From Pararhodobacter oceanensis (lineage in GTDB: Bacteria > Pseudomonadota > Alphaproteobacteria > Rhodobacterales > Rhodobacteraceae), in assembly GCF_003076755.1 (NCBI RefSeq), contig NZ_QDKM01000011.1:1-64000 (forward strand): 64,000 bases of DNA, written 5' to 3'. The first letter of the stretch is position 1. Each line of letters opens with the position of its first letter. Under the pieces are notes generated by a model that was given only the letters and a program-made list of their open reading frames with translations, had not been told where the DNA came from and made no database searches. Below are positions 1 to 64,000 of the stretch, in pieces. The position numbers were made by a program, and so were the translations under genes.

Positions 1-198
1 GGCCCTCTGGCGCTACGACTACAACACCATCAGGCCACACTCATCGCTCGGAAACCAAACGCCAAAGCAAGCGCGGCAGGCGCTTGAGCAATTTGAGGGC
101 TCCGCGCCCACCGCGCTTGCCCAATCCAGAACCCCAAACTATCAAAACCAAACCTGCAAACTCTCGTTATGAGTGAGGGACCCATGGGGGGCAGGTCA
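1..198 (+). mobile_element. Right end of an IS3-family insertion sequence
   Basis: The window opens inside an insertion sequence. The transposase C-terminus is followed within about 30 bp by a probable right terminal repeat, which on the complementary strand starts TGACCTGCCCCCC and ends near 198. The left end and most of the element lie outside the window. The exact boundary is inferred from the general layout of IS3 elements, because no target-site duplication can be tested here. Confidence 0.6.
2..172 (+). CDS. IS3-family transposase OrfB, C-terminal fragment
   Basis: The 56 visible codons end with TGA at 170-172. They contain the typical C-terminal block of IS3-family DDE transposases, read as YDYNTIRPHSSLGNQTP, which follows the catalytic glutamate region of the rve core domain. 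The 5' part is cut off by the window edge, so it cannot be judged whether the full gene is intact. Its role would be cut-and-copy transposition of the element ending near 198. Confidence 0.85.
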   Translation, partial: ALWRYDYNTIRPHSSLGNQTPKQARQALEQFEGSAPTALAQSRTPNYQNQTCKLSL

Positions 199-211
199 AT
201 CCACACAGGCG

Positions 212-379
212 TCAATCGCGGCGCAGAGCACAGGGGTCGGCATTGATATCTACCGGAGCTCCGATTTCCGAGACGTATTCGACGATTGATTGAGTGAAAT
301 TATCTGAGAATGGTCTCCTTCGAGCGGCAATTTCTTCGTCATTTTCGATGGTCATGATAAGGTTGTATTTGGCAACCAT
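212..379 (-). CDS. Possible 55-residue protein next to the IS end
   Basis: An ATG at 379 opens 55 codons reading MVAKYNLIMTIENDEEIAAR and ending in CALRRD before TGA at 212-214. The stop lies only 14 bp from the inferred IS end, so this may be the 5' remnant of a longer gene cut by the insertion rather than a complete small gene. I see no clear Shine-Dalgarno sequence and recognise no family. The peptide is charged and has no membrane segment. Confidence 0.3.
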   Translation of the reverse strand: MVAKYNLIMTIENDEEIAARRRPFSDNFTQSIVEYVSEIGAPVDINADPCALRRD

Positions 380-788
380 TGAATGGGTGCTGAAAATTGA
401 TAGGAATAAAGTAAATTAAAATCAATCACTTACGCGCTCTCGTTTTGGCGCAAAGGTCACTATTTCATTGGTCCGACAAGTGTCTGTCTGCGAGCGAATA
501 AGCTTCGGCGGGTGGGCGAGTGGCGGGCGGGTCGGGGGGCGGCCCGTAAGGGGGGCGATCTGGCTGGCGAATGGGGCGGTCTAGTAGAGGAGCAGCGGTT
601 CTTTGGCACGTTCGGACCGGAGCCGACGTTCGCCCAGAGCCGAAGCTCACCTCTACCCAAGCGCCCCCAGCCCCCCGCGATACGTCAAACCGATGCCCCG
701 CTCTTGTCCGAAGCGCGGCGCAATTCGGTCTAATTGGTGCCTGCCTTGGGGCCTAGGGTTTCTCGCATAGCAACCTTTAGGGTCCGTC
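380..788. other. Intergenic stretch, no gene supported
   Basis: No convincing gene is seen here. An AT-rich part (about 395-430) changes abruptly to a strongly G-rich tract (about 505-560), and then to sequence that leads to the lipoprotein gene at 789. Short open frames in the G-rich tract occur on several frames at once and look like products of base composition. Confidence 0.5.
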
Positions 789-1631
789 ATGCGATTTCCA
801 GTCAGTTCTTTGTTTGCCACCCTCGCCCTGTCAGCCTGTATGAGCGCGGAGACCGGCGGTGGCGCCATGCCGCCGGGCGCCATTGTCTCGACCGATGGCT
901 ATGAAACCTATGTCACCCGGCACAATGGCTTCACCCGTATCCGCCGCGCCGACCCCGAGCCGGGGGATGCGGCGGTTTTGGCCCAGTTCGAAGATGCCGA
1001 TCCGGCGTCTCCGGCCGGGTTTCGCAGCCTGCTTGAGGATCAAAGCGTCGAGATCCCGAACAGGGTGAACGCCGAGATCATTGTCGAGGGCGCGACCGCG
1101 GAGGTGATCGACCGGGTGTTGCGGCTGACCACCGATGTCGAGGCCTATAACCCCGCGCAGATTGCCGCGGCGGGGGGCGAGATCGTGCTTTCGGGCAGCG
1201 ATTACAGCCTCGTGCGTCTGGGCAATGGATCCTATAGCTACGGCCAGCAAAGCGACAGCGGATCGCTCTATCTGGCGCTGAATTTCGACACCGAAACCGC
1301 GACAATCCATATTCTCAATCGTGAACTTTACCACCATTACACCGGCGATCCGGGGATCGATTCGCGGGTCATTGACCTGCTGGGCGAGGATCTGCCGTTC
1401 AATATCCAGACCGGGCTTTTTGGCGGTGAAATCTCGGGCGAGGTGACGCAGCTTTACGTCCGATTGGGCACGGTTGTGGTGCCGGTCAGCGGCACTTTGC
1501 TGGGGCAGGTTGGCGGATCGGCGCGGGATGATCTGGTCGCGGGCGGTGTGTTCGAAGCCACAGGCAGCGACATGGCGATGGGGCAGATGCTGGATGTGCG
1601 GGTGGACGGGGTGTTCTCGGCGTCGAATTGA
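789..1631 (+). CDS. Outer-membrane lipoprotein, TbpB-like barrel candidate
   Basis: The 280-residue protein starts with a short lipoprotein signal whose lipobox L-S-A-C places the lipidated cysteine at residue 17. The mature part is Gly/Ser/Thr-rich and beta-prone. Its C-terminal third (LFGGEISGEV, then SGTLLGQVGG and AGGVFEATG) resembles the small barrel found in TbpB-type and other Slam-dependent surface lipoproteins. The start is ATG at 789, just after an AGGGT-like ribosome site. It is followed 130 bp later by a probable outer-membrane barrel gene, which suggests a surface lipoprotein and partner. The lipoprotein call is firm. The TbpB-like call is inference from pattern only. Confidence 0.7.
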   Translation: MRFPVSSLFATLALSACMSAETGGGAMPPGAIVSTDGYETYVTRHNGFTRIRRADPEPGDAAVLAQFEDADPASPAGFRSLLEDQSVEIPNRVNAEIIVEGATAEVIDRVLRLTTDVEAYNPAQIAAAGGEIVLSGSDYSLVRLGNGSYSYGQQSDSGSLYLALNFDTETATIHILNRELYHHYTGDPGIDSRVIDLLGEDLPFNIQTGLFGGEISGEVTQLYVRLGTVVVPVSGTLLGQVGGSARDDLVAGGVFEATGSDMAMGQMLDVRVDGVFSASN

Positions 1632-1761
1632 TTGTTGCGGAAACCGTGAGCAATGGCGCTGAATGGCGTTATTGTTCACGGCATGACCCATAATTCACCA
1701 CGTTTCCACCTCAGTTGATTGGTTAACTAATGGTGAAAGCCGCGCTGACTGCGGTTGTAAC

Positions 1762-2826
1762 ATGAGTATGTTCCCGATGATGTTTCGTGCCCTTATCCTA
1801 TCTGTGATGGCGGTTTTGCTGCCGGTCACCGGCCAAGCGGATGCGTTGCGGCGCGCCAATCTGGCGGGGCTGAGCGGCTCGGAAAGACTGCGGCAGTTCG
1901 CAGTTGGGCAGGCGATACTGGAGCACCGCGGTGATCCCGGGGTCGCGCAGGCGATGCGGGCCAGTCTGCAGCAAAGCGGGTTTTACCATAGCGGAGCGCG
2001 GCCCGGTATCCTGTCGCGCTCGGCGCAGATTGATCCGGTGCTGGCCTATGACGCCAATATCAACGGCGGCTTTCTGAATGACCGGTTCGAGATTTTCGGC
2101 CTGTCTTTTGACATCGATCCAAGCCGCCTTGCGCTTGCCGGGATGATCGGCGGCGCGCGGGCCAATGGGCAGATGCGTCTGGCCTACGGTGAAGGGCGCT
2201 ATCTGGATCTGCGCGGCTCGGTCGAGGCGGTCTATGCGCCGCAGCATGACATTGGCCGCGCGCAGGCCGGGTTCGAGGCCTGCGCCCGCAACCATCTGCG
2301 CGGGTGGAGTTTTGCCGATCTTTGCGTCACCGGCGCCAGCAGCTGGCGGGCGCTGTCGCAGGATACGTCGGGCAGTGTCTCGCTGTCCTTTGCGCAGCTA
2401 CATGCGGGCGGTAACAGCGCGCATGAATTCACCGCTGGTGTGTCGCGCTCGCTGTTTGGCGCCACGGCGCAGAATGCGGTTTCGATGGGCTGGCAGGCGG
2501 TGTGGAACCGGGCGGTTACCGGGCTTGAGGTGACTTTGGCCGCGCCTGTCGCGGGCGAGACGGTGATGCGGCAGCGGCTTCAGGGCTCGGTCAGTTGGGA
2601 CGCGCGGGGCCGTGCGGTTCGGCTGGGCGCGTGGCATCAACTGGCGGATGGCGGCATGTTGCTGGGCGTGGCGCGGGTGGACCGTGTGAGCGGGGTCAGC
2701 CTGTCGGTGCAGGCGCGCCCGGGAGTGACCGTCGAGGTTATGCATCAGGTGACGCAATCCACGCTGAGCATGTTTGACGAGCGCCGCAGCGGGTTGTCGC
2801 TGCGTTTTGATCTGGGCCGGCGCTGA
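1762..2826 (+). CDS. Outer-membrane beta-barrel protein, Slam-like candidate
   Basis: 354 residues. A signal peptide (about residues 1-27, ending GQADA) is followed by roughly 80 residues that look helical, with alternating hydrophobic beta strands from about residue 85 to the end. The final strand reads SGLSLRFDLG, close to an outer-membrane insertion signature. Position just downstream of a lipoprotein gene and the short helical N-region plus barrel match the plan of Slam (DUF560) surface lipoprotein assembly modulators. However, the protein is shorter than typical Slams (about 450-500 residues). Barrel: likely. Slam: tentative. A general porin-like or autotransporter-type barrel is the alternative. 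Confidence 0.55.
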   Translation: MSMFPMMFRALILSVMAVLLPVTGQADALRRANLAGLSGSERLRQFAVGQAILEHRGDPGVAQAMRASLQQSGFYHSGARPGILSRSAQIDPVLAYDANINGGFLNDRFEIFGLSFDIDPSRLALAGMIGGARANGQMRLAYGEGRYLDLRGSVEAVYAPQHDIGRAQAGFEACARNHLRGWSFADLCVTGASSWRALSQDTSGSVSLSFAQLHAGGNSAHEFTAGVSRSLFGATAQNAVSMGWQAVWNRAVTGLEVTLAAPVAGETVMRQRLQGSVSWDARGRAVRLGAWHQLADGGMLLGVARVDRVSGVSLSVQARPGVTVEVMHQVTQSTLSMFDERRSGLSLRFDLGRR

Positions 2827-2920
2827 GGCTTGCTTTGGATGCCTGCGGTCAAAGGCGGGTGCGGCAGCTTGCCGAGGTGTCGCGAGAGTGTCGGCGATGT
2901 GCGCCGGATCGGAATGGGGA

Positions 2921-2947
2921 AACCGAGACCATGGGCTGGTCTCGGTT
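2921..2947. terminator. Hairpin between convergent genes
   Basis: A perfect 11-bp stem (AACCGAGACCA / TGGTCTCGGTT) with a 5-nt loop lies between the barrel gene ending at 2826 and the minus-strand gene ending at 3000. There is no strong T-run on either side. It probably acts as a bidirectional transcription end or 3' stabiliser. Confidence 0.6.
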
Positions 2948-2999
2948 AGTGTATGTCAGGGGGGCGGGGTGTCTTGGTTAACCAGCCGTGCCTTGGGGC

Positions 3000-3932
3000 T
3001 TAGAAATTAACCTTATCGCCGCCTTTAAGGCCCAAGAGCTCGCGAGCGTCATCGGGGGTGGCAACGGTGTTGCCGAGGTCTTCGATGATCCGGCGGACCT
3101 TGCTGACCTGCGCGGCGTTGGATTCGGCCAGCTCGCCACGGCTGATGAACAGGCTGTCTTCGAGCCCGACGCGCACATGCCCGCCCATCTGGCTGGCGGT
3201 GACTGCCATGGGGATTTGCACTGCACCAGCGGCCAGAACCGACCAGCGGTAATCATCGCCAAAGAGCTTGTCGGCGGTGCGCTTCATGAACACCAGATTT
3301 TCCACATCCGCGCCGATGCCGCCCATGATCCCCATCACAAACTGCAGGAAGATCGGTGCTTTGAAATGCCCCGCATCGGCCATCGCCTTGAGGTTATAAA
3401 GATGCCCGACGTCGTAGATCTCATGCTCGAATTTGATCTGATCGGGCGCGAGGGTTTCGGCGGCCTCCTTGATGTCCTTGAATGTATTGCGGAAAATATT
3501 GCCCTCGGAGCCTTCGACATAGGCTTTCTCCCAGTCGAACTTCCACTCCTTGTAGCGCGCGGCCAGCCCGTGAAAGCTGAAGTTCAGCGAGCCCATATTC
3601 ATTGAGCACATCTCGGGCTTGAACTGTTTCGCGGGGGCAATGCGGTCTTGGATCGACGCGGTCAGCGAGCCGCCGGTCGAGATATTCACCACCGCGTCGG
3701 TCGCCTGTTTGATCCGCGCGAGGAAGGGCGCGAAATCATCGGGGTTGATCGAGGGGGCACCGGTTTCGGGATCACGCGCGTGCAGATGCAGGATCGAAGC
3801 GCCCGCCTCGGCGGCGGCAATCGCCTGTTCGGTGATCTGCTCATAGGTGTAGGGCAGGGCGTCGGACATCGTCGGCGTGTGGATCGCGCCGGTGACCGCG
3901 CAGGTGATGATGGTTTTGGGTTTGCGCGCCAT
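3000..3932 (-). CDS. Beta-keto acid cleavage enzyme (BKACE, DUF849)
   Basis: 310 residues, full length for the family. BKACE enzymes use a metal ion and acetyl-CoA to split a beta-keto acid into an acetoacetate and a CoA ester; Kce of lysine fermentation is the best known member. The zinc-binding HLHARD motif is at residues 49-54, and the TIM-barrel core is intact through the C-terminus. The gene is the last of a co-directional run with a cyclase, an SMP-30 lactonase and a TRAP importer. This suggests that the imported ring or lactone compound is opened to a beta-keto acid that this enzyme cleaves. A 95-bp gap upstream could hold its own promoter. The substrate cannot be read from sequence. 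Confidence 0.9.
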   Translation of the reverse strand: MARKPKTIITCAVTGAIHTPTMSDALPYTYEQITEQAIAAAEAGASILHLHARDPETGAPSINPDDFAPFLARIKQATDAVVNISTGGSLTASIQDRIAPAKQFKPEMCSMNMGSLNFSFHGLAARYKEWKFDWEKAYVEGSEGNIFRNTFKDIKEAAETLAPDQIKFEHEIYDVGHLYNLKAMADAGHFKAPIFLQFVMGIMGGIGADVENLVFMKRTADKLFGDDYRWSVLAAGAVQIPMAVTASQMGGHVRVGLEDSLFISRGELAESNAAQVSKVRRIIEDLGNTVATPDDARELLGLKGGDKVNF

Positions 3933-4027
3933 CTGTCAGGCTCCTTTGGTTAATCAATATGCGGGGTGATCGCATCGCTGTGGAGAGCGCTGCGATCTGA
4001 CTGTGGGTTTTGGGCGGGCAGCGCTGG

Positions 4028-5047
4028 CTAGTCGTGCCAATGCACCATCGGCAATCCGGGGACCGGGCTGCGGAAGACCGGAATGCGGGTGCCGCGCAGC
4101 GAGCCGATATAGACATTGCGCAAATCCGGCCCGCCAAAGGTCAGTGAGGCAAACCACGGCGCAATTGTGCCGCCATGCGCCAGCAGCAGATCGGGCGTGA
4201 TCTTATCGGCCTTGAACGCGGCATCGAGTTCGGCGGTCTTTGCGGGGTCGGTATCATCTAGGATGATCCGCATATCGCCCTTAGGCGTGAGGGCGAAGAT
4301 GCGGTCGGTCATCACATGGGTGCCCCAAAGGTTGCCGTAGGCGTCAAAGGCGATGCCATCAATGAAGCCGCCGGTATCCGAGGGGCCGAAGACCTCACGC
4401 GCCAGAACCTCAGCGTCTGCACCAATGCGCAACCGTGTGATGCGGCGGCCGGTGGTTTCGACGACATAGAGCCAGTCTTCAGCGGCATCAAAGCGGATTT
4501 CATTGGTGAAGGCGAAGCCGTCGGCGACGATCCGCGCGCCTTTCTCGTCGATTACCGCGACATAGCCATCGGTGATATTGGGGCTGATCGCGGCCATCCA
4601 GTCGGTGATCCGCGTGGAAATCGTCAGCCAGATCCGCCCCTTGCTGTCGCGCAGGACGAAATTGACCTTGCCGATGGGCTGCCCGTCGATTTGGTCGAGC
4701 AGCACCTCGCTTTGGCCGTCGCGGGTCATCCGTTCCAGCCGGTCGGTGCCGAAGTTGGAGATCAGGATCGAGCCGTCGGCAGCAAAGGCCAGACCGTTGG
4801 GCAGGGTGCCCGAGGTGAACCGCTGCGCCTCATCCTCGGTGGCGCTGAACCTGTCGTCATGGGCCTGGGCGATCAGCTTTTGGGGGCCATCGGGGCGGAT
4901 ATGGACGACGCCGCCCCGCGCGTCGGCGCTCCACAGGCTGCCGTCGCGCTCGGCCAGAATACACTCGGGCCGCTGCAGATCCTCGCCGATATAGCTGAGA
5001 TCGGCGGCTGTGACGGTGAAGTCGTCGATCGGATTGGCGCCGCGCAT
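4028..5047 (-). CDS. SMP-30/gluconolactonase-type hydrolase
   Basis: 339 residues from ATG at 5047. The frame is open further upstream, but that part overlaps the cyclase gene and is not protein-like. The start is supported by a GAGGAA ribosome site that covers the cyclase stop codon, only 4 bp away. The protein has the repeated blades of the six-bladed SMP-30/LRE propeller (LPNGLAFAADG, FTNEIRFDAAEDWLYV, FIDGIAFDAYGNLWGT) and acidic and Asn residues placed to bind the catalytic divalent metal. The family hydrolyses sugar or related lactones. In this operon it likely opens a lactone made during catabolism of the TRAP substrate. No signal peptide, so cytoplasmic. Confidence 0.85.
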   Translation of the reverse strand: MRGANPIDDFTVTAADLSYIGEDLQRPECILAERDGSLWSADARGGVVHIRPDGPQKLIAQAHDDRFSATEDEAQRFTSGTLPNGLAFAADGSILISNFGTDRLERMTRDGQSEVLLDQIDGQPIGKVNFVLRDSKGRIWLTISTRITDWMAAISPNITDGYVAVIDEKGARIVADGFAFTNEIRFDAAEDWLYVVETTGRRITRLRIGADAEVLAREVFGPSDTGGFIDGIAFDAYGNLWGTHVMTDRIFALTPKGDMRIILDDTDPAKTAELDAAFKADKITPDLLLAHGGTIAPWFASLTFGGPDLRNVYIGSLRGTRIPVFRSPVPGLPMVHWHD

Positions 5048-5051
5048 CAGG

Positions 5052-5822
5052 TCATTCCTCAAGGATTGCGACTGCGCGGATGAAACCGGCAGAGGCGGCT
5101 TTGATCTTGAACGGAAAGCAGGAGAGGCGGAAACCGGTCGGCGGCAATTGATCAAGGTTGGTGAGTTTCTCGATATGGCAATAGCCGATGTCGATGCTGG
5201 CGCGGTGGCCCTCCCAGACAATCGAGGGGTCGGGATTGGCGATATAGCGCTCGCGCGTGGCGGAGAAGGGCGCGTCCCATGACCAGCCATCGGTGCCGGT
5301 GACGCGCACGCCGCGCTCAAGCAGCCAGAGCGTCGCATCGCGGCCCATGCCGCAGCCTTTGTCCAGATAGTCGGGCTGGCCGTAGGCGGCGCCCGCGGCG
5401 GTGTTGATCACCACGATTTCCAGCGGGCTGAGCGTATGGCCGATGCGCTTTAGCTCAGCCTCGACATCCGCGGGTTGCACGACATAGCCATCGGGGAAAT
5501 GGCGGAAATCCAGTTTGACGCCGGGCTGGAAGCACCACTCCAGCGGCACCTCGTCAATGGTGATCGCGCGTTTGCCGCCATCCATGGTGGAATGATGGTG
5601 ATAGGGCGCGTCCAGATGGGTGCCGTTATGAGTGATGCACTGCAGGATCTCGATCGCCCAACCCTCGCCGCCGGGCAGGTCGTCTTTGGTCATGCCGGGA
5701 AAGAACTGGGTGATTTGCTCAGGCGTCTGGCTGTGGTCGAGATAGGTGATCTTGGGTTCGAAACCGGCAGGGTCCGAGGCGATGCCGGTTTCCAAAGGCA
5801 CGGAGAGGTCGATGATTTTCAT
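5052..5822 (-). CDS. Cyclase family protein (kynurenine formamidase-like hydrolase)
   Basis: 256 residues. The metal-binding signature HNGTHLDAPYHHH (residues 65-77) of the cyclase/kynurenine formamidase-like family is intact, and the length is typical. The family includes N-formylkynurenine formamidase, isatin hydrolase and bacterial polyketide cyclases, all Zn or Mn hydrolases acting on cyclic or amide substrates. It is tightly packed between the TRAP large permease (9-bp gap) and the SMP-30 gene (4-bp gap), so it is co-expressed. No tryptophan-pathway genes are nearby, which makes a kynurenine role unlikely. Ring opening of an imported cyclic acid is the better guess. Confidence 0.85.
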   Translation of the reverse strand: MKIIDLSVPLETGIASDPAGFEPKITYLDHSQTPEQITQFFPGMTKDDLPGGEGWAIEILQCITHNGTHLDAPYHHHSTMDGGKRAITIDEVPLEWCFQPGVKLDFRHFPDGYVVQPADVEAELKRIGHTLSPLEIVVINTAAGAAYGQPDYLDKGCGMGRDATLWLLERGVRVTGTDGWSWDAPFSATRERYIANPDPSIVWEGHRASIDIGYCHIEKLTNLDQLPPTGFRLSCFPFKIKAASAGFIRAVAILEE

Positions 5823-5831
5823 GGGAGACTC

Positions 5832-7148
5832 CTAGAGCAGGCCGGTGGCAATAGCGGGGAAAAGGATCACGAGGCCGAGGACCATAACCATGATCAAGGC
5901 AAAGGGGGCAGCGCCGGCAAAGACATCGCCGAGGCTGATACGCTGGTCGTCAATCGCGCCTTTGATCACATAGACCGAGAGGCCAAGCGGCGGCGTCAAC
6001 AGCCCGATCTCGACCGCCAGCACGGTGATTATGCCGAACCAGATCATGTCGATCTGCATCGCCTGCGCGATCGGCAGCACCAAGGGCAGGGCGATCAGCA
6101 TGATCGACGAGGAGTCGAGGATCGTGCCCAGCACCACAAGGATCAGACAGTAGAGCAGGATAAAGCCGTAGACACCGACATCCCGCGTCGCCACCCAATC
6201 GGTGAGAAAGGCGGGCAGGCCGGAAAGCGAGAGAAACCGCGAATACATCGTTGCGGCGATGATCAAAAAGCAGATCGAGGCGGTGATATGGCCGGTCTCA
6301 AGGGTGACCTGCCAGAGCGTGCGCGGCCCGATGCGGCGTTTGGCGAGGGCAATGACAATCGCGCCCAAAGCGCCGATGGCTCCGGCCTCGGTGGGGGTGA
6401 AAATCCCGCCGTAAATCCCGCCCAGCACCAGCACAATGAGCAGTGCGATGGGCAGCAATTTGCTGCTGGTATCGCGCAGCAGCGAGACCGGCGCGAGGCT
6501 GGTGGGGGCTATCGGCGTGGCGACACCGGTGAAACGCGGGAAATAGCGAACCATGACGCCGATGCCGATGCAGAATGCCAGCGCCAGCGCCAGACCGGGC
6601 CCGATGCCGGCGATGAACAGATGGCCGACGGATTGCTCGGCGATGATGCCGTAAAGGATCAGCAAGAGCGACGGCGGGATCATCATCCCCAGCACCGAGG
6701 AACCGGCGACAACGCCGCTGGCAAAACGTCCGGTATAGCCGATGCGGGTCATCTCGGGCACCGCGACCTTGGCGAAGACGGCGGCGGAGGCGATGGAAAT
6801 GCCGGTGATCGCGGCAAAGATCGCATTGGCGCCGACCGTGGCCATGCCGAGGCCGCCCTTGAGGCGCTGGAAGGCGCGGTTGGCGACGTCAAATGTATCG
6901 CGCCCGATATCCGCGCGGCTGACCACCAGTCCCATCAGCACAAACAGCGGGACCACGCCAAAGAGATAGGACGAGATGCTTTCGCGTGCGGCCAGTGACA
7001 GCAAGCGTGCGGCCAGTTCGGCATTGTCGCGCAGCGCCCAGACGCCGAGAAAGCTGACCAGCGCCAGAGCAATCGAGACATGCATGCCGAGCCAGATCAG
7101 CCCGAGAATGCCGACCAGTGACCAAAGGCCGATTTCAATTCCGGTCAT
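5832..7148 (-). CDS. dctM: TRAP transporter large permease (DctM)
   Basis: 438 residues from ATG at 7148, overlapping the stop of the small permease gene by ATGA. The protein is almost wholly hydrophobic, with about 12 membrane segments and the family glycine-rich stretches (ATVGANAIFAAITGIS, SSVLGMMIPPS). With the DctQ and DctP genes beside it, it forms a sodium-driven high-affinity importer in the inner membrane. The operon context suggests an organic acid that is processed by the downstream cyclase, lactonase and BKACE. An upstream extension of the same frame into dctQ is not protein-like and was discarded. Confidence 0.92.
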   Translation of the reverse strand: MTGIEIGLWSLVGILGLIWLGMHVSIALALVSFLGVWALRDNAELAARLLSLAARESISSYLFGVVPLFVLMGLVVSRADIGRDTFDVANRAFQRLKGGLGMATVGANAIFAAITGISIASAAVFAKVAVPEMTRIGYTGRFASGVVAGSSVLGMMIPPSLLLILYGIIAEQSVGHLFIAGIGPGLALALAFCIGIGVMVRYFPRFTGVATPIAPTSLAPVSLLRDTSSKLLPIALLIVLVLGGIYGGIFTPTEAGAIGALGAIVIALAKRRIGPRTLWQVTLETGHITASICFLIIAATMYSRFLSLSGLPAFLTDWVATRDVGVYGFILLYCLILVVLGTILDSSSIMLIALPLVLPIAQAMQIDMIWFGIITVLAVEIGLLTPPLGLSVYVIKGAIDDQRISLGDVFAGAAPFALIMVMVLGLVILFPAIATGLL

Positions 7149-7702
7149 GGGCGCCCCCGAGTAGCGTGAATGGTTAAGGCCAAGGTGCGGGTGACGAAGA
7201 CCGCGAACAGCAGCGCCGAGCCGATGACGACGATGCCGTGAACCGGCCAGATCGGCGCCAGAAACTGGCCGACCGTGCCGATCATCTGGCCGCGCCCGTA
7301 AGAGCGCATGAACAGCGGGTAAAAGGCGCTGAGCAGCACCCAGATCAGCACCGCTCCGGCGCCGTGCAGGACAGCATCGAGCGCATCGCCAGCACGTTGC
7401 GAGCGTTTGGTGAGCATCTGCAGGAAAGCGTCCGAACGGGTCAGCTTGCCGCGCGCCAGAGTGTTGGAAAGTTGCAGGAAGACGATGGCGAGGATCGACA
7501 TCGCCACCATTTCCGGCACGCCCGCGATGGGTTTGCCCAAGAAAAACCGGCTGGTCACATCGACGCCGATCAACAGCATGATGCCGAGGATCAGGGCGGT
7601 GCCAAGCGCCGAGAGCACCGCAGTGGCGCGGTCGAGCACAAGGGCGGTCAGGTCCAGCACCGCCAGCCCCGTGCGGAGGTCTTCGGTTGTTGCCATAATC
7701 AT
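7145..7702 (-). CDS. dctQ: TRAP transporter small permease (DctQ)
   Basis: 185 residues with four predicted membrane helices, at roughly residues 30-50, 65-85, 105-130 and 145-170, as in DctQ proteins. The motif around GVDVTSRFFLGKPI is the characteristic region after the first helix. Two in-frame ATGs (7702 and 7696) are possible starts; the first is used. It pairs with DctM, whose start codon overlaps its stop, implying translational coupling of the two membrane subunits. Confidence 0.9.
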   Translation of the reverse strand: MIMATTEDLRTGLAVLDLTALVLDRATAVLSALGTALILGIMLLIGVDVTSRFFLGKPIAGVPEMVAMSILAIVFLQLSNTLARGKLTRSDAFLQMLTKRSQRAGDALDAVLHGAGAVLIWVLLSAFYPLFMRSYGRGQMIGTVGQFLAPIWPVHGIVVIGSALLFAVFVTRTLALTIHATRGRP

Positions 7703-7740
7703 GTTCCGTTTGGCCGGAGGAGGTTGCGGCAGATTGCCTG

Positions 7741-7766
7741 TCCGTGCCGCCGGTCAGCGGCACGGA
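7741..7766 (-). promoter_or_regulatory. Intercistronic hairpin between dctP and dctQ
   Basis: A perfect 10-bp stem (TCCGTGCCGC / GCGGCACGGA) with a 6-nt loop lies between the binding-protein gene and the permease genes. Hairpins here are common in transporter operons, where they stabilise the upstream binding-protein mRNA or partly stop transcription, so that binding protein outnumbers permease. Confidence 0.6.
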
Positions 7767-7786
7767 GCCTGTTCAACGCAAAGCGT

Positions 7787-8857
7787 TTAGCGCTGCGACC
7801 AGTCGCGCCCGAGATCGGCGCCCGCAGCTTTGAGCGCGTCGATATAGGCGGTCAGAACCTCCGAGCCGGGCAGCCCCATGCCATTGGCGTTCTCGGCCCA
7901 GACACCAGCGATATCGGGCAGCGCCGAGGCCCAGCGGGTGCGCTCTTCCGGCGCCAGCACATGCAGGTGGTCGTCATCCGAGGCGATGGTGGCCATGGCG
8001 GCGGCCACGCGGTCGGTTTGTTCAACCAGATAAGCCTCGGTATAGGCGGCGGCGGCATCGCGCAGGGCGTTTTGCACCGCCTCGGGCTGGTCGGCGAACC
8101 ATGTGCGGTTGGCGACCAGAGTTCCGGCATATTGGGCGCCGAAATCGGTGATCGTCACATAGGGCGCAACCTCATGCAGGCGGGCAGGGGCGGCGGCGGT
8201 CGGAAAGACGATGACGCCGTCAAACACACCGGTCTGAATGTCGTTGTAATAGGTGGTCAGATTGCCCGAGACGCCGACCGCGCCGGTGCCCTCAAGCCAG
8301 TTTACCGCCGGTCCCGGGGCGGCGATGCGGCGGCCCTCCAGATCCTCGATGCTGGTGACCGGAAAATTGGTCATCAGAACATAGTTATCCAGCGCAAACC
8401 CGCCGCCGAGATATTCGGCATCATACTCGTGCCAGCTTTCCTCGACGCCCGGCACGGTGTCATGCAGCATCGCCACCGACTCCATCACCAAACGCGGGTC
8501 CGAGGGGCCGAAGGGGGTGTTATAGCTGACGTTCTGCAAGGGCAGTTGCGTGGGCATGAACACCGTTGGGATCGCGGCGACTTCGGCCAGACCGACCTCG
8601 ACCGCTTCCAATTCGCCGCCGACCGCCGCAAGGCTGCCGCCGTAGGCTTCGGACCAGTTGATCGCATAATCGGTGCCCTCAAGCGCCGTATTCACCGCCG
8701 GAATGAAGGTCTCGGTCAGGTGTTTGACCCACAAAAAGATCGACGGATGCCCGTTGACCAGCGTGACGTCGATGCTCTGGGCCGGCGCGGTGGCGGGCAC
8801 GGCAAGACCGGCAGCCAGCACCGGAAGTGCCCAAATATGTTGAAGTGGTTTCCTCAT
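7787..8857 (-). CDS. dctP: TRAP transporter substrate-binding protein (DctP family)
   Basis: 356 residues with a Sec signal peptide of about 27 residues (ending APAQS). The DctP fold is recognised from the segments around SYNTPFGPSDPRL, IEDLEGRRIAAPG (the region with the conserved substrate-binding arginine) and VFDGVIVFPTAAA. It captures the substrate in the periplasm and delivers it to DctQM. The ATG is preceded by a GGAGGAGAC ribosome site. The substrate is unknown; the linked catabolic genes point to a cyclic or lactone-forming organic acid. The tetR gene lies 54 bp upstream on the same strand. Confidence 0.92.
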   Translation of the reverse strand: MRKPLQHIWALPVLAAGLAVPATAPAQSIDVTLVNGHPSIFLWVKHLTETFIPAVNTALEGTDYAINWSEAYGGSLAAVGGELEAVEVGLAEVAAIPTVFMPTQLPLQNVSYNTPFGPSDPRLVMESVAMLHDTVPGVEESWHEYDAEYLGGGFALDNYVLMTNFPVTSIEDLEGRRIAAPGPAVNWLEGTGAVGVSGNLTTYYNDIQTGVFDGVIVFPTAAAPARLHEVAPYVTITDFGAQYAGTLVANRTWFADQPEAVQNALRDAAAAYTEAYLVEQTDRVAAAMATIASDDDHLHVLAPEERTRWASALPDIAGVWAENANGMGLPGSEVLTAYIDALKAAGADLGRDWSQR

Positions 8858-8911
8858 TGTCGTCTCCTCCTGTTGAAACTTTGGTGGCCGCCGCCGTGGG
8901 TCGGGGCGTGC

Positions 8912-9586
8912 CTATGTCGGTTGCTCGCGCTCGGTCGCTGCGGCAATCGCGCGGATACCGGCGCTGATAAACCGCACCGCGCCCGCGATGATCGCGTCGA
9001 TATCGTCGTCGCGCAGATCCCCCTGCGAGAGATCCTCGGCGCGTCCGGTCGGCGCCATCAAGGACATGCCGATCGCGATTGCATTCAAATAGCAAAGCAC
9101 GGCATCGTCGCGGGTCAACCCGGGGGTGATCGCCGCGATCTGGTCGATGAACAGGGTCGCGATGGCGTTGTAACGCTCTTTGGTCAGGCGCTGTGAGCGT
9201 TCATCGGTGCCCGAGGCGACATGCACCAAGAGCCGCGCATAATGCGCCCCGCCGCGCGAGGGGTCGCGGCCCAGCGTGACCGTGGGGCGCAAAAGCGCAT
9301 CGAGAATGGCCTCGAGCGTGACGCGATTGGCTTGGCGCAAGCGGGTGAGTTGTTGGCGCCGCTCTTCGTTGATCGCCTCCGAGCGCCGCGCGAACACCGC
9401 CTCGAAGAGCTTTTCCTTGTTGCCGAAATAATAGTGGATCAAGGCCGAATTCGCCTGCGCCTTATCGGCGATCACGCGGGTGGTGGCGCCGTGAAACCCG
9501 TTCTCGGCAAACACCTCCTCGGCGGCGTCGAGGATATTGTCCTGCGTCGAAGAGGGTTCGGGTTTGGTGGCGGTATTTCGGGACAT
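8912..9586 (-). CDS. TetR/AcrR family transcriptional regulator
   Basis: 224 residues. The N-terminal helix-turn-helix is clear (residues about 17-62: NILDAAEEVFAENGFHGATT, then the HYYFGNKEKLFEAVF signature). The C-terminal part is a variable ligand-binding domain. It is the first gene of the minus-strand run that continues through dctPQM to the BKACE gene, so it probably controls its own operon in response to the imported compound. A 12-bp inverted repeat lies just upstream (9608-9619). Confidence 0.9.
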   Translation of the reverse strand: MSRNTATKPEPSSTQDNILDAAEEVFAENGFHGATTRVIADKAQANSALIHYYFGNKEKLFEAVFARRSEAINEERRQQLTRLRQANRVTLEAILDALLRPTVTLGRDPSRGGAHYARLLVHVASGTDERSQRLTKERYNAIATLFIDQIAAITPGLTRDDAVLCYLNAIAIGMSLMAPTGRAEDLSQGDLRDDDIDAIIAGAVRFISAGIRAIAAATEREQPT

Positions 9587-9607
9587 CTGGAAGTTCGATT
9601 CTTAATT

Positions 9608-9619
9608 AATCAGTTGATT
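9608..9619. promoter_or_regulatory. Inverted repeat upstream of tetR, possible operator
   Basis: AATCA-GT-TGATT is a perfect 5-bp inverted repeat inside an AT-rich stretch 22 bp before the tetR start codon. Its place fits autorepression by the TetR protein. Similar short palindromes occur by chance in AT-rich sequence, so this is tentative. Confidence 0.4.
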
Positions 9620-9892
9620 GAATGACAGCATGTCGCGTTTCCCCTGTCAAGCGGTTGGTGTCTAGCTGGCGTGGGGGAGCGTGGGCGGAGGCGCGTTGAG
9701 GCCAATGTTTACAGGCCTTTCAGCTGCGCCGTTTGATGTGGGTTCGTCTGGCGGAGGCGGGGAGTTGCAGGGGTGGTCGCGGTAGTGATCCATGCAAATT
9801 TGCATATGAAACCAGCGAAACCGGTCAATTCCGCTGTGACCCCGGCGCGAATATACTGCGGGGCATAACGCCCATTAACCGAAAGGCCCCCC

Positions 9893-10612
9893 ATGCGTAT
9901 CTTTGATGACCCGACCTCGCGCGCCTATGCCCGAGTGGCAGGCGCCCTATATCTGATCATCGCTTTTGCCGGTGGTTTTGCCATCCTCTATGTGCCAAGC
10001 GCCCTGAATGTGCCGGGCGATCCGGCGGCAACTTTCGCCAATATCGCGCAGCGACGCGGGCTGTTTCATGCCGGGCTGCTGGGCGATCTGGTGATGATCA
10101 CTGCCGAGGTTCTGCTCTCGGTGATGTTGTATTTCATCTTTCGTCCGGTCAGCGCGACCCTGTCGCTGGCCGCCTCTTATGCGCGGCTGATGATGGTCGC
10201 GGTGATGGCGGCGATGCTGTTTTTCCATGCCGGTGCATTGGCGCTGGCGGATGGCGCGGTGCCGCTGGGCAGTTTCTCTCAGGTGCAGCGGCTCGAACTG
10301 GCCGGTCTGATGCGCTATATCCATGATAGCGGTGTCTGGATCTGGCAGATTTTCTTTTGCCTGCATCTGCTCTTGCTCGGCACGCTGGTGATCCGCTCGG
10401 GCCTCTATCCGCGGCTTCTCGGCGCCGGACTGATCCTTGGCGGCACCGGCTATCTGGTCGATAGCGTGCAGATGTTCGCGCTGCCGGAGGCGACGTTGCT
10501 GGCGGGGGTTAAGGTGGCGCTGCTGTTGATCGTCACCTTGGCCGAGGTGGGGTTTGCGCTATGGCTTTTGTTTCGCGGGCCGCGCGTTCGGCAGAGTAGC
10601 GTTGCAAGCTGA
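9893..10612 (+). CDS. DUF4386 family membrane protein
   Basis: 239 residues with six or more predicted membrane helices and the DUF4386 pattern: an N-terminal ARVAGALYLIIAFAGGFAI helix, a YVPSALNVPGDPAATFANI loop, then paired helices to the end. Function of the family is not known; members are inner-membrane proteins often expressed singly. The gene stands alone, divergent from the tetR operon, with ATG at 9893 behind a GAAAGG ribosome site. No operon partner is seen. Confidence 0.85.
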   Translation: MRIFDDPTSRAYARVAGALYLIIAFAGGFAILYVPSALNVPGDPAATFANIAQRRGLFHAGLLGDLVMITAEVLLSVMLYFIFRPVSATLSLAASYARLMMVAVMAAMLFFHAGALALADGAVPLGSFSQVQRLELAGLMRYIHDSGVWIWQIFFCLHLLLLGTLVIRSGLYPRLLGAGLILGGTGYLVDSVQMFALPEATLLAGVKVALLLIVTLAEVGFALWLLFRGPRVRQSSVAS

Positions 10613-10733
10613 GATATGCTCAGGGCGGTGATTGCGCGGGCATTAAACGTGCCACCTGCCTGAAGTTGTCGATGGAATTAGCCCGACTTAACAAGGGCTA
10701 AGCTATGACGAGGCGGTTCTCATCTTCGAACAA

Positions 10734-10760
10734 AGCGAGGGGGTGTGCTGCCCCCTCGCT
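10734..10760 (-). terminator. Rho-independent terminator
   Basis: A perfect 10-bp stem (AGCGAGGGGG / CCCCCTCGCT) with a 7-nt loop. On the minus strand it is followed by TTTG, so it best fits the end of the 85-residue protein gene at 10785. It may also stop transcripts from the DUF4386 gene on the other side. Confidence 0.75.
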
Positions 10761-10784
10761 TGCCGGTCTGTGGATCAATTGCGC

Positions 10785-11042
10785 TTAGGGATCGACGCGG
10801 ACTTCGGGATCCTCGGGGGCAACGCTGCGGGTGGGCGCGCCTTCGGGCACATCGACATCGCCCTCGCGGATTTCGGCGGGGGTGATCTCATTGTCGGAGC
10901 CGTCTTCGGTCGGTGTCACCATGCTCTCGCCAAGCCAATAAAGGGTGAGGCCGATGGCAAAGATCGCGACCACGGCCATGCCGATCAGCGGGCCACGGTG
11001 GCGGCGCTGTTGGGTCTGTAGATTTGTGTCAGGGGGAGTCAT
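10785..11042 (-). CDS. Small single-pass membrane protein
   Basis: 85 residues: a basic N-terminus (QQRRHRG), one membrane helix at about residues 19-39 (GMAVVAIFAIGLTLYWLG), then an acidic, Pro-rich tail likely in the periplasm. It is preceded by an AGGAGTGA-like ribosome site and ended by the hairpin at 10734-10760. The family is unknown to me; small proteins of this plan are common in roseobacters. It lies downstream of exoD on the same strand, with a 100-bp gap. Confidence 0.7.
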   Translation of the reverse strand: MTPPDTNLQTQQRRHRGPLIGMAVVAIFAIGLTLYWLGESMVTPTEDGSDNEITPAEIREGDVDVPEGAPTRSVAPEDPEVRVDP

Positions 11043-11142
11043 CCTTCACTCCTTTCTGGGTATAGGGGCACAACCCACGGGGCGTTTATTGGTTCCGTTT
11101 TCGGTGCCGCAGGCGATGGGCGTTGAGCGGGGCCAGCGCGGA

Positions 11143-11724
11143 TCAGCCGATGCCGACCTGCCAGACCGCGACGAGGACGCCGAGCAGGAACACCAAGGTC
11201 GCGAGATGCAGGATACCGTCGCGGGTCAGCAGGCTGGCGGCGAATAGAGCGAGCACCGCCGAGGCAAAGGAGCCCGAGGTCGGCACCAGTTCCATGAACG
11301 GCATGAACAGCGTCAGGCAGATGATCAGCGTGAGCGAGACATAGAGCCACGGGCGATGAAACAGAAAGGTGAGCCGCGCTTTTAGCACCCGCTCGATCAC
11401 TGCCAGCGGTTTGCGAAGCCAGTCGATGCCGGTGCAAAGCTTGGCGGTGGAGAGTTGCCTGCGGGTGAGGATGCCGGGGAGCCAGAGGTGGTCGCGCCCG
11501 AGCGCCATTTGCGCGGCCAGCAGGAAGGCGATGACCGCAACCAAAGCGGTGAGGCCGGGGATCGCGCTGGCGGGTGATGTGGAGATCAGCGAGAAGATCA
11601 GCATCACCGAGGCAAAAGCCCTGTCGCCGAGGGCCTCGATCACGTCCTGCACGGTGATACTGTCGCCGTCGATGGCGGTTTCGAGCCGGTCAAGGATGCC
11701 GGTAAGGGAGTGATTGTCATTCAT
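11143..11724 (-). CDS. exoD: Exopolysaccharide synthesis protein ExoD family
   Basis: 193 residues, normal for ExoD. It begins with a cytoplasmic segment (LTGILDRLETAIDGDSITV) followed by the hydrophobic core characteristic of the family. ExoD was first linked to exopolysaccharide and alkaline tolerance in Sinorhizobium; its biochemical role is unclear. The start codon lies inside the end of the triheme cytochrome gene (8-bp overlap), so it is translated with the oxidase operon. Confidence 0.88.
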   Translation of the reverse strand: MNDNHSLTGILDRLETAIDGDSITVQDVIEALGDRAFASVMLIFSLISTSPASAIPGLTALVAVIAFLLAAQMALGRDHLWLPGILTRRQLSTAKLCTGIDWLRKPLAVIERVLKARLTFLFHRPWLYVSLTLIICLTLFMPFMELVPTSGSFASAVLALFAASLLTRDGILHLATLVFLLGVLVAVWQVGIG

Positions 11725-12778
11725 TTTCTGGGCCGGTCCCGTTGGTTTCCAGGGTCGTGTAATAGGCGGTGAGCGCGGTGATATCCGCGTCGCTCAGGTT
11801 CTGGGCTGCGACGCGCATTAAGTGGGCGCGGCTGCCGCCGCCGCGGGCGCCGTCGCGCCAGAGGAGCAATTGCTGGCGTATATAGGCGGGGGGCAGGCCG
11901 ACGAGGGTCGGGGTCTCGGCGGCAGATTCGCTGGCGTTGGGGCCGTGGCAGGCGGCGCAGGCGGGGACATCGGGGTCGGCGGTCGCGGCATGGGCGAGCG
12001 CGCGGCCCTGCGCGATCAGGGGGGCGGGCGTCGGCGGCGGGGCGTGGGTCGGCGCGGGTTGCTGCGCGAACCATGTGGCGAGCGCGTCGAGTTCTGCGGG
12101 CGACGGCCTGCTTACCGCCTGCGCCATGATCCCGCTGGCGCGGCTGCCGTCGAGATAGGCGCGCAGTGACATCCGCAGATAGGCGGCGCCTTGCCCAGCC
12201 AGTGGCGGCACATGGGTGCCGAGCGCTGGTGTGTGGCAGCCGCGGCAATAGGCTTGCGGCGCAGGGCCGTCGGGCAGGCGGGTGAGGGCTGCATAGGCGG
12301 CGCCGGTCATCCCGTCCTGCACCGCGGTCAGGAAGGCGACCACCGGCCAGACTTCGTCATCGCGCGCGGCGGGCCATTGCGGCATGCCGGTCATCTTGAT
12401 GCCATTGGCGGTGATCCAATGCAGATGATGCGGTTGCCAGCCCTGCACGGCGGTCTCGATATGCGGCGGCGGCGGCACCATCGCCGCCATCGTCGGGCTT
12501 TGCGCCACGCCGGGGGCGGCGTGACAGGCGCGGCAGGCCCAGTCGTAATGGCGCGCGCCGAGTTCGATCAGCGCGGGGTCGTTGAGGTCGGGCAATTGGG
12601 GTGGGCGCTCGGCGCGCAGGCGCACCGAGTTGCGAAAGGCCGTATGCAGCACCCATGAGACGCCGGGCAGATGGCCGACCCGCGCCGAGACATTATAGAG
12701 TCCCAGTGTCACCACCGCGCCGCCGCTCAGCGCCGCCAGCACCGCGAGGGCGGCCAGCATCTGCCAGAGGTATCTCAT
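11717..12778 (-). CDS. Triheme c-type cytochrome
   Basis: 353 residues from ATG at 12778, which overlaps the ctaG stop by ATGA. An N-terminal signal anchor (residues about 5-28) exports it. Three heme-attachment motifs are seen: CRACH (82-86), CRGCH (178-182) and CAACH (274-278). Each is followed by the methionine-containing regions expected for cytochrome c class I domains; the second and third domains resemble the diheme cytochrome c4 type. Sitting in a caa3 oxidase operon, it is a likely electron donor to the oxidase on the periplasmic side. An upstream extension of the frame is a shadow of ctaG. Confidence 0.88.
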   Translation of the reverse strand: MRYLWQMLAALAVLAALSGGAVVTLGLYNVSARVGHLPGVSWVLHTAFRNSVRLRAERPPQLPDLNDPALIELGARHYDWACRACHAAPGVAQSPTMAAMVPPPPHIETAVQGWQPHHLHWITANGIKMTGMPQWPAARDDEVWPVVAFLTAVQDGMTGAAYAALTRLPDGPAPQAYCRGCHTPALGTHVPPLAGQGAAYLRMSLRAYLDGSRASGIMAQAVSRPSPAELDALATWFAQQPAPTHAPPPTPAPLIAQGRALAHAATADPDVPACAACHGPNASESAAETPTLVGLPPAYIRQQLLLWRDGARGGGSRAHLMRVAAQNLSDADITALTAYYTTLETNGTGPENE

Positions 12779-13353
12779 GTCTGCACCTCCGCTCTGGCCA
12801 GCGCGCGTCCGGTCAGGATCAGCCCCGCGAGTAGATAGACCGGCGTGCCGATCCCCAGCATCAACAGCCCGCCGAGTTGCTGCGCGGTGAGATTCGGCGC
12901 GAGGCCGCAGATCTCGGCATAAAGATCGCGCGGGGCCAGCACGATCAGCGCGCCGAGAAGCGTCATATGCATGGAGGTGACCAGCAAGCCTCCGGCGCCG
13001 ATCAGGGGTTGTCGTGCGCGCAGGCAACCGGCCCAGACGAGGATACCGGCGATCAGGAAGCTGAGTTGCTCGACGGCAAACCCCAGCGGGCTGTGGAAGG
13101 CCAAACCATGGGCGCCGGGCAGGTGCCAGCCCCAGACCAGCGCGAACTCGAGGGTGGCGGCGATCATCGGCGGCAGCGCCATAGGCTCGGCCCATTGCGG
13201 CGCGCCCAGCACCAGTAGTGGCGGGATCACCGCGACCAGCAGCATATGGCGCAGCATATGGGCGGGGAATGCGGCGCCGAACCACGCCTCAAGCGGGGCG
13301 AGCCAGATGAGCGCGGCCAGCGCCAGCGCGGTGATCAGCAAGACGCGTTTCAT
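12775..13353 (-). CDS. ctaG: Cytochrome c oxidase assembly protein CtaG (caa3 type)
   Basis: 192 residues, membrane protein with about six helices. The motif HMLRHMLLVAVIPPLLVLGAP with conserved histidines is that of the caa3_CtaG family, which supplies copper to the oxidase CuB site in organisms with caa3 oxidases. It is unrelated in sequence to the Cox11-type CtaG of the aa3 oxidase. It overlaps both neighbours by ATGA and so is translated in step with them. Confidence 0.88.
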   Translation of the reverse strand: MKRVLLITALALAALIWLAPLEAWFGAAFPAHMLRHMLLVAVIPPLLVLGAPQWAEPMALPPMIAATLEFALVWGWHLPGAHGLAFHSPLGFAVEQLSFLIAGILVWAGCLRARQPLIGAGGLLVTSMHMTLLGALIVLAPRDLYAEICGLAPNLTAQQLGGLLMLGIGTPVYLLAGLILTGRALARAEVQT

Positions 13354-13757
13354 CGGCAGCTCTCCAAGAGCAGCACCGGCAGCGTGCCATAGACCACCCC
13401 GATCGCCGAGATCAGCGCCAGCAGCACCGCGGCATGACCGAGGAATTGATGCCTGTCCTCGGCCTCACCCAGCGCATTGGTGTAGTCGCCGGTGGTGCGG
13501 TAATCCCATTGCCGCCATGCGCGCCAGCCGAGCCAGAGGATCACCGCGAGCGCCAGACCTGTGGCCAGCAGTAGCGCCAAGCGGGCGTGGGGCAGCAGCG
13601 CGGGGGCTTTGGCGCAGACCACAGCGGCGATTGCGTAGCTGGTGACGAAATGGGCGGCCCAAGTGGCCGGAGCGAGGTTGATGCGCCAGAGGCTCTCGGC
13701 CTCTTCGCGGAACTCGCGGCGGTCCGGGTCGCTCTGTGGCGGTGGGTCTCTGCGCAT
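13350..13757 (-). CDS. Small membrane protein of the oxidase operon
   Basis: 135 residues from ATG at 13757, which overlaps the stop of the fused oxidase gene (TGATG). An earlier in-frame ATG lies within that gene and is not used. Three predicted helices are at about 30-50, 55-78 and 108-130, with a charged N-terminus. Proteins of this size and place occur in caa3-type operons, where a subunit IV gene would be expected, but I cannot assign a family. A structural or assembly role is inferred from the tight coupling only. Confidence 0.75.
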   Translation of the reverse strand: MRRDPPPQSDPDRREFREEAESLWRINLAPATWAAHFVTSYAIAAVVCAKAPALLPHARLALLLATGLALAVILWLGWRAWRQWDYRTTGDYTNALGEAEDRHQFLGHAAVLLALISAIGVVYGTLPVLLLESCR

Positions 13758-16315
13758 CACAAGACCCCCGGAGCCAGGCCGATCACCGCACCCGCGACCA
13801 GCACCGTCAGGCAGAGGAAATGCCAAAATAGCGTGATATTCCACAGGTCGGCGTCATAGCGCGGGGTCAGCTTGCCGGTGAGGCTGCCGGCGAGGCAATA
13901 GAGCTGCATGATCAGGCCGACCAGCGCATGGGCGACGACCCAGATCATCAGCGCCCAGATGATTGCGGGGTAGACATGGGTTGTAGGCTCGAGCGCTTGC
14001 ACCGAGAGGGTCAGCGCCGAGGCACCGCCTGCGGTGAGGAGGGGCGCGGTGATCAGCGCTGCGCGCGCCCTGCCGATGCGTCCCGCCGCGTTCCACTGCC
14101 GCGCGGCCAGCGTCAGCGCCCATGATGCGGTGAGCGCGAGCACCGCAAGCGCGACCAGTTCGGGGGCGGCATGGGGGGCATCCTCGGGCGGGAAATCGGG
14201 TTTGGAGGTCCAGTAAAAGAAGAAGCCAAAGACGATGCTGGCGAAGGCGGTGGCATCGCCGAGCATGGTGATCCAGACCGCCCACCAGCCGACCGCCTTT
14301 GGCCCCGAGGCATAGGTCGGGAGTGAGAGGCCCAATCCGGCGTCACGCATCTCATGCGCGGGCGGGCGCGCGGTGGAGGTCCAGAGCCAGTAGAGGATAC
14401 AGACCAGCGCAAATGCGCCGGAGACCAGCGCGGGTGCATACATATGAAAGGTCGGAAAGATAAACGCCCCGCCGGTGAATAGCGCCGCCAGTAGGGTGAT
14501 CCATGTCGGGCCGGTGACGCGCTGCACCAGTTCGGGGCTGGCGTCGATGACGCTGGTGACCATGGTTTCGCGGTGCCCATGGGGGCTGTCGGCAAGGTAA
14601 TAGCGACCGGCATCCATCCGCGCGACCAGATCAGGGTCATCCCAGAGCGGATAGCGCGAGGTGATATGCGGGATCGAGCGCGCGCCCCAGTATTCGGCGG
14701 GGATATTGTGGCTCCACTCCAGCGTGCCCGCCGCCCATGGATTGCGCGGCATCTGTTGTTGCGCGCCCTTGGGACGCAGGAGATCCCAGACAAACACCGC
14801 AAAGCCCGCGGCAATGACAAAGGCACCAAGGGTCGAGATCATATTCAGCCAGCCCCAGCCCGCCGCCTCGGGATAGGTGAAGACCCGCCGCGGCATGCCC
14901 AGAAGCCCGGTCAGATGCATCGGCAGGAAGGTGACATTGAAGCCGGTGAAGATCAGCCAGAAGGCCCAACGCCCGAGACGCTCGGAGAGCATCTTTTTGC
15001 GGATGAAGGGAAAGAAGTAATAGATGCCTGCGATCACCGGAAACACCATGCCGCCGAAGAGCGTGTAATGCAGATGGGCGACGATGAAATAGGTGTCATG
15101 GACTTGCCAGTTGAACGGCGCGATGGCCAGCATCACGCCGGTGAGGCCACCGGCGGTGAATATCGCCAGCGCACCGGCGATCCAGAGCATCGGCAGGCTC
15201 ATCTTCACCCGCCCTGCGATCAGCGTTGCGGCAAAGGCAAAGAGCTGGATGCCGGTGGGGATCACCACCGCCTCGGAGGCCGCCGAGAAGAACCCCAGCG
15301 AGATATTCGGCAATCCGGTGGTGAACATATGATGCACCCAGAGGCCGAAAGACAGAAAGCCGGTGCCGACCGCGCTGAGCACGATCCACGAGTAGCCAAC
15401 GATGGGGCGCCGCGCCACGGTGGGCACGACCATCGCGGCAATGGCAATCGAGGGCAGGAACACGATGTAGACCTCGGGGTGGCCGAAGATCCAGAACAGA
15501 TGCTGCCAGAGCATCGGATCGCCGCCGCGTGTGGGGTCGAAAAACGGCCAGTCAAAGCTGCGCTCTAGCTCGAACAGGAAGTCTCCGGCGATCAGCGGCG
15601 GAAAGGCAAAGAGGATCATCCCGCCGACCACCAGCACATACCACGCATAAAGCGGCATGATATTGACCCGCATCCCGGGCGGGCGGCATTTCAGCGCGCC
15701 GACGATCAGCTCGACGGCGGCGGCAATGGAGGCGATCTCGATAAACGATAGGCCCAACAGCCAGATATCGCTGCCCGGCCCCTCGTCCTGCGTGGCCAGC
15801 GGCGGATACATGAACCAGCCGGCGGTGGGCGCGGCATTGAACAAAAGCGAGCCCATGACGAATACGCCGCCGATGACAAAGCACCAGAAGCCAAAGGCGG
15901 AAAGCCGCGGAAACGGCATGTCGCGCCCGCCCAGAAGTGCAGGCAGGATCAGGATCGCGATCGCCTCGAACATCGGCACCGCAAAGAGAAACATCATTGC
16001 CGAGCCATGCATGGTGAAGAACTGGTTGAAGCGGTCGGCAGAGATCAGATCATTCTCGGGTAGGGCCAGTTGCAGGCGGATGAGCAGTCCGAGGACACCG
16101 GCGAGAAGCATGAAACCAAAGGCGCTGAGCGCATACCAGAGCCCGATCTCGGAGTTGTTGACCGCGGTGACATAGCGCCAGCCCTTGGGCGGCGCCCATG
16201 CCGCGCGCAATTCGGCGGCGCTGCGCTCCTGCTGCGCCTGCGGGACGGGTGTGGCCAGCATCTCGGCGCTGGGCGGATAGGGGCCTTGGGGGCCGGTGTT
16301 TTGCGGTTCGCTCAT
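13757..16315 (-). CDS. ctaD: Cytochrome c oxidase subunit I-III fusion
   Basis: 852 residues. Residues 1 to about 590 are heme-copper oxidase subunit I. They contain the CuB and crosslink region (WIFGHPEVYIVFLP), the HHMFTTG loop and the heme ligand stretch HDTYFIVAHLHY. The last quarter (from about residue 640, GPKAVGWWAVW onward) is a subunit III domain with five helices, so ctaD and ctaE are fused. Such fusions are known in caa3-type enzymes. The enzyme reduces oxygen to water in the inner membrane and pumps protons. The start overlaps the ctaC stop by ATGA. Confidence 0.93.
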   Translation of the reverse strand: MSEPQNTGPQGPYPPSAEMLATPVPQAQQERSAAELRAAWAPPKGWRYVTAVNNSEIGLWYALSAFGFMLLAGVLGLLIRLQLALPENDLISADRFNQFFTMHGSAMMFLFAVPMFEAIAILILPALLGGRDMPFPRLSAFGFWCFVIGGVFVMGSLLFNAAPTAGWFMYPPLATQDEGPGSDIWLLGLSFIEIASIAAAVELIVGALKCRPPGMRVNIMPLYAWYVLVVGGMILFAFPPLIAGDFLFELERSFDWPFFDPTRGGDPMLWQHLFWIFGHPEVYIVFLPSIAIAAMVVPTVARRPIVGYSWIVLSAVGTGFLSFGLWVHHMFTTGLPNISLGFFSAASEAVVIPTGIQLFAFAATLIAGRVKMSLPMLWIAGALAIFTAGGLTGVMLAIAPFNWQVHDTYFIVAHLHYTLFGGMVFPVIAGIYYFFPFIRKKMLSERLGRWAFWLIFTGFNVTFLPMHLTGLLGMPRRVFTYPEAAGWGWLNMISTLGAFVIAAGFAVFVWDLLRPKGAQQQMPRNPWAAGTLEWSHNIPAEYWGARSIPHITSRYPLWDDPDLVARMDAGRYYLADSPHGHRETMVTSVIDASPELVQRVTGPTWITLLAALFTGGAFIFPTFHMYAPALVSGAFALVCILYWLWTSTARPPAHEMRDAGLGLSLPTYASGPKAVGWWAVWITMLGDATAFASIVFGFFFYWTSKPDFPPEDAPHAAPELVALAVLALTASWALTLAARQWNAAGRIGRARAALITAPLLTAGGASALTLSVQALEPTTHVYPAIIWALMIWVVAHALVGLIMQLYCLAGSLTGKLTPRYDADLWNITLFWHFLCLTVLVAGAVIGLAPGVL

Positions 16316-17349
16316 TCCAACCCCTTGAGATATTGCGCCAGATCCGACAGATCGCCTGCGCTCAGATGGTCATAGGCGGGCATTTCCACCTCGGGTTTGA
16401 TCGCGCCGGTATGGGCGATCCAGGTCTCGAAATCCTCAAGCGTGGTGCCCAGCGTGCCGGCGCCGAGGCTGAGGCGGCTGCCGACATGGGTCAGGTCCGG
16501 CCCCACCGCGCCGCGTGGTTGACTGTCCCGCCCCTCGGGGCCGCGCACCGTATGGCAGGCGCCGCAGCCCTCGCGGGTGAAGACCTCGGCGCCGCGTATG
16601 CCCGCCGGATCAGCGGGGGGTGCGGCGGGGGCCTCCTGCGCCGCGAGCCAGAGCGCGAAGTCATCGGGCGCCATCGCCACCACCTCGAAGGCCATCAGCG
16701 CATGGCTGGCACCGCAAAACTCGGCGCATTGCCCGCGCCAATGGCCGGGCGCCTCGGGGTGCAGCGACATGCGGGTTTCGCGGCCCGGAAACATATCCAT
16801 CTTGCCGCCCAACGCCGGTATCCAGAAGGAATGGATCACCCGCCCCGCATCGAGGATGATCTCGCTGCGTTGACCCGCGGGCAGGCGGATTTCATTGGCG
16901 GAGATGATCGGCGCCTCGGCGCCCTCGGGCCAGTATTCGACCCGCCACCACCATTGCTCGCCGGTGACGCGCAGGGTCAGCCCGTCGCCCGGCGCGCGCT
17001 GGTCGGGCATGATCGACAGGCCGTAGGCCAGAAGCGCGCCGAGAATAACGGTGGGAAAGATCACCCCGCCGACAATGATCAAGCCGTTGGCAAAACGCCG
17101 CGAGAGGGCCGCGCGGTTAATCCGTGTGACATAGAAGAACAGCCCGTTGACCAGCAGCCAGAGGATGATCGCGCCACCGAGCATGACCCAGAACAGATCG
17201 CCCAAAACCCGTGCATCGGCGCCGCCCGGGGCCAGCACCGATTGCCGCCCGTCGCAGCCGGACAGGGCGAGTGTGGCCAATAGCGCGCTGGACCGGAGCA
17301 AGCGGCGCGAAGGGGCGATGTGGTCCACTCTGGCGGTGCTGCCGGTCAT
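16312..17349 (-). CDS. ctaC: Cytochrome c oxidase subunit II with fused cytochrome c
   Basis: 345 residues. The lipobox L-S-G-C (cysteine 32) marks a lipidated N-terminus. Two membrane helices (about 53-75 and 90-112) precede the cupredoxin domain, whose CuA ligands are visible as H173 and CAEFCGASHALM (C208, C212, H216, M219). A C-terminal cytochrome c domain carries CGACH at 262-266. Together with the fused subunit I-III this defines a caa3-type oxidase that can take electrons from membrane or soluble cytochromes. The ATG overlaps the stop of a 110-residue upstream ORF by ATGA. Confidence 0.93.
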   Translation of the reverse strand: MTGSTARVDHIAPSRRLLRSSALLATLALSGCDGRQSVLAPGGADARVLGDLFWVMLGGAIILWLLVNGLFFYVTRINRAALSRRFANGLIIVGGVIFPTVILGALLAYGLSIMPDQRAPGDGLTLRVTGEQWWWRVEYWPEGAEAPIISANEIRLPAGQRSEIILDAGRVIHSFWIPALGGKMDMFPGRETRMSLHPEAPGHWRGQCAEFCGASHALMAFEVVAMAPDDFALWLAAQEAPAAPPADPAGIRGAEVFTREGCGACHTVRGPEGRDSQPRGAVGPDLTHVGSRLSLGAGTLGTTLEDFETWIAHTGAIKPEVEMPAYDHLSAGDLSDLAQYLKGLE

Positions 17350-17678
17350 AGGGGATTGTTGCCGTGGCGCCGTAGATCGGTGTCGCGCAGATCATCGGGC
17401 GGGAGGTTGTTGGCGTGCAGCTTGAGCGCATGCGACGGGCGGTCTGGGCAGTCACGCATATCGCGGGGGCGGGTGTCGATGGTGGAGGTATTGTTGGCAG
17501 CGATGTTGGTCAGGCTGTGCTGGCGAAACCTGATCCTGCGGTCGCGGAGCCGGTTCGGCGGCGGGAGTTGCAGCGTGCGGTGCAAAACCGCCGGAGCGTC
17601 GCGCGGGGGGATGACGTGAGGCGCCACCGCTTTGGATGGCGCTGTCCGCGAAAAATCCCGGCGCGAAAGTTCTGGCAT
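17346..17678 (-). CDS. Hypothetical 110-residue protein heading the oxidase operon
   Basis: ATG at 17678 follows a strong GGAGG ribosome site with an 8-nt spacer, and the stop overlaps the ctaC start by ATGA, as with every other junction in this operon. The protein begins MPELSRRDFSRTAPSKA, is rich in Arg, Pro and Asn, and has no membrane segment or known motif. The coding signals and coupling argue that it is real, or at least translated as a leader to ctaC. Its composition is unusual and I do not recognise a family. Confidence 0.55.
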   Translation of the reverse strand: MPELSRRDFSRTAPSKAVAPHVIPPRDAPAVLHRTLQLPPPNRLRDRRIRFRQHSLTNIAANNTSTIDTRPRDMRDCPDRPSHALKLHANNLPPDDLRDTDLRRHGNNPL

Positions 17679-17873
17679 GGTTTCAACCTCCGACTGACCA
17701 AACGGCTGAGAATGCTAGAGGTTCCCAATAAATCCCGTCCGCCGCGCGTCGCCAGTTGCGAGACCGGAGCAGATCGGCGCGTCGTGGCGTGGTGTCGCAG
17801 GCTGTCCTGTGCTTACCGGTTTCTGCGTCACGGGTTGGTGGTTCGGGGTAAATAGTCTTTTCTTCGCAACCCC

Positions 17874-18407
17874 TTAGCCACGCGTGACAGTCTCGACCGG
17901 TGCGATCCCCGTCAGCAGTTCGGCATCGACATCGCCGCCGTGGAGCACCGAGATATTGCCGGTGGTCTCCAGCACCACCGCATGCACCGCCGCCATCTCC
18001 TGCACATTCGCCTCGCGCAGTTTGGCGATCAGGTCTTCTTTGGACACGCGGGTGCGGCGCAGGGCGTCCTCAAGGATCCGGCCGTCTTTCATCAAAAACA
18101 CCGGCGTGTTTTGCACCACCGCGTTCAGCCGCGGGCTGCGGTAGCGCAGGCGCGAGACGATATATTGCACGGCGAAAAGACTGGCCATCGCCGCCAGCGT
18201 TTGCACGAATGCGACCCAGTCCTGCGACTGCGAGGCGCCGGCCAGCAAAGAGCCCATGGCGACGGTGGTGACAAAGTCGAAATTGGTCATTTTCGAGAAC
18301 GACCGCAGCCCGACGATACGCACCAGCAACACCACCCATGCGATGGTCACCGCGCTGAGCAGGATGCCGGTGATCAGGGCGTCGATCATCGGGGCGTCGG
18401 TGAACAC
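17874..18407 (-). CDS. DUF421 domain membrane protein (YetF-like)
   Basis: 177 residues. Three N-terminal helices lead into the DUF421 signature (VRIVGLRSFSKMTNFDFVTTVAMGS), followed by a soluble domain with PVFLMKDGRILEDALRRTRV and ELLTGI. Members include YetF/YdfR-type inner-membrane proteins, some linked to general stress responses; the biochemical role is unknown. The length fits the short form of the family. It is a single gene, transcribed away from the Pro-rich protein gene. Confidence 0.88.
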   Translation of the reverse strand: MFTDAPMIDALITGILLSAVTIAWVVLLVRIVGLRSFSKMTNFDFVTTVAMGSLLAGASQSQDWVAFVQTLAAMASLFAVQYIVSRLRYRSPRLNAVVQNTPVFLMKDGRILEDALRRTRVSKEDLIAKLREANVQEMAAVHAVVLETTGNISVLHGGDVDAELLTGIAPVETVTRG

Positions 18408-18759
18408 GGTGAACTCCTCTCGTCGCTGCGGGTCTGGTGATGTGCCGACCCTCGGCGGTTTGCTGAAATGGGGCAGGGGGGATCACCCGCCGAGGCCGCG
18501 TTTTGGAGGGACGCGCGGCTTGGGAGCCTGCGTCATTGCGGCCTGATGGGTGGCCGGTGAAGGCGCCAGAGATGCGGGGTCTGTGGCGTTTGTGTTGCCG
18601 GAAGAACCGGAGGCCGGGGGATTGGTTCCGAGGTTTGGTAGATGCTGCGTTGCTGGTGGGGGGGCGCTCACGTTCCGGCGAGCGACAGGGCAGCGGCGGA
18701 ACTCCTTGTGCTGGGGCGCGGTTTCTCACGGAGAAGCTGCACAGATAGGAGTAACACCG
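18408..18759. other. Divergent intergenic region
   Basis: No gene is supported here between the DUF421 start and the Pro-rich protein start. It holds the probable stress promoter at 18698-18723. The longer open frame that runs into the Pro-rich gene from 18550 is rejected because its composition is unlike the downstream protein and a good ribosome site marks the later start. Confidence 0.5.
18698..18723 (+). promoter_or_regulatory. Possible EcfG-type (general stress) promoter
   Basis: GGAAC, 16 bp, then CGGTT matches the alphaproteobacterial general stress sigma factor pattern (GGAAC-N16-CGTT) with one difference in the -10 element. It lies 37 bp upstream of the ATG of the Pro-rich protein. 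Confidence 0.4.
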
Positions 18760-18945
18760 ATGACCACCCCGCCAACCGGCCCGCAGCCCGAGCCAACTCC
18801 GCCAGAAGCCCCCGTCCGCGTGCCCGAGGAAACACCGCCCTTGCCGCCCAAAGAGGCGCCGGACAATATCCCCGTTGAGGCCCCCGAGAGCGATCCCGGT
18901 GAGGTGCCCGAGCCACCGCCCAGCGAAGTCCCGCAGGAGGATTGA
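18760..18945 (+). CDS. Small proline- and glutamate-rich protein
   Basis: 61 residues from ATG at 18760, behind a TAGGAG ribosome site. About a third of the residues are proline, with many Glu, in loose repeats such as PEAPVRVPEETPP and PVEAPESDPGEVPEPP. No signal peptide or membrane segment; the protein must be disordered and acidic. Short Pro/Glu-rich proteins are often seen in Rhodobacteraceae and are of unknown role. The stress-type promoter upstream suggests that it is made under stress. Confidence 0.7.
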   Translation: MTTPPTGPQPEPTPPEAPVRVPEETPPLPPKEAPDNIPVEAPESDPGEVPEPPPSEVPQED

Positions 18946-19219
18946 TCCGTGGGCCGATTGCCCCTGCGGCATTGTTAGCTTGACGGGTAGGCGGCGGGTG
19001 TATTGGGTTTTGCGTCTCGGCCTTGCCTATCCGGCACCACCCGCGCAAAATTAGGGGCAAGCGGATTGGATGCGGGAACCGGTTGGTCTGTGCCAAGGCG
19101 ATCCGCCAGATGCGTTGAAACCGGATTGGGGCACCGGTTGGGTTTGCCGGTGGGTGCTTGCGTCGGTCCGTCCAAGGGAGCGTCGGGAGCATTCGACCTC
19201 TTGCGATCCAGCGGGGGCT

Positions 19220-19687
19220 TTACAGCGCGGGTCTGGTCAGCATCAGCCAGAGGATCGCCAGCACGGCGGCAAAGGCGGGAAAGCCGCAGGTGAACCAAAG
19301 ATGGTAGAGCCGATGATAGCGTGCGGGCAAAGCGGCGCCCCTGTCGCGGGCCTCGATCGCCAGATTGCGCATCTGGATCTGCATCCAGAGCACCGGCAGC
19401 CAGAAAATCCCGACGATGGCATAGAGCGCCAGTGACCATGCGACCCAACCGCTGAGAAGCGGCCAGCCCGCCGCGCGCGCCAGCAGATATCCGGTCAGCG
19501 GCTGCGCGATGGCGGCACTGGCGGTGAATACGGTGTCGGCCAGCACCACGATCCCGCCGACATGGGCGATCAGTCGCGGGTCGCGGCTTTGGTGCGAGAT
19601 CACCATGAAAAACGCGATACCGGCGCCGGTTCCCAGCAAGACCGTCGCGCCGAGGACATGAAGGAAACGCAGGGTCTCGTAGATCAT
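19220..19687 (-). CDS. DUF2269 family integral membrane protein
   Basis: 155 residues from ATG at 19687, overlapping the stop of the SDR-DoxX gene. Four helices carry the family's HVLGATVLLGTGAGIAFFM opening and later YLLARAAGWPLLSGWVAWSL. DUF2269 proteins are small inner-membrane proteins of unknown function, often next to DoxX or SDR genes as here. An upstream extension of the frame is a shadow of the SDR gene. Confidence 0.85.
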   Translation of the reverse strand: MIYETLRFLHVLGATVLLGTGAGIAFFMVISHQSRDPRLIAHVGGIVVLADTVFTASAAIAQPLTGYLLARAAGWPLLSGWVAWSLALYAIVGIFWLPVLWMQIQMRNLAIEARDRGAALPARYHRLYHLWFTCGFPAFAAVLAILWLMLTRPAL

Positions 19688-20979
19688 CGCCCCTCCATCA
19701 TCAGCCAGACCATCAGCGCGAGGGTCATGCCGGGAAAGACCTTGAGCATCGGCCCCAGCGGATCGGCCCAGAGGTCGGGTGCGACAATCAGGCTGCCGGT
19801 CAGATAGGCGCCCGAGAGGGCCAGCATTCCCAGCGCGGCGGCTCTGGTCCAGCGCCGCCAGAGGATCGCGAACCCGAGCCCGAGATCGGCGACGGCCCCG
19901 CCGAACACGCTCAGATTGGTGGTCCAGTTCGGCACGTCGCGCACGCTCAGGATCGCCATGGCGCGCGCGGGGTTGAACAGGGTGATCAGGCCCGAGAAGA
20001 CCCAGAATAGCGCCAGCGTCGCAATGGCCAGCGGCAGGGCGAAATAGCTGCGGGCAAAGAGCCGTTCCTGACGTGTGGCGGGCAAGAGCGCCAGCGTCTG
20101 CGCCAGTGACCGGCAGGGGCGGCCGCCCGCATCCTCCCATGCGTCGGGATTGCCGGTAATACCGTCCTGCAAGGCCCGCAGGGCGGTGCTGCGCAGGGGC
20201 GAGCGCCAGCCAAGAAGTCCGAGGACATCCGCGGCTTTGCCCAATGCCGTGATCAGCGGGGTGGGCAGGCGCAGGTGCAGGCGGGGCGCGGGCCAGCCTT
20301 GCCAGCACCGAATAATTTGCAGCAATTCGGGAAAGGGGCGCGCCTCCCGCTCGGTAAGATCGCAGATCAATCGTGACGGCAGCTCGCCCTGTGCCGCGGC
20401 GACCACCGCCTCGGCGAGATCGCCGATATAGACGGTCTGGACCTGTGCCTCGGGCATGATGCGGGGCATGAGCAGGGGCAGGGCGCTTGCGCCGCGCAGC
20501 AAGGCGGTGCCGCCATAGGCATCGGGCGCGAGGACGAGGGTCGGCCGCAACACCACCCAATCGAGCGCGCTGGCGCAGAGGATCGCGTCACCCTGCGCTT
20601 TGCTGCGAAAAAACGCCGTTGAGGCCTCAGCCGATACCCCCGCCGCCGAGATCTGCACGATCCGCAGGGGCAATTCGGCGGCGGCTTGGGTCAGGCGGGA
20701 GAGGGCGGTCACATGGATCGCGGTGAGGTCATCGCGCGCGCCGTCCTGCAGCGCACCGGAGGCGTTGACCACGACATCGACACCGGCGAGGTGGATGCGC
20801 CACTCGTCAATGGTGATCGCGGGAATATCGCGGATCAGCCAATCGGCGGAAGGGTCGGATTGCAGCGCGGCAGAGGTTGAGCGCCCGATGCCGGTCACCG
20901 TAAAACCGGCGCGGCGCAGGGCCCGCATAGATGCCGCCCCGATCAGCCCGTATCCGCCCAGAACAATGGCTTTTTGCAT
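19684..20979 (-). CDS. SDR-type NAD(P)-binding protein fused to DoxX-like membrane domain
   Basis: 431 residues. The first 290 form an extended/atypical short-chain dehydrogenase fold: the Rossmann motif GGYGLIG at residues 8-14, a DVVVNASG strand, and an atypical active-site region in which the usual YxxxK is not obvious. The remainder (from about 310) has four helices like DoxX_3 proteins. Such fusions are common in proteobacteria and always lie next to DUF2269 genes; their substrate is unknown. Loss of YxxxK suggests nucleotide sensing or an electron-transfer role rather than a classical dehydrogenase. Confidence 0.82.
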   Translation of the reverse strand: MQKAIVLGGYGLIGAASMRALRRAGFTVTGIGRSTSAALQSDPSADWLIRDIPAITIDEWRIHLAGVDVVVNASGALQDGARDDLTAIHVTALSRLTQAAAELPLRIVQISAAGVSAEASTAFFRSKAQGDAILCASALDWVVLRPTLVLAPDAYGGTALLRGASALPLLMPRIMPEAQVQTVYIGDLAEAVVAAAQGELPSRLICDLTEREARPFPELLQIIRCWQGWPAPRLHLRLPTPLITALGKAADVLGLLGWRSPLRSTALRALQDGITGNPDAWEDAGGRPCRSLAQTLALLPATRQERLFARSYFALPLAIATLALFWVFSGLITLFNPARAMAILSVRDVPNWTTNLSVFGGAVADLGLGFAILWRRWTRAAALGMLALSGAYLTGSLIVAPDLWADPLGPMLKVFPGMTLALMVWLMMEGR

Positions 20980-21202
20980 GTCAGTCTGCCCGATCTGCCT
21001 GCGGTGATGGTAGGTACACCGGGGGCAAAGACCAAGGGTTTTATGGGTGTGGTGATCCGCCCGCCGCTATCTGCGCTGGTGGATGCGGGCGGGTTTGGTT
21101 TGGGAGGTTCCGGCGGGGAGGGGCGCGGATGAGGGCTTTGGCGTGACGCTCATCAGCAAGTGTTTCTAACCGAGCATCAGGCCGAGGATCACCGCGCGCC
21201 CA

Positions 21203-22405
21203 TTATCGCCGACGCCACACTCGGGCGGGTCCCGCGCGGCCTGCGGAATAGGTGATCAAGGTCTGCCCGTCGGGGGCGATGACGGTGTTTTCGGACGGGG
21301 GCGGGAGGGGCTGCAACAGGTCTCCGCCGCCGATGTCGATGATCGCGCTGCTCCCGTCCGCCGCATGCACGACTATGGTTTTGCCACCGGGGATGAATTG
21401 CGCCGCGATGATGCCCTGCGCGGTCATGGTTTGCGCGCCGGTTTCGGCATTCCAGACCGCCAGATTGTTGCTCTCGTCCAGCGTCAGTAGCCGCGCGCCA
21501 TCTGCCGAGAACGCGCCGTAGCGCAGGGGCGTGGCGAATCCCTCAAGCGTCAGCACGGGCGCGGTGTCGGAATTCCAACCCTCCAGCGCCTCCCACAGCC
21601 GGACCGTCGGCGTGGCCACGGGGTGGAAGTTTCCGCCGCCAAGATGCAGCCGCTCCGCGTCAATAGGCGGGAGGCTGGCAAGGCGCTGGCGCAGCGGGTC
21701 CACCGCCAGCAGGGCCTCATAGGGGCCATAGGAGCCCGGCAATTGCGCATAGATCTCGGCGCAGCTGCCATCCGTGCATTGGTAGGGCGCGCCACTCATC
21801 TGGTAGGTCAGGGTAAACCCCGAGGAGTCCACGACCAGCTCGCTGCCGTCCTGCGAGAGGGTCATCGCCCCGTGCGGGCGCATGGCGTCGGTCTCGATGG
21901 TGGCGATTTGTGCGCCCGATTGGCCATAGACCCAGAGCGGGCCGAAGGTGCCAGCGACGATAAACGTCTGCCGGAAGGGGTCATATAGCACATCGTCGGC
22001 GAGGAAATCCTCTTCGAAAGCCAGTTCAAGCACCGGCGCGGCGCCGGATAATGTCCAGCTGCGCAGGTGGCGGCGGGAATGCGCGTAGACCTGCGCCGAG
22101 ATCAGCCCCGGCGTGTTGGCGGGCTGGGCGAAACGGATCGGCAGCAGGCTGGGGAAGACCCCGTCCAATGTCGCCATGGCGAGCCCGTCGCGCAGGCTCC
22201 AGACCCGTGCGCGAAAGCCGCCCTCGGGGCTCCAGAGCGAGCCCGCGACCAAGTCACCGCCGGGCGAGACGGTGAGCGGCCCCAGGTGCTCGCCGGGCGC
22301 GGTCTCCAACTGCCCAAGGGGTTGCCAATGCGTCTGCGCGGCGATTGGCGCGGGTGAGATGGCGCCCGAGGCGGCGGCGAAAAGCGCTGCGAAGATTGGT
22401 CTCAT
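21203..22405 (-). CDS. Exported WD40-like beta-propeller protein
   Basis: 400 residues from ATG at 22405. A signal peptide (residues 1-23, ending PIAAQ) is followed by repeated blades typical of WD40/quinoprotein-like propellers, e.g. LTVSPGGDLVAGSLWS, MTLSQDGSELVVDSSG and AFSADGARLLTLDESNNLAVW. It probably acts in the periplasm as a binding scaffold. No catalytic motif is visible. The gene is alone, and longer upstream frames are shadows of the MocR gene. Confidence 0.75.
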   Translation of the reverse strand: MRPIFAALFAAASGAISPAPIAAQTHWQPLGQLETAPGEHLGPLTVSPGGDLVAGSLWSPEGGFRARVWSLRDGLAMATLDGVFPSLLPIRFAQPANTPGLISAQVYAHSRRHLRSWTLSGAAPVLELAFEEDFLADDVLYDPFRQTFIVAGTFGPLWVYGQSGAQIATIETDAMRPHGAMTLSQDGSELVVDSSGFTLTYQMSGAPYQCTDGSCAEIYAQLPGSYGPYEALLAVDPLRQRLASLPPIDAERLHLGGGNFHPVATPTVRLWEALEGWNSDTAPVLTLEGFATPLRYGAFSADGARLLTLDESNNLAVWNAETGAQTMTAQGIIAAQFIPGGKTIVVHAADGSSAIIDIGGGDLLQPLPPPSENTVIAPDGQTLITYSAGRAGPARVWRRR

Positions 22406-22626
22406 AGGACGCCTTTGCGGCTGTGTTCTTCGGGGCAGTTGGGTGACATGGGTGATATCGGTGCGGGCCTGCACCCGCGTCACGGGCGGTCGCCGCGCGG
22501 CGCGGGTGTTGGACAAATATACCAATATTTCGCGCGTCGAGCGAGTCCGGGTTTGGTTGCCGAGGGAAAAACCCGCGCGGGAAGGCGGGCGGGATATGCC
22601 CGCGCCGCGTTTGCGTAGGTCCGGCT

Positions 22627-23976
22627 TTACGGATCGGCCCTGTGCTCGAAGGGCGTCGCGGCGGCGAGTTTGGCGATATCGGCGAGGGCCGGGATTTCGC
22701 CGAGGTCGAGACGTCCGGTGCCAAGGCGAATATGGCCGGTGGGCGCCAGCGAAAAACTCTCGCCGGCAAGGGCAGAGATCCCGTGGGCGGCGAGGGTGAT
22801 CAAGGCAAAAGTCTCGGAATGCACGGGCAGATAGAGGCTGAGACCGGCGCCGTCGGGCACGTCGATGCCGCGTTCGCGCAAGGCCCGGGCCAAGGCGTTG
22901 CGGCGCTCGCGGTAGGTTGCTCCGGCGGATTGGATGCCCGCGCGTGTCTCCTCGTCGGCCTGCAGCCATGCGACGGCGGATTGCAGGATGCGGCTGGTCC
23001 AGCCGGCGCTGAAGGCGCGGAAGGATTGGACCCGGCCAACGAGGTCTTCGGAGGCCGAGAGCACCGCCATGCGCAGATCCGGCCCGAAGGATTTCGAGAA
23101 AGAGCGAATATGGATCACCCGGTCGGGCAGGCGGTCGCCCAAGGATTGCGAGGGTGCCATGGCGATCTCGCCGATGCCGTCGTCTTCGATGATCAGGGTC
23201 TCGCTTTCGGACAGCACGTCGCCCAGTTCGGAGAGACGTTGCGCGGTGCAATGCAAGCCGGTGACAGAACTGATCACTGGCTGGAACACAAACGCATCGG
23301 GCTTTTGTTCGAGCACCGCCTTCAGGGCGTCCGGCTTGGGGCCGAAACCGTCGCTTTCCACCGGCAAAATCCGCGCGCCGAGGTCTTCGAGGATATCAAG
23401 GATGCGCATCGAGGCGGGCATTTCCAGCGCCACCGCCGAGCCCGGCTGCACGAGGGCATGGAGCGAGAGGTAAACTGCGTTGTAGCCGCCATTGGTCGCC
23501 AGCATCGCCGCAGACCGGAATGGCCAATCGGGGCGCAAGACCTGCTCGAGTTCGGGCAGGATCCGCACCCGTTCGTAGCTGTTGAGCTTTTCCGCGCGGG
23601 CGCCGTGCAGCAACGCCTGATCCAACTGCGGCAGGAGCGAGAGGTCCGGCACCGCAAGCGTGAGGTTGCGGGTGCTGGGGGAAAAATGCCCCTGCGCCGA
23701 TACCCTCAGGGGGCGCGGCGAGAGATTGGATGCGCTGACATAGGTGCCATTGCGCCCGCGCCCGGTCAGCACGCGCAGGCGGCGCAGTTCTTTCCAGGCT
23801 TCGGAGAGGGTGCTGGGACTGATCTCCATGACAAAGGCAAGGTCACGCAGCGAGGGCAACCGCGCACCGACCGGCAGCACGCCGGTCCGCACCAGCCGCG
23901 CCGTGTCCCGCGCAAGCCCTTGGGTGGAGCGATCCGTCAGATGAGCCGCCAACTCCCTTGCGTCGATTGTGGTCAT
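22627..23976 (-). CDS. MocR-type regulator (GntR domain plus aminotransferase fold)
   Basis: 449 residues. An N-terminal winged helix (about residues 15-85, ARLPSLRDLAFVMEISPSTL) is joined to a class I aminotransferase fold with the PLP-binding lysine in SFSKSFGPD (K295) and the RLGTGRL C-terminal region. MocR proteins bind PLP and regulate adjacent genes in response to an amine or amino acid. The gene is divergent from the ABC importer operon starting at 24092, which is the likely target. Two direct repeats in the shared promoter region (23988-24017) fit its binding style. Confidence 0.92.
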   Translation of the reverse strand: MTTIDARELAAHLTDRSTQGLARDTARLVRTGVLPVGARLPSLRDLAFVMEISPSTLSEAWKELRRLRVLTGRGRNGTYVSASNLSPRPLRVSAQGHFSPSTRNLTLAVPDLSLLPQLDQALLHGARAEKLNSYERVRILPELEQVLRPDWPFRSAAMLATNGGYNAVYLSLHALVQPGSAVALEMPASMRILDILEDLGARILPVESDGFGPKPDALKAVLEQKPDAFVFQPVISSVTGLHCTAQRLSELGDVLSESETLIIEDDGIGEIAMAPSQSLGDRLPDRVIHIRSFSKSFGPDLRMAVLSASEDLVGRVQSFRAFSAGWTSRILQSAVAWLQADEETRAGIQSAGATYRERRNALARALRERGIDVPDGAGLSLYLPVHSETFALITLAAHGISALAGESFSLAPTGHIRLGTGRLDLGEIPALADIAKLAAATPFEHRADP

Positions 23977-23987
23977 GGATCGTCCTT

Positions 23988-24017
23988 AATGTTCGGGGCA
24001 ATAATTTAAATGTTCGG
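23988..24017. promoter_or_regulatory. Direct repeats, probable MocR operator
   Basis: AATGTTCGG occurs twice (23988-23996 and 24009-24017), 21 bp start to start, or two helical turns, in the region between the divergent MocR and importer genes. MocR regulators such as GabR bind direct repeats of this spacing. Confidence 0.6.
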
Positions 24018-24091
24018 TAGCTTAATAGCATTTGTCAACGCCGTGCCAAGCCTCCTATCACGTCAACAAGTTGCGCAAATGGGAGTTGGGC

Positions 24092-25063
24092 ATGACATTG
24101 AAGATACGCCTTGCGGTGAGGGATTGGGACTATCTTACGCCGCTGATCCTTGGTGATGTTAGCTCTGGTGCGCTGTCGGTCGAGGTGGATCGCGTGTCGA
24201 CGATGCCGGTCACCATTGGCGGATCGTCGCCCTATAACGCCGGTGAGGCCTCGTTCAGCCGCCATCTGACCGGGTTGGCGCAGGGCGAGACCGGCACCGT
24301 CGCGGTGCCGAATTTCCTGATGCGCGGGTTTCGCCACGGCTGTATCATCACCCGCAAAGACAGCCCGTTGACCACGATCGAGGATTTGGCCGGCAAGCGT
24401 ATCGGCGTGACCGGCTGGCAGGATTCGGGTAACACATGGACGCGGGCGATCCTGCGGCATGCGGGTATCATGACCGATGATGTGTCATGGTACGCTGGAC
24501 GGCTGACGGCGGAGCATCCGATTCAGGACCGGCTTGGCGCATTCCATCAACCGGGCCGGATCGAGGCGATGCCGGACGAAGAGCCGATGATGGACAGCCT
24601 GTCGCGCGGCTGGCTGGACGCGGTCTTTACCCCCTTCATGCCGAGCGGATTTTTCGAACCCGAGTCGCAGTTCCGGCAATTGCTACCCGATTGCCGCGCC
24701 GCGCAGGTCGCCTATTTCTATTCGGTCGGATATGTCCCCGGCATTCACATATTGACGGTGGATCAGGAATTGGTGGAAGCGGAGCCCTGGGTGCCACAGG
24801 TATTGAGCGATCTGATCGACTGTTCGCGCGAGATGTGGACCGCGAAACGGCGCAGGTATGCCGACACAACGCCGTTCATGCTGGATGAGATGTTGCATAC
24901 CGCACGGTCGCTGCCCGCGTCATGGGACGCCAGCGGTATCGAGGCGAACCGCAAGATGACCTCTGACTTTATCGGTCAGATGTACGACCAGGCAATCCTG
25001 CCGAAGCTGCTGAGCGTGGAGGACGTCTTCGGTGCGGCAGAAGAGGCACGGAAGATTGCATGA
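24092..25063 (+). CDS. 4,5-dihydroxyphthalate decarboxylase-like binding-fold protein
   Basis: 323 residues from ATG at 24092, supported by a GGGAG ribosome site. A TTG 60 bp upstream also opens the frame but lacks a ribosome site. The protein resembles 4,5-dihydroxyphthalate decarboxylase/PBP2-type proteins: AVRDWDYLTPLILGDV at the start, NFLMRGFRHGCIITRKD, and the lobe-joining LAGKRIGVTGWQDSGNTWTR. No signal peptide, so cytoplasmic. It leads an amino-acid ABC importer operon with an M20 amidohydrolase, so it could be a decarboxylase-like enzyme or a sensor for the importer's substrate. I cannot tell which. Confidence 0.75.
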   Translation: MTLKIRLAVRDWDYLTPLILGDVSSGALSVEVDRVSTMPVTIGGSSPYNAGEASFSRHLTGLAQGETGTVAVPNFLMRGFRHGCIITRKDSPLTTIEDLAGKRIGVTGWQDSGNTWTRAILRHAGIMTDDVSWYAGRLTAEHPIQDRLGAFHQPGRIEAMPDEEPMMDSLSRGWLDAVFTPFMPSGFFEPESQFRQLLPDCRAAQVAYFYSVGYVPGIHILTVDQELVEAEPWVPQVLSDLIDCSREMWTAKRRRYADTTPFMLDEMLHTARSLPASWDASGIEANRKMTSDFIGQMYDQAILPKLLSVEDVFGAAEEARKIA

Positions 25064-25089
25064 AGTTTTTTAACCTGAGGGAGAAGACT

Positions 25090-25956
25090 ATGACCACCAA
25101 ACCTATCCTAAGTCTGGCGCTTGCCGCACTGATCGCCCCTGCCGTAGCGCAGGCCGAGCAGACCTATAATGCCGAATTGAACGCCCGTCTGCCGGAGGCC
25201 ATCCGCGAGGCCGGCTCGATGATCGCGGTGACCAACGGATCATTCCCTCCCTATGAATTCGTCGAGGGGCGCACGCATACCGGCGCCACCGCCGATCTGG
25301 CGCAGGAAATCGCCCAGATCCTCGGCGTCGAGATCACCCATGCAACGGTTGCGGGCTTGCCTGCGCTGCTGACCGGGATCGGCGCAAACCGGTATCAGTT
25401 CGCCATGGGGCCGGTGGGTGACTTCCCGAACCGCCGCGAAGCGAATGACTTTGTGGACTGGGTTCAGGAATACGTTGTCTTTGCCGTTCAGGCCGGCAAC
25501 CCCGAAGGCATCGTCAGCCTTGGCACTACCTGCGGCAAGCGGATTGCGGTGATGTCGGGCGGTTCGGCCGAGCGGGTTATTCTTGCCCAGTCGGAGCAAT
25601 GTGAAGCCGATGGCCAGCCGGCGATCGAGGTTCAGTCCTATACCGACCAGCCGAGCTCGATCCTCTCGGTGCGTTCGGACCGTGCGGATGCGTTCTTCTC
25701 GTCGCAGGCGCCGCTGACCTATTTCGTCCAGCAGTCCGAAGGCGCGCTGGAACTGACCGCGGTTGGCCAGTCCAACGGCTTCCCCAGCCTGATGCAGGGC
25801 GCGGTGGTGCCGCAGGGATCGCCGCTTGGCCCGGTTCTGCGCGATGCCTTCCAGATCCTGATGGACAATGGCACTTATGAGGAGATCATGACCGAATGGG
25901 GTCTTGAGAACAACATGATCGAAGCACCCGGCATCAATCTCGGCGAGGCACTCTGA
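25090..25956 (+). CDS. Amino-acid ABC transporter substrate-binding protein
   Basis: 288 residues from ATG at 25090 (GAGGGAG ribosome site); an earlier ATG at 25060 overlaps the preceding stop but would bury the signal peptide. The signal is about residues 1-22 (ends AVAQA). The family-3 binding protein pattern is clear: VTNGSFPPYEFVEG, GATADLAQEIAQILG, and DAFFSSQAPLTYFV. It binds a polar amino acid or analogue in the periplasm. The operon continues with permease, ATPase and M20 amidohydrolase. Confidence 0.9.
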   Translation: MTTKPILSLALAALIAPAVAQAEQTYNAELNARLPEAIREAGSMIAVTNGSFPPYEFVEGRTHTGATADLAQEIAQILGVEITHATVAGLPALLTGIGANRYQFAMGPVGDFPNRREANDFVDWVQEYVVFAVQAGNPEGIVSLGTTCGKRIAVMSGGSAERVILAQSEQCEADGQPAIEVQSYTDQPSSILSVRSDRADAFFSSQAPLTYFVQQSEGALELTAVGQSNGFPSLMQGAVVPQGSPLGPVLRDAFQILMDNGTYEEIMTEWGLENNMIEAPGINLGEAL

Positions 25957-25958
25957 TC

Positions 25959-26912
25959 ATGGTCGATGTGTCCTCAACCCAGCCGCTTTCGCGTCCTGAG
26001 GCTTTGCCGGATCGTCAATCCGACGACCTGCGCGATGTCGCGGGGGCACATCGACCTATTCCCAAAGGCAAGGTGCTTTTGTGGGTCGTGGTGCTTCTGT
26101 TTGCTGCGGATTTCGCGCGCGCGGTGGCTACCAATGACAATTTCGGCTGGCCGGTGGTGGCCGAATTCTTTTTCAACACAACCGTGCTGGAGGGTCTATG
26201 GGTGACCATCTGGCTGGCGGTGGTGAGCATGATACTTGGTGTCATGCTCGGGCTGCCCTTGGCGATCGCGCGGATGTCGAACGACCCGCTGGCCAAATCC
26301 ATCTCGGGGCTGTTCGTGTGGTTTTTCCGCGGCACCCCGCTGCTGGTGCAGTTGATCCTGTGGTATAACCTGTCGTTCCTGTTTCCGCAGATCTCGCTGT
26401 CGATCCCCTTTGGGCCCAGTCTTGCGGCGTGGAATGCCAATGATCTGATCACGCCGATTACCGCCGCGATTATCGGACTGGCGCTGAATGAGGCCGCCTA
26501 TATGGCCGAGATCATCCGCGGTGGTCTGCTGTCGGTGGAACGCGGCCAGAGGGAAACCGCCGAGGCCTTCGGGATGAAGCCGATGCGCGCGCTGTGGCGG
26601 GTGGTGATCCCGCAGGCGATGCGCAGCATCGTGCCGCCCTCGGGCAACCAGTTCATCAGCATGATCAAGGCCACTTCGCTGGTCTCGGTGATCGCGATGG
26701 CGGACCTGCTGTATTCGGTGCAATCGATCTATAACCGCAACTTCGAGGTCATCCCGCTGCTGATGGTTGCCGTGATCTGGTATCTTCTGATTGTCTCGGT
26801 GCTGAGCGCGATCCAGTCGCGGATCGAGCGCTACTATGCCCGCGGAGACCAGCAGCGTGTCGTGTTCGATGCCCCCGAAACCGTAACCACTCAGGAAGAG
26901 GCCCCGCTATGA
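25959..26912 (+). CDS. Amino-acid ABC transporter permease (HisM/GlnP family)
   Basis: 317 residues. A long hydrophilic N-terminus (about 45 residues) is followed by five to six helices. The coupling-helix EAA motif is seen in [20 protein letters not shown]. The segment [24 protein letters not shown] opens the family domain. It starts 3 bp after the binding-protein gene and its stop overlaps the ATPase start. One permease is present, so the complex is probably a homodimer. Confidence 0.93.
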
Positions 26913-27688
26913 CTGCAACCACGGCTCAGGCCCCGATCCTGCGGGCGCGCAATGTCCATAAGGCCTTTGGCAATAACGAGGTGCTCAAGGGCATTGATAT
27001 GGATATCGCGCCGAGCGAGGTGGTCGCCATTCTGGGCCCGTCGGGCTCGGGCAAATCGACCCTGCTGCGCTGCATCAACCGGCTGGAAGAGATCAACAAG
27101 GGTTTCATCGAGGTTGACGGCGAGCAGATCGGCTACAAGCTGCAGGGCGACCGTCTGGTGGCGCTGAGTTCAGGCGCGATTGCCCGCCAGCGCAGCAAGA
27201 TGGGTATGGTGTTCCAGAGCTTCAACCTGTTTCCCCATATGACGGTCTTGCAAAATGTCATCGAGGCGCCGGTCGGGGTGCATGGGGTCAAACGCCGCGA
27301 GGCGATCGAGCTGGCCACCGATCTGATCGCCAAAGTCGGCTTGGCCGACAAGCTGAACGCCTATCCGCGGCAATTGTCCGGCGGGCAGCAGCAGCGGGTG
27401 GCGATTGCCCGTGCGCTGGCGGTGAAGCCGAAGATCCTGCTGTTCGACGAGCCGACCTCGGCTCTGGACCCGGAACTGGTGGGCGAAGTCCTGGAGACCA
27501 TGCGCGGATTGGCCAAACAGGGGCTGACGATGATTGTCGTCACCCATGAGATCGGCTTCGCCCGTGAGGCCGCCGACCGGGTGATCTTTATGGACGGCGG
27601 GCATATCGTCGAGCAGGGCAAACCCGAGGATATCTTGGTGAACCCGCAGCGCGAACGCACCCGCGAGTTCCTGCGCCGCGTCCTGTAA
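26909..27688 (+). CDS. Amino-acid ABC transporter ATP-binding protein
   Basis: 259 residues. All ABC motifs are intact: Walker [10 protein letters not shown] (43-51), Q-loop region FQSFNLFPH, signature [15 protein letters not shown], Walker [13 protein letters not shown] and H-loop [11 protein letters not shown]. It energises import of the amino-acid substrate with the permease encoded upstream, whose stop it overlaps by 4 bp. Confidence 0.95.
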
Positions 27689-27741
27689 CCTCCTCTCAGA
27701 TCTTTAAGAAAGGCGGATCGCAGTATGCGGTCTGTTTGCAG

Positions 27742-28914
27742 ATGACCAAATTTGCCACGATTGATGACTTCAAACATGCCGAGGCCGAGCTTGTCGGCAT
27801 CCGCCATCACCTGCATGCGCATCCCGAGCTTTCGCTTGAAGAGGTGAAGACCGCGGCGCTTGTGGCCGATAAGCTGGAAGGCTGGGGCTATGAGGTGACG
27901 CGCAATGTCGGGGGCCACGGTGTCGTTGGGCAGTTGCGCGTCGGGGACGGGAACCGCTCGCTTGCGATCCGTGCCGATATGGACGCTTTGCCGATCCATG
28001 AGGCGGGCGATCATGCCCATGCCAGCACTGTGCCGGGGGTGATGCATGCCTGTGGCCATGACGGTCACACCACGATGCTGTTGGGGGCAGCGGAATATCT
28101 TGCGCGGACGCGGAATTTCTCGGGCACGGTGAACCTGATCTTTCAGCCCGCCGAAGAAGCCGGTCGCGACAGCGGGGCGGTCGCGATGATCAAAGACGGG
28201 TTGTTCGAGCGCTTTCCCTGTGATGCGATTTTCGGGCTGCACAACCATCCCGGCGCCCCCGCAGGCCAGATCCTGATGCGCGCGGGCCCGTTGATGGCGG
28301 CGGCGGATAGCGTCAAGATCACCCTGCACGGCAAGGGCGGACATGCGGCGCGGCCGCATCTGTGTATCGACCCCATCGTGGTTGGTTCGGCGCTGGTCAT
28401 GGCGTTGCAGACGATTGTCTCGCGCAGCATGGATTCCACCGACACAGCCGTGGTCACCGTCGGCACGTTTCACGGCGGCGCGGCGAGTAATGTCATCGCG
28501 CAAGAGGCAACGCTGGAGTTGAGCGTCCGCACCTTCACCCCCGAGGCGCGTGCTTTGATCAAAAAGCGCATCTACAGTATTGTCGAAGCGCAGGCCGCGT
28601 CTTGGGGGGCGACCGCCGAGATCGAATATGACGACGGTCATCCGGTGGTGACGAATGCCCCCGATGAAACCGCGTTTGCCACCGAAGTCGCAGAAGAGTT
28701 GACCGGTGCCGGCAATGTGCCGGAATGCGCGCTGATCCCGGGAAGTGAGGATTTCGCCCATTTCCTGCAGCATAAACCCGGCTGTTTCATCCGGCTTGGC
28801 AATGGCGAAACCTCGGCGCCGCTGCATAATCCGGCCTATGATTTTGACGATGCCAGCCTGACCACCGGCGCGGCGCTCTGGGCGCGGCTGACGGAACGCT
28901 TCCTGACCGCCTGA
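27742..28914 (+). CDS. M20 family amidohydrolase (hippurate hydrolase type)
   Basis: 390 residues from ATG at 27742 (a TTG two codons earlier is possible). The dinuclear metal residues are present: MHACGHDGHTTMLLGAAEYL, FQPAEEAGRDSGAVAM, FGLHNHPG and GSEDFAHFL. The protein belongs to the amidohydrolase branch that hydrolyses N-acyl amino acids (hippurate hydrolase, IAA-amino acid hydrolase and relatives). As the last gene of the ABC importer operon it likely releases an amino acid from an N-acyl form brought in by the transporter. A strong hairpin follows at 28934-28982. Confidence 0.9.
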   Translation: MTKFATIDDFKHAEAELVGIRHHLHAHPELSLEEVKTAALVADKLEGWGYEVTRNVGGHGVVGQLRVGDGNRSLAIRADMDALPIHEAGDHAHASTVPGVMHACGHDGHTTMLLGAAEYLARTRNFSGTVNLIFQPAEEAGRDSGAVAMIKDGLFERFPCDAIFGLHNHPGAPAGQILMRAGPLMAAADSVKITLHGKGGHAARPHLCIDPIVVGSALVMALQTIVSRSMDSTDTAVVTVGTFHGGAASNVIAQEATLELSVRTFTPEARALIKKRIYSIVEAQAASWGATAEIEYDDGHPVVTNAPDETAFATEVAEELTGAGNVPECALIPGSEDFAHFLQHKPGCFIRLGNGETSAPLHNPAYDFDDASLTTGAALWARLTERFLTA

Positions 28915-28933
28915 TCGGGTATTGCTGGACGAA

Positions 28934-28982
28934 AACAGCCGCGCCCGCCTTGCAGAAGTGTAAGGCGGGCGCGGTGCTGTTT
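28934..28982. terminator. Bidirectional terminator
   Basis: A long stem (13 bp CCGCGCCCGCCTT / AAGGCGGGCGCGG, extended by AAACAG / CTGTTT after a small bulge) with a 10-nt loop lies between convergent genes. TTTT follows it on the minus strand and TTT on the plus strand. It ends both the amidohydrolase operon and the glycerate kinase operon. Confidence 0.85.
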
Positions 28983-29054
28983 GGGGGTGATAGGGCGATA
29001 GGTTTGCCCTTTGATCGGGCATCACCGCGGTGTCAGGGCAGGGCCGATGGCGGC

Positions 29055-30311
29055 TCAGAGCACCAGTAGCGCGCGGAAGTCGTTGACGTTGGTCAGGGTC
29101 GGGCCGGTGCGGATCAGGTCGCCGAGCGCGTCGAAGACGTTGTAGCTGTCATGCGCGGCGAGGGCGGCGCTGGGGGTAAGCTCGGCGGCAGCGGCGCGCG
29201 CCAATGTGTCGGGGGTGAGTATCGCGCCGGCGGCGTCTTCGGTGCCGTCGATCCCGTCGGTGTCACCGGCCAGCGCATAGATCTGCGGGTGTGCGGCGAG
29301 GGATAGCGCGAGCGAGAGCAGGAATTCGGTGTTGCGGCCCCCGCGACCGGGTTTGGCCTCGCCGATGGTGACGGTGGTTTCGCCGCCCGACAGCAGCACA
29401 GCGGGGGCGGCGACCGGCGTGCCGCGACCGGCCACGGCGCGGGCGATACCGCCCATGACTTTGCCCATTTCGCGCGCCTCGCCCTCAAGCGCGTCACCCA
29501 ACAAAAGGGGCGTGACACCAGCGGCGCGCGCGACGTCGGCGGCGGCTTCGAGTGACATTTGCGGGGTGGCGATCAGCCGGTAATCCACGGCAAACTCGGG
29601 AGCGGGCTCGGCGGGGGCCAGCAAGAGATCGCGTGCCGCCTGAGGCAGAGAGGGGCCAAGCCGCGTGACGAGTTGCGAGAGATCCTGTTGCGCGGTCGGA
29701 TCGGGCACGGTCGGGCCGGAAGCGATGGCTGCGGGGTCATCGCCGGGCACATCCGAGATCGCCAAACTGACCAGTCGCGCCTTGCCCGCCGCCCGCGCCA
29801 GACCGCCGCCTTTGATCAGCGAGAGCCTGCGGCGCAGCCTGTTCATGTCGTCTATGGCCAGTCCCGAGGCCAAGAGCAGCCGATTGACCTCGGCTTTCTC
29901 GGTTGCGGTCAGGGGCGGCAGCGGCAGGGACATCAGCGCCGAGCCGCCGCCCGATATCAGGGCGAGGATCAGGTCGTCCTCAGTGGCCGAGCGGGCCAGT
30001 TGCAGGATCTCCCGCGCGGCCTGTTCTCCGGCGGCATCGGGCACCGGATGTGCGGCCTCGCGCACGGTGATGCGTTCGGTCGGCACCATGTGGCCGTAGC
30101 GGGTGACAACAACGCCCGAGAGATCGACATCCGGCCAGGCTTGCTCGAGAGCGCGGGCCATCGCGGCGGCGGATTTGCCCGCGCCGACGACGATGCAGCG
30201 ACCGGCGGGTTTCTCGGGCAAATGCCGCGCCAGAACCGTGGAGGGATCGGCGGCGGCGATGGCGGCGTCGAACATCCGCCGCAAAAGGCCTTGGGCGTCC
30301 GCGGGCGTCAT
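29055..30311 (-). CDS. ttuD: Glycerate 2-kinase (MOFRL family; TtuD-type)
   Basis: 418 residues. The N-terminal DUF4147 domain holds VVGAGKSAAAMARALE and LALISGGGSALMSLP, and the C-terminal MOFRL domain holds LSGGETTVTIGEAKPGRGGRNTEF and AGDTDGIDGTEDAAGA. The family phosphorylates D-glycerate to 2-phosphoglycerate. Old annotations call such proteins hydroxypyruvate reductase TtuD of the tartrate cluster. It lies 2 bp downstream of the tartrate dehydrogenase gene, which supplies glycerate, so the two form a tartrate-to-glycolysis route. Confidence 0.9.
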   Translation of the reverse strand: MTPADAQGLLRRMFDAAIAAADPSTVLARHLPEKPAGRCIVVGAGKSAAAMARALEQAWPDVDLSGVVVTRYGHMVPTERITVREAAHPVPDAAGEQAAREILQLARSATEDDLILALISGGGSALMSLPLPPLTATEKAEVNRLLLASGLAIDDMNRLRRRLSLIKGGGLARAAGKARLVSLAISDVPGDDPAAIASGPTVPDPTAQQDLSQLVTRLGPSLPQAARDLLLAPAEPAPEFAVDYRLIATPQMSLEAAADVARAAGVTPLLLGDALEGEAREMGKVMGGIARAVAGRGTPVAAPAVLLSGGETTVTIGEAKPGRGGRNTEFLLSLALSLAAHPQIYALAGDTDGIDGTEDAAGAILTPDTLARAAAAELTPSAALAAHDSYNVFDALGDLIRTGPTLTNVNDFRALLVL

Positions 30312-30313
30312 TG

Positions 30314-31387
30314 TCAGATGTTCTCGCCGCGAATGGCGTCGCAGACCGCATCGGTCACCTGCTGGGTGGTGGCAGAACCGCCCACATCCGGCGTCAGCGT
30401 GCCCTCCGCGCAGACCTTTTCCACCGCCCGCATCAGCCGCGTGGCGGCAGCGGTCTCGCCCAGATGGTCGAGCATCTGCGCGGCGGTCCAGAAGGTGGCG
30501 ACGGGGTTGGCGATCCCCTTGCCGGTGATGTCGAAGGCCGAGCCGTGGATCGGTTCAAACATCGACGGAAAGCGGCGCTCGGGGTCGATATTGCCGGTCG
30601 GCGCAACCCCGAGGCTGCCGGCCAGCGCACCGGCAAGATCGGAGAGAATATCGGCGTGGAGATTGGTCGCCACGATGGTGTCGAGGCTCTGCGGGTCCTT
30701 GACCATCCGCACGGTCATCGCATCGACCAGCACCTTGTCCCAGGTGACATCGGGGAACTCTTTGGAGACCTCGGCGGCGATCTCGTCCCACATCACCATT
30801 CCGTAGCGCTGCGCGTTCGATTTGGTGACCACGGTCAGCAGTTTGCGCGGCCGCGATTGCGCCAGTTGGAAGGCATAGCGCATGATCCGCAGCACGCCGA
30901 CTCGGGTGAAGATCGAGACCTCGGTAGCGACCTCTTCGGGCATGCCTTTATGGGCGCGACCGCCGATGCCGGAATATTCGCCCTCGGAATTCTCGCGCAC
31001 GATCACCCAGTCAAGATCACCGGTTTTGACATTGGCCAGCGGCGAGGTGATGCCGGGCAGGATTTTCGTCGGGCGCACATTGGCGTATTGGTCGAAGCCC
31101 TGACAGATCGGCAGCCGCAGCCCCCACAGCGTGATATGGTCGGGCACATCCGGCGCGCCGACCGCGCCAAAAAAGATCGCGTCAAAGTCGCGCAGCTGCT
31201 GCGCCCCGTCCTCGGGCATCAATGCGCCGGTTTGTTTATAGCGCTCGGAGCCCCAGTCAAAATGGGTCACATCCAGCGCGAAACCTCCGTCGCGACGGGC
31301 CAGCGCCTCAAGCGCTTGCAGACCGGCGGCGATGACCTCGGGGCCGATGCCGTCGGCGGGGATGGCGGCGATTTTGTAGGTGTTCAT
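30314..31387 (-). CDS. ttuC: Tartrate/D-malate dehydrogenase (isopropylmalate dehydrogenase family)
   Basis: 357 residues from ATG at 31387; a longer frame upstream is not needed. The decarboxylating dehydrogenase pattern is intact: AIPADGIGPEVIAAG at the N-terminus, ENSEGEYSGIGG substrate loop, and GSLGVAPTGNIDPE with FEPIHGSAFDITGKGIANP. TtuC-type enzymes oxidise tartrate or D-malate with NAD and can decarboxylate tartrate to glycerate. It is followed directly by glycerate kinase and is divergent from a LysR gene, the arrangement of known tartrate clusters. Confidence 0.9.
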   Translation of the reverse strand: MNTYKIAAIPADGIGPEVIAAGLQALEALARRDGGFALDVTHFDWGSERYKQTGALMPEDGAQQLRDFDAIFFGAVGAPDVPDHITLWGLRLPICQGFDQYANVRPTKILPGITSPLANVKTGDLDWVIVRENSEGEYSGIGGRAHKGMPEEVATEVSIFTRVGVLRIMRYAFQLAQSRPRKLLTVVTKSNAQRYGMVMWDEIAAEVSKEFPDVTWDKVLVDAMTVRMVKDPQSLDTIVATNLHADILSDLAGALAGSLGVAPTGNIDPERRFPSMFEPIHGSAFDITGKGIANPVATFWTAAQMLDHLGETAAATRLMRAVEKVCAEGTLTPDVGGSATTQQVTDAVCDAIRGENI

Positions 31388-31580
31388 GGCAGATATCCAT
31401 TCCTGATGACATCGGTGTCGAGCCGGAGCAACCCGGATGCAGCGATCTGGTCGGGCGTGCCGGTGAGGGCGGATTGGCGGTGACCTTGCGGCGCCAAACA
31501 TGCCTCACCGAGCAGCGCCTGACCGGCGATTTCACCGGACACTAAAGCCGGTGGACCTGATCACTCAATGGGCCTAGAAT

Positions 31581-31599
31581 TATATACAATCGCGATATA
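31581..31599. promoter_or_regulatory. Possible LysR operator
   Basis: TATAT-N9-ATATA is a short inverted repeat with T/A at the ends, a T-N11-A style LysR box. It is located in the region between the divergent lysR and ttuC genes, 22 bp before the lysR TTG. Confidence 0.4.
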
Positions 31600-31620
31600 G
31601 TGCGGGTTGGGAGGTGGCGC

Positions 31621-32535
31621 TTGGATATCAATCAATTGAAAAGCTTTCTGATGGTGGCCGATACGCTGCATTTCGGACGGGCGGCGCGGGCGCTGGATAT
31701 GCTGCCGGCCTCGCTGGGACGGCAGATCAGGATTCTGGAAACCCGTCTTGATACCAAGCTGTTTTTGCGCACCACCCGCAATGTCGCCCTGACCGAGGCG
31801 GGTGCGGCGATCCTTGAGGACGCCCGCGCCTTGGTCGCGCAGGCCGAGTATCTGGACGAGAAGGTGCGTTCGATCCGCAAATCGGGGACTCCGGTGCTAA
31901 AGGTCGGCGCGATTGACAGTGCCGCCGCGGGGCTGATGCCGCAATTGCTGCGGTTTCTGCGCGTCGAACATCCCGAGATCGAGGTGCAGCTTTTCGAACA
32001 GAAAACCATCCATCTGTTGCCGCGATTGCTGAGCGGCAGTCTGGATATCGCCTTTTGCCGCCCGCCGGACACGCGCGATCCGCGGATTGATTTTCAGACC
32101 CTGTTCTATGAGACCGCGGTGGTCGCGCTGCCCACCGATCATGAATTGGCGCAGCGCGACGAGATCTCAATCGAGGATATCGCCGATGCGCCGCTGATCG
32201 TGCCGGATCGCCGGTCGCGGCCGCATTCGCATGACCTGACCATCAAGCTGTTTCTCGATGCCGGGCTGACCGCGCGTATCGCGCAGGTTGCGGAAGAAAA
32301 GCATACCATCGTCAATCTGGTGGCCACGGGTTCGGGACTGGCGATTGTTCCGCGCTGGACCGCGCGGATATCGGTGCCGAATGTCACCTTTGTGCCGCTG
32401 TCGATGCGTGGCGGGGCACGGCGCTCGAAACTGATCCTTGCGGCGGCCTGGACCAGAGGCACCCGCGACAGCCAGCGCGATGCCTTGCTGGATACTTTGG
32501 ACAACAATCTGAAGGCGATCGAGGATAGCGCGTGA
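31621..32535 (+). CDS. LysR-family transcriptional regulator
   Basis: 304 residues. The start is taken as TTG at 31621, placed 6 nt after GGGAGG, giving the usual MDINQLKSFLMVADTLHFGR opening; a GTG seven codons upstream is possible but lies over the ribosome site. The helix-turn-helix is within residues 1-60 (AARALDMLPASLGRQIRILE), followed by the effector-binding domain. It is divergent from ttuC-ttuD and upstream of the TAXI-TRAP genes, so it likely controls both in response to tartrate or a similar acid. Confidence 0.88.
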   Translation: MDINQLKSFLMVADTLHFGRAARALDMLPASLGRQIRILETRLDTKLFLRTTRNVALTEAGAAILEDARALVAQAEYLDEKVRSIRKSGTPVLKVGAIDSAAAGLMPQLLRFLRVEHPEIEVQLFEQKTIHLLPRLLSGSLDIAFCRPPDTRDPRIDFQTLFYETAVVALPTDHELAQRDEISIEDIADAPLIVPDRRSRPHSHDLTIKLFLDAGLTARIAQVAEEKHTIVNLVATGSGLAIVPRWTARISVPNVTFVPLSMRGGARRSKLILAAAWTRGTRDSQRDALLDTLDNNLKAIEDSA

Positions 32536-32659
32536 TAATAACGAAATAGAATATAATCTTTCGGACATTGAGTCGCGCCGACCTCGCTCTCATGATCTGC
32601 TTCATCGGTATCGTGCCGTTCAGGTTCGCTGCCAGATAAGCACGTGGGAGGAAATACAC

Positions 32660-33628
32660 ATGAAACTGACCGCTATCGCATCTATTCTTGCAGGCGCTGC
32701 ATTGACGCTGCCTGCCGTGGCCCAGGACCGCACGGACTGGCCATCGAGCCTGAGCATTTCCACCGGATCGCAGGGCGGTGCCTATTTCGTCTGGGGGTCC
32801 GGCCTTGCGACAATGATCGGCGAAACCCTCGATCTGGGCACCAGCGTCGAAGTGACCGGCGGGCCGGTGCAGAACGTCGTCTTGGTCGAAGTCGGGGAAA
32901 CCCTGCTGGGGTTCACCACCATGGGTCCGGCGCAGGAGGTCATGGCCGGTGAGAGCGAGTTGATGCCGGGGATGGAGGCCGCCAATCTGCGCGCGCTCTT
33001 CCCGATGTATCAAACGCCGCTACAGGCGGTGGTGCTGGCCGACTCGGGGATCTCTTCGATCGAGGATCTGGAGGGCCGGCGGGTCAATATGGGGCCGGCT
33101 TCGGGCACCTCGGCGACCTATTGGCAGCGCTATTTTGACAGCGCCGGAATGGAGATCAACGCCAGTTTCGCAGGTGCCTCGGATGGTGCCGGTCAGCTGG
33201 GCGATGGTCTTATCGACGCGTTCGTCTATGCCGCGGGTCTGCCCACCGGCGCCTTCAGCCAGCTTGCGATCGAGAATGACGTGACCTTCCTGCCGCTGTC
33301 GGATGAGAATATCTCGGCCTTTACCAGCGCCGTTCCGACGATGCAGCGGTTCACCATTCCCGCCGGCACCTATAATGGCCAGGACGTAGATGTGCCCTCA
33401 GTGGCGATGTGGAACTTTGCTATTGCCAATGCGGCGATGCCCGAGAGCCTTGCTTACGAGATCACCAAACTGGTGCTGGAGAACAACCCGCGGATGCGGC
33501 AGATCCACGCCTCGGCGGTCGAGACCCTGAGCGAGAACTGGGAGAAGAACACCTTCATGCCCTTCCATCCCGGCGCGGTGCGTTACTTCGAGGAAATCGG
33601 CATCACCATTCCCGCCGAATTGCGCTGA
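32660..33628 (+). CDS. TAXI family TRAP transporter solute-binding protein
   Basis: 322 residues with a Sec signal (about 1-21, ending PAVAQ). The TAXI-family pattern is clear: SISTGSQGGAYFVWGSGLA near the N-terminus, EDLEGRRVNMGPASGTSATYW, and a C-terminal FHPGAVRYFEE. TAXI proteins deliver substrates to fused TRAP permeases such as that encoded downstream; few have known ligands. Its place next to the tartrate enzymes suggests a hydroxy-dicarboxylate. A GTGGGAGG ribosome site precedes the ATG. Confidence 0.92.
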   Translation: MKLTAIASILAGAALTLPAVAQDRTDWPSSLSISTGSQGGAYFVWGSGLATMIGETLDLGTSVEVTGGPVQNVVLVEVGETLLGFTTMGPAQEVMAGESELMPGMEAANLRALFPMYQTPLQAVVLADSGISSIEDLEGRRVNMGPASGTSATYWQRYFDSAGMEINASFAGASDGAGQLGDGLIDAFVYAAGLPTGAFSQLAIENDVTFLPLSDENISAFTSAVPTMQRFTIPAGTYNGQDVDVPSVAMWNFAIANAAMPESLAYEITKLVLENNPRMRQIHASAVETLSENWEKNTFMPFHPGAVRYFEEIGITIPAELR

Positions 33629-33837
33629 TCACCGCGCGATACCACCATTGCTCACGGGCCTATTCCGGCGAGTTGCGTTGATTTGAACCCTGCGGTTGGC
33701 GTGGCAGTCTTTGCTTGGCGGTCTTTGCTTGGCAGAGGCGGCTGCGGCCCAACCGGCAGCGGCGCGAATCCCGGTCCACGCAGCATCGCCAAGATAGGTC
33801 CGTGACGCTCGCTTAACCTCCAGCCGTCCGGTGACCC
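33629..33837. repeat. Spacer with short direct repeat
   Basis: This 209-bp gap between the TAXI binding-protein gene and its permease holds a 14-bp tandem repeat (GGCAGTCTTTGCTT at 33703-33716 and GGCGGTCTTTGCTT at 33717-33730). A stretch near 33662-33682 also resembles the 3' end of the TAXI gene (33608-33630), which may be a trace of duplication. No gene is supported. Confidence 0.4.
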
Positions 33838-36036
33838 ATGACCCAATCCGCTCGCGGTGACATTTCCTCATCGGAATTGGTCGCCGAACTCGCAGACCCG
33901 ATCGAAGTGACGGATGCCGTCGATGAAGAGCATCCCGCCAGCAACCAGCGCGTCTTTCTGGGGGGCAGGGGCTATGCGTTTGCCACCGCCTGCGCGGCCT
34001 ATACGCTGTTCCACCTGCTGGTGATGAACCTCTATCCGCTTGAGACATGGACCTACCGGCTGCTGCATGTCGGCGGCGGGCTGGCGCTCGGGTTCTTGCT
34101 GTTCGGGGCGCATGGTATCGTGCCCGGCCAGCCCAAGCCGCAGCGCAGCGCGGGCAATCTTGGCTTGCTGCTGGTCGCGGCGGGCGCGGTGCTCTATGCG
34201 GCAGTCGCGATGGCGGTGCTTTGGGGCAACTGGTGGCTGTTCGGCGCCGCCATGCCGCCGCATTGGGTGCTGACAAGTTTCGGCATTCCTTTGGTTGTCG
34301 GCACCGGTCTGGCGGTGCTGCATGGCTGGGTTTTCGCCGAATACCGCAATGACCGCTTTGGCGCTGCGGATATTTTGCTGGCCGTGGCAACCATCGCTGC
34401 GGTCGGCTATGTGATCTATTTCGCCCGCGCCCTGCAGATGCGCGCCGGAATGCCGATGGCCCAGCCCGCGGATATGTGGGCGGCGATTGCGATTGTGATC
34501 CTGATCCTCGAAGCGGTGCGGCGCATGGCCGGGCTGGCGCTGGTGGTGATCGCCGGTGTGTTCGTCGCCTATGCTTTCGCCGGACCATGGCTGCCGGGGA
34601 TCCTGAACCACAACGGCTATACGCCCAAGCGGTTCTTTTCCTATATCGTCACCGACAACGGTATTCTCAGCGCGCCGATTGCGATTTCATCGACCTATAT
34701 CATCCTGTTTGTGGTGTTCGCGGCGTTTTTGCAGGAAACCCGCGTAGGCGCCTATTTCGTCAATGTGGCCTTTGCCGCGGCGGGGCATAAACGCGGCGGT
34801 CCGGCGAAGGTTGCGGTGTTCGCCTCGGGGCTGATGGGGATGATCAACGGCACCTCGGCGGGCAATGTTGTGGCGACCGGAAGCCTGACCATTCCGCTGA
34901 TGAAAAAGGTCGGCTATCGCCCGCAAACCGCGGCTGCGATCGAGGCCGCAGCCTCCTCGGGCGGGCAGATCATGCCGCCGATTATGGGGGCGGGCGCCTT
35001 CATCATGGCCGAGATCACCGGCATTCCCTATACCGATATCATCTGGGCGGCGCTGATCCCCGCGGTGCTCTATTTCGCATCGATCTTCTTTATGGTGGAT
35101 CTGATGGCGCAGAAGTTCAGCATGGTCGGGCTGCCCCGCGCGCTGCTGCCGAAGCTCGGTGCGCTGATGCGGCAGGCCTATCTTTTTGCGCCGATTCTGG
35201 TGCTGATCTGGGCGCTGTTCGTCGGCTACTCGGTCATTCGCTGCGGCACGCTGGCGATGATGACCGCGGCGGTGGTTTCGTGGCTGACGCCGCACCGGAT
35301 GGGGCCGCAGCGTCTGTTTCGGGCGCTCGATATCGGCGCGCGGATGTCGCTGCAGCTGGTCGCTGTCTGCGCCGCTGCCGGGATCATCGTCGGTGTCATC
35401 GCCCTGACCGGCATCGGCTCGCGGTTCTCGGCGCTGCTGTTGGGGATCGCTGATCAGTCGCAGCTTTTGGCAATGATGTTCTCGATGGTGGTGGCGGTGA
35501 TCCTTGGCATGGGCATGCCGACCACGGCGGCCTATGCGGTGGCCGCATCGGTGATCGCGCCCGGCCTGATCAATCTAGGCATCGAGCCGCTCACCGCGCA
35601 TTTCTTCATCTTCTATTTCGCGGTGATGTCGGCGATCACACCGCCGGTGGCGCTGGCTGCCTATGCCGGAGCCGCTTTGGCGCAATCCGATCCGATGAAG
35701 ACCAGCGTCGAGAGTTTCCGCATTGGTCTGGCGGCCTTTGTGGTGCCCTATATGTTCTTCTTCTCGGATTCGCTGTTGTTGCAGGGCGGATGGGTGGACA
35801 CAGTGCATGTGTTCGGATCGGCGCTTTTGGGTATCTATCTGCTGTCGTCGGGGATCATCGGATGGTTTTTCGGCCGGATCGGATGGGTCCCGCGCGCGAT
35901 GCTGATCCTCGCCGCGCTGGGTATGCTGGATGCGGGGTTGCTGACCGATCTGATCGGGCTGGCGGTGGCGGTCACGCTGTTCCTCTATCAAAAGAAGATC
36001 GTGACAGCGGATGTGATCGCGCAGGGGAAAGACTGA
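33838..36036 (+). CDS. TRAP transporter fused 4TM-12TM permease
   Basis: 732 residues with about 18 helices. TAXI systems typically have DctQ- and DctM-like parts fused in one protein as here. The DctM half includes AVFASGLMGMINGTSAGNVVATGS, SSGGQIMPPIMGAGAF and LGMGMPTTAAYAVAAS, all family landmarks. It forms the inner-membrane channel for the substrate bound by the TAXI protein, driven by sodium or proton gradient. It follows the binding-protein gene after 209 bp and is ended by a hairpin at 36042-36069. Confidence 0.92.
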   Translation: MTQSARGDISSSELVAELADPIEVTDAVDEEHPASNQRVFLGGRGYAFATACAAYTLFHLLVMNLYPLETWTYRLLHVGGGLALGFLLFGAHGIVPGQPKPQRSAGNLGLLLVAAGAVLYAAVAMAVLWGNWWLFGAAMPPHWVLTSFGIPLVVGTGLAVLHGWVFAEYRNDRFGAADILLAVATIAAVGYVIYFARALQMRAGMPMAQPADMWAAIAIVILILEAVRRMAGLALVVIAGVFVAYAFAGPWLPGILNHNGYTPKRFFSYIVTDNGILSAPIAISSTYIILFVVFAAFLQETRVGAYFVNVAFAAAGHKRGGPAKVAVFASGLMGMINGTSAGNVVATGSLTIPLMKKVGYRPQTAAAIEAAASSGGQIMPPIMGAGAFIMAEITGIPYTDIIWAALIPAVLYFASIFFMVDLMAQKFSMVGLPRALLPKLGALMRQAYLFAPILVLIWALFVGYSVIRCGTLAMMTAAVVSWLTPHRMGPQRLFRALDIGARMSLQLVAVCAAAGIIVGVIALTGIGSRFSALLLGIADQSQLLAMMFSMVVAVILGMGMPTTAAYAVAASVIAPGLINLGIEPLTAHFFIFYFAVMSAITPPVALAAYAGAALAQSDPMKTSVESFRIGLAAFVVPYMFFFSDSLLLQGGWVDTVHVFGSALLGIYLLSSGIIGWFFGRIGWVPRAMLILAALGMLDAGLLTDLIGLAVAVTLFLYQKKIVTADVIAQGKD

Positions 36037-36041
36037 CAGGG

Positions 36042-36069
36042 GCGGCGACCGGGGCATACCGGTCGCCGC
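36042..36069 (+). terminator. Hairpin after the TAXI-TRAP permease gene
   Basis: An 11-bp stem (GCGGCGACCGG / CCGGTCGCCGC) with a 6-nt loop lies six bases after the permease stop. There is no T-run, so termination may depend on Rho. Confidence 0.55.
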
Positions 36070-36602
36070 TGGCCTGACGCAGCGCTGTTCAGGGCGACCA
36101 GCGGCGGTTCTGTGGTCGGTGGGTTGTGAGATCAAACCGGCGATGGTTTCGACGCTGCGCCTATGCCGTTTCTGCGAACTGCAAATGGTGGGCTAAGCAC
36201 CAATCCAGCCTCAAAGCAAACCAAGGGCGCGGTTTAACTTGGTTCGGGGATCGGGCATTATTTTCCCATGTTCTGCAGAGAGATGGCACAATCGCTAACG
36301 CCCCGCTCGCAAAGGTTGCTGCGGCGGGCGGTTGGTATTCCAACCCGCTTTACCGGAGGTGCCCGCTCTGATGCAGGTCTGAGGCGGGAGGGTCTTTCAC
36401 CATCTATGCACCCTGCATTTATTGGCGCAGTCCGAGATCGGCCTCAATGATGCTTCGGCATCATTAACAATGCTAATTCAATAAAATTATTGACGGCGAT
36501 GTGGTGGTTCCTTAGGGTGGACGGACATCGAGACGGGGGTGCGTCTTGGCGTGAACAGGTTCCAGATGCCCCCGTCACGGCAGCACCAAGACAGAGGGCA
36601 GA
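36070..36602. other. Intergenic region upstream of the reductive dehalogenase gene
   Basis: No gene is supported in these 533 bp. It contains the shared palindromic element (36446-36465), a second AT-rich palindrome CAATAA-AA-TTATTG (36479-36492), a possible -10 TAAAAT (36482-36487), and an alternative TTGACG-N17-TAGGGT pair (36490-36518). The long region suggests regulated expression of the gene at 36603. Confidence 0.5.
36446..36465. promoter_or_regulatory. Shared operator element upstream of rdhA
   Basis: AATGATGC-TTCG-GCATCATT is a perfect 8-bp inverted repeat. The same 20-bp design recurs before the P450, SulP, marR2/sulfatase and purU genes. It lies about 147 bp before the rdhA ATG. 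With two MarR genes nearby it is a likely MarR operator. It could fold as a hairpin, but no T-run follows and no gene ends here. Confidence 0.7.
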
Positions 36603-39600
36603 ATGACGTCTCAGATTTTCTCCACCCGTGGCAGGCCCTTCCACCTTGGTTCGTTTCCGTTGGAGCGGCTTGCGCGGCGCGATCAGGCCGCCGACCTCTC
36701 GGGCACGCCGCCATTCGATCCCGTTTCCTTCGATCACACAACGACCCCGCGATCGCTGGTCAATGCGATGCGGGACTATCAGGCGATGCTGGATGTTCTG
36801 CGTGGTGGACTGCCGTCCGCGCAAAAAGCGGGCTGCCCCGATGATCCGCAAGAACGCGCGCGCCACATTAAGTCTTATGGCTATTTTCAAAACGTTCCGA
36901 TGGTGGGAATTGGCCGGTTTGACAGTAGTTTGAAGCTTGAACAGCCCTTCGCCAATCCAGAAATCGACCGGCTGGCCGAGGACCTGAAGACCAAGCAGGT
37001 CAAGTCGCTGGCGTCCGGTATTGACGTGATCATGGCCGATCTCAAGGAAAGCGTGTCGGCGCCGCCGCAGCCGGTGGATGGCCACACGCACGCCATTGTC
37101 TTTCTCTATAACTACAATCGCGATCCGGCGCCGGATGAACCCGGATATTCCTGGATAGGTGATGCCCAGGCCCAGAGAGCCTGTCTGCTCGGGACCGAAG
37201 CCGCGGTGGTTATCGCCAGCTATTTGCGCATTCTTGGCTATGATGCCAAGGCGCATAGCGGCGCCTCCAGCGAAGTCGATCTGAACAAGCTGGCTGTCGC
37301 GGCGGGTCTGGCCGTCGTCGAGAATGGCAAGCTGGTAAATCCCTTTGTTGGTGAGCGGTTCCAACTGGTGGCGATAACGACGAATTTCAACATGGCAACC
37401 GACAAGCCGCTGGCCCCGATGGCCGAACAGCCGAAGGACCTGATGCGCGGGTGGGCGTGGAAGCTGGGAAAGGGCTCTGCCAAGAATGGCCGCACGCTCG
37501 ATCCCTATGCCAAGCGGCGCTACACTGACGGGCTGCATCCTTTTGAAAAGCTCCGCCGCGTCGACAAGCCGACGACCTTTATTGATGAAGAACGGGTTGC
37601 GCGGGTGCCCAAGCGCGCCGATATGTTCGTCCGCTCGCAGTTTGGCGATATGGGCAAGATAAACCAAGACGCTGCGACCGGAGGATACTTCACACGAAAA
37701 TCGCCGATCAGTCAGGCATCGAAACGCCCGATGGGCGCCTTTAACCTGCTATTGGATAGCCCTGTCGCCGATACGGTTGACGAAAGTGCGCGCGACCGCC
37801 GCGCAAACCACGAGGCGATCAAGGCGATCGGCTATTTCCTCGGGGCGGATGCCGTGGGGGTTGCGCGCTGCCCTGAATGGGCATGGTATTCGCATGATGC
37901 CTTGGGTGAGCCGATTGTGCCAACCCAAGACAGCGCCATCTGCCTGATCATTGATCAGGGGTTCGACACCACCGAAGGCTCGTCTGGTGATGACTGGATT
38001 GCCGTGGCGCAATCGATGCGCGCCTACCTGCGGTTTTCCCTGCTCGGTGGCGTGATCGCCGCACAGATCCGCAACCTTGGCTATACCGCAAAGGCGCATA
38101 CCAACCAGAGCAGCGAAGTGCTGCATCCACCGCTGCTGTTGCTGGCCGGGTTGGGCGAGGTCAGTCGCATTGGCGAGGTGATCGTGAACCCGTTTCTGGG
38201 GCCGCGGCTGAAATCCGGCATCATCACCACAGATATGCCACTGACCCACGACAAGCCGGTGGATTTCGGCATGCAGGCGTTCTGCGAAAGCTGCAACAAA
38301 TGCGCGCGCGAATGCCCCTCGGGCGCGATCACTGCCGGTCCCAAGTTGATGTTCAACGGCTATGAGACCTGGAAGAGCGACAGCCAGAAATGCACCACCT
38401 ACCGCATTACCCAGAAGGGCGGGGCAATGTGCGGGCGCTGCATGAAGACCTGCCCGTGGAACATGGAGGGGCTGGAACATGAAAAGCCGCTTCGGTGGAT
38501 TGCGATGAATGTGCCCGCGATGGCCGGTGTTTTGGCCAAGGCCGATGACCTTGTCGGCAATGGCCGGATCAACCCCAAAAAGCGCTGGTGGTGGGATCTG
38601 CGCTGGAACCGCGATGGCTCTTGCGAGATGGTCGATCAGACGGTGCAGCCGTCGAATTACCGTGAGTTGCAGACCGACCTGAAGCTGGATTTCGAGGATC
38701 AGACGCTGGCGGTTTATCCGGCCAATCTTGCCCCGCATCCCTGGCCATTCCCCTTTCCGATGGACCGTGAAAAGGGCATCGAGGCCTATCAGGCGATGAT
38801 CACCGCCGAGGAATATCAGGCGCGGCTGGACCGGGGCGACACCGAGGGGCTAGCGCATGAATACAAGTTGAGTGGCGAGGCGCCGGTGATCCGGGTGCAG
38901 GTCTCCAAGGTTGACCAGATGACGCCGGGGGTCACCAAATACGAGTTCACCGCGCTGGGTGGTGAGCCGCTGCCGGAATGGACGGCGGGCGCGCATCTGG
39001 ATGTCGTGGTCGCGCCTGAATATTTCCGTCAGTATTCGATGTCTGGCGATCCGGCGGACCGTTCGAAATACCAGATCGGTGTGCTGCGCGAGGACGAAGG
39101 CCGTGGCGGCTCGAAACTGTTGCACCGCATTTTTGCCGAGGGGCGCAAGCTCTTTATCTCGAAGCCGATCAACCATTTCCCGCTGTCCAAAGACGGCAGC
39201 AAACATTTTTTGATGGGGGGCGGGATCGGTATCACGCCGATGATCGCCTTTGCCCATGAATGCCACCGCGAGGGGCTGGACTTTGAATTGCACTATTCGG
39301 CGTCAAGCCGCGCCAGCGCCGGGTTTCTTGATGATCTCGCCGGGTTTCCCTGGGCAGATAAGGTGCATCTGCATTTCTCTGACGAAGGCTCGCGGGCCGA
39401 TCTGGATGCGGTGTTGTCGGGGTATGAATCCGGATGGCATGTCTATACCTGCGGGCCGGACCGATTCATGACCTCGGTGATGGATGCGGCGGAACGGCAG
39501 GGCTTTCCGGAAGAGGGGCGGCATCTGGAGTATTTCTCGGTGCCGGAGCTGCCCGAGTATGAGAACCATGAGTTCACGGTGAAACTGGCGCGCAGTGGCA

Positions 39601-39833
39601 AGGAGCTTAAAATCCCTGCGGATAAGGCGGCGACCGAGGTGCTGCTGGAAAACGGCGTGCAGATCGACGTGAAATGTTCCGACGGGATCTGCGGCGTGTG
39701 CAAATGCGGATTGCTGGCCGGCGAGGTCGAACATCGTGATTTCGTGCTGTCGAATGCGCAGCGCGAAACGGCGATCATCCTGTGCCAAAGCCGGGCGGCG
39801 AAACCCGGCGGGACCATCGAAGTTGATCTTTAG
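36603..39833 (+). CDS. rdhA: Self-sufficient reductive dehalogenase (RdhA-reductase fusion)
   Basis: 1076 residues. Residues 1 to about 720 are a cobalamin-dependent reductive dehalogenase domain, with two 4Fe-4S sites: CESCNKCARECP (C561, C564, C567, C571) and C597 with CGRCMKTCP (C610, C613, C617). From about 765 on there is a phthalate dioxygenase reductase-type module: FMN site RQYS (809-812), NAD(P) site GGGIGITPM (872-880), and a plant-type 2Fe-2S site (C1025, C1030, C1033, C1061). There is no twin-arginine signal, so it is cytoplasmic and catabolic, unlike the RdhA of organohalide respirers. This is the BhbA/NpRdhA class that removes halogen from halophenols or hydroxybenzoates using NAD(P)H. 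Substrate here is unproven. Confidence 0.93.
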   Translation: MTSQIFSTRGRPFHLGSFPLERLARRDQAADLSGTPPFDPVSFDHTTTPRSLVNAMRDYQAMLDVLRGGLPSAQKAGCPDDPQERARHIKSYGYFQNVPMVGIGRFDSSLKLEQPFANPEIDRLAEDLKTKQVKSLASGIDVIMADLKESVSAPPQPVDGHTHAIVFLYNYNRDPAPDEPGYSWIGDAQAQRACLLGTEAAVVIASYLRILGYDAKAHSGASSEVDLNKLAVAAGLAVVENGKLVNPFVGERFQLVAITTNFNMATDKPLAPMAEQPKDLMRGWAWKLGKGSAKNGRTLDPYAKRRYTDGLHPFEKLRRVDKPTTFIDEERVARVPKRADMFVRSQFGDMGKINQDAATGGYFTRKSPISQASKRPMGAFNLLLDSPVADTVDESARDRRANHEAIKAIGYFLGADAVGVARCPEWAWYSHDALGEPIVPTQDSAICLIIDQGFDTTEGSSGDDWIAVAQSMRAYLRFSLLGGVIAAQIRNLGYTAKAHTNQSSEVLHPPLLLLAGLGEVSRIGEVIVNPFLGPRLKSGIITTDMPLTHDKPVDFGMQAFCESCNKCARECPSGAITAGPKLMFNGYETWKSDSQKCTTYRITQKGGAMCGRCMKTCPWNMEGLEHEKPLRWIAMNVPAMAGVLAKADDLVGNGRINPKKRWWWDLRWNRDGSCEMVDQTVQPSNYRELQTDLKLDFEDQTLAVYPANLAPHPWPFPFPMDREKGIEAYQAMITAEEYQARLDRGDTEGLAHEYKLSGEAPVIRVQVSKVDQMTPGVTKYEFTALGGEPLPEWTAGAHLDVVVAPEYFRQYSMSGDPADRSKYQIGVLREDEGRGGSKLLHRIFAEGRKLFISKPINHFPLSKDGSKHFLMGGGIGITPMIAFAHECHREGLDFELHYSASSRASAGFLDDLAGFPWADKVHLHFSDEGSRADLDAVLSGYESGWHVYTCGPDRFMTSVMDAAERQGFPEEGRHLEYFSVPELPEYENHEFTVKLARSGKELKIPADKAATEVLLENGVQIDVKCSDGICGVCKCGLLAGEVEHRDFVLSNAQRETAIILCQSRAAKPGGTIEVDL

Positions 39834-39888
39834 ACCTTAACGGGGTGACCCGCGTCGTTTTTTGCAGGCTGACGCGGCGCGCCGGGTG

Positions 39889-40356
39889 TTAGCGGGCAAA
39901 ATGGACGCGAAGACGTTCAAAACACTCGGTCAGGGCATTACACAGGTCATCCCCCAAACACGCGCGCACCGCGTCTTGACGGGCTTTGAAGCGTATGTCC
40001 ACTTCGCCCAGTTTGACACGACCGGCCTCGGTCAGAACCACCATCTTGCGTCTTTGGTTGCCGGGATCGGACTCGAATTCCACCAACCCCCGGCTGCGAA
40101 GATTGCTGGCCGTTCGGCTGATCTGGGCATTGTCAGTCACCATATGGCGGGCGAGATCGGCCATCGAGATCCGCTCAAAGGTTTCGACGGTGCGCAACAC
40201 CCGAAACGCCGTCAAATTCAGGTCGCTGCCTTGCAAATGCTCGATGGCATCCAGCTCCATCAGTTTGGCGACATTTCCAAACTGGAAGGTGACATTGCTT
40301 TCCAGCTTCTTCACCCGTTCGAGTTGCAGTTCCAGTTGCTTGGCGGTCATGGCCAT
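39889..40356 (-). CDS. MarR family regulator (marR1)
   Basis: 155 residues from ATG at 40356, marked by an AGGAGAG ribosome site; a longer frame to 40410 is less likely. The winged helix is seen in RISMADLARHMVTDNAQISR, followed by the DPGNQRRKMVVLTEAG wing. The N-terminal helix (QLELQLERVKKLESNVTF) is shared with the second MarR at 45680 (QLERVRALESRLTF), so the two are paralogues. It is convergent with rdhA and probably regulates it in response to a phenolic ligand. Confidence 0.9.
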   Translation of the reverse strand: MAMTAKQLELQLERVKKLESNVTFQFGNVAKLMELDAIEHLQGSDLNLTAFRVLRTVETFERISMADLARHMVTDNAQISRTASNLRSRGLVEFESDPGNQRRKMVVLTEAGRVKLGEVDIRFKARQDAVRACLGDDLCNALTECFERLRVHFAR

Positions 40357-40392
40357 GACGATCTCTCCTGAAATGGCTTTGTCCCTGCAAGT

Positions 40393-40418
40393 ATAACATT
40401 GCGCAGGCATTGCACCAG
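40393..40418. promoter_or_regulatory. Weak copy of the shared element before marR1
   Basis: CATTGC-GCAG-GCATTG has the TGC-N4-GCA core and spacing of the shared element, but its outer arms differ. It lies about 40 bp before the marR1 ATG. It may serve autoregulation. Confidence 0.3.
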
Positions 40419-40580
40419 TCTGTTTCAGGTGCTGGGCGGGGTAATCAAAGGCGGCGGGCCGGATTTCAAGGGCCGTGCGATTTATGAGCCGAGGGCGCGA
40501 TTATCTTTAGGACGAACGCGGCTGCCCCAAAATATGGCTTATGCGACGATAAATGCGAGTGGCACTGAGTTTGGGATTGA

Positions 40581-40613
40581 AAAAGCCTGCGCCGCTGGGG
40601 GACGCAGGCTTTT
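40581..40613 (-). terminator. Rho-independent terminator after the TctC gene
   Basis: A perfect 11-bp stem (AAAAGCCTGCG / CGCAGGCTTTT) with T-runs at both ends, lying 89 bp after the stop of the minus-strand tctC gene and upstream of marR1. It separates the two transcription units. Confidence 0.8.
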
Positions 40614-40701
40614 GTGATATTCGTGGCGAAAGCGAGCAGAGGCTTTGACCGTGCCGAAAAGCCCGCGGAGCCTCGGCTGCCTGGTATCAGCCGCGCTGGG
40701 A

Positions 40702-41658
40702 CTATTCGGAGGTGGCCTCAATCAGAGCTTGGGCTTCCTCGGTCGCGGCACGCATCAGCGTGGCGAGGTCTTCGCCCTGCACCACCAGCGTCCCGCCAAA
40801 GGCGCGTTGTGCAAATTGCGCTGTCCGGCTTTCGGGATCGTTCAGCACGTCCTCGATTGCCGCTGCCAAGGCCGTATGCGCGTCTTGCGGAAGATTTGCC
40901 GGCGCAATCACCAAGAAGCGGGAGCCGAAGGTGAAGGGCACCCCGAATTCAGACAGCAAGGGGGCGTCAGGCGAGAAGGGGAGCGGGACGGTTTCGGCTG
41001 AAGCGAGGCTAACGAGAGACCCTGCTTCGACGCCCTGCGCCTGAATGCCAGCGGCCCATGCAACGTCGAGATCGCCCGCCACAACGCCGTTCAAGCCGCC
41101 GCGTCCGCCTTGCACCGTGACCGAGGTCAGCTCGATGTCGTTGTTTCTGGCGATCACATAGGTTCCGTCGGCAAGGTTCGGCGCCATGGCACCGACGGAA
41201 ATCCGCTCACCGGCTCTGGCTGCGGCGATGACGTCTGCAAGGCTTTCCCAGCCGCGATCCGCTCGGGCGATCAACCCCGTCTGGCTGCCAGCCAAGGTCG
41301 ACAGATAGGTGAAATCATCCACCGAATAGGGTGGGGTCTGGGCCACAAGCGGCACGTAGGCGACCGACGGTTGAACGGTTATCCCGATGGTCAAACCATC
41401 GGCGGGTTTGGTGAGAAGCTCGCTTGCCATTGCGGCGCCACCGCGGCCGGGCAAGTTCTGGGGAATGAACTCCCACCCCCGGGATGAGGCAAGATCCTCG
41501 GCCAGCGCCCGCCCGAGCGTATCCGCGCCGCCGCCCGCGCGGAACGCAATCATCAGGTCGATCGGACCGGAAGGGGTCCAGTCATCGGCCATGGCGCTCT
41601 GGCCGATGAGCGCAAGCATCAACCCTGCGGTGGCTGCCTTCATAAAGCGAAATCCCAT
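40702..41658 (-). CDS. tctC: Tripartite tricarboxylate transporter binding protein (TctC/Bug)
   Basis: 318 residues with signal peptide (about 1-24, ending SAMAD). The Bug-fold pattern is present: PIDLMIAFRAGGGADTLGRALAEDL, then PGRGGAAMASELL and the GGLNGVVAGDLDVAW hinge. It captures a carboxylate or other anion in the periplasm for a TctAB permease. The only TctAB genes in the window are at 48.2-50.4 kb, where the local tctC copy is broken, so this protein may serve that permease. TctC-like proteins are known next to BhbA-type dehalogenases. Start ATG follows a GGAGGAG ribosome site. Confidence 0.9.
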   Translation of the reverse strand: MGFRFMKAATAGLMLALIGQSAMADDWTPSGPIDLMIAFRAGGGADTLGRALAEDLASSRGWEFIPQNLPGRGGAAMASELLTKPADGLTIGITVQPSVAYVPLVAQTPPYSVDDFTYLSTLAGSQTGLIARADRGWESLADVIAAARAGERISVGAMAPNLADGTYVIARNNDIELTSVTVQGGRGGLNGVVAGDLDVAWAAGIQAQGVEAGSLVSLASAETVPLPFSPDAPLLSEFGVPFTFGSRFLVIAPANLPQDAHTALAAAIEDVLNDPESRTAQFAQRAFGGTLVVQGEDLATLMRAATEEAQALIEATSE

Positions 41659-42029
41659 TAGTTTCTCCTCCCATTGGTTTTCAAGCTTTTGGTATTTGTC
41701 GTGAGATTTACATCATATCCTTCAAACTGGCATCGGGGTTTGCAATATCCGGCCTTGAGGGGCTTCGTGTGTGTCCTGTAGGCGTCTGTCGGCCATATCG
41801 GGTTCTGGCGCCCCCGCTGCGTCATAGGCTCTTTGCCGAAGGTGATCGAAAGCGGTCAACGCCGTTTGGCCGGTTTTGCTGATGACTGTTCCAAAACCGG
41901 TTTCAATACCGTGACCGATTGCAGACGAGCGGTTCAAAACTGGACATCGGGACGGGGTCCGTTAGCCTCGTTAAGTATGATGCTGGTCATGATACAGGCT
42001 CCTTACGCGCGGGATTTCTGTTCAGGTAT
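41659..42029. other. Gap between the P450 and TctC genes
   Basis: These 371 bp hold no supported gene. A 71-codon frame (41722-41937, minus) begins with TTG and lacks a ribosome site. A half-copy of the shared element (TATGATGT on the minus strand, near 41718) may lie before tctC, but its second arm does not match. Confidence 0.4.
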
Positions 42030-43286
42030 TCAGGCGTTTAGGCGAACGCGCAGAGCCGAGGGCCCGCGGAATGATAGCGTCTCGGTCCATGAAATGTCCT
42101 GATCGGGAATAAGCTCCATCCGCGGAAACCGCTGGGTCAGTTCCTCAAGCAGAATACGCAGTTCCAGACGTGCGAGGGGCGCGCCGAGACAGGCATGCAA
42201 ACCATTGCCGAAAGCGATGTGACGGCGCGGGTTTTCGCGGGTCACGTCAAAGGTTTCAGGCTGGTTAAAGACCTCTTCATCGCGGTTGCCGGATGCCAAA
42301 GACAGCAGGAACTTGGTGCCGGCAGGGAAGGTTTTTCCAGCCACGTCAACCTCTTGCTTGGCGATCCGCCGCCAAGCAACGACCGAGGAAGCATAGCGCA
42401 ATCCTTCTTCGACGGCATTCGGAATGAGCGAGGGGTCTTCGACCAGTTTGCGCCATTGATCGGGATGCTGCATTAGCGCGTGGAACAGGTTTCCTGCGGC
42501 GTTTGTCGTGGTTTCATGCCCCGCCAGTTGCAGGCCGAAAACCAGATTGCGAAGCTCGTTCATGGTGAGCTTTTCGTCATCACCATCCCGGAGCTTCAGT
42601 AAAACACTCGGATAGTCGTCGCCGGGGTCTTGGACCCGGGCGTCGACGAGGGCAGAGCTGAAGTCCCAGAAATCGGCGATATCCACCGCTGCCTCTTGTA
42701 GTTCCTCGTTGCTGGGACGGCCAAAGATCGTGCGGATTCTCAGATCGCCCCACTCCTTGATTTTGCGTGGGTCAAAATCCGTGACACCAAGAAGCAGAAA
42801 GACGGCCTGGGCGGGGAATTCGTAGAAAATCTCTTCGACGAGGTCCGCGTCTTCCTTGTCGGCCATCTGATTGATATAGCCACGAACCAGATCTCTGAGC
42901 TGGTTCTCGTAGAAGGAAAACTGCCGGATGTTCAGGAAACGCGCCGCAATATGGCGAATGCGGGTGTGTTTCGGGGGATCGCAGGCCACTTGAACGGATT
43001 CGTTGCGAAAGTTCCGGTCATCCAGATAATCCCTCACGCTCTGCGGCCAAGGACAGACCGGTTTGGTCGCGATGGTGGCAGAGTATTTTTCGGAATCCTG
43101 CAAAATGGGCTTGATGTCGCTTTGGTGCGTGACAACCCAGTAGTCGATTTCAGGAGAGTAGAACACGCGCGCCTCGGGGCGCATGGAGGCGAAGAAATCA
43201 TACATGCCTTCCTGTGTGAAAGGCTGGTGATTGTCGCCGAGCCCATGCATCGGGCACTGCGGTTGCTGCGCATTGCTGCCTGTCAT
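42030..43286 (-). CDS. Cytochrome P450
   Basis: 418 residues from ATG at 43286 behind a GGGGGG-AAG ribosome site. The soluble bacterial P450 landmarks are present: oxygen-binding I-helix AGHETTTN, ExxR as EGLR, and heme loop FGNGLHACLG with the cysteine ligand at 366. It hydroxylates or O-demethylates a small molecule and needs a ferredoxin and reductase, none of which is adjacent; the reductase part of RdhA or chromosomal partners might serve. The shared element lies 58 bp upstream of the ATG, so it is co-regulated with rdhA. An aromatic substrate is inferred. Confidence 0.93.
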   Translation of the reverse strand: MTGSNAQQPQCPMHGLGDNHQPFTQEGMYDFFASMRPEARVFYSPEIDYWVVTHQSDIKPILQDSEKYSATIATKPVCPWPQSVRDYLDDRNFRNESVQVACDPPKHTRIRHIAARFLNIRQFSFYENQLRDLVRGYINQMADKEDADLVEEIFYEFPAQAVFLLLGVTDFDPRKIKEWGDLRIRTIFGRPSNEELQEAAVDIADFWDFSSALVDARVQDPGDDYPSVLLKLRDGDDEKLTMNELRNLVFGLQLAGHETTTNAAGNLFHALMQHPDQWRKLVEDPSLIPNAVEEGLRYASSVVAWRRIAKQEVDVAGKTFPAGTKFLLSLASGNRDEEVFNQPETFDVTRENPRRHIAFGNGLHACLGAPLARLELRILLEELTQRFPRMELIPDQDISWTETLSFRGPSALRVRLNA

Positions 43287-43334
43287 CTTCCCCCCTCGAT
43301 TCGCTCGATATCGCAGATTAAAAGATGTCACGAA

Positions 43335-43354
43335 AATGATGCATATGCAACTAT
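43335..43354. promoter_or_regulatory. Shared operator element upstream of the P450 gene
   Basis: AATGATGC-ATAT-GCAACTAT. The first arm is identical to that upstream of rdhA and the spacing is the same. In the direction of the P450 gene a GTGACA hexamer follows three bases after the element. Confidence 0.65.
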
Positions 43355-43397
43355 AAAGAAGATCATGCACCAAAACGGGCGCGTGTGATGCAAAGAT

Positions 43398-45221
43398 CTA
43401 GCGCGCGTCGAATGGTGCGTCCTCCGGCGCTCGCGGCTCATCATGCGCTGGCTCTTGCACCCTCGGGCCCGGCTTTCCGGCGCATTCGTGGAAGATACGG
43501 GCCGTGCAGCTGCGACAGATCTCGTCATCGACTTTGTCAACGGCGTGCCGGATCGCATCCGACTTGGTGAAATGCACGTGATCCGCGCCGACGGCTTCGA
43601 ATACATGCAACCGACGCAAGGCATCGCGGGCCGATTTATGCGACGCGATGAGGTGATAATCCTGTCCCCGCCGGCGTGCTGTGCGGCATTCGGTGATGAT
43701 GAAATCAGCACCGGTCAAATCGATTTTGCCGACGCCTTTCAGGTTCAAGACGGTGCCGCGTTTCCGCCCGAAATGATCTTCGATCTCGCGAAATTTTTCC
43801 TCCACATGTTCGACCGAGCCAAAGAACAGCGGTCCCTCGATCCTGAGATTTGCGATCTGCGGACACTCTGTAAGATTGTAGGTAAAGACGTTGCGAAAGA
43901 CCCTGCGGCCATCCTTTTCCATCGGCGCGCCAACACCTATCGAGGGACGGGCGCTTTTGTTGATGAAGACCGCAAGCGACACCAACACGCCGACCAGGAT
44001 CGCGAAATCAAGCTCGGATAGCACGCCGGTGAGAAATGTGGCCAGCAGGATCAGTGTTTCGCTGCGGCTGGTGGTCACGATGTGTCGGATCTCGGCGATG
44101 TTCACCAGTTTGAACGCGACATAGAGAATGATCGAAGCCATGGCGGCGACGGGCACGAAGCGAACCAGCGGCGCCACAAGAAACAGGCCCGCCAGAAGCA
44201 TGGCCGCTGCGAATAGCGCCGCCATCGGGGTTCGCGCGCCGCTTTCCGCATTCAGGCCCGAGCGGGTGAAAGACCCTGAGCCCGCATAGGACTGAAGGAA
44301 CGACCCGGCCATGTTGGACAGGCCTTGGCCGACAATTTCCTGATTGGAATCGTAGCGCTCACCGCGGCGCAGGGCAAAAGACTTGCCGATGGAAATCGCC
44401 TCGAGCAGGCCGACAAAGGCAACGGCGACAGCGCCGGGGAATAGCTCGCCCATGATGGATAGCGACAGATCGGGGACAGCGACCGCCGGGACAACGCTTG
44501 CAAGCGGCTGGAAGAATTTCAGGTCCGAGGCATCGCCGCCCAGCAGCCAAGCGGCCAGACTTCCGGTGAAAAGAGCCAGAATATAGGCCGGAATCCGTTT
44601 GTCGATCCTGACAACAAGCAAAATCGTCGCCAAGGTCACGAGCGAAACCACCACAGCAGAGAGATTGGCCTCGCCGCTATGGGCCACCACCCGTTCAAAC
44701 CTCTCGAACGCGCCGCCACCGCCTGCGATTGTCAGGCCAAGGGCGCCGGATAGCTGCGACGTCGCGATCAGCAATGCCGCCGCCGCGGTGAAGCCGATGA
44801 CCACCGAATGCGAAACAAAGGCAATCAATCCGCCCATACCGGCCAGCCCGGCCATAAGTTGCAACGCGCCGACCATCAACGTCAGGACCAGAGCCAGAGC
44901 GATAAATTCCTCGGTGCCAGCCGGAGCAAATTGCGACAGGGTGGTAAAGACCACAGCCGAGATTGCCGTGGTGGGGCCGGATACCATGACCATGGACGCC
45001 CCCCAAACCGCTGCGACGGCACAGACGGCGATGGCGGTGAAGAGCCCGTATTCCGGCGGCAATCCGGCGATAATCGCAAAGGCGACGCCTTGCGGCAGCA
45101 CAATTGCCGCGTTGGTCAGCCCGGCCAGCGCATCATCGCGAAGACTGTCAGCCGACACATCCCTAAACCAAGGGCGCAGCGGTGACAGGCGGCGAAGCGA
45201 TTTTTGGAGCAATGGTGACAT
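43398..45221 (-). CDS. SulP family anion transporter with STAS domain
   Basis: 607 residues from ATG at 45221 (GGAAG ribosome site). About 12-14 helices cover residues 25-430 with the SulP signatures NAAIVLPQGVAFAIIAGLPPEYGL and SGSFTRSGLNAESGARTPM. A STAS domain follows (about 455-550, GTVLNLKGVGKIDLTGADF). The last 50 residues are an extra tail with a small Cys cluster (CRSCTARIFHEC). SulP proteins move sulfate, bicarbonate or organic anions. With two sulfatases in the same apparent regulon, sulfate handling or uptake of a sulfated anion is plausible. Confidence 0.92.
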   Translation of the reverse strand: MSPLLQKSLRRLSPLRPWFRDVSADSLRDDALAGLTNAAIVLPQGVAFAIIAGLPPEYGLFTAIAVCAVAAVWGASMVMVSGPTTAISAVVFTTLSQFAPAGTEEFIALALVLTLMVGALQLMAGLAGMGGLIAFVSHSVVIGFTAAAALLIATSQLSGALGLTIAGGGGAFERFERVVAHSGEANLSAVVVSLVTLATILLVVRIDKRIPAYILALFTGSLAAWLLGGDASDLKFFQPLASVVPAVAVPDLSLSIMGELFPGAVAVAFVGLLEAISIGKSFALRRGERYDSNQEIVGQGLSNMAGSFLQSYAGSGSFTRSGLNAESGARTPMAALFAAAMLLAGLFLVAPLVRFVPVAAMASIILYVAFKLVNIAEIRHIVTTSRSETLILLATFLTGVLSELDFAILVGVLVSLAVFINKSARPSIGVGAPMEKDGRRVFRNVFTYNLTECPQIANLRIEGPLFFGSVEHVEEKFREIEDHFGRKRGTVLNLKGVGKIDLTGADFIITECRTARRRGQDYHLIASHKSARDALRRLHVFEAVGADHVHFTKSDAIRHAVDKVDDEICRSCTARIFHECAGKPGPRVQEPAHDEPRAPEDAPFDAR

Positions 45222-45249
45222 CAAGCTACTTCCGGGTGTGGAGGTTCGA

Positions 45250-45278
45250 GTTATCCCAGATGCACCTATTTTGGTCAA
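45250..45278 (-). promoter_or_regulatory. Sigma-70 promoter of the SulP gene
   Basis: On the minus strand TTGACC (45278-45273), 17 bp, then GATAAC (45255-45250), 28 bp before the start codon. The shared element ends four bases upstream of the -35 hexamer. Confidence 0.6.
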
Positions 45279-45282
45279 TAAT

Positions 45283-45302
45283 AATGATGATGTCGCAACA
45301 AT
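45283..45302. promoter_or_regulatory. Shared operator element upstream of the SulP gene
   Basis: AATGATGA-TGTC-GCAACAAT matches the P450 copy at 14 of 16 arm positions. It sits directly upstream of the SulP promoter -35. Confidence 0.65.
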
Positions 45303-45679
45303 AATGGGGCGCAAGGTGCCGAGAGGTGGCTCCGGATGCCCGATGGGTCGGGTTTTCTGACGCCTGCGAGGGCACAGAAACCGCGCAGCAAACATGAGGA
45401 GGGGATGATCAGGCCGCTTCCAGTTGATGGACGGAGGGCCGAAATCGGCGACCTGAAAGAGTTTTTGGCTGTTTAGGTGTCACTGGACCCTGTGGCGCGC
45501 TGACGCCGGTTGCCGAAAACGCGGATGTTCTTGGTTCACATGCACATCAATCCGAGCGAAGAGGCGAGGGGCCAAGCCGACCGCCGGCAGTTCTGGACTT
45601 CTGGCAGTTGCGAAGACCGGAGCGGCTGTTGGCGGCGGCGGTGTTGCGCGTCTGGATCTGCGAGGGATCCGCTGACGGG
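45303..45679. other. Intergenic sequence between marR2 and the SulP promoter
   Basis: No gene is supported in these 377 bp. A 23-codon frame with a good ribosome site (from 45405) exists, but nothing else argues for it. A short CCGCTGAC / GTCAGCGG repeat overlaps the end of marR2. Confidence 0.4.
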
Positions 45680-46150
45680 TCAGCGGGTCACATGCTCTGT
45701 CATCAGGTTGATGGCTTCGGTCAATGCAGCCTTTCTCTCGGGGCCGAGCAATTCGTCGAGCTTTTCGTTTCTCTCCAAGAAGGCAGGTTTGATCGTTTCA
45801 AGCAGTGCGTTCCCTGCACTCGAAATCTCGACGAGTTTCTTGCGTTTGCTGACCGCGTCTTCCTTGAATGTCACCAGTCCCTGCCGCTCAAGTTCGGTGG
45901 CGCTGCGGCTGACCTGCGCCCTGTCCATGGCGCAAAAGCGGCTGATATCGGAAATGGACGTGCCGCCAAGCGTGTTGATCACGTTGAGAATCCGGTAGCC
46001 GGTCAGGTTGACTCCGCTTCCTTCCAGCATCGCTTGCGCCTGCTGATCCAGAAATTTGCTGAGTATCGAAAGGCGGAAGGTCAATCTGGATTCCAGCGCG
46101 CGCACGCGTTCGAGTTGGTCTTCGAGGGTCTTGGCGGAAAAATGCACCAC
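45680..46150 (-). CDS. MarR family regulator (marR2)
   Basis: 156 residues from GTG at 46150, placed after an AAGGA ribosome site and giving the same length and opening as marR1. An ATG at 46210 would add 20 residues that have no match in the paralogue and would cover the operator. The winged helix is GTSISDISRFCAMDRAQVSR with wing KEDAVSKRKKLVEISSAG. It is divergent from the sulfatase-TctBA operon. A copy of the shared element lies 8 bp upstream of its GTG, so it may repress itself and the operon. Confidence 0.88.
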   Translation of the reverse strand: MVHFSAKTLEDQLERVRALESRLTFRLSILSKFLDQQAQAMLEGSGVNLTGYRILNVINTLGGTSISDISRFCAMDRAQVSRSATELERQGLVTFKEDAVSKRKKLVEISSAGNALLETIKPAFLERNEKLDELLGPERKAALTEAINLMTEHVTR

Positions 46151-46157
46151 TATTATC

Positions 46158-46177
46158 CTTGTTGATTTATCATCATC
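46158..46177. promoter_or_regulatory. Shared operator element between marR2 and sulfatase genes
   Basis: Read on the minus strand: GATGATGA-TAAA-TCAACAAG. This keeps the ATGATG core, the 4-bp spacer and the CAAC core of the other copies. Four bases downstream, in the sulfatase direction, the -35 of a good promoter begins. Confidence 0.55.
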
Positions 46178-46181
46178 AATG

Positions 46182-46210
46182 TTGCTTGAGCTTGATCTAG
46201 ATGATATCAC
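46182..46210 (+). promoter_or_regulatory. Sigma-70 promoter of the sulfatase-TctBA operon
   Basis: TTGCTT (46182-46187), 17 bp, TATCAC (46205-46210), 44 bp before the GTG start. The arrangement of element, 4 bp, -35, 17 bp, -10 is the same as at the SulP gene. Confidence 0.55.
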
Positions 46211-46254
46211 TTACACAGTTGAAGCGAAAGCACCAAGGCAGGGATGGCGGTTAA

Positions 46255-47691
46255 GTGGTGAAAACCCCGAAAAACATACTGTTTCTGATGGCGGACGAGC
46301 ATCAAGCCGGTGCGTTGTCGGTCCTTCACCATCCTCATGTGCAAACGCCAAACCTTGACCGACTCGCCGCGCGCGGCAGCGTTTTTCTCAATGCCTATAC
46401 CGCCAGCCCGATCTGCGTCCCCGCCCGTGCGGCCGTGGCGACCGGCCGGTATCCGCATGAAACCGGCTATTGGGACAATGCGCTGGCCTATGACGGGCGC
46501 TTTCCAAGCTGGGGCCATATTCTGCAGGCGGGCGGTGTTTCGGTGACCAGTATCGGCAAGTTGCACTACCGCAATTCCGAAGATCGCACCGGTTTCGACC
46601 AGCAGATCCTGCCGATCCATATTCTGAACGGCATTGGCCAAATATGGGGCTCGGTGCGCAATCCTCTGCCAACAAAAAGCAAGGGCGGCAGCATGCTGGG
46701 CGGCATTGGCGCCGGCGTGTCGAAATACAACCTCTATGACATGGAGGTCGCCAATGCGGCGGTGGACTGGCTCAACATGCCGGCCCGGACCGAGGCGCCT
46801 TGGGCGGCATTCGTCAGTTTCGTGGCGCCGCATTTCCCGCTGATTGTGCCCGAGGAATATCTGGACAAATACCCGGCCCAAGACATGCCGCTGCCCGCAG
46901 TAAGGCCGGGAATTGATGGCTATGAAGCGCATCCTTGGGTCGCGCGGATGAACGATATCGAAGACAGCGATGCCGAGTTGGGCAGCGATCAACGCCGGCG
47001 CGAGGCGATCGCGGCCTATTATGCGCTGTGCAGTTTTGTCGATCAGCAGATCGGCAAGGTTCTCGATGCACTCGACGCCTCGGGGCAGGGCGATGACACG
47101 CTGATCATCTATACATCGGATCATGGCGAGAACCTCGGGATGCGCGGGCGCTGGGGCAAATCGCTGCTCTACCGTGAAGCGACTCAGGTGCCGTTGATCA
47201 TGGCCGGGCCGGGCATTGCCGCGGGCGCGCAGGTGACCACGCCGGTGTCGCTGGTCGATATCCCGCCGACAATCACAGATGCCTTCGGACTGCCGCCAGA
47301 CCCTGATTGGGCGGGGCGGTCGCTGACGGACATTGCCGCCGAGCCCGCGGACCCCAGGCGCGTGGTGTTCGCCGAATATCACGCGGTCAATTCGCCAAGC
47401 GGCGGCTTTATGGTCGCGGATGCGGGCTGGAAGTATCACGAATATATCGGCTACGCGCCCGAGCTTTTCGACTTGGAGAGCGACCCGTTGGAACGGCACA
47501 ATCTTGCCGGTGATCCGGCATATGCGGCGCAAGAGGCGCGGATGCGCAAGGCCCTGCATGCGATCTGTGATCCCGCGCGTGTCGATGCCAGCGCCAAGGC
47601 CGATCAAGACAGGTTGGTGGCAGGTTTTGGCGGGCCGGAAAAAGCCTTTCGCATCGGGCCATCCGGCGCCACGCCGGCCCCCGGACCCTGA
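46255..47691 (+). CDS. Sulfatase, first of two
   Basis: 478 residues from GTG at 46255. The type I sulfatase signature C-x-P-x-R is intact as CVPAR (C54 to R58), followed by the TGRYPHETG stretch. C54 would be converted to formylglycine by a separate enzyme not seen here. Metal ligands lie in LMADEH (D14) and TSDHGENLG. No signal peptide, so it acts in the cytoplasm on an imported sulfate ester; choline-sulfatase-like enzymes are the nearest recognised type. The operon continues with broken tctC, tctB, tctA, usp, a second sulfatase and a hydroxyacid oxidase. Confidence 0.92.
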   Translation: MVKTPKNILFLMADEHQAGALSVLHHPHVQTPNLDRLAARGSVFLNAYTASPICVPARAAVATGRYPHETGYWDNALAYDGRFPSWGHILQAGGVSVTSIGKLHYRNSEDRTGFDQQILPIHILNGIGQIWGSVRNPLPTKSKGGSMLGGIGAGVSKYNLYDMEVANAAVDWLNMPARTEAPWAAFVSFVAPHFPLIVPEEYLDKYPAQDMPLPAVRPGIDGYEAHPWVARMNDIEDSDAELGSDQRRREAIAAYYALCSFVDQQIGKVLDALDASGQGDDTLIIYTSDHGENLGMRGRWGKSLLYREATQVPLIMAGPGIAAGAQVTTPVSLVDIPPTITDAFGLPPDPDWAGRSLTDIAAEPADPRRVVFAEYHAVNSPSGGFMVADAGWKYHEYIGYAPELFDLESDPLERHNLAGDPAYAAQEARMRKALHAICDPARVDASAKADQDRLVAGFGGPEKAFRIGPSGATPAPGP

Positions 47692-47721
47692 GATGCGAAC
47701 GCGAGCGAGGAGGAGGAGACG

Positions 47722-48156
47722 ATGAATTCCGAAACGTCCAAACGCAGGGCCGCTGCGTCTGCCATGATTACCGCGGCGACTGGCGTTCAGGCGCAGGTTT
47801 CGGCGCCGAGAGGCCCTGACGAGGTGCTGTTTGCCCTGTCAGGCGGTGGAGTGACGGAGACGCTGGGCTGCAGGCTGGCCGAGGAGGTTAGCGCAGACAA
47901 GACCACGTCCGAACACGCTGCGGGCAAGGGCAGTCAGATCATGGCGGTGGCGCTCAGGGATGCCCAGACAGAAGCGGCGCGGGCGCGCGCAATCCCTCAG
48001 CGGCACAAGGTGAAGACCCTGAATAACGCAGAAGGAAAACTGGTCCGAAGCGCACAGCGGGCCTTTGCTATGCCGGTCGCGGGGCAGGGTGCGGAGGCGT
48101 TCAGTCTGGAATGCCATGCCGCCGACACCCCGCTGCCCGACGCCGTCGCCGAATAA
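47722..48156 (+). pseudogene. Internally deleted tctC remnant
   Basis: 144 residues after a very strong GAGGAGGAG ribosome site. The first 85 residues follow the TctC pattern (SGGGVTETLGCRLAEEV, AAGKGSQIMAVALRDA) as in intact TctC proteins of about 320 residues. The middle 200 residues are missing, and the short tail (AQRAFAMPVAGQGAEAFS) resembles a TctC C-terminus. The gene stands exactly where a tctC belongs, before tctB and tctA. It cannot form a ligand-binding cleft, so it is probably a decayed gene, unless it now makes a short periplasmic peptide. The intact TctC at 40.7 kb may have taken over. Confidence 0.6.
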
Positions 48157-48217
48157 CCCTGACCCTGTGGCCCGGTCTACCACTGCCGGTCCATCCCCAA
48201 CCATCGGGAGCCTTGCC

Positions 48218-48793
48218 ATGCTGTCTCGACGTATCGAAATCTGGCTTGCCATATTCTTTGCCGTCCTTGCCGGGCTGACCGCCTTTGTCTGGGCGCCGCT
48301 CGACAGTGAAACCGCCGCGATCTATGAATTTCGCAGGCAGATCAGCATCGGTGACGCGATGCTGCCGATGGTCGCCGGGGGCGGGATTCTGCTGTTTTCG
48401 GTGGCGCATCTGTTTTTGCAACTACGCCGTCGGCGGGATGCGGATGAAGACCCGCTGTTTGATCGCACCACGCTGTTCTTCTTTGTGACCTTCGGCGGCG
48501 TATTGGCGCTGTCTTTGATCCTGATGTTCTGGGCAGGTCCGCTGGCGCTGGCCCTGTTCGGACCATCGGGTGACGACGCCGCGACCTATCGACAGATGCG
48601 GTCGAGCTTACCTTGGAAATACATCGGGTTCGTGCTCGGCGGCTTCACGCTGGTCTTTGGACTGACCTCGCTTATCGAAGGCCGGGTGCGATGGCTGCGG
48701 GCGGTCAGTTCGATCCTCGCCGTGCTGGGTCTCATCCTCATTTTTGATGTGCCATTCGACACGATTCTCCTGCCTCCGAATGGAGATTTTTGA
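48218..48793 (+). CDS. tctB: Tripartite tricarboxylate transporter small permease TctB
   Basis: 191 residues from ATG at 48218 (GGGAG ribosome site). Four helices with the TctB layout are at about residues 8-28, 48-68, 88-112 and 130-180. It forms the small membrane subunit with TctA, whose start overlaps its stop (TGATG). Sequence identity in this family is low; the call rests mainly on the place directly before tctA. Confidence 0.85.
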   Translation: MLSRRIEIWLAIFFAVLAGLTAFVWAPLDSETAAIYEFRRQISIGDAMLPMVAGGGILLFSVAHLFLQLRRRRDADEDPLFDRTTLFFFVTFGGVLALSLILMFWAGPLALALFGPSGDDAATYRQMRSSLPWKYIGFVLGGFTLVFGLTSLIEGRVRWLRAVSSILAVLGLILIFDVPFDTILLPPNGDF

Positions 48794-50397
48794 TGTCCCC
48801 GCTTGAATATATCTGGGCCGGTGTCATGGCCGTCATCGCCGGGCCTGCTGCGTTCGAGATCTTCGGGATCGGCATTCCGCTTACTGTCCTGATGGTGTTT
48901 GGCGGTTTCCTGCTTGGCGTCGTCGGCGGCGCGACACCGGGGTTGGCCGGTCCCTTTCTGATGGCGGTGTCGCTGCCGATCCTGCTGTCGATCTTTGGCT
49001 TTACGCCAGATGCCCTGCTGCCGGTGATGGGCTTTCTTGTCGGCGTGATGAAGGGCGCAACGGTCGGCGGCGCGGTGCCCGCGATCCTGTTCAACACGCC
49101 GGGCACGCCTGATGCGATGATGACCACGCTCGACGGCTACCCGATGGCGCAAAAGGGGCAGGCGGGCAAGGCTCTGAGGACCGCGCATTTCGCATCGGTG
49201 TCTGGCGACACGTTTTCCGACCTTGTGCTGTTTACCTGCGCTCCGTTCCTCGCGGTGATTGTCGAAGCCTATCTGGGCTTTGGCGAAAAGGCGGCGCTGA
49301 TCGTTTTGTCGATGGCATTCATCGCTGCCGTGGTCGGTGCATCGCCGTTGAAAGGTATGATTGCCGCCTTTCTCGGGCTGTTGATCGCCTCCATTGGCAC
49401 GGGCGAGGATTTTTACGCGCGCCTCTCTTTCGGCACCGATGCTCTGGCAGATGGCGTGCCGATGATCACTGCCGTTATGGGCGTTTTGATACTCGGAGAA
49501 GTGCTGGTCGCATTTGAGAACATGTGGCGCCAGCGGCGCAGCAATGCTGTGGTCAAAGAACCGGCGCAGTCCGGTGACAATCGCCTGTCCTGGACAGAGC
49601 GAAAGGCTTTGATGCCCTTCATCGGCATCTCGGCTGTCGTCGGCACGATCATTGGCGCCTTGCCGGGCATCGGATCGACTTTGGCGGCGACACTTGGCTA
49701 TGCCACGGGTGACAAAATGCACAAGGGGCCGGTGAAATTCGGTCAGGGCACGCCCGAAGGCATCGCCGCAACCGAAGCCGCCAATAGCGCGGTCTCCGGC
49801 TCCAATCTGATACCGGTGCTGTCGCTCGGCATTCCGGGCAATGTGGGCGCGGTGTTCATCATCCTGGCAGCCGAATCCATCGGCGGCTTCAACCCGGGAC
49901 CGACCGTGTTTCGGTTCACCGCATCCGAGGTGAACCCAGAGCTGGTGATCGCCTTCGGCCTGTTTACCGCGATGATGATTGCCAATATCTTCAACTGGGT
50001 GATCGGCGGCCGGATCATGGCCGCCTGCGGTATCATGTCGAAAATACCCAGCCATGTGCTGCTGCCGATGGTGTTGTTGCTGACCCTGACGGCGATCTAT
50101 GCGCAGGAAACCAGTTTCACCGCAATCTACTTTGCCTTGGCCTTCGCGGTGCTCGGGTATCTTCTGCGTAAGCTGAGAATACCGACGCTGCCGTTCGTGA
50201 TTGCTTTCATTCTGGCCGGAAACCTTGAGCATTCGTTCCGGCAGGCTTTCGCAGTCTCGGGCGGCGATCCGTGGTTCCTGTTCAAGAGCCCGCTGTCGCT
50301 GGTCTTCCTGCTTTTGTCGGCGGCGGTGGTGATTTTCTTCTCCCGCTCGAAAACCCCTGAGGCCGGCAGACGCGCCGCAACAGAAAGGGATCTGTGA
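48793..50397 (+). CDS. tctA: Tripartite tricarboxylate transporter large permease TctA
   Basis: 534 residues with about 12 helices. The family glycine-rich motif is present in the first half (FLLGVVGGATPGLAGPFLMA and FNTPGTPDAMMTTLDGYPMA) and repeated in the second (IGALPGIGSTLAATLGYATG, LSLGIPGNVGAVFI). The transporter imports an anion captured by a TctC protein. Its operon partners (two sulfatases and a hydroxyacid oxidase) suggest a sulfated or hydroxy-acid-bearing substrate. Confidence 0.93.
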   Translation: MSPLEYIWAGVMAVIAGPAAFEIFGIGIPLTVLMVFGGFLLGVVGGATPGLAGPFLMAVSLPILLSIFGFTPDALLPVMGFLVGVMKGATVGGAVPAILFNTPGTPDAMMTTLDGYPMAQKGQAGKALRTAHFASVSGDTFSDLVLFTCAPFLAVIVEAYLGFGEKAALIVLSMAFIAAVVGASPLKGMIAAFLGLLIASIGTGEDFYARLSFGTDALADGVPMITAVMGVLILGEVLVAFENMWRQRRSNAVVKEPAQSGDNRLSWTERKALMPFIGISAVVGTIIGALPGIGSTLAATLGYATGDKMHKGPVKFGQGTPEGIAATEAANSAVSGSNLIPVLSLGIPGNVGAVFIILAAESIGGFNPGPTVFRFTASEVNPELVIAFGLFTAMMIANIFNWVIGGRIMAACGIMSKIPSHVLLPMVLLLTLTAIYAQETSFTAIYFALAFAVLGYLLRKLRIPTLPFVIAFILAGNLEHSFRQAFAVSGGDPWFLFKSPLSLVFLLLSAAVVIFFSRSKTPEAGRRAATERDL

Positions 50398-51221
50398 TGG
50401 CGATCAAGAACATACTCGTGGCGGTAAACGGCAGCACGGGCTCGCGCAGCGCGGTTGAGGCGGCGATCCAGATGCAGGCCAAATATGACGCGCATCTGAC
50501 CGGGATTCTCGTGCACTACGGGCATCGCGACCGGTTTACCGAAGAGAACTGGGTGCCAGACAACGTGCGCATGATCATGAGCGACGGCATCCGGCAGAAG
50601 GAAGCGGTGGTCGAACGAGACTTTCGGGCCGCTGCCGAGGATCGCGTGCCTGCGGAGAAACTGCACTGGTTGGCGCTGAGCGGTGAGCCGGATGATACGC
50701 TAGCAAAATACGTGGTGATGTATGATGTGGCGGTGATGGGGCCGAATGCCCGCAAGTCGCATCCGGCCATTGACCTGCATCCCGAACGCGTGGCGCTCAA
50801 AAGTGGCCGCCCGATCCTTGTGGTGCCGACGCCCTTCGATCCTGCCAGCCTGAACAAGCGCGCGGTTGTCGGTTTTGACGGACGCAAGGCGGCGTCGCGG
50901 GTGATCCACGATGCGATGCTCTACCTCGAGACCAAGTCGCAGGTGGATATCGTCAGCGCCGGTGACAAGATGTACAAACCCGCCAATAGCATCAGCGCGG
51001 TCGATCTCTTGGCACGTCACGGCGTCAAGGCCGACCGGATTCGTCTTCCGGGCGGTAGCCGCCATTTCGGCGAAGAACTGCTGGCCTATTGCGACAAGGT
51101 CGATGCCGGCGTGCTGTTCATGGGCGTATATGACCAAGGTATTTTCCGCGAGGAACTGCTGGGCGGTGCAACCCGCCATGTGCTCGCCAATGCCACCATT
51201 CCCGTGATGATTTCCTACTGA
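50397..51221 (+). CDS. Tandem universal stress protein (UspA family)
   Basis: 274 residues from ATG at 50397, overlapping the tctA stop (TGATG). The first Usp domain starts KNILVAVNGSTGSRSAVEAA; the second begins near RAVVGFDGRKAASRVIHDAM and ends FMGVYDQGIFREELLGGATR. Usp proteins bind ATP or other nucleotides and tune stress responses or transporters. Being translated directly with tctBA and a sulfatase points to control or support of this transport system rather than a general stress role. Confidence 0.88.
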   Translation: MAIKNILVAVNGSTGSRSAVEAAIQMQAKYDAHLTGILVHYGHRDRFTEENWVPDNVRMIMSDGIRQKEAVVERDFRAAAEDRVPAEKLHWLALSGEPDDTLAKYVVMYDVAVMGPNARKSHPAIDLHPERVALKSGRPILVVPTPFDPASLNKRAVVGFDGRKAASRVIHDAMLYLETKSQVDIVSAGDKMYKPANSISAVDLLARHGVKADRIRLPGGSRHFGEELLAYCDKVDAGVLFMGVYDQGIFREELLGGATRHVLANATIPVMISY

Positions 51222-51231
51222 GGAGGCCCCG

Positions 51232-52758
51232 ATGACCCGGCCCAATTTCCTGATCATTAGTGCCGACCAGCATCGCGGCGATTGTCTCGGTGTCGAAGGT
51301 CGCAAGGTCCGCACGCCCAATCTCGACCGCTTGGCGCGGGACGGGACCCGCTTTACGGCGGCGATCTGCCCGTCGCCGGTCTGTCAGCCAGCGCGGGCCT
51401 CGATCCTGACCGGTCAGCTGTGCCGGACCCACGGTGTCCATGACAACGGCATCGACCTTGACGCGGATACCGGCGATATGGGGTTTGCCGGAACCTTGGC
51501 CCGCGCCGGATATGACACCGGGTTTTTCGGCAAGGCGCATTTCTCCAGCTATGATGCGCGCGACCCTACCGGGCGGCCCGAGTCGGTTCTGTCATCGGTA
51601 GATTTTGGCCCGGAATGGACAGGTCCCTATATGGGGTTTGGCCATGTTGAACTCATGCTCTCGGGCCCGACCAACCATCCCCCGCTGGCGCCGCCTCAGG
51701 GGTTGCATTACGAGCATTTCTTTTATGCCGACGGCCATGGCGCCGAGAAAACGCGGCTGTATCACGAGGGCCGCGGTGATACCAAAAATGCGGCCCAGAC
51801 ATGGCATTCGCAACTGCCGACAAACTGGCATTATACGCCATGGACGGCCGATCGGGCGATGGACTGGCTGCGCCAAGCCCGCGACACTGACCGCCCGTTC
51901 TGCGCTTGGGTCAGTTTCGTTGATCCACATCACCCTTTCGACTGCCCCGAACCTTGGTCGCGATTGCACGACCCGGCCGAGGTCGATTTGCCCGCACACC
52001 GGACCCGAGATCTCGACAAGCGTCCGTGGTGGCACCGCGCCGCAATTGAGAACTCTCCTAAGGGCGATGCCGCCGAGGTTGCGGTCAGGTCCAATTACTC
52101 ACGGATCGAGCCACAGACCGACGACCAGCTGCGTGAGATCATCGCCAATACCTATGGCCAGATCGCCTTTATCGACGAACAAGTGGGCCGCATCCTGACC
52201 TTGCTGGACGAGGCCGGATTGGCCGAGAATACCATCGTCATCTATACCTCGGATCACGGCGACTGGCTTGGCGATCACGGGCATATACTCAAAGGCCCGA
52301 TGCCCTATGAGGGGCTGTTGCGTGTGCCGTTTCTGGCCAAGGGGCCCGGTGTCCGTGCGGGCGCGGTGGTGGGCGAGCCGGTATCAACACTCGATATTGC
52401 AGCGACGCTTTACGACTATGCCGGGGTCACGCCCGGCCTACCGCAGCACGGTCAGTCCCTGCGCCCGCAGTTTGAAAGCGATGCGGCGCGCGATTTTGCG
52501 ATGATGGAGTGGGAGCTTTTGCCCAACCGTGTCGGCGTGGCCCTGTCGTTGCGCACAGTGCGCACCAAGGACGCCAAACTGACCGTCGAACTGCGTTCCG
52601 GTGCGGGGGAGATGTATGATCTGGCTGCCGACCCGCACGAGATGACGAACCTGTTTGACCATCCTGATCACGCAGACATGCAGGAGGCGCTGACCGCCTA
52701 TTTGCACGCGCGTGCGAATGACATCGGACCCAATAGAACAGCAGTGGGGCCAGGATGA
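51232..52758 (+). CDS. Sulfatase, second of two
   Basis: 508 residues from ATG at 51232 behind a GAGGAGG ribosome site. C-x-P-x-R is intact as CQPAR (C51 to R55) after a typical N-terminus (NFLIISADQHRGDCLG), and the metal site TSDHGDWLGDHG is present. No signal peptide. It differs from the first sulfatase in the substrate-contact regions (long aromatic-rich insert around HYEHFFYADGHG), so the two probably act on different positions or compounds. Both need formylglycine formation by an enzyme elsewhere in the genome. The stop overlaps a 36-codon ORF. Confidence 0.93.
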   Translation: MTRPNFLIISADQHRGDCLGVEGRKVRTPNLDRLARDGTRFTAAICPSPVCQPARASILTGQLCRTHGVHDNGIDLDADTGDMGFAGTLARAGYDTGFFGKAHFSSYDARDPTGRPESVLSSVDFGPEWTGPYMGFGHVELMLSGPTNHPPLAPPQGLHYEHFFYADGHGAEKTRLYHEGRGDTKNAAQTWHSQLPTNWHYTPWTADRAMDWLRQARDTDRPFCAWVSFVDPHHPFDCPEPWSRLHDPAEVDLPAHRTRDLDKRPWWHRAAIENSPKGDAAEVAVRSNYSRIEPQTDDQLREIIANTYGQIAFIDEQVGRILTLLDEAGLAENTIVIYTSDHGDWLGDHGHILKGPMPYEGLLRVPFLAKGPGVRAGAVVGEPVSTLDIAATLYDYAGVTPGLPQHGQSLRPQFESDAARDFAMMEWELLPNRVGVALSLRTVRTKDAKLTVELRSGAGEMYDLAADPHEMTNLFDHPDHADMQEALTAYLHARANDIGPNRTAVGPG

Positions 52759-52865
52759 CAGTCCCGACAGGCCAGCTTTGCGACGGTATCGGCGCGCCAG
52801 ATGTGCGAGCGGGGGCAGATGCGGCGGCGAAGCTCAATTCCGGCAAGCTATTGGAGCAGGGTTGA
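52755..52865 (+). CDS. Possible 36-residue peptide ORF
   Basis: ATG at 52755 overlaps the sulfatase stop by ATGA, and its own TGA (52863-52865) is followed at once by the ATG of the hydroxyacid oxidase gene. The peptide starts MTVPTGQLCDGIGAPDVRA. The perfect fit at both ends suggests translational coupling through this stretch. No family is recognised. It could be only a coupling leader. Confidence 0.35.
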   Translation: MTVPTGQLCDGIGAPDVRAGADAAAKLNSGKLLEQG

Positions 52866-54002
52866 ATGGCAGGTCCCGAAACGCACTATCCCGCGCTGGC
52901 CTATATGATCGACCGCGCCCGACGCCGCGTGCCGTATTTTGCCTGGGAATATCTGGCCAGTGGCACGGGTGCGGAACGCCTGATCGGTGACAACCGCGCG
53001 GCGCTTGACCGGATTTCGCTGGCCCCGAAAGTGGCGCAGGGGCGGTTTCAGCCGGACACCAGCACCCGCCTGTTTGGCCAGAGCTTCAGCGTGCCCTTCG
53101 GCGCAGGACCCGTTGGCATGTCGGGTCTGATCTGGCCCGGTGCCGAGTTGATCCTTGCCAAGGCCGCGCGCGCGAACGGCTTTCCCTATACACTCAGTAT
53201 GGTGGCCAATGAAACGCCCGAAGCGGTTGCCGAAACCGGTGGCAAAAACGCCTGGTTCCAGCTTTATCCGCTCAAAGAACGCGAGATCGAAGACGATCTG
53301 CTGGGCCGTGCCGCCGCCGCCGGAATTCGCACGCTGGTGGTCACGCTGGATGTGCCGGTGGGAAGCCGCCGAGAGCGCCAACTGGCGGCGGGCCTGACGG
53401 TGCCGCCCAAGATTACGCCATTGACCCTGTGGCGCGTGGCGCAACGACCACATTGGGCTCTGGCCACCCTGCGACACGGTCAGCCGAGGTTTCGAACGCT
53501 GGAGACCTATTTCCCGTCTTCGGCGATGGCGGACAGCGCCAAGATGGTCGGCACCATTGTCGATGGGCGCCCCGATTGGGCGACCGTCACCCGGCTGCGG
53601 CAGCAATGGCAGGGCAATCTGGTGATCAAGGGCATATTGAGTGCAGATGAAGCCGAGCAAGCCATTGATTGCGGGGCGGATGCGGTGGTTGTGTCCAATC
53701 ATGGCGGACGGCAGTTCGATGCCGCGCCTGCGTCAATCGACGCATTGCCTGCGGTGGCGGAGAAAGTGGCCGGGCGCGTGCCGGTGTTGTTTGATAGTGG
53801 TGTGCTCTGGGGGCTGGACATCCTGCGGGCGTTGTCGCGCGGCGCGGATTTCTGCCTGCTGGGCCGAGGGTTTCTATATGCGGTGGCCGCGCTCGGGGCG
53901 GAGGGTGGCAACCATGCCTATTCGGTCCTGAAGCAGGATCTCGAAACCAACATGATACAGATGGGCGCTAGAACGATCGGGGACGTGACGGGGCAGCGGT
54001 GA
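52866..54002 (+). CDS. FMN-dependent 2-hydroxyacid oxidase/dehydrogenase
   Basis: 378 residues, full length for the L-lactate/mandelate dehydrogenase and glycolate oxidase family. Catalytic residues are present: the YFAWEYLASGTG opening, K255 in VIKGI, H279 in SNHGGRQFD, and the FMN phosphate region ALSRGADFCLLGRGFLYA. It oxidises an alpha-hydroxy acid to the keto acid. In this operon it may act on a mandelate- or lactate-like side chain of an aromatic substrate. The ATG directly abuts the preceding ORF stop; a GGAG ribosome site lies within that ORF. Confidence 0.9.
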   Translation: MAGPETHYPALAYMIDRARRRVPYFAWEYLASGTGAERLIGDNRAALDRISLAPKVAQGRFQPDTSTRLFGQSFSVPFGAGPVGMSGLIWPGAELILAKAARANGFPYTLSMVANETPEAVAETGGKNAWFQLYPLKEREIEDDLLGRAAAAGIRTLVVTLDVPVGSRRERQLAAGLTVPPKITPLTLWRVAQRPHWALATLRHGQPRFRTLETYFPSSAMADSAKMVGTIVDGRPDWATVTRLRQQWQGNLVIKGILSADEAEQAIDCGADAVVVSNHGGRQFDAAPASIDALPAVAEKVAGRVPVLFDSGVLWGLDILRALSRGADFCLLGRGFLYAVAALGAEGGNHAYSVLKQDLETNMIQMGARTIGDVTGQR

Positions 54003-54157
54003 TGGCCTTGGCAAAGGGGCCCGGAAAGGGCCTGGCACGGGCCGTCATGGTTGCGCTTTCTGTTCAGTGGGGTTGGGCGTCGTTGCTCTTGGCCAGCGGC
54101 TGTGTATTTGCGGGGGCGTTCGCAACATCAGCCAGCTTGCGTCCGCTTAGCCCATGA
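54002..54157 (+). CDS. Possible 51-residue membrane peptide
   Basis: ATG at 54002 overlaps the hydroxyacid oxidase stop (TGATG). The frame gives 51 residues: a basic N-terminus (MALAKGPGKGLARA) then a 30-residue hydrophobic stretch. It overlaps the end of purU on the other strand by 11 bp. The coupling and membrane-like composition are suggestive, but there is no family match and it may be chance. Confidence 0.35.
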   Translation: MALAKGPGKGLARAVMVALSVQWGWASLLLASGCVFAGAFATSASLRPLSP

Positions 54158-55034
54158 GTTCAGAGGAGAAGCTGCCGGGAGAGGCGGGGAATACCACTGT
54201 TTTGCTGCCATTGATGAAACTCCGGTGATGGGCATGCGCGTGGATGGCGCGTGCAAGCACGATAGCCTCAACATCTCGCCCCAAGGCCACGTAATCTGAG
54301 GGTGATTGGGCATGCGTCACACGGACGATATCTTGCTCAATGATCGGCCCTTCATCAAGATCAGCGGTGACGTAATGCGACGTCGCGCCGATGAGTTTTA
54401 CACCGCGCAGATGGGCCTGTTTGTAAGGGTTGGCACCTTTGAAACTGGGCAGGAATGAATGATGGATGTTGATAATTCTGCCCGACATCTTCTGGCACAT
54501 CTCATCCGAGAGAATCTGCATATAGCGTGCCAGAACAATCAGATCGGCGCCGGTGTCGTTGACGATCTGCATGATCTGGGCTTCGGCATGGGGCTTGTTT
54601 TCTTTTGTCTCCGGGATGTGGTGGAACGGAATATCTTGGTTCACGACGACCTTCTGATAGGTCATGTGGTTTGAAATAACGGCGACGATTTCAACCGGAA
54701 GCGCACCAATGCGGGCGCGATACAGCAGGTCGTTCAAGCAATGGCCAAACCGCGACACCATCACCACAAGTTTCATCTTTTTTGACTGGTTATGAATCGC
54801 ATAAGTGGCATCGAGCTTTTTGACCGCGGCGGCGAATTCTTTCTTTAGCTTGTCGCGATTGCCGTTTGCCTCGACCGAGAAGCTAATTCTCATGAAGAAA
54901 CGTCCGGTTTCAAGGTCTTCATACTGCGAGCTGTCGGCGATGTTGCAGCCATTTTCGGCGAGCGTTGTGGAGATGAGCGCAACGATCCCGGGCTGCGCGG
55001 GACAGGTGAAGGTCAGGAAAAATCTCTCGGTCAT
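54147..55034 (-). CDS. purU: Formyltetrahydrofolate deformylase PurU
   Basis: 295 residues from ATG at 55034 (AGGAA ribosome site). An N-terminal ACT domain (FTCPAQPGIVALISTTLAENG) precedes the formyl transferase fold with INIHHSFLPSFKGANPYKQA and GATSHYVTADLDEGPIIEQD. PurU hydrolyses 10-formyl-THF to formate and THF. Next to an O-demethylase, MetF and a MetV-like gene, it would return THF to the cycle after one-carbon oxidation. A copy of the shared element lies upstream at 55203-55222. Confidence 0.93.
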   Translation of the reverse strand: MTERFFLTFTCPAQPGIVALISTTLAENGCNIADSSQYEDLETGRFFMRISFSVEANGNRDKLKKEFAAAVKKLDATYAIHNQSKKMKLVVMVSRFGHCLNDLLYRARIGALPVEIVAVISNHMTYQKVVVNQDIPFHHIPETKENKPHAEAQIMQIVNDTGADLIVLARYMQILSDEMCQKMSGRIINIHHSFLPSFKGANPYKQAHLRGVKLIGATSHYVTADLDEGPIIEQDIVRVTHAQSPSDYVALGRDVEAIVLARAIHAHAHHRSFINGSKTVVFPASPGSFSSELMG

Positions 55035-55486
55035 TGTCGTTCCTATCGTCCGGCACGGGACATTTTTGTGTAGGTTTCGCGTCCCAATCACACCGGCGTG
55101 CGACAGGCTGGGCTGGCGGGCGAATGCCAGCAGATCGCGTCAACTGCGCTCGGGTCCGAAGGCAGTGGCTGGCATGCGTGATCTCGCTTGGCTAGAATAT
55201 TGAATGATGCGTTGTCAACTATATTGTTGCGAGTGCCATGCGCCCTGGTCCCGAATAAGATGCCTTGGCGATGCCGCCAGTTCGGCGCAACACATGCTGC
55301 AATAGAGGCTCTCGCGCGGTGGCGTTCGGGTATCAGGCCGCGATCTGTTGCCGTTTTCCCTTTGCCATTGCCGCGTTGGGAGCACTTGACTTGCTGAATT
55401 GTGACATCGAAAACAAGCTGATCCAGATAGGTGCCAAGCACCAAGAGACCGATGATGCCAGTGATCAGGAAGGTCGAGGTGGACCA
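55035..55486. other. Divergent promoter region of purU and luxR-type gene
   Basis: These 452 bp hold no supported gene. The frame of the LuxR-type gene is open from 55265, but the part before 55487 has an unusual composition and no ribosome site. The shared element is at 55203-55222. Confidence 0.5.
55203..55222. promoter_or_regulatory. Shared operator element upstream of purU
   Basis: AATGATGC-GTTG-TCAACTAT matches the copy before the P450 gene at 15 of 16 arm positions. It lies about 170 bp before purU and 265 bp before the luxR-type gene, and links the one-carbon module to the dehalogenase regulon. Confidence 0.65.
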
Positions 55487-56281
55487 ATGGGAAACGACCG
55501 TCAGCAGGAGCTTATGGCGACGAACACCGTCGCATCGCTGATCACACAGACGGCATCGGCCAACTTCGGCAGTGCAGCATTGCATTTCTTGTCATCGGTC
55601 GCGCGGTTCGAGAATTTCGGTGCCTATTACATCCCTGATCTTGCGCGGCCCAAGCCGACCCTGTCTTTTTGGTCTGGCCGGATCAGCGACTACTGGTTTC
55701 AACATGATGCCGACCTGATTCTGGCCACCCGCGAGGCGCAGCTGGTCATCCTGAGGCAAGTGAACGAGGCCCCCGACCGTGGTGTGAACATCGAAAGATG
55801 GCATCCCGAGGCGGGCGATGCGCGCAACGACATTTATCTTCGAAACGGGATCGTCGAGCGGGTTGCACTGTCGTCGCGTGAGGGGCGCTCGGGCCTGCGC
55901 TCGTTCTTTCTGCGCAGTATCAAAGATGGCTGGTTGAGTGACGCAGAGTTTACCGGGATCTGTGAAATCCTGCCCATTGTGCATGGGTTGATCGGGCTTC
56001 GGCAAAAAGTCGTGGGGGCCGAGCGGCATCAAATGCGCTTTGACGGGGAGGTGACGCGACTGCGCAACTTCAATGTGCCGGCATTCGCTGACCTGTCACG
56101 GCGCGAGGCGGCGGTCTGCGATTCGCTGATCGAGGGCAAGTCGGTTGCCGCCACCGCGCTGGATCTTTCGGTGTCCGAAGCCACGGTCAAAACCCTGCGC
56201 GCCCGTGCCTATCGCAAATTGAACGTCACCTCGGCGACCGAGTTGATGGCCCTGTTCATTCGGTCACAGCCGCGGGCATGA
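55487..56281 (+). CDS. LuxR-type helix-turn-helix regulator
   Basis: 264 residues from ATG at 55487 behind GAGGTGG. The C-terminal 60 residues are a LuxR/GerE DNA-binding domain (LSRREAAVCDSLIEGKSVAA, SVSEATVKTLRARAYRKLNV). The N-terminal part has no autoinducer or receiver motif that I can identify and may bind a small effector. It lies 77 bp upstream of the LigM-like gene on the same strand and probably activates that operon. Confidence 0.85.
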   Translation: MGNDRQQELMATNTVASLITQTASANFGSAALHFLSSVARFENFGAYYIPDLARPKPTLSFWSGRISDYWFQHDADLILATREAQLVILRQVNEAPDRGVNIERWHPEAGDARNDIYLRNGIVERVALSSREGRSGLRSFFLRSIKDGWLSDAEFTGICEILPIVHGLIGLRQKVVGAERHQMRFDGEVTRLRNFNVPAFADLSRREAAVCDSLIEGKSVAATALDLSVSEATVKTLRARAYRKLNVTSATELMALFIRSQPRA

Positions 56282-56358
56282 GCAAACGTCATCCGTTCGG
56301 CCTACATATCGACGTGTGACGGGCAAATAAGGTGCTCTCATTCAGTGGGAGGACCAAC

Positions 56359-57711
56359 ATGACGACCAGCACCAAAACCCTTCAGGACAAGATCGACAAG
56401 GCCGGCGACGTCTGGGCGATGCTCTATAACGCGCAAGAGCACAAGTTCCAGTTTCCCGTCCAGCCCGAGTTTTCGAACTGGGTAGACGAGCAGATTGCAT
56501 GGCGCAATGCGTGCATCTTTCAAAACATGTCCCATCATATGACCGATGTTTTCTTTGAAGGGCCGGATGTGGTGCGGCTGCTCTCTGATTTCGGGATCAA
56601 CTCTTTCGCCGGGTTTGGGGCGATGCAGGCAAAGCAGTATGTGGCGTGCAATGCCGATGGCTATATCATTGGTGACGCGGTTCTGTTCTGCGAAGAGGAA
56701 AACAAGGTCAGTGTCGTCGGCAAGCCCGGTGCGGCCAACTGGCTGCGCTATCAAGCGGAAATCGGCGATTATGATGTCACGGTCACCAAGATCGACCCGC
56801 CGTCGCCCAACCTTAGCGACCGGGTGCGGTTTCGGTATCAGGTGCAGGGGCCCAATGCCGACAAGCTGTTGGAAGAGCTGAACGGCGGGCCGCTGCCCGA
56901 CATTCCCTTCTTCAAGATGGGCAAGTTCAACATCGGCCCCCATGAGGTTTTGGCGCTGAACCACCGTATGTCAGGCGCTCCGGGGTATGAGTTCTGGGGG
57001 CCGTCAGACGTGGCTGTAGAGGTGCGCGATCTGATCCTTGAAGCCGGTAAGAAATACGACCTCACCCCGATCGGCGGGCGCACCTATCCGGTCACTGCGG
57101 CGGTGTCGGGCTGGGTCGGCTCGATTCTGCCTGCCGTCTTCACCGGTGACGACATGCGCGCTTACCGCGAATGGTTGCCCGCCGGCGGGTTCGAGGCGCG
57201 GCATTCCATTGGCGGATCGGTGGGCATGTCGAAGAATGTCGAGGACTACTACCGAACACCCTATGATCTTGGGTATGGTTTTATGGCAAAGTTCGACCAT
57301 GAGTTTGTGGGCCGCGAAGCCTTGGAGAAGTTGGCACCCGAAAAGCGGCTCAAGAAGGTCCGGCTGATCTGGAATAGCGACGACGTTGTCGATATCTACG
57401 CCAGCGCTTTGAAATCAGGCGATAAATACAAGAAAATCGAAATGCCAGTCGGCAGCTATGCGACCGCGCCTTGTGATCGTGTGCAGCTGGATGGCAAGGA
57501 CGTGGGTGTCTCCTTTGCCCCGATCTATTCCGAAGCTGACCGGTCCTGCATCTCGCTGGGCTCGATCCCAGCGGAGCTTGCGATCGAAGGGCAAGAGCTG
57601 AGCTTGATTTGGGGCGAGCCGGACGGCGGTTCTGACAAGCCGACAGTTGAGGCGCATGTGCAGAAAATCGTGCGTGTGAGAGTGGACCCCAAGCCGATCA
57701 AACGCGACTGA
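56359..57711 (+). CDS. THF-dependent aromatic O-demethylase (LigM/DesA-like, GcvT fold)
   Basis: 450 residues from ATG at 56359 (GGGAGG ribosome site). The protein aligns by eye over its whole length with LigM of Sphingobium: the N-terminal QPEFSNWVDEQIAWRNA, the HHMTDVFF and AKQYVACNADGYIIGD blocks, and the C-terminal REWLPAGGFEARHSIGGSVG with FDHEFVGREALE. LigM and DesA move the methyl group of vanillate or syringate to THF, leaving a phenol. DmdA and GcvT are more distant. The next genes (MetV-like, MetF) and purU oxidise the methyl-THF. The exact methoxy-aromatic here is unknown. Confidence 0.88.
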   Translation: MTTSTKTLQDKIDKAGDVWAMLYNAQEHKFQFPVQPEFSNWVDEQIAWRNACIFQNMSHHMTDVFFEGPDVVRLLSDFGINSFAGFGAMQAKQYVACNADGYIIGDAVLFCEEENKVSVVGKPGAANWLRYQAEIGDYDVTVTKIDPPSPNLSDRVRFRYQVQGPNADKLLEELNGGPLPDIPFFKMGKFNIGPHEVLALNHRMSGAPGYEFWGPSDVAVEVRDLILEAGKKYDLTPIGGRTYPVTAAVSGWVGSILPAVFTGDDMRAYREWLPAGGFEARHSIGGSVGMSKNVEDYYRTPYDLGYGFMAKFDHEFVGREALEKLAPEKRLKKVRLIWNSDDVVDIYASALKSGDKYKKIEMPVGSYATAPCDRVQLDGKDVGVSFAPIYSEADRSCISLGSIPAELAIEGQELSLIWGEPDGGSDKPTVEAHVQKIVRVRVDPKPIKRD

Positions 57712-57758
57712 TCAAAGGGGCATCGCGCCGCAAACACCAGCGCAGCGGCATGTCAAAC

Positions 57759-57801
57759 TGCAATCGCTCCCTACCGGACCCTTGCTGGTGGAGCGATTGC
57801 A
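57759..57801 (+). terminator. Hairpin after the O-demethylase gene
   Basis: A perfect 12-bp stem (TGCAATCGCTCC / GGAGCGATTGCA) with a 19-nt loop, 48 bp after the stop codon. It has no T-run. It may be a terminator or a processing element that separates this mRNA from metV-metF. Confidence 0.5.
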
Positions 57802-58079
57802 CCGGCGCAAAGTGTCGGGTTGGGGTGACGCGGCGCGTGTTTCGGCCTCGCCAATGATGGCCTCTGAACGCGCGTGGGATCTCCCTGCCGCGCTGGCTGC
57901 CTATCACACCATGCCGGACAGGGGCGCGGGTATTTTGTTCACATAGCCCGCGCGGATTGCCCCGGAACCAGATGAAAGCCGGGGTCGCGTCGGGGAATGT
58001 CATGGCGGGGAAATCCGGCGGTCAATGCTGTGATCTACAGGGCTTCGGCATCCCTGTGACGCTGGCGAAAGGAGGATCT
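57802..58079. other. Gap between the O-demethylase and MetV-like genes
   Basis: Nothing convincing is seen in this stretch. A plus-strand frame running to a TAG near 57946 and the frame leading into the MetV-like gene from 57957 both lack a ribosome site. Confidence 0.4.
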
Positions 58080-58658
58080 ATGTATCGGTTGAGGCTCTGG
58101 GCCGTGAAACGCTCGTATCAGTGTGAAAGGCTCTATACGGCGCTTGAGGCGGCTTTGGTCAAGCTGCATCCGCTGTTTGAAAAGATCGGCTACAACCGTT
58201 TGGAACGGCCGGTCGCGGTTGTGGAGCGGGCCGCGAAAACGCTGCTGTTTGACTGCAAGATGTGCGGACAATGCGTATTATCCTCGACGGGGATGTCCTG
58301 CCCGATGAATTGTCCGAAACAACTCCGAAATGGCCCCTGTGGCGGGGTTCGGCCCGGCGGGTATTGCGAAGTGAAGCCCGAGATGCGCTGTGTATGGGTT
58401 CTGGCCTGGGATGGGGCCTCTCGCATGAAAGAGGGGCACCGCATAGGCAATGTGCTTCCGCCTGTGGATCGCCAACTTGAAGGCAGCTCGGCCTGGTTGA
58501 GAGCAAGTCGGGAAAAGGCGTTGTCGCTGCAGGTGTCGGTAGATGCCGAACGGACCTCGCTGGCCCGCGCATTTCCAACCGCGCGTCGTGCGGAACCGGC
58601 GGCGGCGCCGCTCGCCCAAGAGCCCGGAAACACAGCGCAAGGCGGGGCCCGGAAGTGA
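58080..58658 (+). CDS. MetV-like methylenetetrahydrofolate reductase C-terminal domain protein
   Basis: 192 residues from ATG at 58080 behind AAAGGAGG. The zinc/iron-sulfur type cysteine pattern of the MTHFR_C (MetV) family is clear: C59, C62, C65, C74, C78 and C87 in the stretch CKMCGQCVLSSTGMSCPMNC and QLRNGPCGG. In acetogens MetV partners MetF; in alphaproteobacteria the gene is usually next to metF and GcvT-fold demethylases, as here. It overlaps metF by GTGA and presumably forms a complex with it to oxidise methyl-THF. The C-terminal 60 residues are Ala/Arg-rich and poorly conserved. Confidence 0.85.
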   Translation: MYRLRLWAVKRSYQCERLYTALEAALVKLHPLFEKIGYNRLERPVAVVERAAKTLLFDCKMCGQCVLSSTGMSCPMNCPKQLRNGPCGGVRPGGYCEVKPEMRCVWVLAWDGASRMKEGHRIGNVLPPVDRQLEGSSAWLRASREKALSLQVSVDAERTSLARAFPTARRAEPAAAPLAQEPGNTAQGGARK

Positions 58659-59617
58659 GTTTTTCAGCCAGTGATCCGACCAAACCATATGCTGCACCTC
58701 CCGAGGGGTTCTCTTCTGGCAGTGAATTGGAGCGGGTTTTACGCGCGGGCAAATTCGCGGTGACTTCGGAACTGAACCCGCCCGATAGCGTCGATCCCGC
58801 CGACGTGTTTGAGGCCGCCGCGCCTCTCGCCGAAGTGACAGACGCGATCAATGCCACGGATGCATCGGGGGCGAATTGCCATATGTCCTCGATCGGGATT
58901 TGCGCGGTGTTGACTCGGGCGCGTATCGAAACCGTCTATCAAATCTCATGTCGCGACCGCAACCGGATCGCCATGCAGGGTGACGTGTTGGGCGCGGCGG
59001 CGATGGGCGTGCGCAATGTCCTGTGCTTGACTGGCGATGGGGTCGGGGCAGGGGACCAACCCGGCGCGAAACCGGTGTTCGATTTCGACGCCATTTCGCT
59101 TATCCGCACCATCCGAACGATGCGCGACAGTGGCCAGTTCCTGTCAGGTCGCAAAATCACCAAACCACCGCATCTGTTCATCGGCGCCGCTGAAAACCCC
59201 TGTGTTGAGCCATTGGACTGGCGGGCCCAGCGGTTGCAGAAGAAAGTTGAGGCGGGGGCGCAGTTCATCCAGACAAACTATGTCTTTGACCTGCCGCGGT
59301 TTGAACGCTTCATGACCCGCGTGCGGGATCTTGGGCTGGACGAAAACGTCTATATTCTGGCGGGTATCGGACCGCTGGCATCGGCCAAGGCCGCGCGCTG
59401 GATGCGCAACAATGTCCCCGGGATTCACATACCGGACGATATCATTGCGCGGCTTGAAGGTGCCGACAATCAAGGCGATGAGGGTCGGAAAATCTGTGTG
59501 GAGTTCCTGCAGAAGTTTCGTGAAATCAAAGGCGTATCCGGCGTCCACATTATGGCCTACCGCCGCGAGCATCTGGTCGCCGAGATCCTGCGTGAAGCCG
59601 GGCTGACGGAGAGGTAA
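58655..59617 (+). CDS. metF: Methylenetetrahydrofolate reductase MetF
   Basis: 320 residues from GTG at 58655, overlapping the MetV-like stop. The TIM-barrel MTHFR pattern is present: FAVTSELNPPDS near the start, NATDASGANCHMSS, VLCLTGDGVGAGDQPGA (FAD region) and QFIQTNYVFDLPRFERF. It interconverts 5-methyl-THF and 5,10-methylene-THF. In this operon it likely runs in the oxidising direction to use methyl groups removed by the O-demethylase. Confidence 0.9.
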   Translation: MSFSASDPTKPYAAPPEGFSSGSELERVLRAGKFAVTSELNPPDSVDPADVFEAAAPLAEVTDAINATDASGANCHMSSIGICAVLTRARIETVYQISCRDRNRIAMQGDVLGAAAMGVRNVLCLTGDGVGAGDQPGAKPVFDFDAISLIRTIRTMRDSGQFLSGRKITKPPHLFIGAAENPCVEPLDWRAQRLQKKVEAGAQFIQTNYVFDLPRFERFMTRVRDLGLDENVYILAGIGPLASAKAARWMRNNVPGIHIPDDIIARLEGADNQGDEGRKICVEFLQKFREIKGVSGVHIMAYRREHLVAEILREAGLTER

Positions 59618-60254
59618 CGCAGGTTTGCGGTCTGGAAGGTGCGGTCAATGATGCCGATTGGGTGCTGGGTATCAGCGCGGCATGGGGCTGACTGGACTCC
59701 GTCTATGCATCCGGCGAACTGGTTTTAGGCTGGTTGTCTTTGTGTTGCAGAAAGCTCCGAGGTCCAAGCGTTCAAGCGCCGTGGTGCGCTGACACTCTGG
59801 GCTGATACTCTGGTTTGATCCTGCGATGATATGGGAGGCCGCGCCAACGGGTCGGCGTGGCCGTCGCGTTGTCCAGCGATAGCGCATCAACGGACGCGTA
59901 GCTGCTCTGGCTCGATACTGCCCAAAGCACAGCAGCGCCCGACAGCATCGTTGCAATCGGCCCGAGATTTCCTCGGTGCGTTGCAACCCGCGGGAGCGGT
60001 CGAAAACTCGTGAATGGGTTTTACCTTTGAGAAATTTGCCAAGTGAATGGATTGGACGGTTGCCGCCAACCTCATGTTAGCATACTAACTGTTCGTATGG
60101 TAACTGATCGATTCCAACGTCAACCTCTGCTGCACCCTGCCACACTTGTGGCGGATGACGTGCGGCGCGGGCTTGCGGTGTTCGAAATCCGAGCGCGTCA
60201 GGCGCGCAATCGCGATGTCTCCGTGCGCAGTCCCCGTCCGTTAGGAACAAGGGC
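59618..60254. other. Intergenic region between metF and the MFS gene
   Basis: No gene is supported in these 637 bp. Short frames on both strands have Arg/Pro-rich, shadow-like composition. The region ends with the tandem palindromes at 60076-60104 and a 53-codon frame from 60098, whose stop overlaps the MFS start but which lacks a ribosome site. Confidence 0.45.
60076..60104. promoter_or_regulatory. Tandem imperfect palindromes, possible operator
   Basis: GTTAGCATACTAAC (60076-60089) and GTTCGTATGGTAAC (60091-60104) are two 14-bp GTT...AAC palindromes one base apart. They lie 150 bp upstream of an efflux-type MFS gene and could bind a TetR- or MarR-type repressor. No regulator gene is adjacent. 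Confidence 0.4.
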
Positions 60255-61502
60255 ATGAAAGTTGAACAACCCGCCCTCGGCAAAATGGGCACCCTGATTT
60301 TACTGATTGCGCTCGGAGCGTTTCCGCCGCTGACGATGGATCTGTATCTACCTGCTTTGCCGCAGATGACCGAGATGTTTTCGACCAGCCGCGCGATGAT
60401 CAATCTGACCCTTGGCGGCTATTTGGTCGCTTTTGCGGTGGGCATGCTGTTCTGGGGGCCGCTGAGTGAACGCACAGGCCGCAAGCCGGTCCTGTTTGTC
60501 GCCCTCGGGATTTACATCGTGGCAAGCATGTTGTGTGCGGCGTCCTTTAGTGTCGAGGTGCTGATCGCCGCCAGAATCCCGCAGGGGTTTGCGGGCGGGG
60601 GCGTCACCGTCGTTGGAACCGCGATCGTCAAGGACATGTTTGATGGCCGTGAGCGTGAACGCGTTATGGCGCGTGTCATGTCACTGGTGCTGATCGCCCC
60701 GATGGTCGCGCCCGTCTTGGGGGCCTTTCTGCTCAAAATCGCATCTTGGCGCGTGATGTTTGTGGTTCTGGCCCTGTTTGGCGGATTGGCCGCAGCACTT
60801 GTCAGCCAATACCGCGAAACGCTTGCAGAAAAATCTACCGGCCCGTTCATTAAATCATGGAACCGGCTTGGGGTGGTGTTGTTAAACCCGCGGTTCGCCT
60901 TCCTTCTGGTCATCTTTGCCGCCGCCCCGATGTGCCTGATGGCGCTTATTGGGATCTCGGCCTATGTCTATGTTGACCGGTTCGGGATGTCGGAACAGGC
61001 GTTCAGTTTCCTCTTTGCGTTCAACGCCGCCTGCGCGATGATTGGCCCCACGCTTTACCTGCGCCTGTCGCGCAGCATCGCGGTTCAAACCATTATCCTG
61101 AGCTGTTTCGGGGTCATTGCGTTGGGGGGCCTTGCGATGCTGGCTTTCGGGGGGCTGTCGCCCTTTGGGTTTGCCGCTATTGCGGCAACGACGACGCTGG
61201 CGGTGATTATTCTGCGCGTGCCCGGGGCGAACCTGCTGCTCGATCAACAGCTCCGCGACACCGGATCGGCGGCGGCTCTTATCCAGTTTAGTGGCACGCT
61301 TTTGGGGGCTGCCGGCATTCTGATCGTGACCGCCAGTTCGCACGACCTTATTCGCAACTACGGCGTTCTGTTGGTCGCAATCGGATCGATTTGCGTGGCG
61401 ATGTGGCTGGCCGTCAGGCACCGCCCGTTTGTGGCAGATACTCTATTCCGACCTGACGCGCCGCCCGCATACCAAGCCAACAAAGAACCGGAGATGCCAT
61501 GA
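60255..61502 (+). CDS. MFS multidrug transporter, Bcr/CflA type
   Basis: 415 residues with 12 predicted helices. The first helix region (FPPLTMDLYLPALPQM) and the loop GPLSERTGRKPVL match the Bcr/CflA 12-helix drug:proton antiporter family, which exports bicyclomycin, chloramphenicol or sulfonamides. ATG at 60255 follows GGAACAAGG. The next gene overlaps its stop by ATGA. Near an aromatic-degradation block it may export toxic phenols. Confidence 0.88.
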   Translation: MKVEQPALGKMGTLILLIALGAFPPLTMDLYLPALPQMTEMFSTSRAMINLTLGGYLVAFAVGMLFWGPLSERTGRKPVLFVALGIYIVASMLCAASFSVEVLIAARIPQGFAGGGVTVVGTAIVKDMFDGRERERVMARVMSLVLIAPMVAPVLGAFLLKIASWRVMFVVLALFGGLAAALVSQYRETLAEKSTGPFIKSWNRLGVVLLNPRFAFLLVIFAAAPMCLMALIGISAYVYVDRFGMSEQAFSFLFAFNAACAMIGPTLYLRLSRSIAVQTIILSCFGVIALGGLAMLAFGGLSPFGFAAIAATTTLAVIILRVPGANLLLDQQLRDTGSAAALIQFSGTLLGAAGILIVTASSHDLIRNYGVLLVAIGSICVAMWLAVRHRPFVADTLFRPDAPPAYQANKEPEMP

Positions 61503-62137
61503 AACCCTTCCTCGCAGCCACGCTCGCCATTTGTATCCCTGCAGTCGCACTCGCCGAGACCTTTTCGGCCGACGTTTGGGCCGACAACTGGTTCGAGATG
61601 CGGATCAACGGAGAAACCGTGGCGCAAGACAGTGTTCCGATCACGACCGAGCGGTCGTTCAATGCCGAGAGTTTCGAGTTCGAGGCCGAGCGGCCCATTG
61701 TCATCGGGGTGGTGGCGATGGATTTTAAAGAGAATGACACCGGCCTCGAATATATCGGCACGCGCCGTCAGCAGATGGGTGACGGCGGCTTGATTGCGCA
61801 AATCAGGAATGCAGCGGGTGATACCGTTGTTGTGAGCGATGCGGCCTGGCAATGCCTTGTCGTTCACACCGCGCCGCTGGACGCGGCTTGCGAAGATGCG
61901 GCCGATCCGGTGGTGGGTGTTGGTGCTTGCGGTTTTGAGGCCACAGAGGCGCCCGCAGGCTGGGACACGGCGGAGTTTGACGCCACCGACTGGCCGCAGG
62001 CAGACGTCTATACCGAGGCGCAGGTCGATCCGAAAATGGGCTATGACGAGATCACATGGTCAGATGATGCCGCGCTGATCTGGGGCCCCGACCTTGAGCA
62101 GAGCAACACGGTGCTTTGCCGTGTGACCGTCGATTGA
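61499..62137 (+). CDS. Secreted beta-sandwich protein of unknown function
   Basis: 212 residues with a Sec signal (1-19, ending AVALA). The mature part is beta-rich; the segment VWADNWFEMRINGETVAQ resembles the galactose-binding/jelly-roll modules of some glycoside hydrolases. Four cysteines (in QCLVVHTAPLDAAC, GACGF and NTVLCRV) could form two disulfides. No catalytic residues identified. It is coupled to the MFS gene by ATGA. Confidence 0.7.
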   Translation: MKPFLAATLAICIPAVALAETFSADVWADNWFEMRINGETVAQDSVPITTERSFNAESFEFEAERPIVIGVVAMDFKENDTGLEYIGTRRQQMGDGGLIAQIRNAAGDTVVVSDAAWQCLVVHTAPLDAACEDAADPVVGVGACGFEATEAPAGWDTAEFDATDWPQADVYTEAQVDPKMGYDEITWSDDAALIWGPDLEQSNTVLCRVTVD

Positions 62138-62240
62138 GGCAGGACGGGCGGTTTTTTTCACAAATATCCAACTTCTTGGCGACGGAAACCCCTTTGGCAT
62201 GCGTGTCACAACCAACCACATTCGCAAGAAAGATATCCTC

Positions 62241-62777
62241 ATGAGCAATTTGTCAGATAGTCCCGACCGGTTTGGATTGGTAAGCCGCGCCTTTCATTGG
62301 GGGATGGCCGCTTTATTTGCCGCGCAATTCCTCTCTGCCGCTGCGCATTGGGCGCTGCCCCGTGAAAGCGCTCTGCGCGGGACGCTCTGGAGCTACCACA
62401 CAAATCTGGGCACGACGCTATTCCTGTTGGTTTTGCTGCGGGGCGTTTGGGGGCTTTTGAACCTTCGCAACCGCCCGGCGCATGCGAATTTTATCGGGCA
62501 GGCGGCCAAACTCGGGCATCTCGCGCTGTATGCCTTGATGGTGATCGTGCCCGCGGTCAGGCTTGTTGCCTCTGCCGGCGGGACGCGCGGGTTCAGCTAT
62601 TTTGGCATTTCGATCTTTCCGGCGCGCGAGACAGCGATTGCCTGGACGCAAGTTGCGGCTGAATGGCACGGGGCAATGGGTTGGATCCTTGCCGCCTTGG
62701 TCCTCGGGCATATCGCGATGGCTGTGGTCTGGCACCGTTTGATCAAACGTGATGACGTGTTGAGCCAGATGGCCTGA
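62241..62777 (+). CDS. Cytochrome b561
   Basis: 178 residues from ATG at 62241; an upstream ATG at 62199 would add a non-typical extension. Four helices hold the histidines expected to bind two b hemes: RAFHWGMA (H19), SYHTNLGT, and EWHGAMGW with LGHIAMAVVWH. The family moves electrons from quinol to periplasmic acceptors or superoxide. It stands between a secreted protein and an RND efflux gene. Confidence 0.88.
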   Translation: MSNLSDSPDRFGLVSRAFHWGMAALFAAQFLSAAAHWALPRESALRGTLWSYHTNLGTTLFLLVLLRGVWGLLNLRNRPAHANFIGQAAKLGHLALYALMVIVPAVRLVASAGGTRGFSYFGISIFPARETAIAWTQVAAEWHGAMGWILAALVLGHIAMAVVWHRLIKRDDVLSQMA

Positions 62778-62851
62778 CGCCTGATCCGGGTTACACACCG
62801 AATGCCGACGATCGCCCATTTGGCGATACGCACTGAGGAGCTTCGAATATC

Positions 62852-63976
62852 TTGAAGAAAGTTATGGTTACTATCCTGTCACTCGGTGTGCTTGCGGGGG
62901 CCTATGGCTTTGCATTTGGTGTGCCCGACCAGATCTCGCATATCTGGAGCGATGCGCCCGCCGAGGATGCTGGCCCGCCCGCTGGTGCCGCTGCAGGTCC
63001 GCCCGGACAAAGCCGGAGCACAACTGTTGTCCTTGCGCCACTTGAGGAGCGCAGTCACACGCTGGTCCTGCGCACGATCGGCAGCGCGGTGTCCCTGCGT
63101 CGCGCCGATGTGGTCGCCACCGAGGCGGGTGAGGTTGTGCAAACCAACCTGCGGGCCAATACGATGGTCGAACGGGGTGACGTGCTTCTGCGCCTTGATG
63201 ACCGCACGCAGCGCCTGTCGCTCGAGATTGCACAGGCCAATCGCGATCAGGCGCAGGCCACGGTCACGCGCTATGAGACGCTGAACAACAATGGCAGTTC
63301 TGTGGTCACCGATGTGGCCCTGTCTGAAGCCGAAGTCGCGCTAAGATTGGCGCAGGCCAATGTCGGGCTGGCCGAGGTGGCGCTGGAAAATCGCACCATC
63401 GTCGCGCCGATCTCCGGTCGTCTTGGGCTGAGCGAGGTCAGTGTCGGGGACAACCTGTCGTCGGGCGATACGGTGGTGACGGTCGATGATACCACCACGC
63501 TGCTTGCGGAATTCGAAGTGCCCGAACGCTCTTTCGGGCTTTTGGCGGAAGGCAAACCCGTCTTTATCACCACGCCGACCCATGCCGGTCAGGTTTTTGA
63601 GGGCAGTATCACCGCATTCGACAGCCGTCTCGACAGCATCACCCGCAGCGTGACCGTGCAGGCCGAAATCGACAATGCAGAAGGCGTGTTGCTGTCGGGC
63701 ATGACCTTTGCGGTGCGCATGCTTGAGGAGACCGCCGCCTTGCCGGTCGTGCCCGCCACCGCGATCACATGGGACCGTGGTGGCGCGGGGATTTGGGTCG
63801 CAGCAGAGGGCACCGCCAGCCGCGTTCCGATCACCATTCGCTACCGCGACGGTGATCTGGTCTGGATTGAAACCGACGCGCCCATCGGGGCCCAGATCGT
63901 GATCGAAGGCGCGTCCAAACTGCGTGACGGCGCGCAAATCGCGGTGGCGCAACCCGCTGAAGGTCAGGGCATATGA
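62852..63976 (+). CDS. RND efflux periplasmic adaptor (membrane fusion protein)
   Basis: 374 residues from TTG at 62852 (GAGGAG 12 bp upstream); ATG at 62864 is the alternative. An N-terminal signal anchor (about 4-24) is followed by a Gly/Pro/Ala-rich linker, then the barrel-sandwich hybrid halves (VVATEAGEVVQTNLRANTMV and APISGRLGLSEVSVGDNLSS) around a coiled-coil hairpin (about 115-170), and a beta-barrel domain. It links an inner-membrane RND pump to an outer-membrane channel. The permease gene begins at 63973. Confidence 0.9.
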   Translation: MKKVMVTILSLGVLAGAYGFAFGVPDQISHIWSDAPAEDAGPPAGAAAGPPGQSRSTTVVLAPLEERSHTLVLRTIGSAVSLRRADVVATEAGEVVQTNLRANTMVERGDVLLRLDDRTQRLSLEIAQANRDQAQATVTRYETLNNNGSSVVTDVALSEAEVALRLAQANVGLAEVALENRTIVAPISGRLGLSEVSVGDNLSSGDTVVTVDDTTTLLAEFEVPERSFGLLAEGKPVFITTPTHAGQVFEGSITAFDSRLDSITRSVTVQAEIDNAEGVLLSGMTFAVRMLEETAALPVVPATAITWDRGGAGIWVAAEGTASRVPITIRYRDGDLVWIETDAPIGAQIVIEGASKLRDGAQIAVAQPAEGQGI

Positions 63977-64000
63977 GTTTCGAGAAAAGGGCCCATAAAG
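63973..64000 (+). CDS. Start of the RND permease gene, cut by window end
   Basis: ATG at 63973 overlaps the adaptor stop by ATGA, and the nine visible codons read MSFEKRAHK. The identity as an RND permease is inferred from position only. Confidence 0.5.

Follow-up and report, generated by a model that had tools for sequence, protein, structure and literature searches.

A repeated 20-bp dyad is a likely MarR operator of dehalogenase, sulfatase and transport genes in Pararhodobacter oceanensis

Five operator dyads in one catabolic locus

In a 64,000-nucleotide stretch of the P. oceanensis contig NZ_QDKM01000011.1 (the window), five copies of a 20-bp dyad are probably operators of MarR2, a MarR-family protein that is encoded among them and would most likely act as repressor of a single catabolic regulon. 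The core of each copy consists of two half-sites A-W-T-G-W-T-G-M separated by a 4-bp gap, and a sequence look-up confirmed the five N4 elements reported by the first-pass annotation, exact in sequence and coordinates. The rdhA copy (36446–36465, plus strand), AATGATGC-TTCG-GCATCATT, is palindromic and lies 138 bp 5′ of the rdhA ATG; the cytochrome P450 copy (43335–43354, minus), AATGATGC-ATAT-GCAACTAT, lies 43 bp before the likely start. The SulP copy (45283–45302, minus) reads AATGATGA-TGTC-GCAACAAT, the copy between the divergent marR2 and sulfatase 1 genes (46158–46177, plus) has the minus-strand reading GATGATGA-TAAA-TCAACAAG and a conserved counterpart at L126:14962 (see below), and that between purU and luxR (55203–55222, minus) reads AATGATGC-GTTG-TCAACTAT. 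As 20-bp N4 dyads, they have the 16–20-bp inverted-repeat form expected at the target promoters of a MarR regulon. The earlier assignment to five promoters stands for rdhA, P450, SulP, sulfatase/marR2 and purU/luxR, except that the SulP site falls inside the longest open reading frame (ORF), though about 62 bp upstream of the likely start at 45221.

It had also been remarked that the four asymmetric copies read on the strand opposite to the gene they precede. This holds at P450, SulP, sulfatase and purU, where, in the direction of the enzyme or transport gene, the half nearer the gene reads KCATCATY; but two of these sites lie between divergent genes, so that orientation there depends on which gene is picked. 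Including the outside loci L126, L130 and L127, the KCATCATY half is nearest the enzyme or transport gene in all seven asymmetric sites, with the gene chosen from a divergent pair in five of the seven.

The gene rdhA (36603–39833, plus) encodes a predicted fusion of a reductive dehalogenase (TIGR02486, E 3e-59), a ferredoxin reductase and a 2Fe-2S ferredoxin (Fer2), the architecture of the NADPH-linked BhbA/JtRdhA type, and its product would by domain make-up belong to the self-sufficient catabolic type. It is followed by marR1 (39889–40350, minus), a paralog of marR2 with 37% identity, a full-length tctC receptor gene (40705–41658, minus), the P450 gene (42030–43292, minus), a SulP/STAS anion transporter gene (43398–45221, minus) and marR2 (45680–46150, minus), the proposed regulator of all five sites, whose product carries a MarR winged-helix domain (PF12802, E 2e-10; PF01047, E 7e-9). 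On the plus strand lie sulfatase 1 (46255–47691; 71% identical in L126), an ORF with the remnant of an in-operon tctC (47722–48156; 43% over residues 27–86 of the L126 TctC), the tctA permease gene (48790–50397), preceded by tctB, sulfatase 2 (51232–52758; 82% in L126) and an FMN-dependent alpha-hydroxy acid dehydrogenase gene (52866–54002). The C-x-P-x-R motifs of the sulfatases, CVPAR and CQPAR, were read by eye and, together with the one FGE homolog in the genome (C5:247929, 49%), point to formylglycine sulfatases. Beyond them come purU (54147–55034, minus; formyl-THF deformylase, likely start 55034), the luxR-type regulator gene (55487–56281, plus; start uncertain, longest ORF from 55265), a LigM/DesA-like THF O-demethylase gene (56332–57711, plus; below the curated NCBIfam cut-offs for either) and genes for an MTHFR C-terminal-domain protein (PF12225) and MetF (57957–59617, plus).

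A third half-site abuts the dyad

The 20-bp element put forward in the first-pass annotation is real, but forms only part of a longer composite. In six of eight sites a third half-site (score about 4 or more) adjoins the dyad exactly, in a 20-bp register, and in four of the eight it scores at least 11; among 4,848 local 8-mers used as background, none reached 11 and 0.5% reached 4. The whole second dyad scores above 0 in only four of the eight sites: rdhA, P450, sulfatase 1 and L130. At rdhA the degenerate second dyad (36466–36485, plus), AACAATGC-TAAT-TCAATAAA, has the weakest third half-site of the five window sites (0.8; whole dyad 2.6). At P450 (43355–43374, minus) the second dyad has the coding-strand reading TTTGGTGC-ATGA-TCTTCTTT, with scores of 4.0 for the third half-site and 6.9 for the dyad as a whole, and at sulfatase 1/marR2 (46178–46197, plus) AATGTTGC-TTGA-GCTTGATC (12.3 and 9.5). 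The stretch abutting the SulP operator (45263–45282, minus), ATTATTGA-CCAA-AATAGGTG on the coding strand, is good in its inner half-site only (third half-site 5.2, whole dyad −14.8); that abutting the purU operator (55223–55242, minus; 11.2 and −3.2) has as its inner half the near-perfect half-site ATTGTTGC (55223–55230, plus-strand reading). Because the third half-site abuts in a 20-bp register, the composite, which is new here, suggests two MarR dimers bound end to end. A pair of GTTGA dyads, likewise of MarR type, lies close together in the operator of MexR, though at an efflux pump.

The operator recurs beside MarR2 relatives

The Sulfitobacter mediterraneus plasmid NZ_CP081110 (locus L126) encodes a MarR2 ortholog with 65% identity in a syntenic block (marR/sulfatase/Tct/Usp/sulfatase), and the same marR–sulfatase gap carries the operator AATGATGC-AAAC-TCAACATA, the sole strict match on this 136-kb plasmid (backward control also one). 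The proposed scan of homologous loci was run and shows the site next to this ortholog as well. In another genus, genome G243 encodes a MarR2 homolog (40%), whose gene is separated from an HPPD-like gene by a gap carrying ATTGTTGA-CTTT-GCATCATT; the four further strict matches in this genome all lie inside ORFs. The N4 operator was found in two outside loci only. A site adjoining the regulator gene, as in autoregulation, is present by position at 46158–46177 and is conserved in L126 and L130, where homogentisate-pathway genes also lie near the MarR2 relatives.

Other relatives differ. Locus L127 carries an N5 form of the dyad, lacking the third half-site, and the strict N4 pattern matches nowhere on the SK012 plasmid to which it belongs. 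At L128 and L129 the GTTGA repeats are different ones and lie at tctC (in L129, not at its marR), and no operator was found near the marR of a distant relative in G557 (L142). Neither MarR2 nor sulfatase 2 turned up in the genus's 17 other genomes, a pattern as for an acquired cassette.

The gene rdhA is present in 149 of 394 family genomes. We scanned the upstream stretches of 110 rdhA loci (30 from one genome search, the window's own included, and 80 from genome contigs; some genomes occur twice, some stretches are clipped by contig ends, and that for L102 is misplaced at a contig end), in which the window's own site scored 27.6 and the next, a Ruegeria motif near −75, scored 16.2. We rejected the idea that rdhA genes generally have a conserved site, as no other scanned rdhA promoter carries it; for the same reason, rdhA has probably been captured into the regulon.

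Chance matches and rival regulators

Of the readings considered, the least probable, and a very improbable one, is that the sites arose by chance or reflect low-complexity (ATG)n sequence. Two sites contain ATGATG runs, and an N7 scan shows the register there to be ambiguous. Random 64-kb sequences matched to the more AT-rich surroundings of the sites contained on average 0.75 sites scoring at least as well as the weakest (0.28 with window composition, at least one in 45 of 200 sequences); by these counts single weak sites can be chance but five cannot. In leave-one-out matrices the held-out site was the best window position after the four training sites, with the rdhA palindrome, read in reverse, also ranking ahead of it in four of the five cases. 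When the matrix was trained solely on three sites from other bacteria, the highest-scoring N4 dyads in the window were exactly these five sites (25.1, 24.5, 19.5, 18.1 and 16.5; next 14.9), and, as described, the site is conserved at marR–sulfatase in Sulfitobacter. The strict dyad WWGWTGM-N4-KCAWCWW, composed after the sites were known, matched the whole genome (4,082,209 bases) five times, at the five window sites, all within 19 kb and before genes, and its backward control never; recovery of the sites by this pattern is circular, the lack of other matches is not. The first-pass expectation that a genome scan would find matches confined to the locus therefore holds for full matches. With one mismatch allowed, 34 other places (C5:24267 among them) against 27 in the control are near background, and an earlier first pattern gave two one-mismatch genome matches, both inside ORFs. 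Strict matches in other genomes numbered two in G222 (control two) and one in G204 (control one).

The proposal that MarR1, MarR2 or the LuxR-type protein binds the sites is supported, with MarR2 singled out as the likely regulator. One site does lie between purU and luxR, and LuxR homologs (39–45%) adjoin rdhA in 6 of the 110 rdhA loci; but the upstream stretches of these six lack the site (best 6.6 versus 27.6), the operator is present in L126 and L130, where a tblastn search of about 25 and 20 kb detected no LuxR homolog, and the dyad is similar to MarR operators in the literature, for example that of CouR. We therefore rejected LuxR as binder, and activation of the genes by it is very improbable. 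MarR1, alone or with MarR2, is an unlikely predicted binder, if a better one than LuxR; the tandem sites would then take one dimer of each paralog. It is encoded in the locus, could share sites with MarR2, and the nearest relative found for it, that of L127, adjoins a dyad of similar half-sites. However, that dyad, AATGATGA-TACAG-TCAACATT, has a 5-bp gap, the best N5 dyad in the window scores 12.5, equal to background, and no dyad above background was found at the start of marR1 itself. MarR1 and the L127 protein also have DNAQISR in common, where MarR2 and the proteins of L126, L129 and L130 have DRA instead. MarR2, for its part, may be an activator, like BhbR2, rather than a repressor.

Comparison with known systems

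CouR is a MarR repressor of p-hydroxycinnamate catabolism in Rhodococcus jostii RHA1 (PMC4737184). There, too, one MarR protein serves several promoters of one aromatic pathway, and the divergent couN/couR genes share a single site; but the pathway differs, the CouR operator has a gap of 5 and half-site ATTGA (here 4 and GWTGM), so that the window sites are not of the type ATTGA-N5-TCAAT, and the passages on CouR describe no abutting second dyad (PMC4737184). BhbR2 of Pigmentiphaga kullae H8, a MarR activator of 3-bromo-4-hydroxybenzoate genes, likewise stands over brominated-aromatic catabolism, but acts at one promoter through TTGATT-N5-AATCAA, on an operon (phbh2pcaB2pcaA2) described with no dehalogenase or sulfatase (PMC12016517). 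JtRdhA of Jhaorihella thermophila, a self-sufficient catabolic reductive dehalogenase, is also fused to a reductase domain and uses 3,5-dibromo-4-hydroxybenzoate and 3-bromo-4-hydroxyphenylacetate; the relevant parts of that enzyme study give no regulator (PMC10463259). Homologs of bhbA are known in the Roseobacter clade, from a study whose main text mentions no sulfatase, regulator, MarR, P450 or gene cluster (PMC13101508). HmgS is a predicted MarR regulator of hmgAB, hence of homogentisate-pathway genes, in Alteromonadales and Pseudoalteromonadales, and is likened here by pathway, not by motif (PMC5343134). Our literature search found no paper joining MarR, sulfatase, tripartite tricarboxylate transporter and Rhodobacteraceae.

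A proposed regulon for sulfated, halogenated aromatics

Mechanistically this is a standard MarR regulon; its interest lies in the gene set and the tandem operator. Binding and repression by MarR2, as well as inducer and substrate, are what we infer. Two MarR2 dimers side by side on the composite operator would cover promoter elements of rdhA, P450, SulP, the sulfatase–Tct–Usp–sulfatase operon, marR2 and purU, with luxR–ligM–metF perhaps under the same control, until an aromatic pathway intermediate, or its thioester, released MarR2. Import of a sulfated aromatic acid would then fall to Tct, the sulfatases would remove sulfate and SulP would move it, RdhA would remove halogen, the P450 and LigM-like protein would hydroxylate or demethylate the ring, and MetF and PurU would recycle methyl-THF. 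One small sensor probably switches on together the genes for breakdown of a sulfated, halogenated aromatic compound. If so, reductive dehalogenase, two sulfatases, P450, SulP and THF-dependent demethylation form one inducible unit, and a widespread gene, rdhA, has been wired into a local regulon. Sulfated bromophenols occur in a red alga (lanosol-4,7-disulfate; PMC9322897), and the unit would offer a testable route, with a candidate sensor named, by which marine bacteria may use bromophenol-like algal compounds of this kind.

A broader reading, which we hold tentatively and at somewhat less than even probability, is that a rare MarR subfamily, seen here in no more than a few Rhodobacterales, reads end-to-end dyads in exact 20-bp register as two cooperative dimers, with a 4- or 5-bp gap separating the paralogs. 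In this strain it would govern an acquired pathway for phenolic acids that are sulfated, O-methylated and halogenated, and a widespread, free-standing rdhA would have been captured by operator gain. Marine debromination would then be sulfatase-coupled and inducible.

Promoter predictions at the sites exceeded the random 90th percentile in 2 of 13 readings; for the most part they scored no better than random sequence. In four of eight enzyme-gene readings (rdhA, SulP, purU and L130) the best −35 element was a TTGACN at position 5, 25 or 45 of the register, though again with scores mostly in the random range.

A predicted five-site regulon in the window

The first-pass annotation had placed 20-bp dyads upstream of rdhA (36446), the P450 gene (43335), SulP (45283), sulfatase 1/marR2 (46158) and purU/luxR (55203), and all five positions were exact. 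The dyads have the half-site A-W-T-G-W-T-G-M and a gap of 4 bp. The rdhA palindrome, used as a query with up to three mismatches, recovered 3 of the five against 0.41 expected. With leave-one-out matrices every held-out dyad ranked top once the training sites were set aside, in 4 of 5 cases once the reverse reading of the rdhA palindrome was set aside as well. As the cleanest test, free of window data, a half-site matrix was built from three operators in other bacteria (L126, Sulfitobacter mediterraneus M342 plasmid; L130, a locus in genome G243; L127, Sulfitobacter SK012 plasmid) and scanned over the window. Its five top N4 dyads were the same five. Per 64 kb, random sequence with the composition of the window gave 0.28 sites scoring as well as the weakest dyad, and random sequence with the local composition gave 0.75.

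A strict pattern derived from these five and the outside sites, WWGWTGM-N4-KCAWCWW, was searched across the surrounding genome (4.08 Mb, 32 contigs), yielding 5 matches, all in the window, against 0 in the backward control; with one mismatch allowed, 34 further places were found versus 27 in the control. Many equally good sites elsewhere, the result that would have spoken against a regulon, were thus not seen. The pattern had 5 matches in G243 (control 0), 1 on the L126 plasmid (control 1), 2 in the same-genus genome G222 (control 2), 1 in genome G204 (control 1) and none on the L127 plasmid. The proposal that one dyad unites genes that otherwise look unrelated is supported. Judged by sequence, the regulon is real and mechanistically of a known kind; its genes form a striking set, and its operator has an uncommon tandem form.

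Half-sites in a 20-bp register

When a second dyad was slid along the flanks of eight sites (offsets 9 to 60), the best offset was 20 bp, with a mean score of −3.6 against an all-offset mean of −24.2 (sd 5.9) and a runner-up of −11.8. At 20 bp the whole second dyad scored above zero in 4 of the 8 sites (sulfatase 1, 9.5; P450, 6.9; rdhA, 2.6; L130, 1.9) and below it at purU (−3.2), L126 (−6.3), SulP (−14.8) and L127 (−25.7). Better preserved was the inner half-site, which abuts the first dyad (L130, 12.7; sulfatase 1, 12.3; purU and L126, both 11.2; SulP, 5.2; P450, 4.0; rdhA, 0.8; L127, −6.5); among 4,848 local background 8-mers none reached 11 and 0.5% reached 4. A matrix made without rdhA ranked the two abutting dyads at 36466 and 46178 directly behind the five in the window. 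The operators thus consist of three half-sites each, or four in some cases, in a 20-bp register, an arrangement that fits two dimers end to end. Of eight enzyme-gene readings, four (rdhA, SulP, purU, L130) had as their best predicted −35 element a TTGACN at register position 5, 25 or 45, with just 2 of 13 promoter readings above the random 90th percentile.

A long inverted repeat, AAGGTGGAAAAGTCAACGTT/CTTGTTGACTTTTCCACCAA, likewise in 20-bp register, precedes tctC at L129:6380–6419, a locus outside the window.

MarR2 as the predicted binder

The binder had been proposed to be one of the two MarR proteins or the LuxR protein; the five sites are best assigned to MarR2 (45680–46150, minus), a MarR-family protein, on comparison with other loci. 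Its relatives are rare: at least 3 of 394 family genomes, its own among them (E 1e-25), and, by profile search (E 1e-30), at least 3 of 390 genomes of the order and at least 1 of 385 of the class, all lower bounds with up to nine candidates scored per genome. Within the genus only its own genome of 18 (12 of them ≥90% complete) had it (E 1e-20), and plasmid matches were three Sulfitobacter records. As anticipated for homologous loci, the operator lies beside MarR2 relatives in both L126 and L130. In L126 a marR2/sulfatase/TctCBA/Usp/sulfatase block is syntenic with the window (55–82% identity), keeps the operator in the same marR–sulfatase gap, and adjoins formylglycine-generating enzyme and homogentisate genes. 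In L130 the operator separates marR (40%) from an HPPD-like gene, after which a Rieske protein is encoded; of the seventeen window query proteins only the MarR2 type is common to L130 and the window, which points to MarR2.

In L127 a MarR1-type gene (52%) adjoins an N5 dyad, so the half-site occurs in two spacing classes. This dyad, AATGATGA-TACAG-TCAACATT, lies at L127:11945–11965, between tctC and that gene.

A possible acquired cassette and probable recruitment of rdhA

Sulfatase 2 and MarR2 were not detected in the 17 other genus genomes searched. GC content is 0.597 in 36–60 kb, 0.637 before it and 0.599 after, so the right end is not marked by GC. These observations are consistent with, though short of proof for, an acquired cassette, into which rdhA, with its perfect palindrome, looks to have been recruited.

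The window RdhA belongs to the self-sufficient catabolic type, of which a characterised enzyme debrominates hydroxylated aromatic acids (PMC10463259). RdhA was found in 149 of 394 family genomes; how it is distributed in the Roseobacter clade has been published before (PMC13101508). Searched by tblastn (E 1e-10), the surroundings of rdhA in 80 named loci, many of them truncated at contig ends, gave no MarR1, MarR2, P450, SulP, PurU or LigM homologs, sulfatase homologs (25–54%) in 10 (L043, L048, L051, L101, L104, L106, L109, L113, L114, L117) and LuxR homologs in 3 (L052, L068, L118). Among the rdhA promoters scanned, that of the window alone carries the dyad.

LuxR-type genes (39–45% to the window's LuxR) adjoin rdhA in L026, L030, L034, L052, L068 and L118, possibly as a separate rdhA regulator. 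In L043 and L048 a sulfatase and, by eye, an arylsulfotransferase-like protein adjoin rdhA, with apparent TRAP transporter genes. Ruegeria rdhA loci (L049, L053, L061, L067, L100 and others) share a different element, like ATTTATGATTA-TTCATGAAT, ~75 bp upstream of rdhA.

Pathway genes and candidate substrate

The gene set suggests as substrate a phenolic acid that is sulfated and halogenated and may also be methoxylated, and we infer that the LigM/DesA-like demethylase could act together with MetF and PurU as a set for methyl-THF disposal. Other Rhodobacterales plasmids also carry the Tct–sulfatase–alpha-hydroxyacid-oxidase module, accompanied by LysR genes in L133 and L135 and by another MarR-family gene in L134 and L136.

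Within the sulfatase operon, tctC (47722–48156) is an apparent remnant that matches L126 TctC at 43% over 60 residues; a full-length tctC (56%) lies ~6 kb away at 40705–41658, behind the P450 gene. A search of the genome (E 1e-10) gave a single formylglycine-generating-enzyme homolog, at 247929–248756 of C5 (G000:C5, L160), a contig other than that of the sulfatases.
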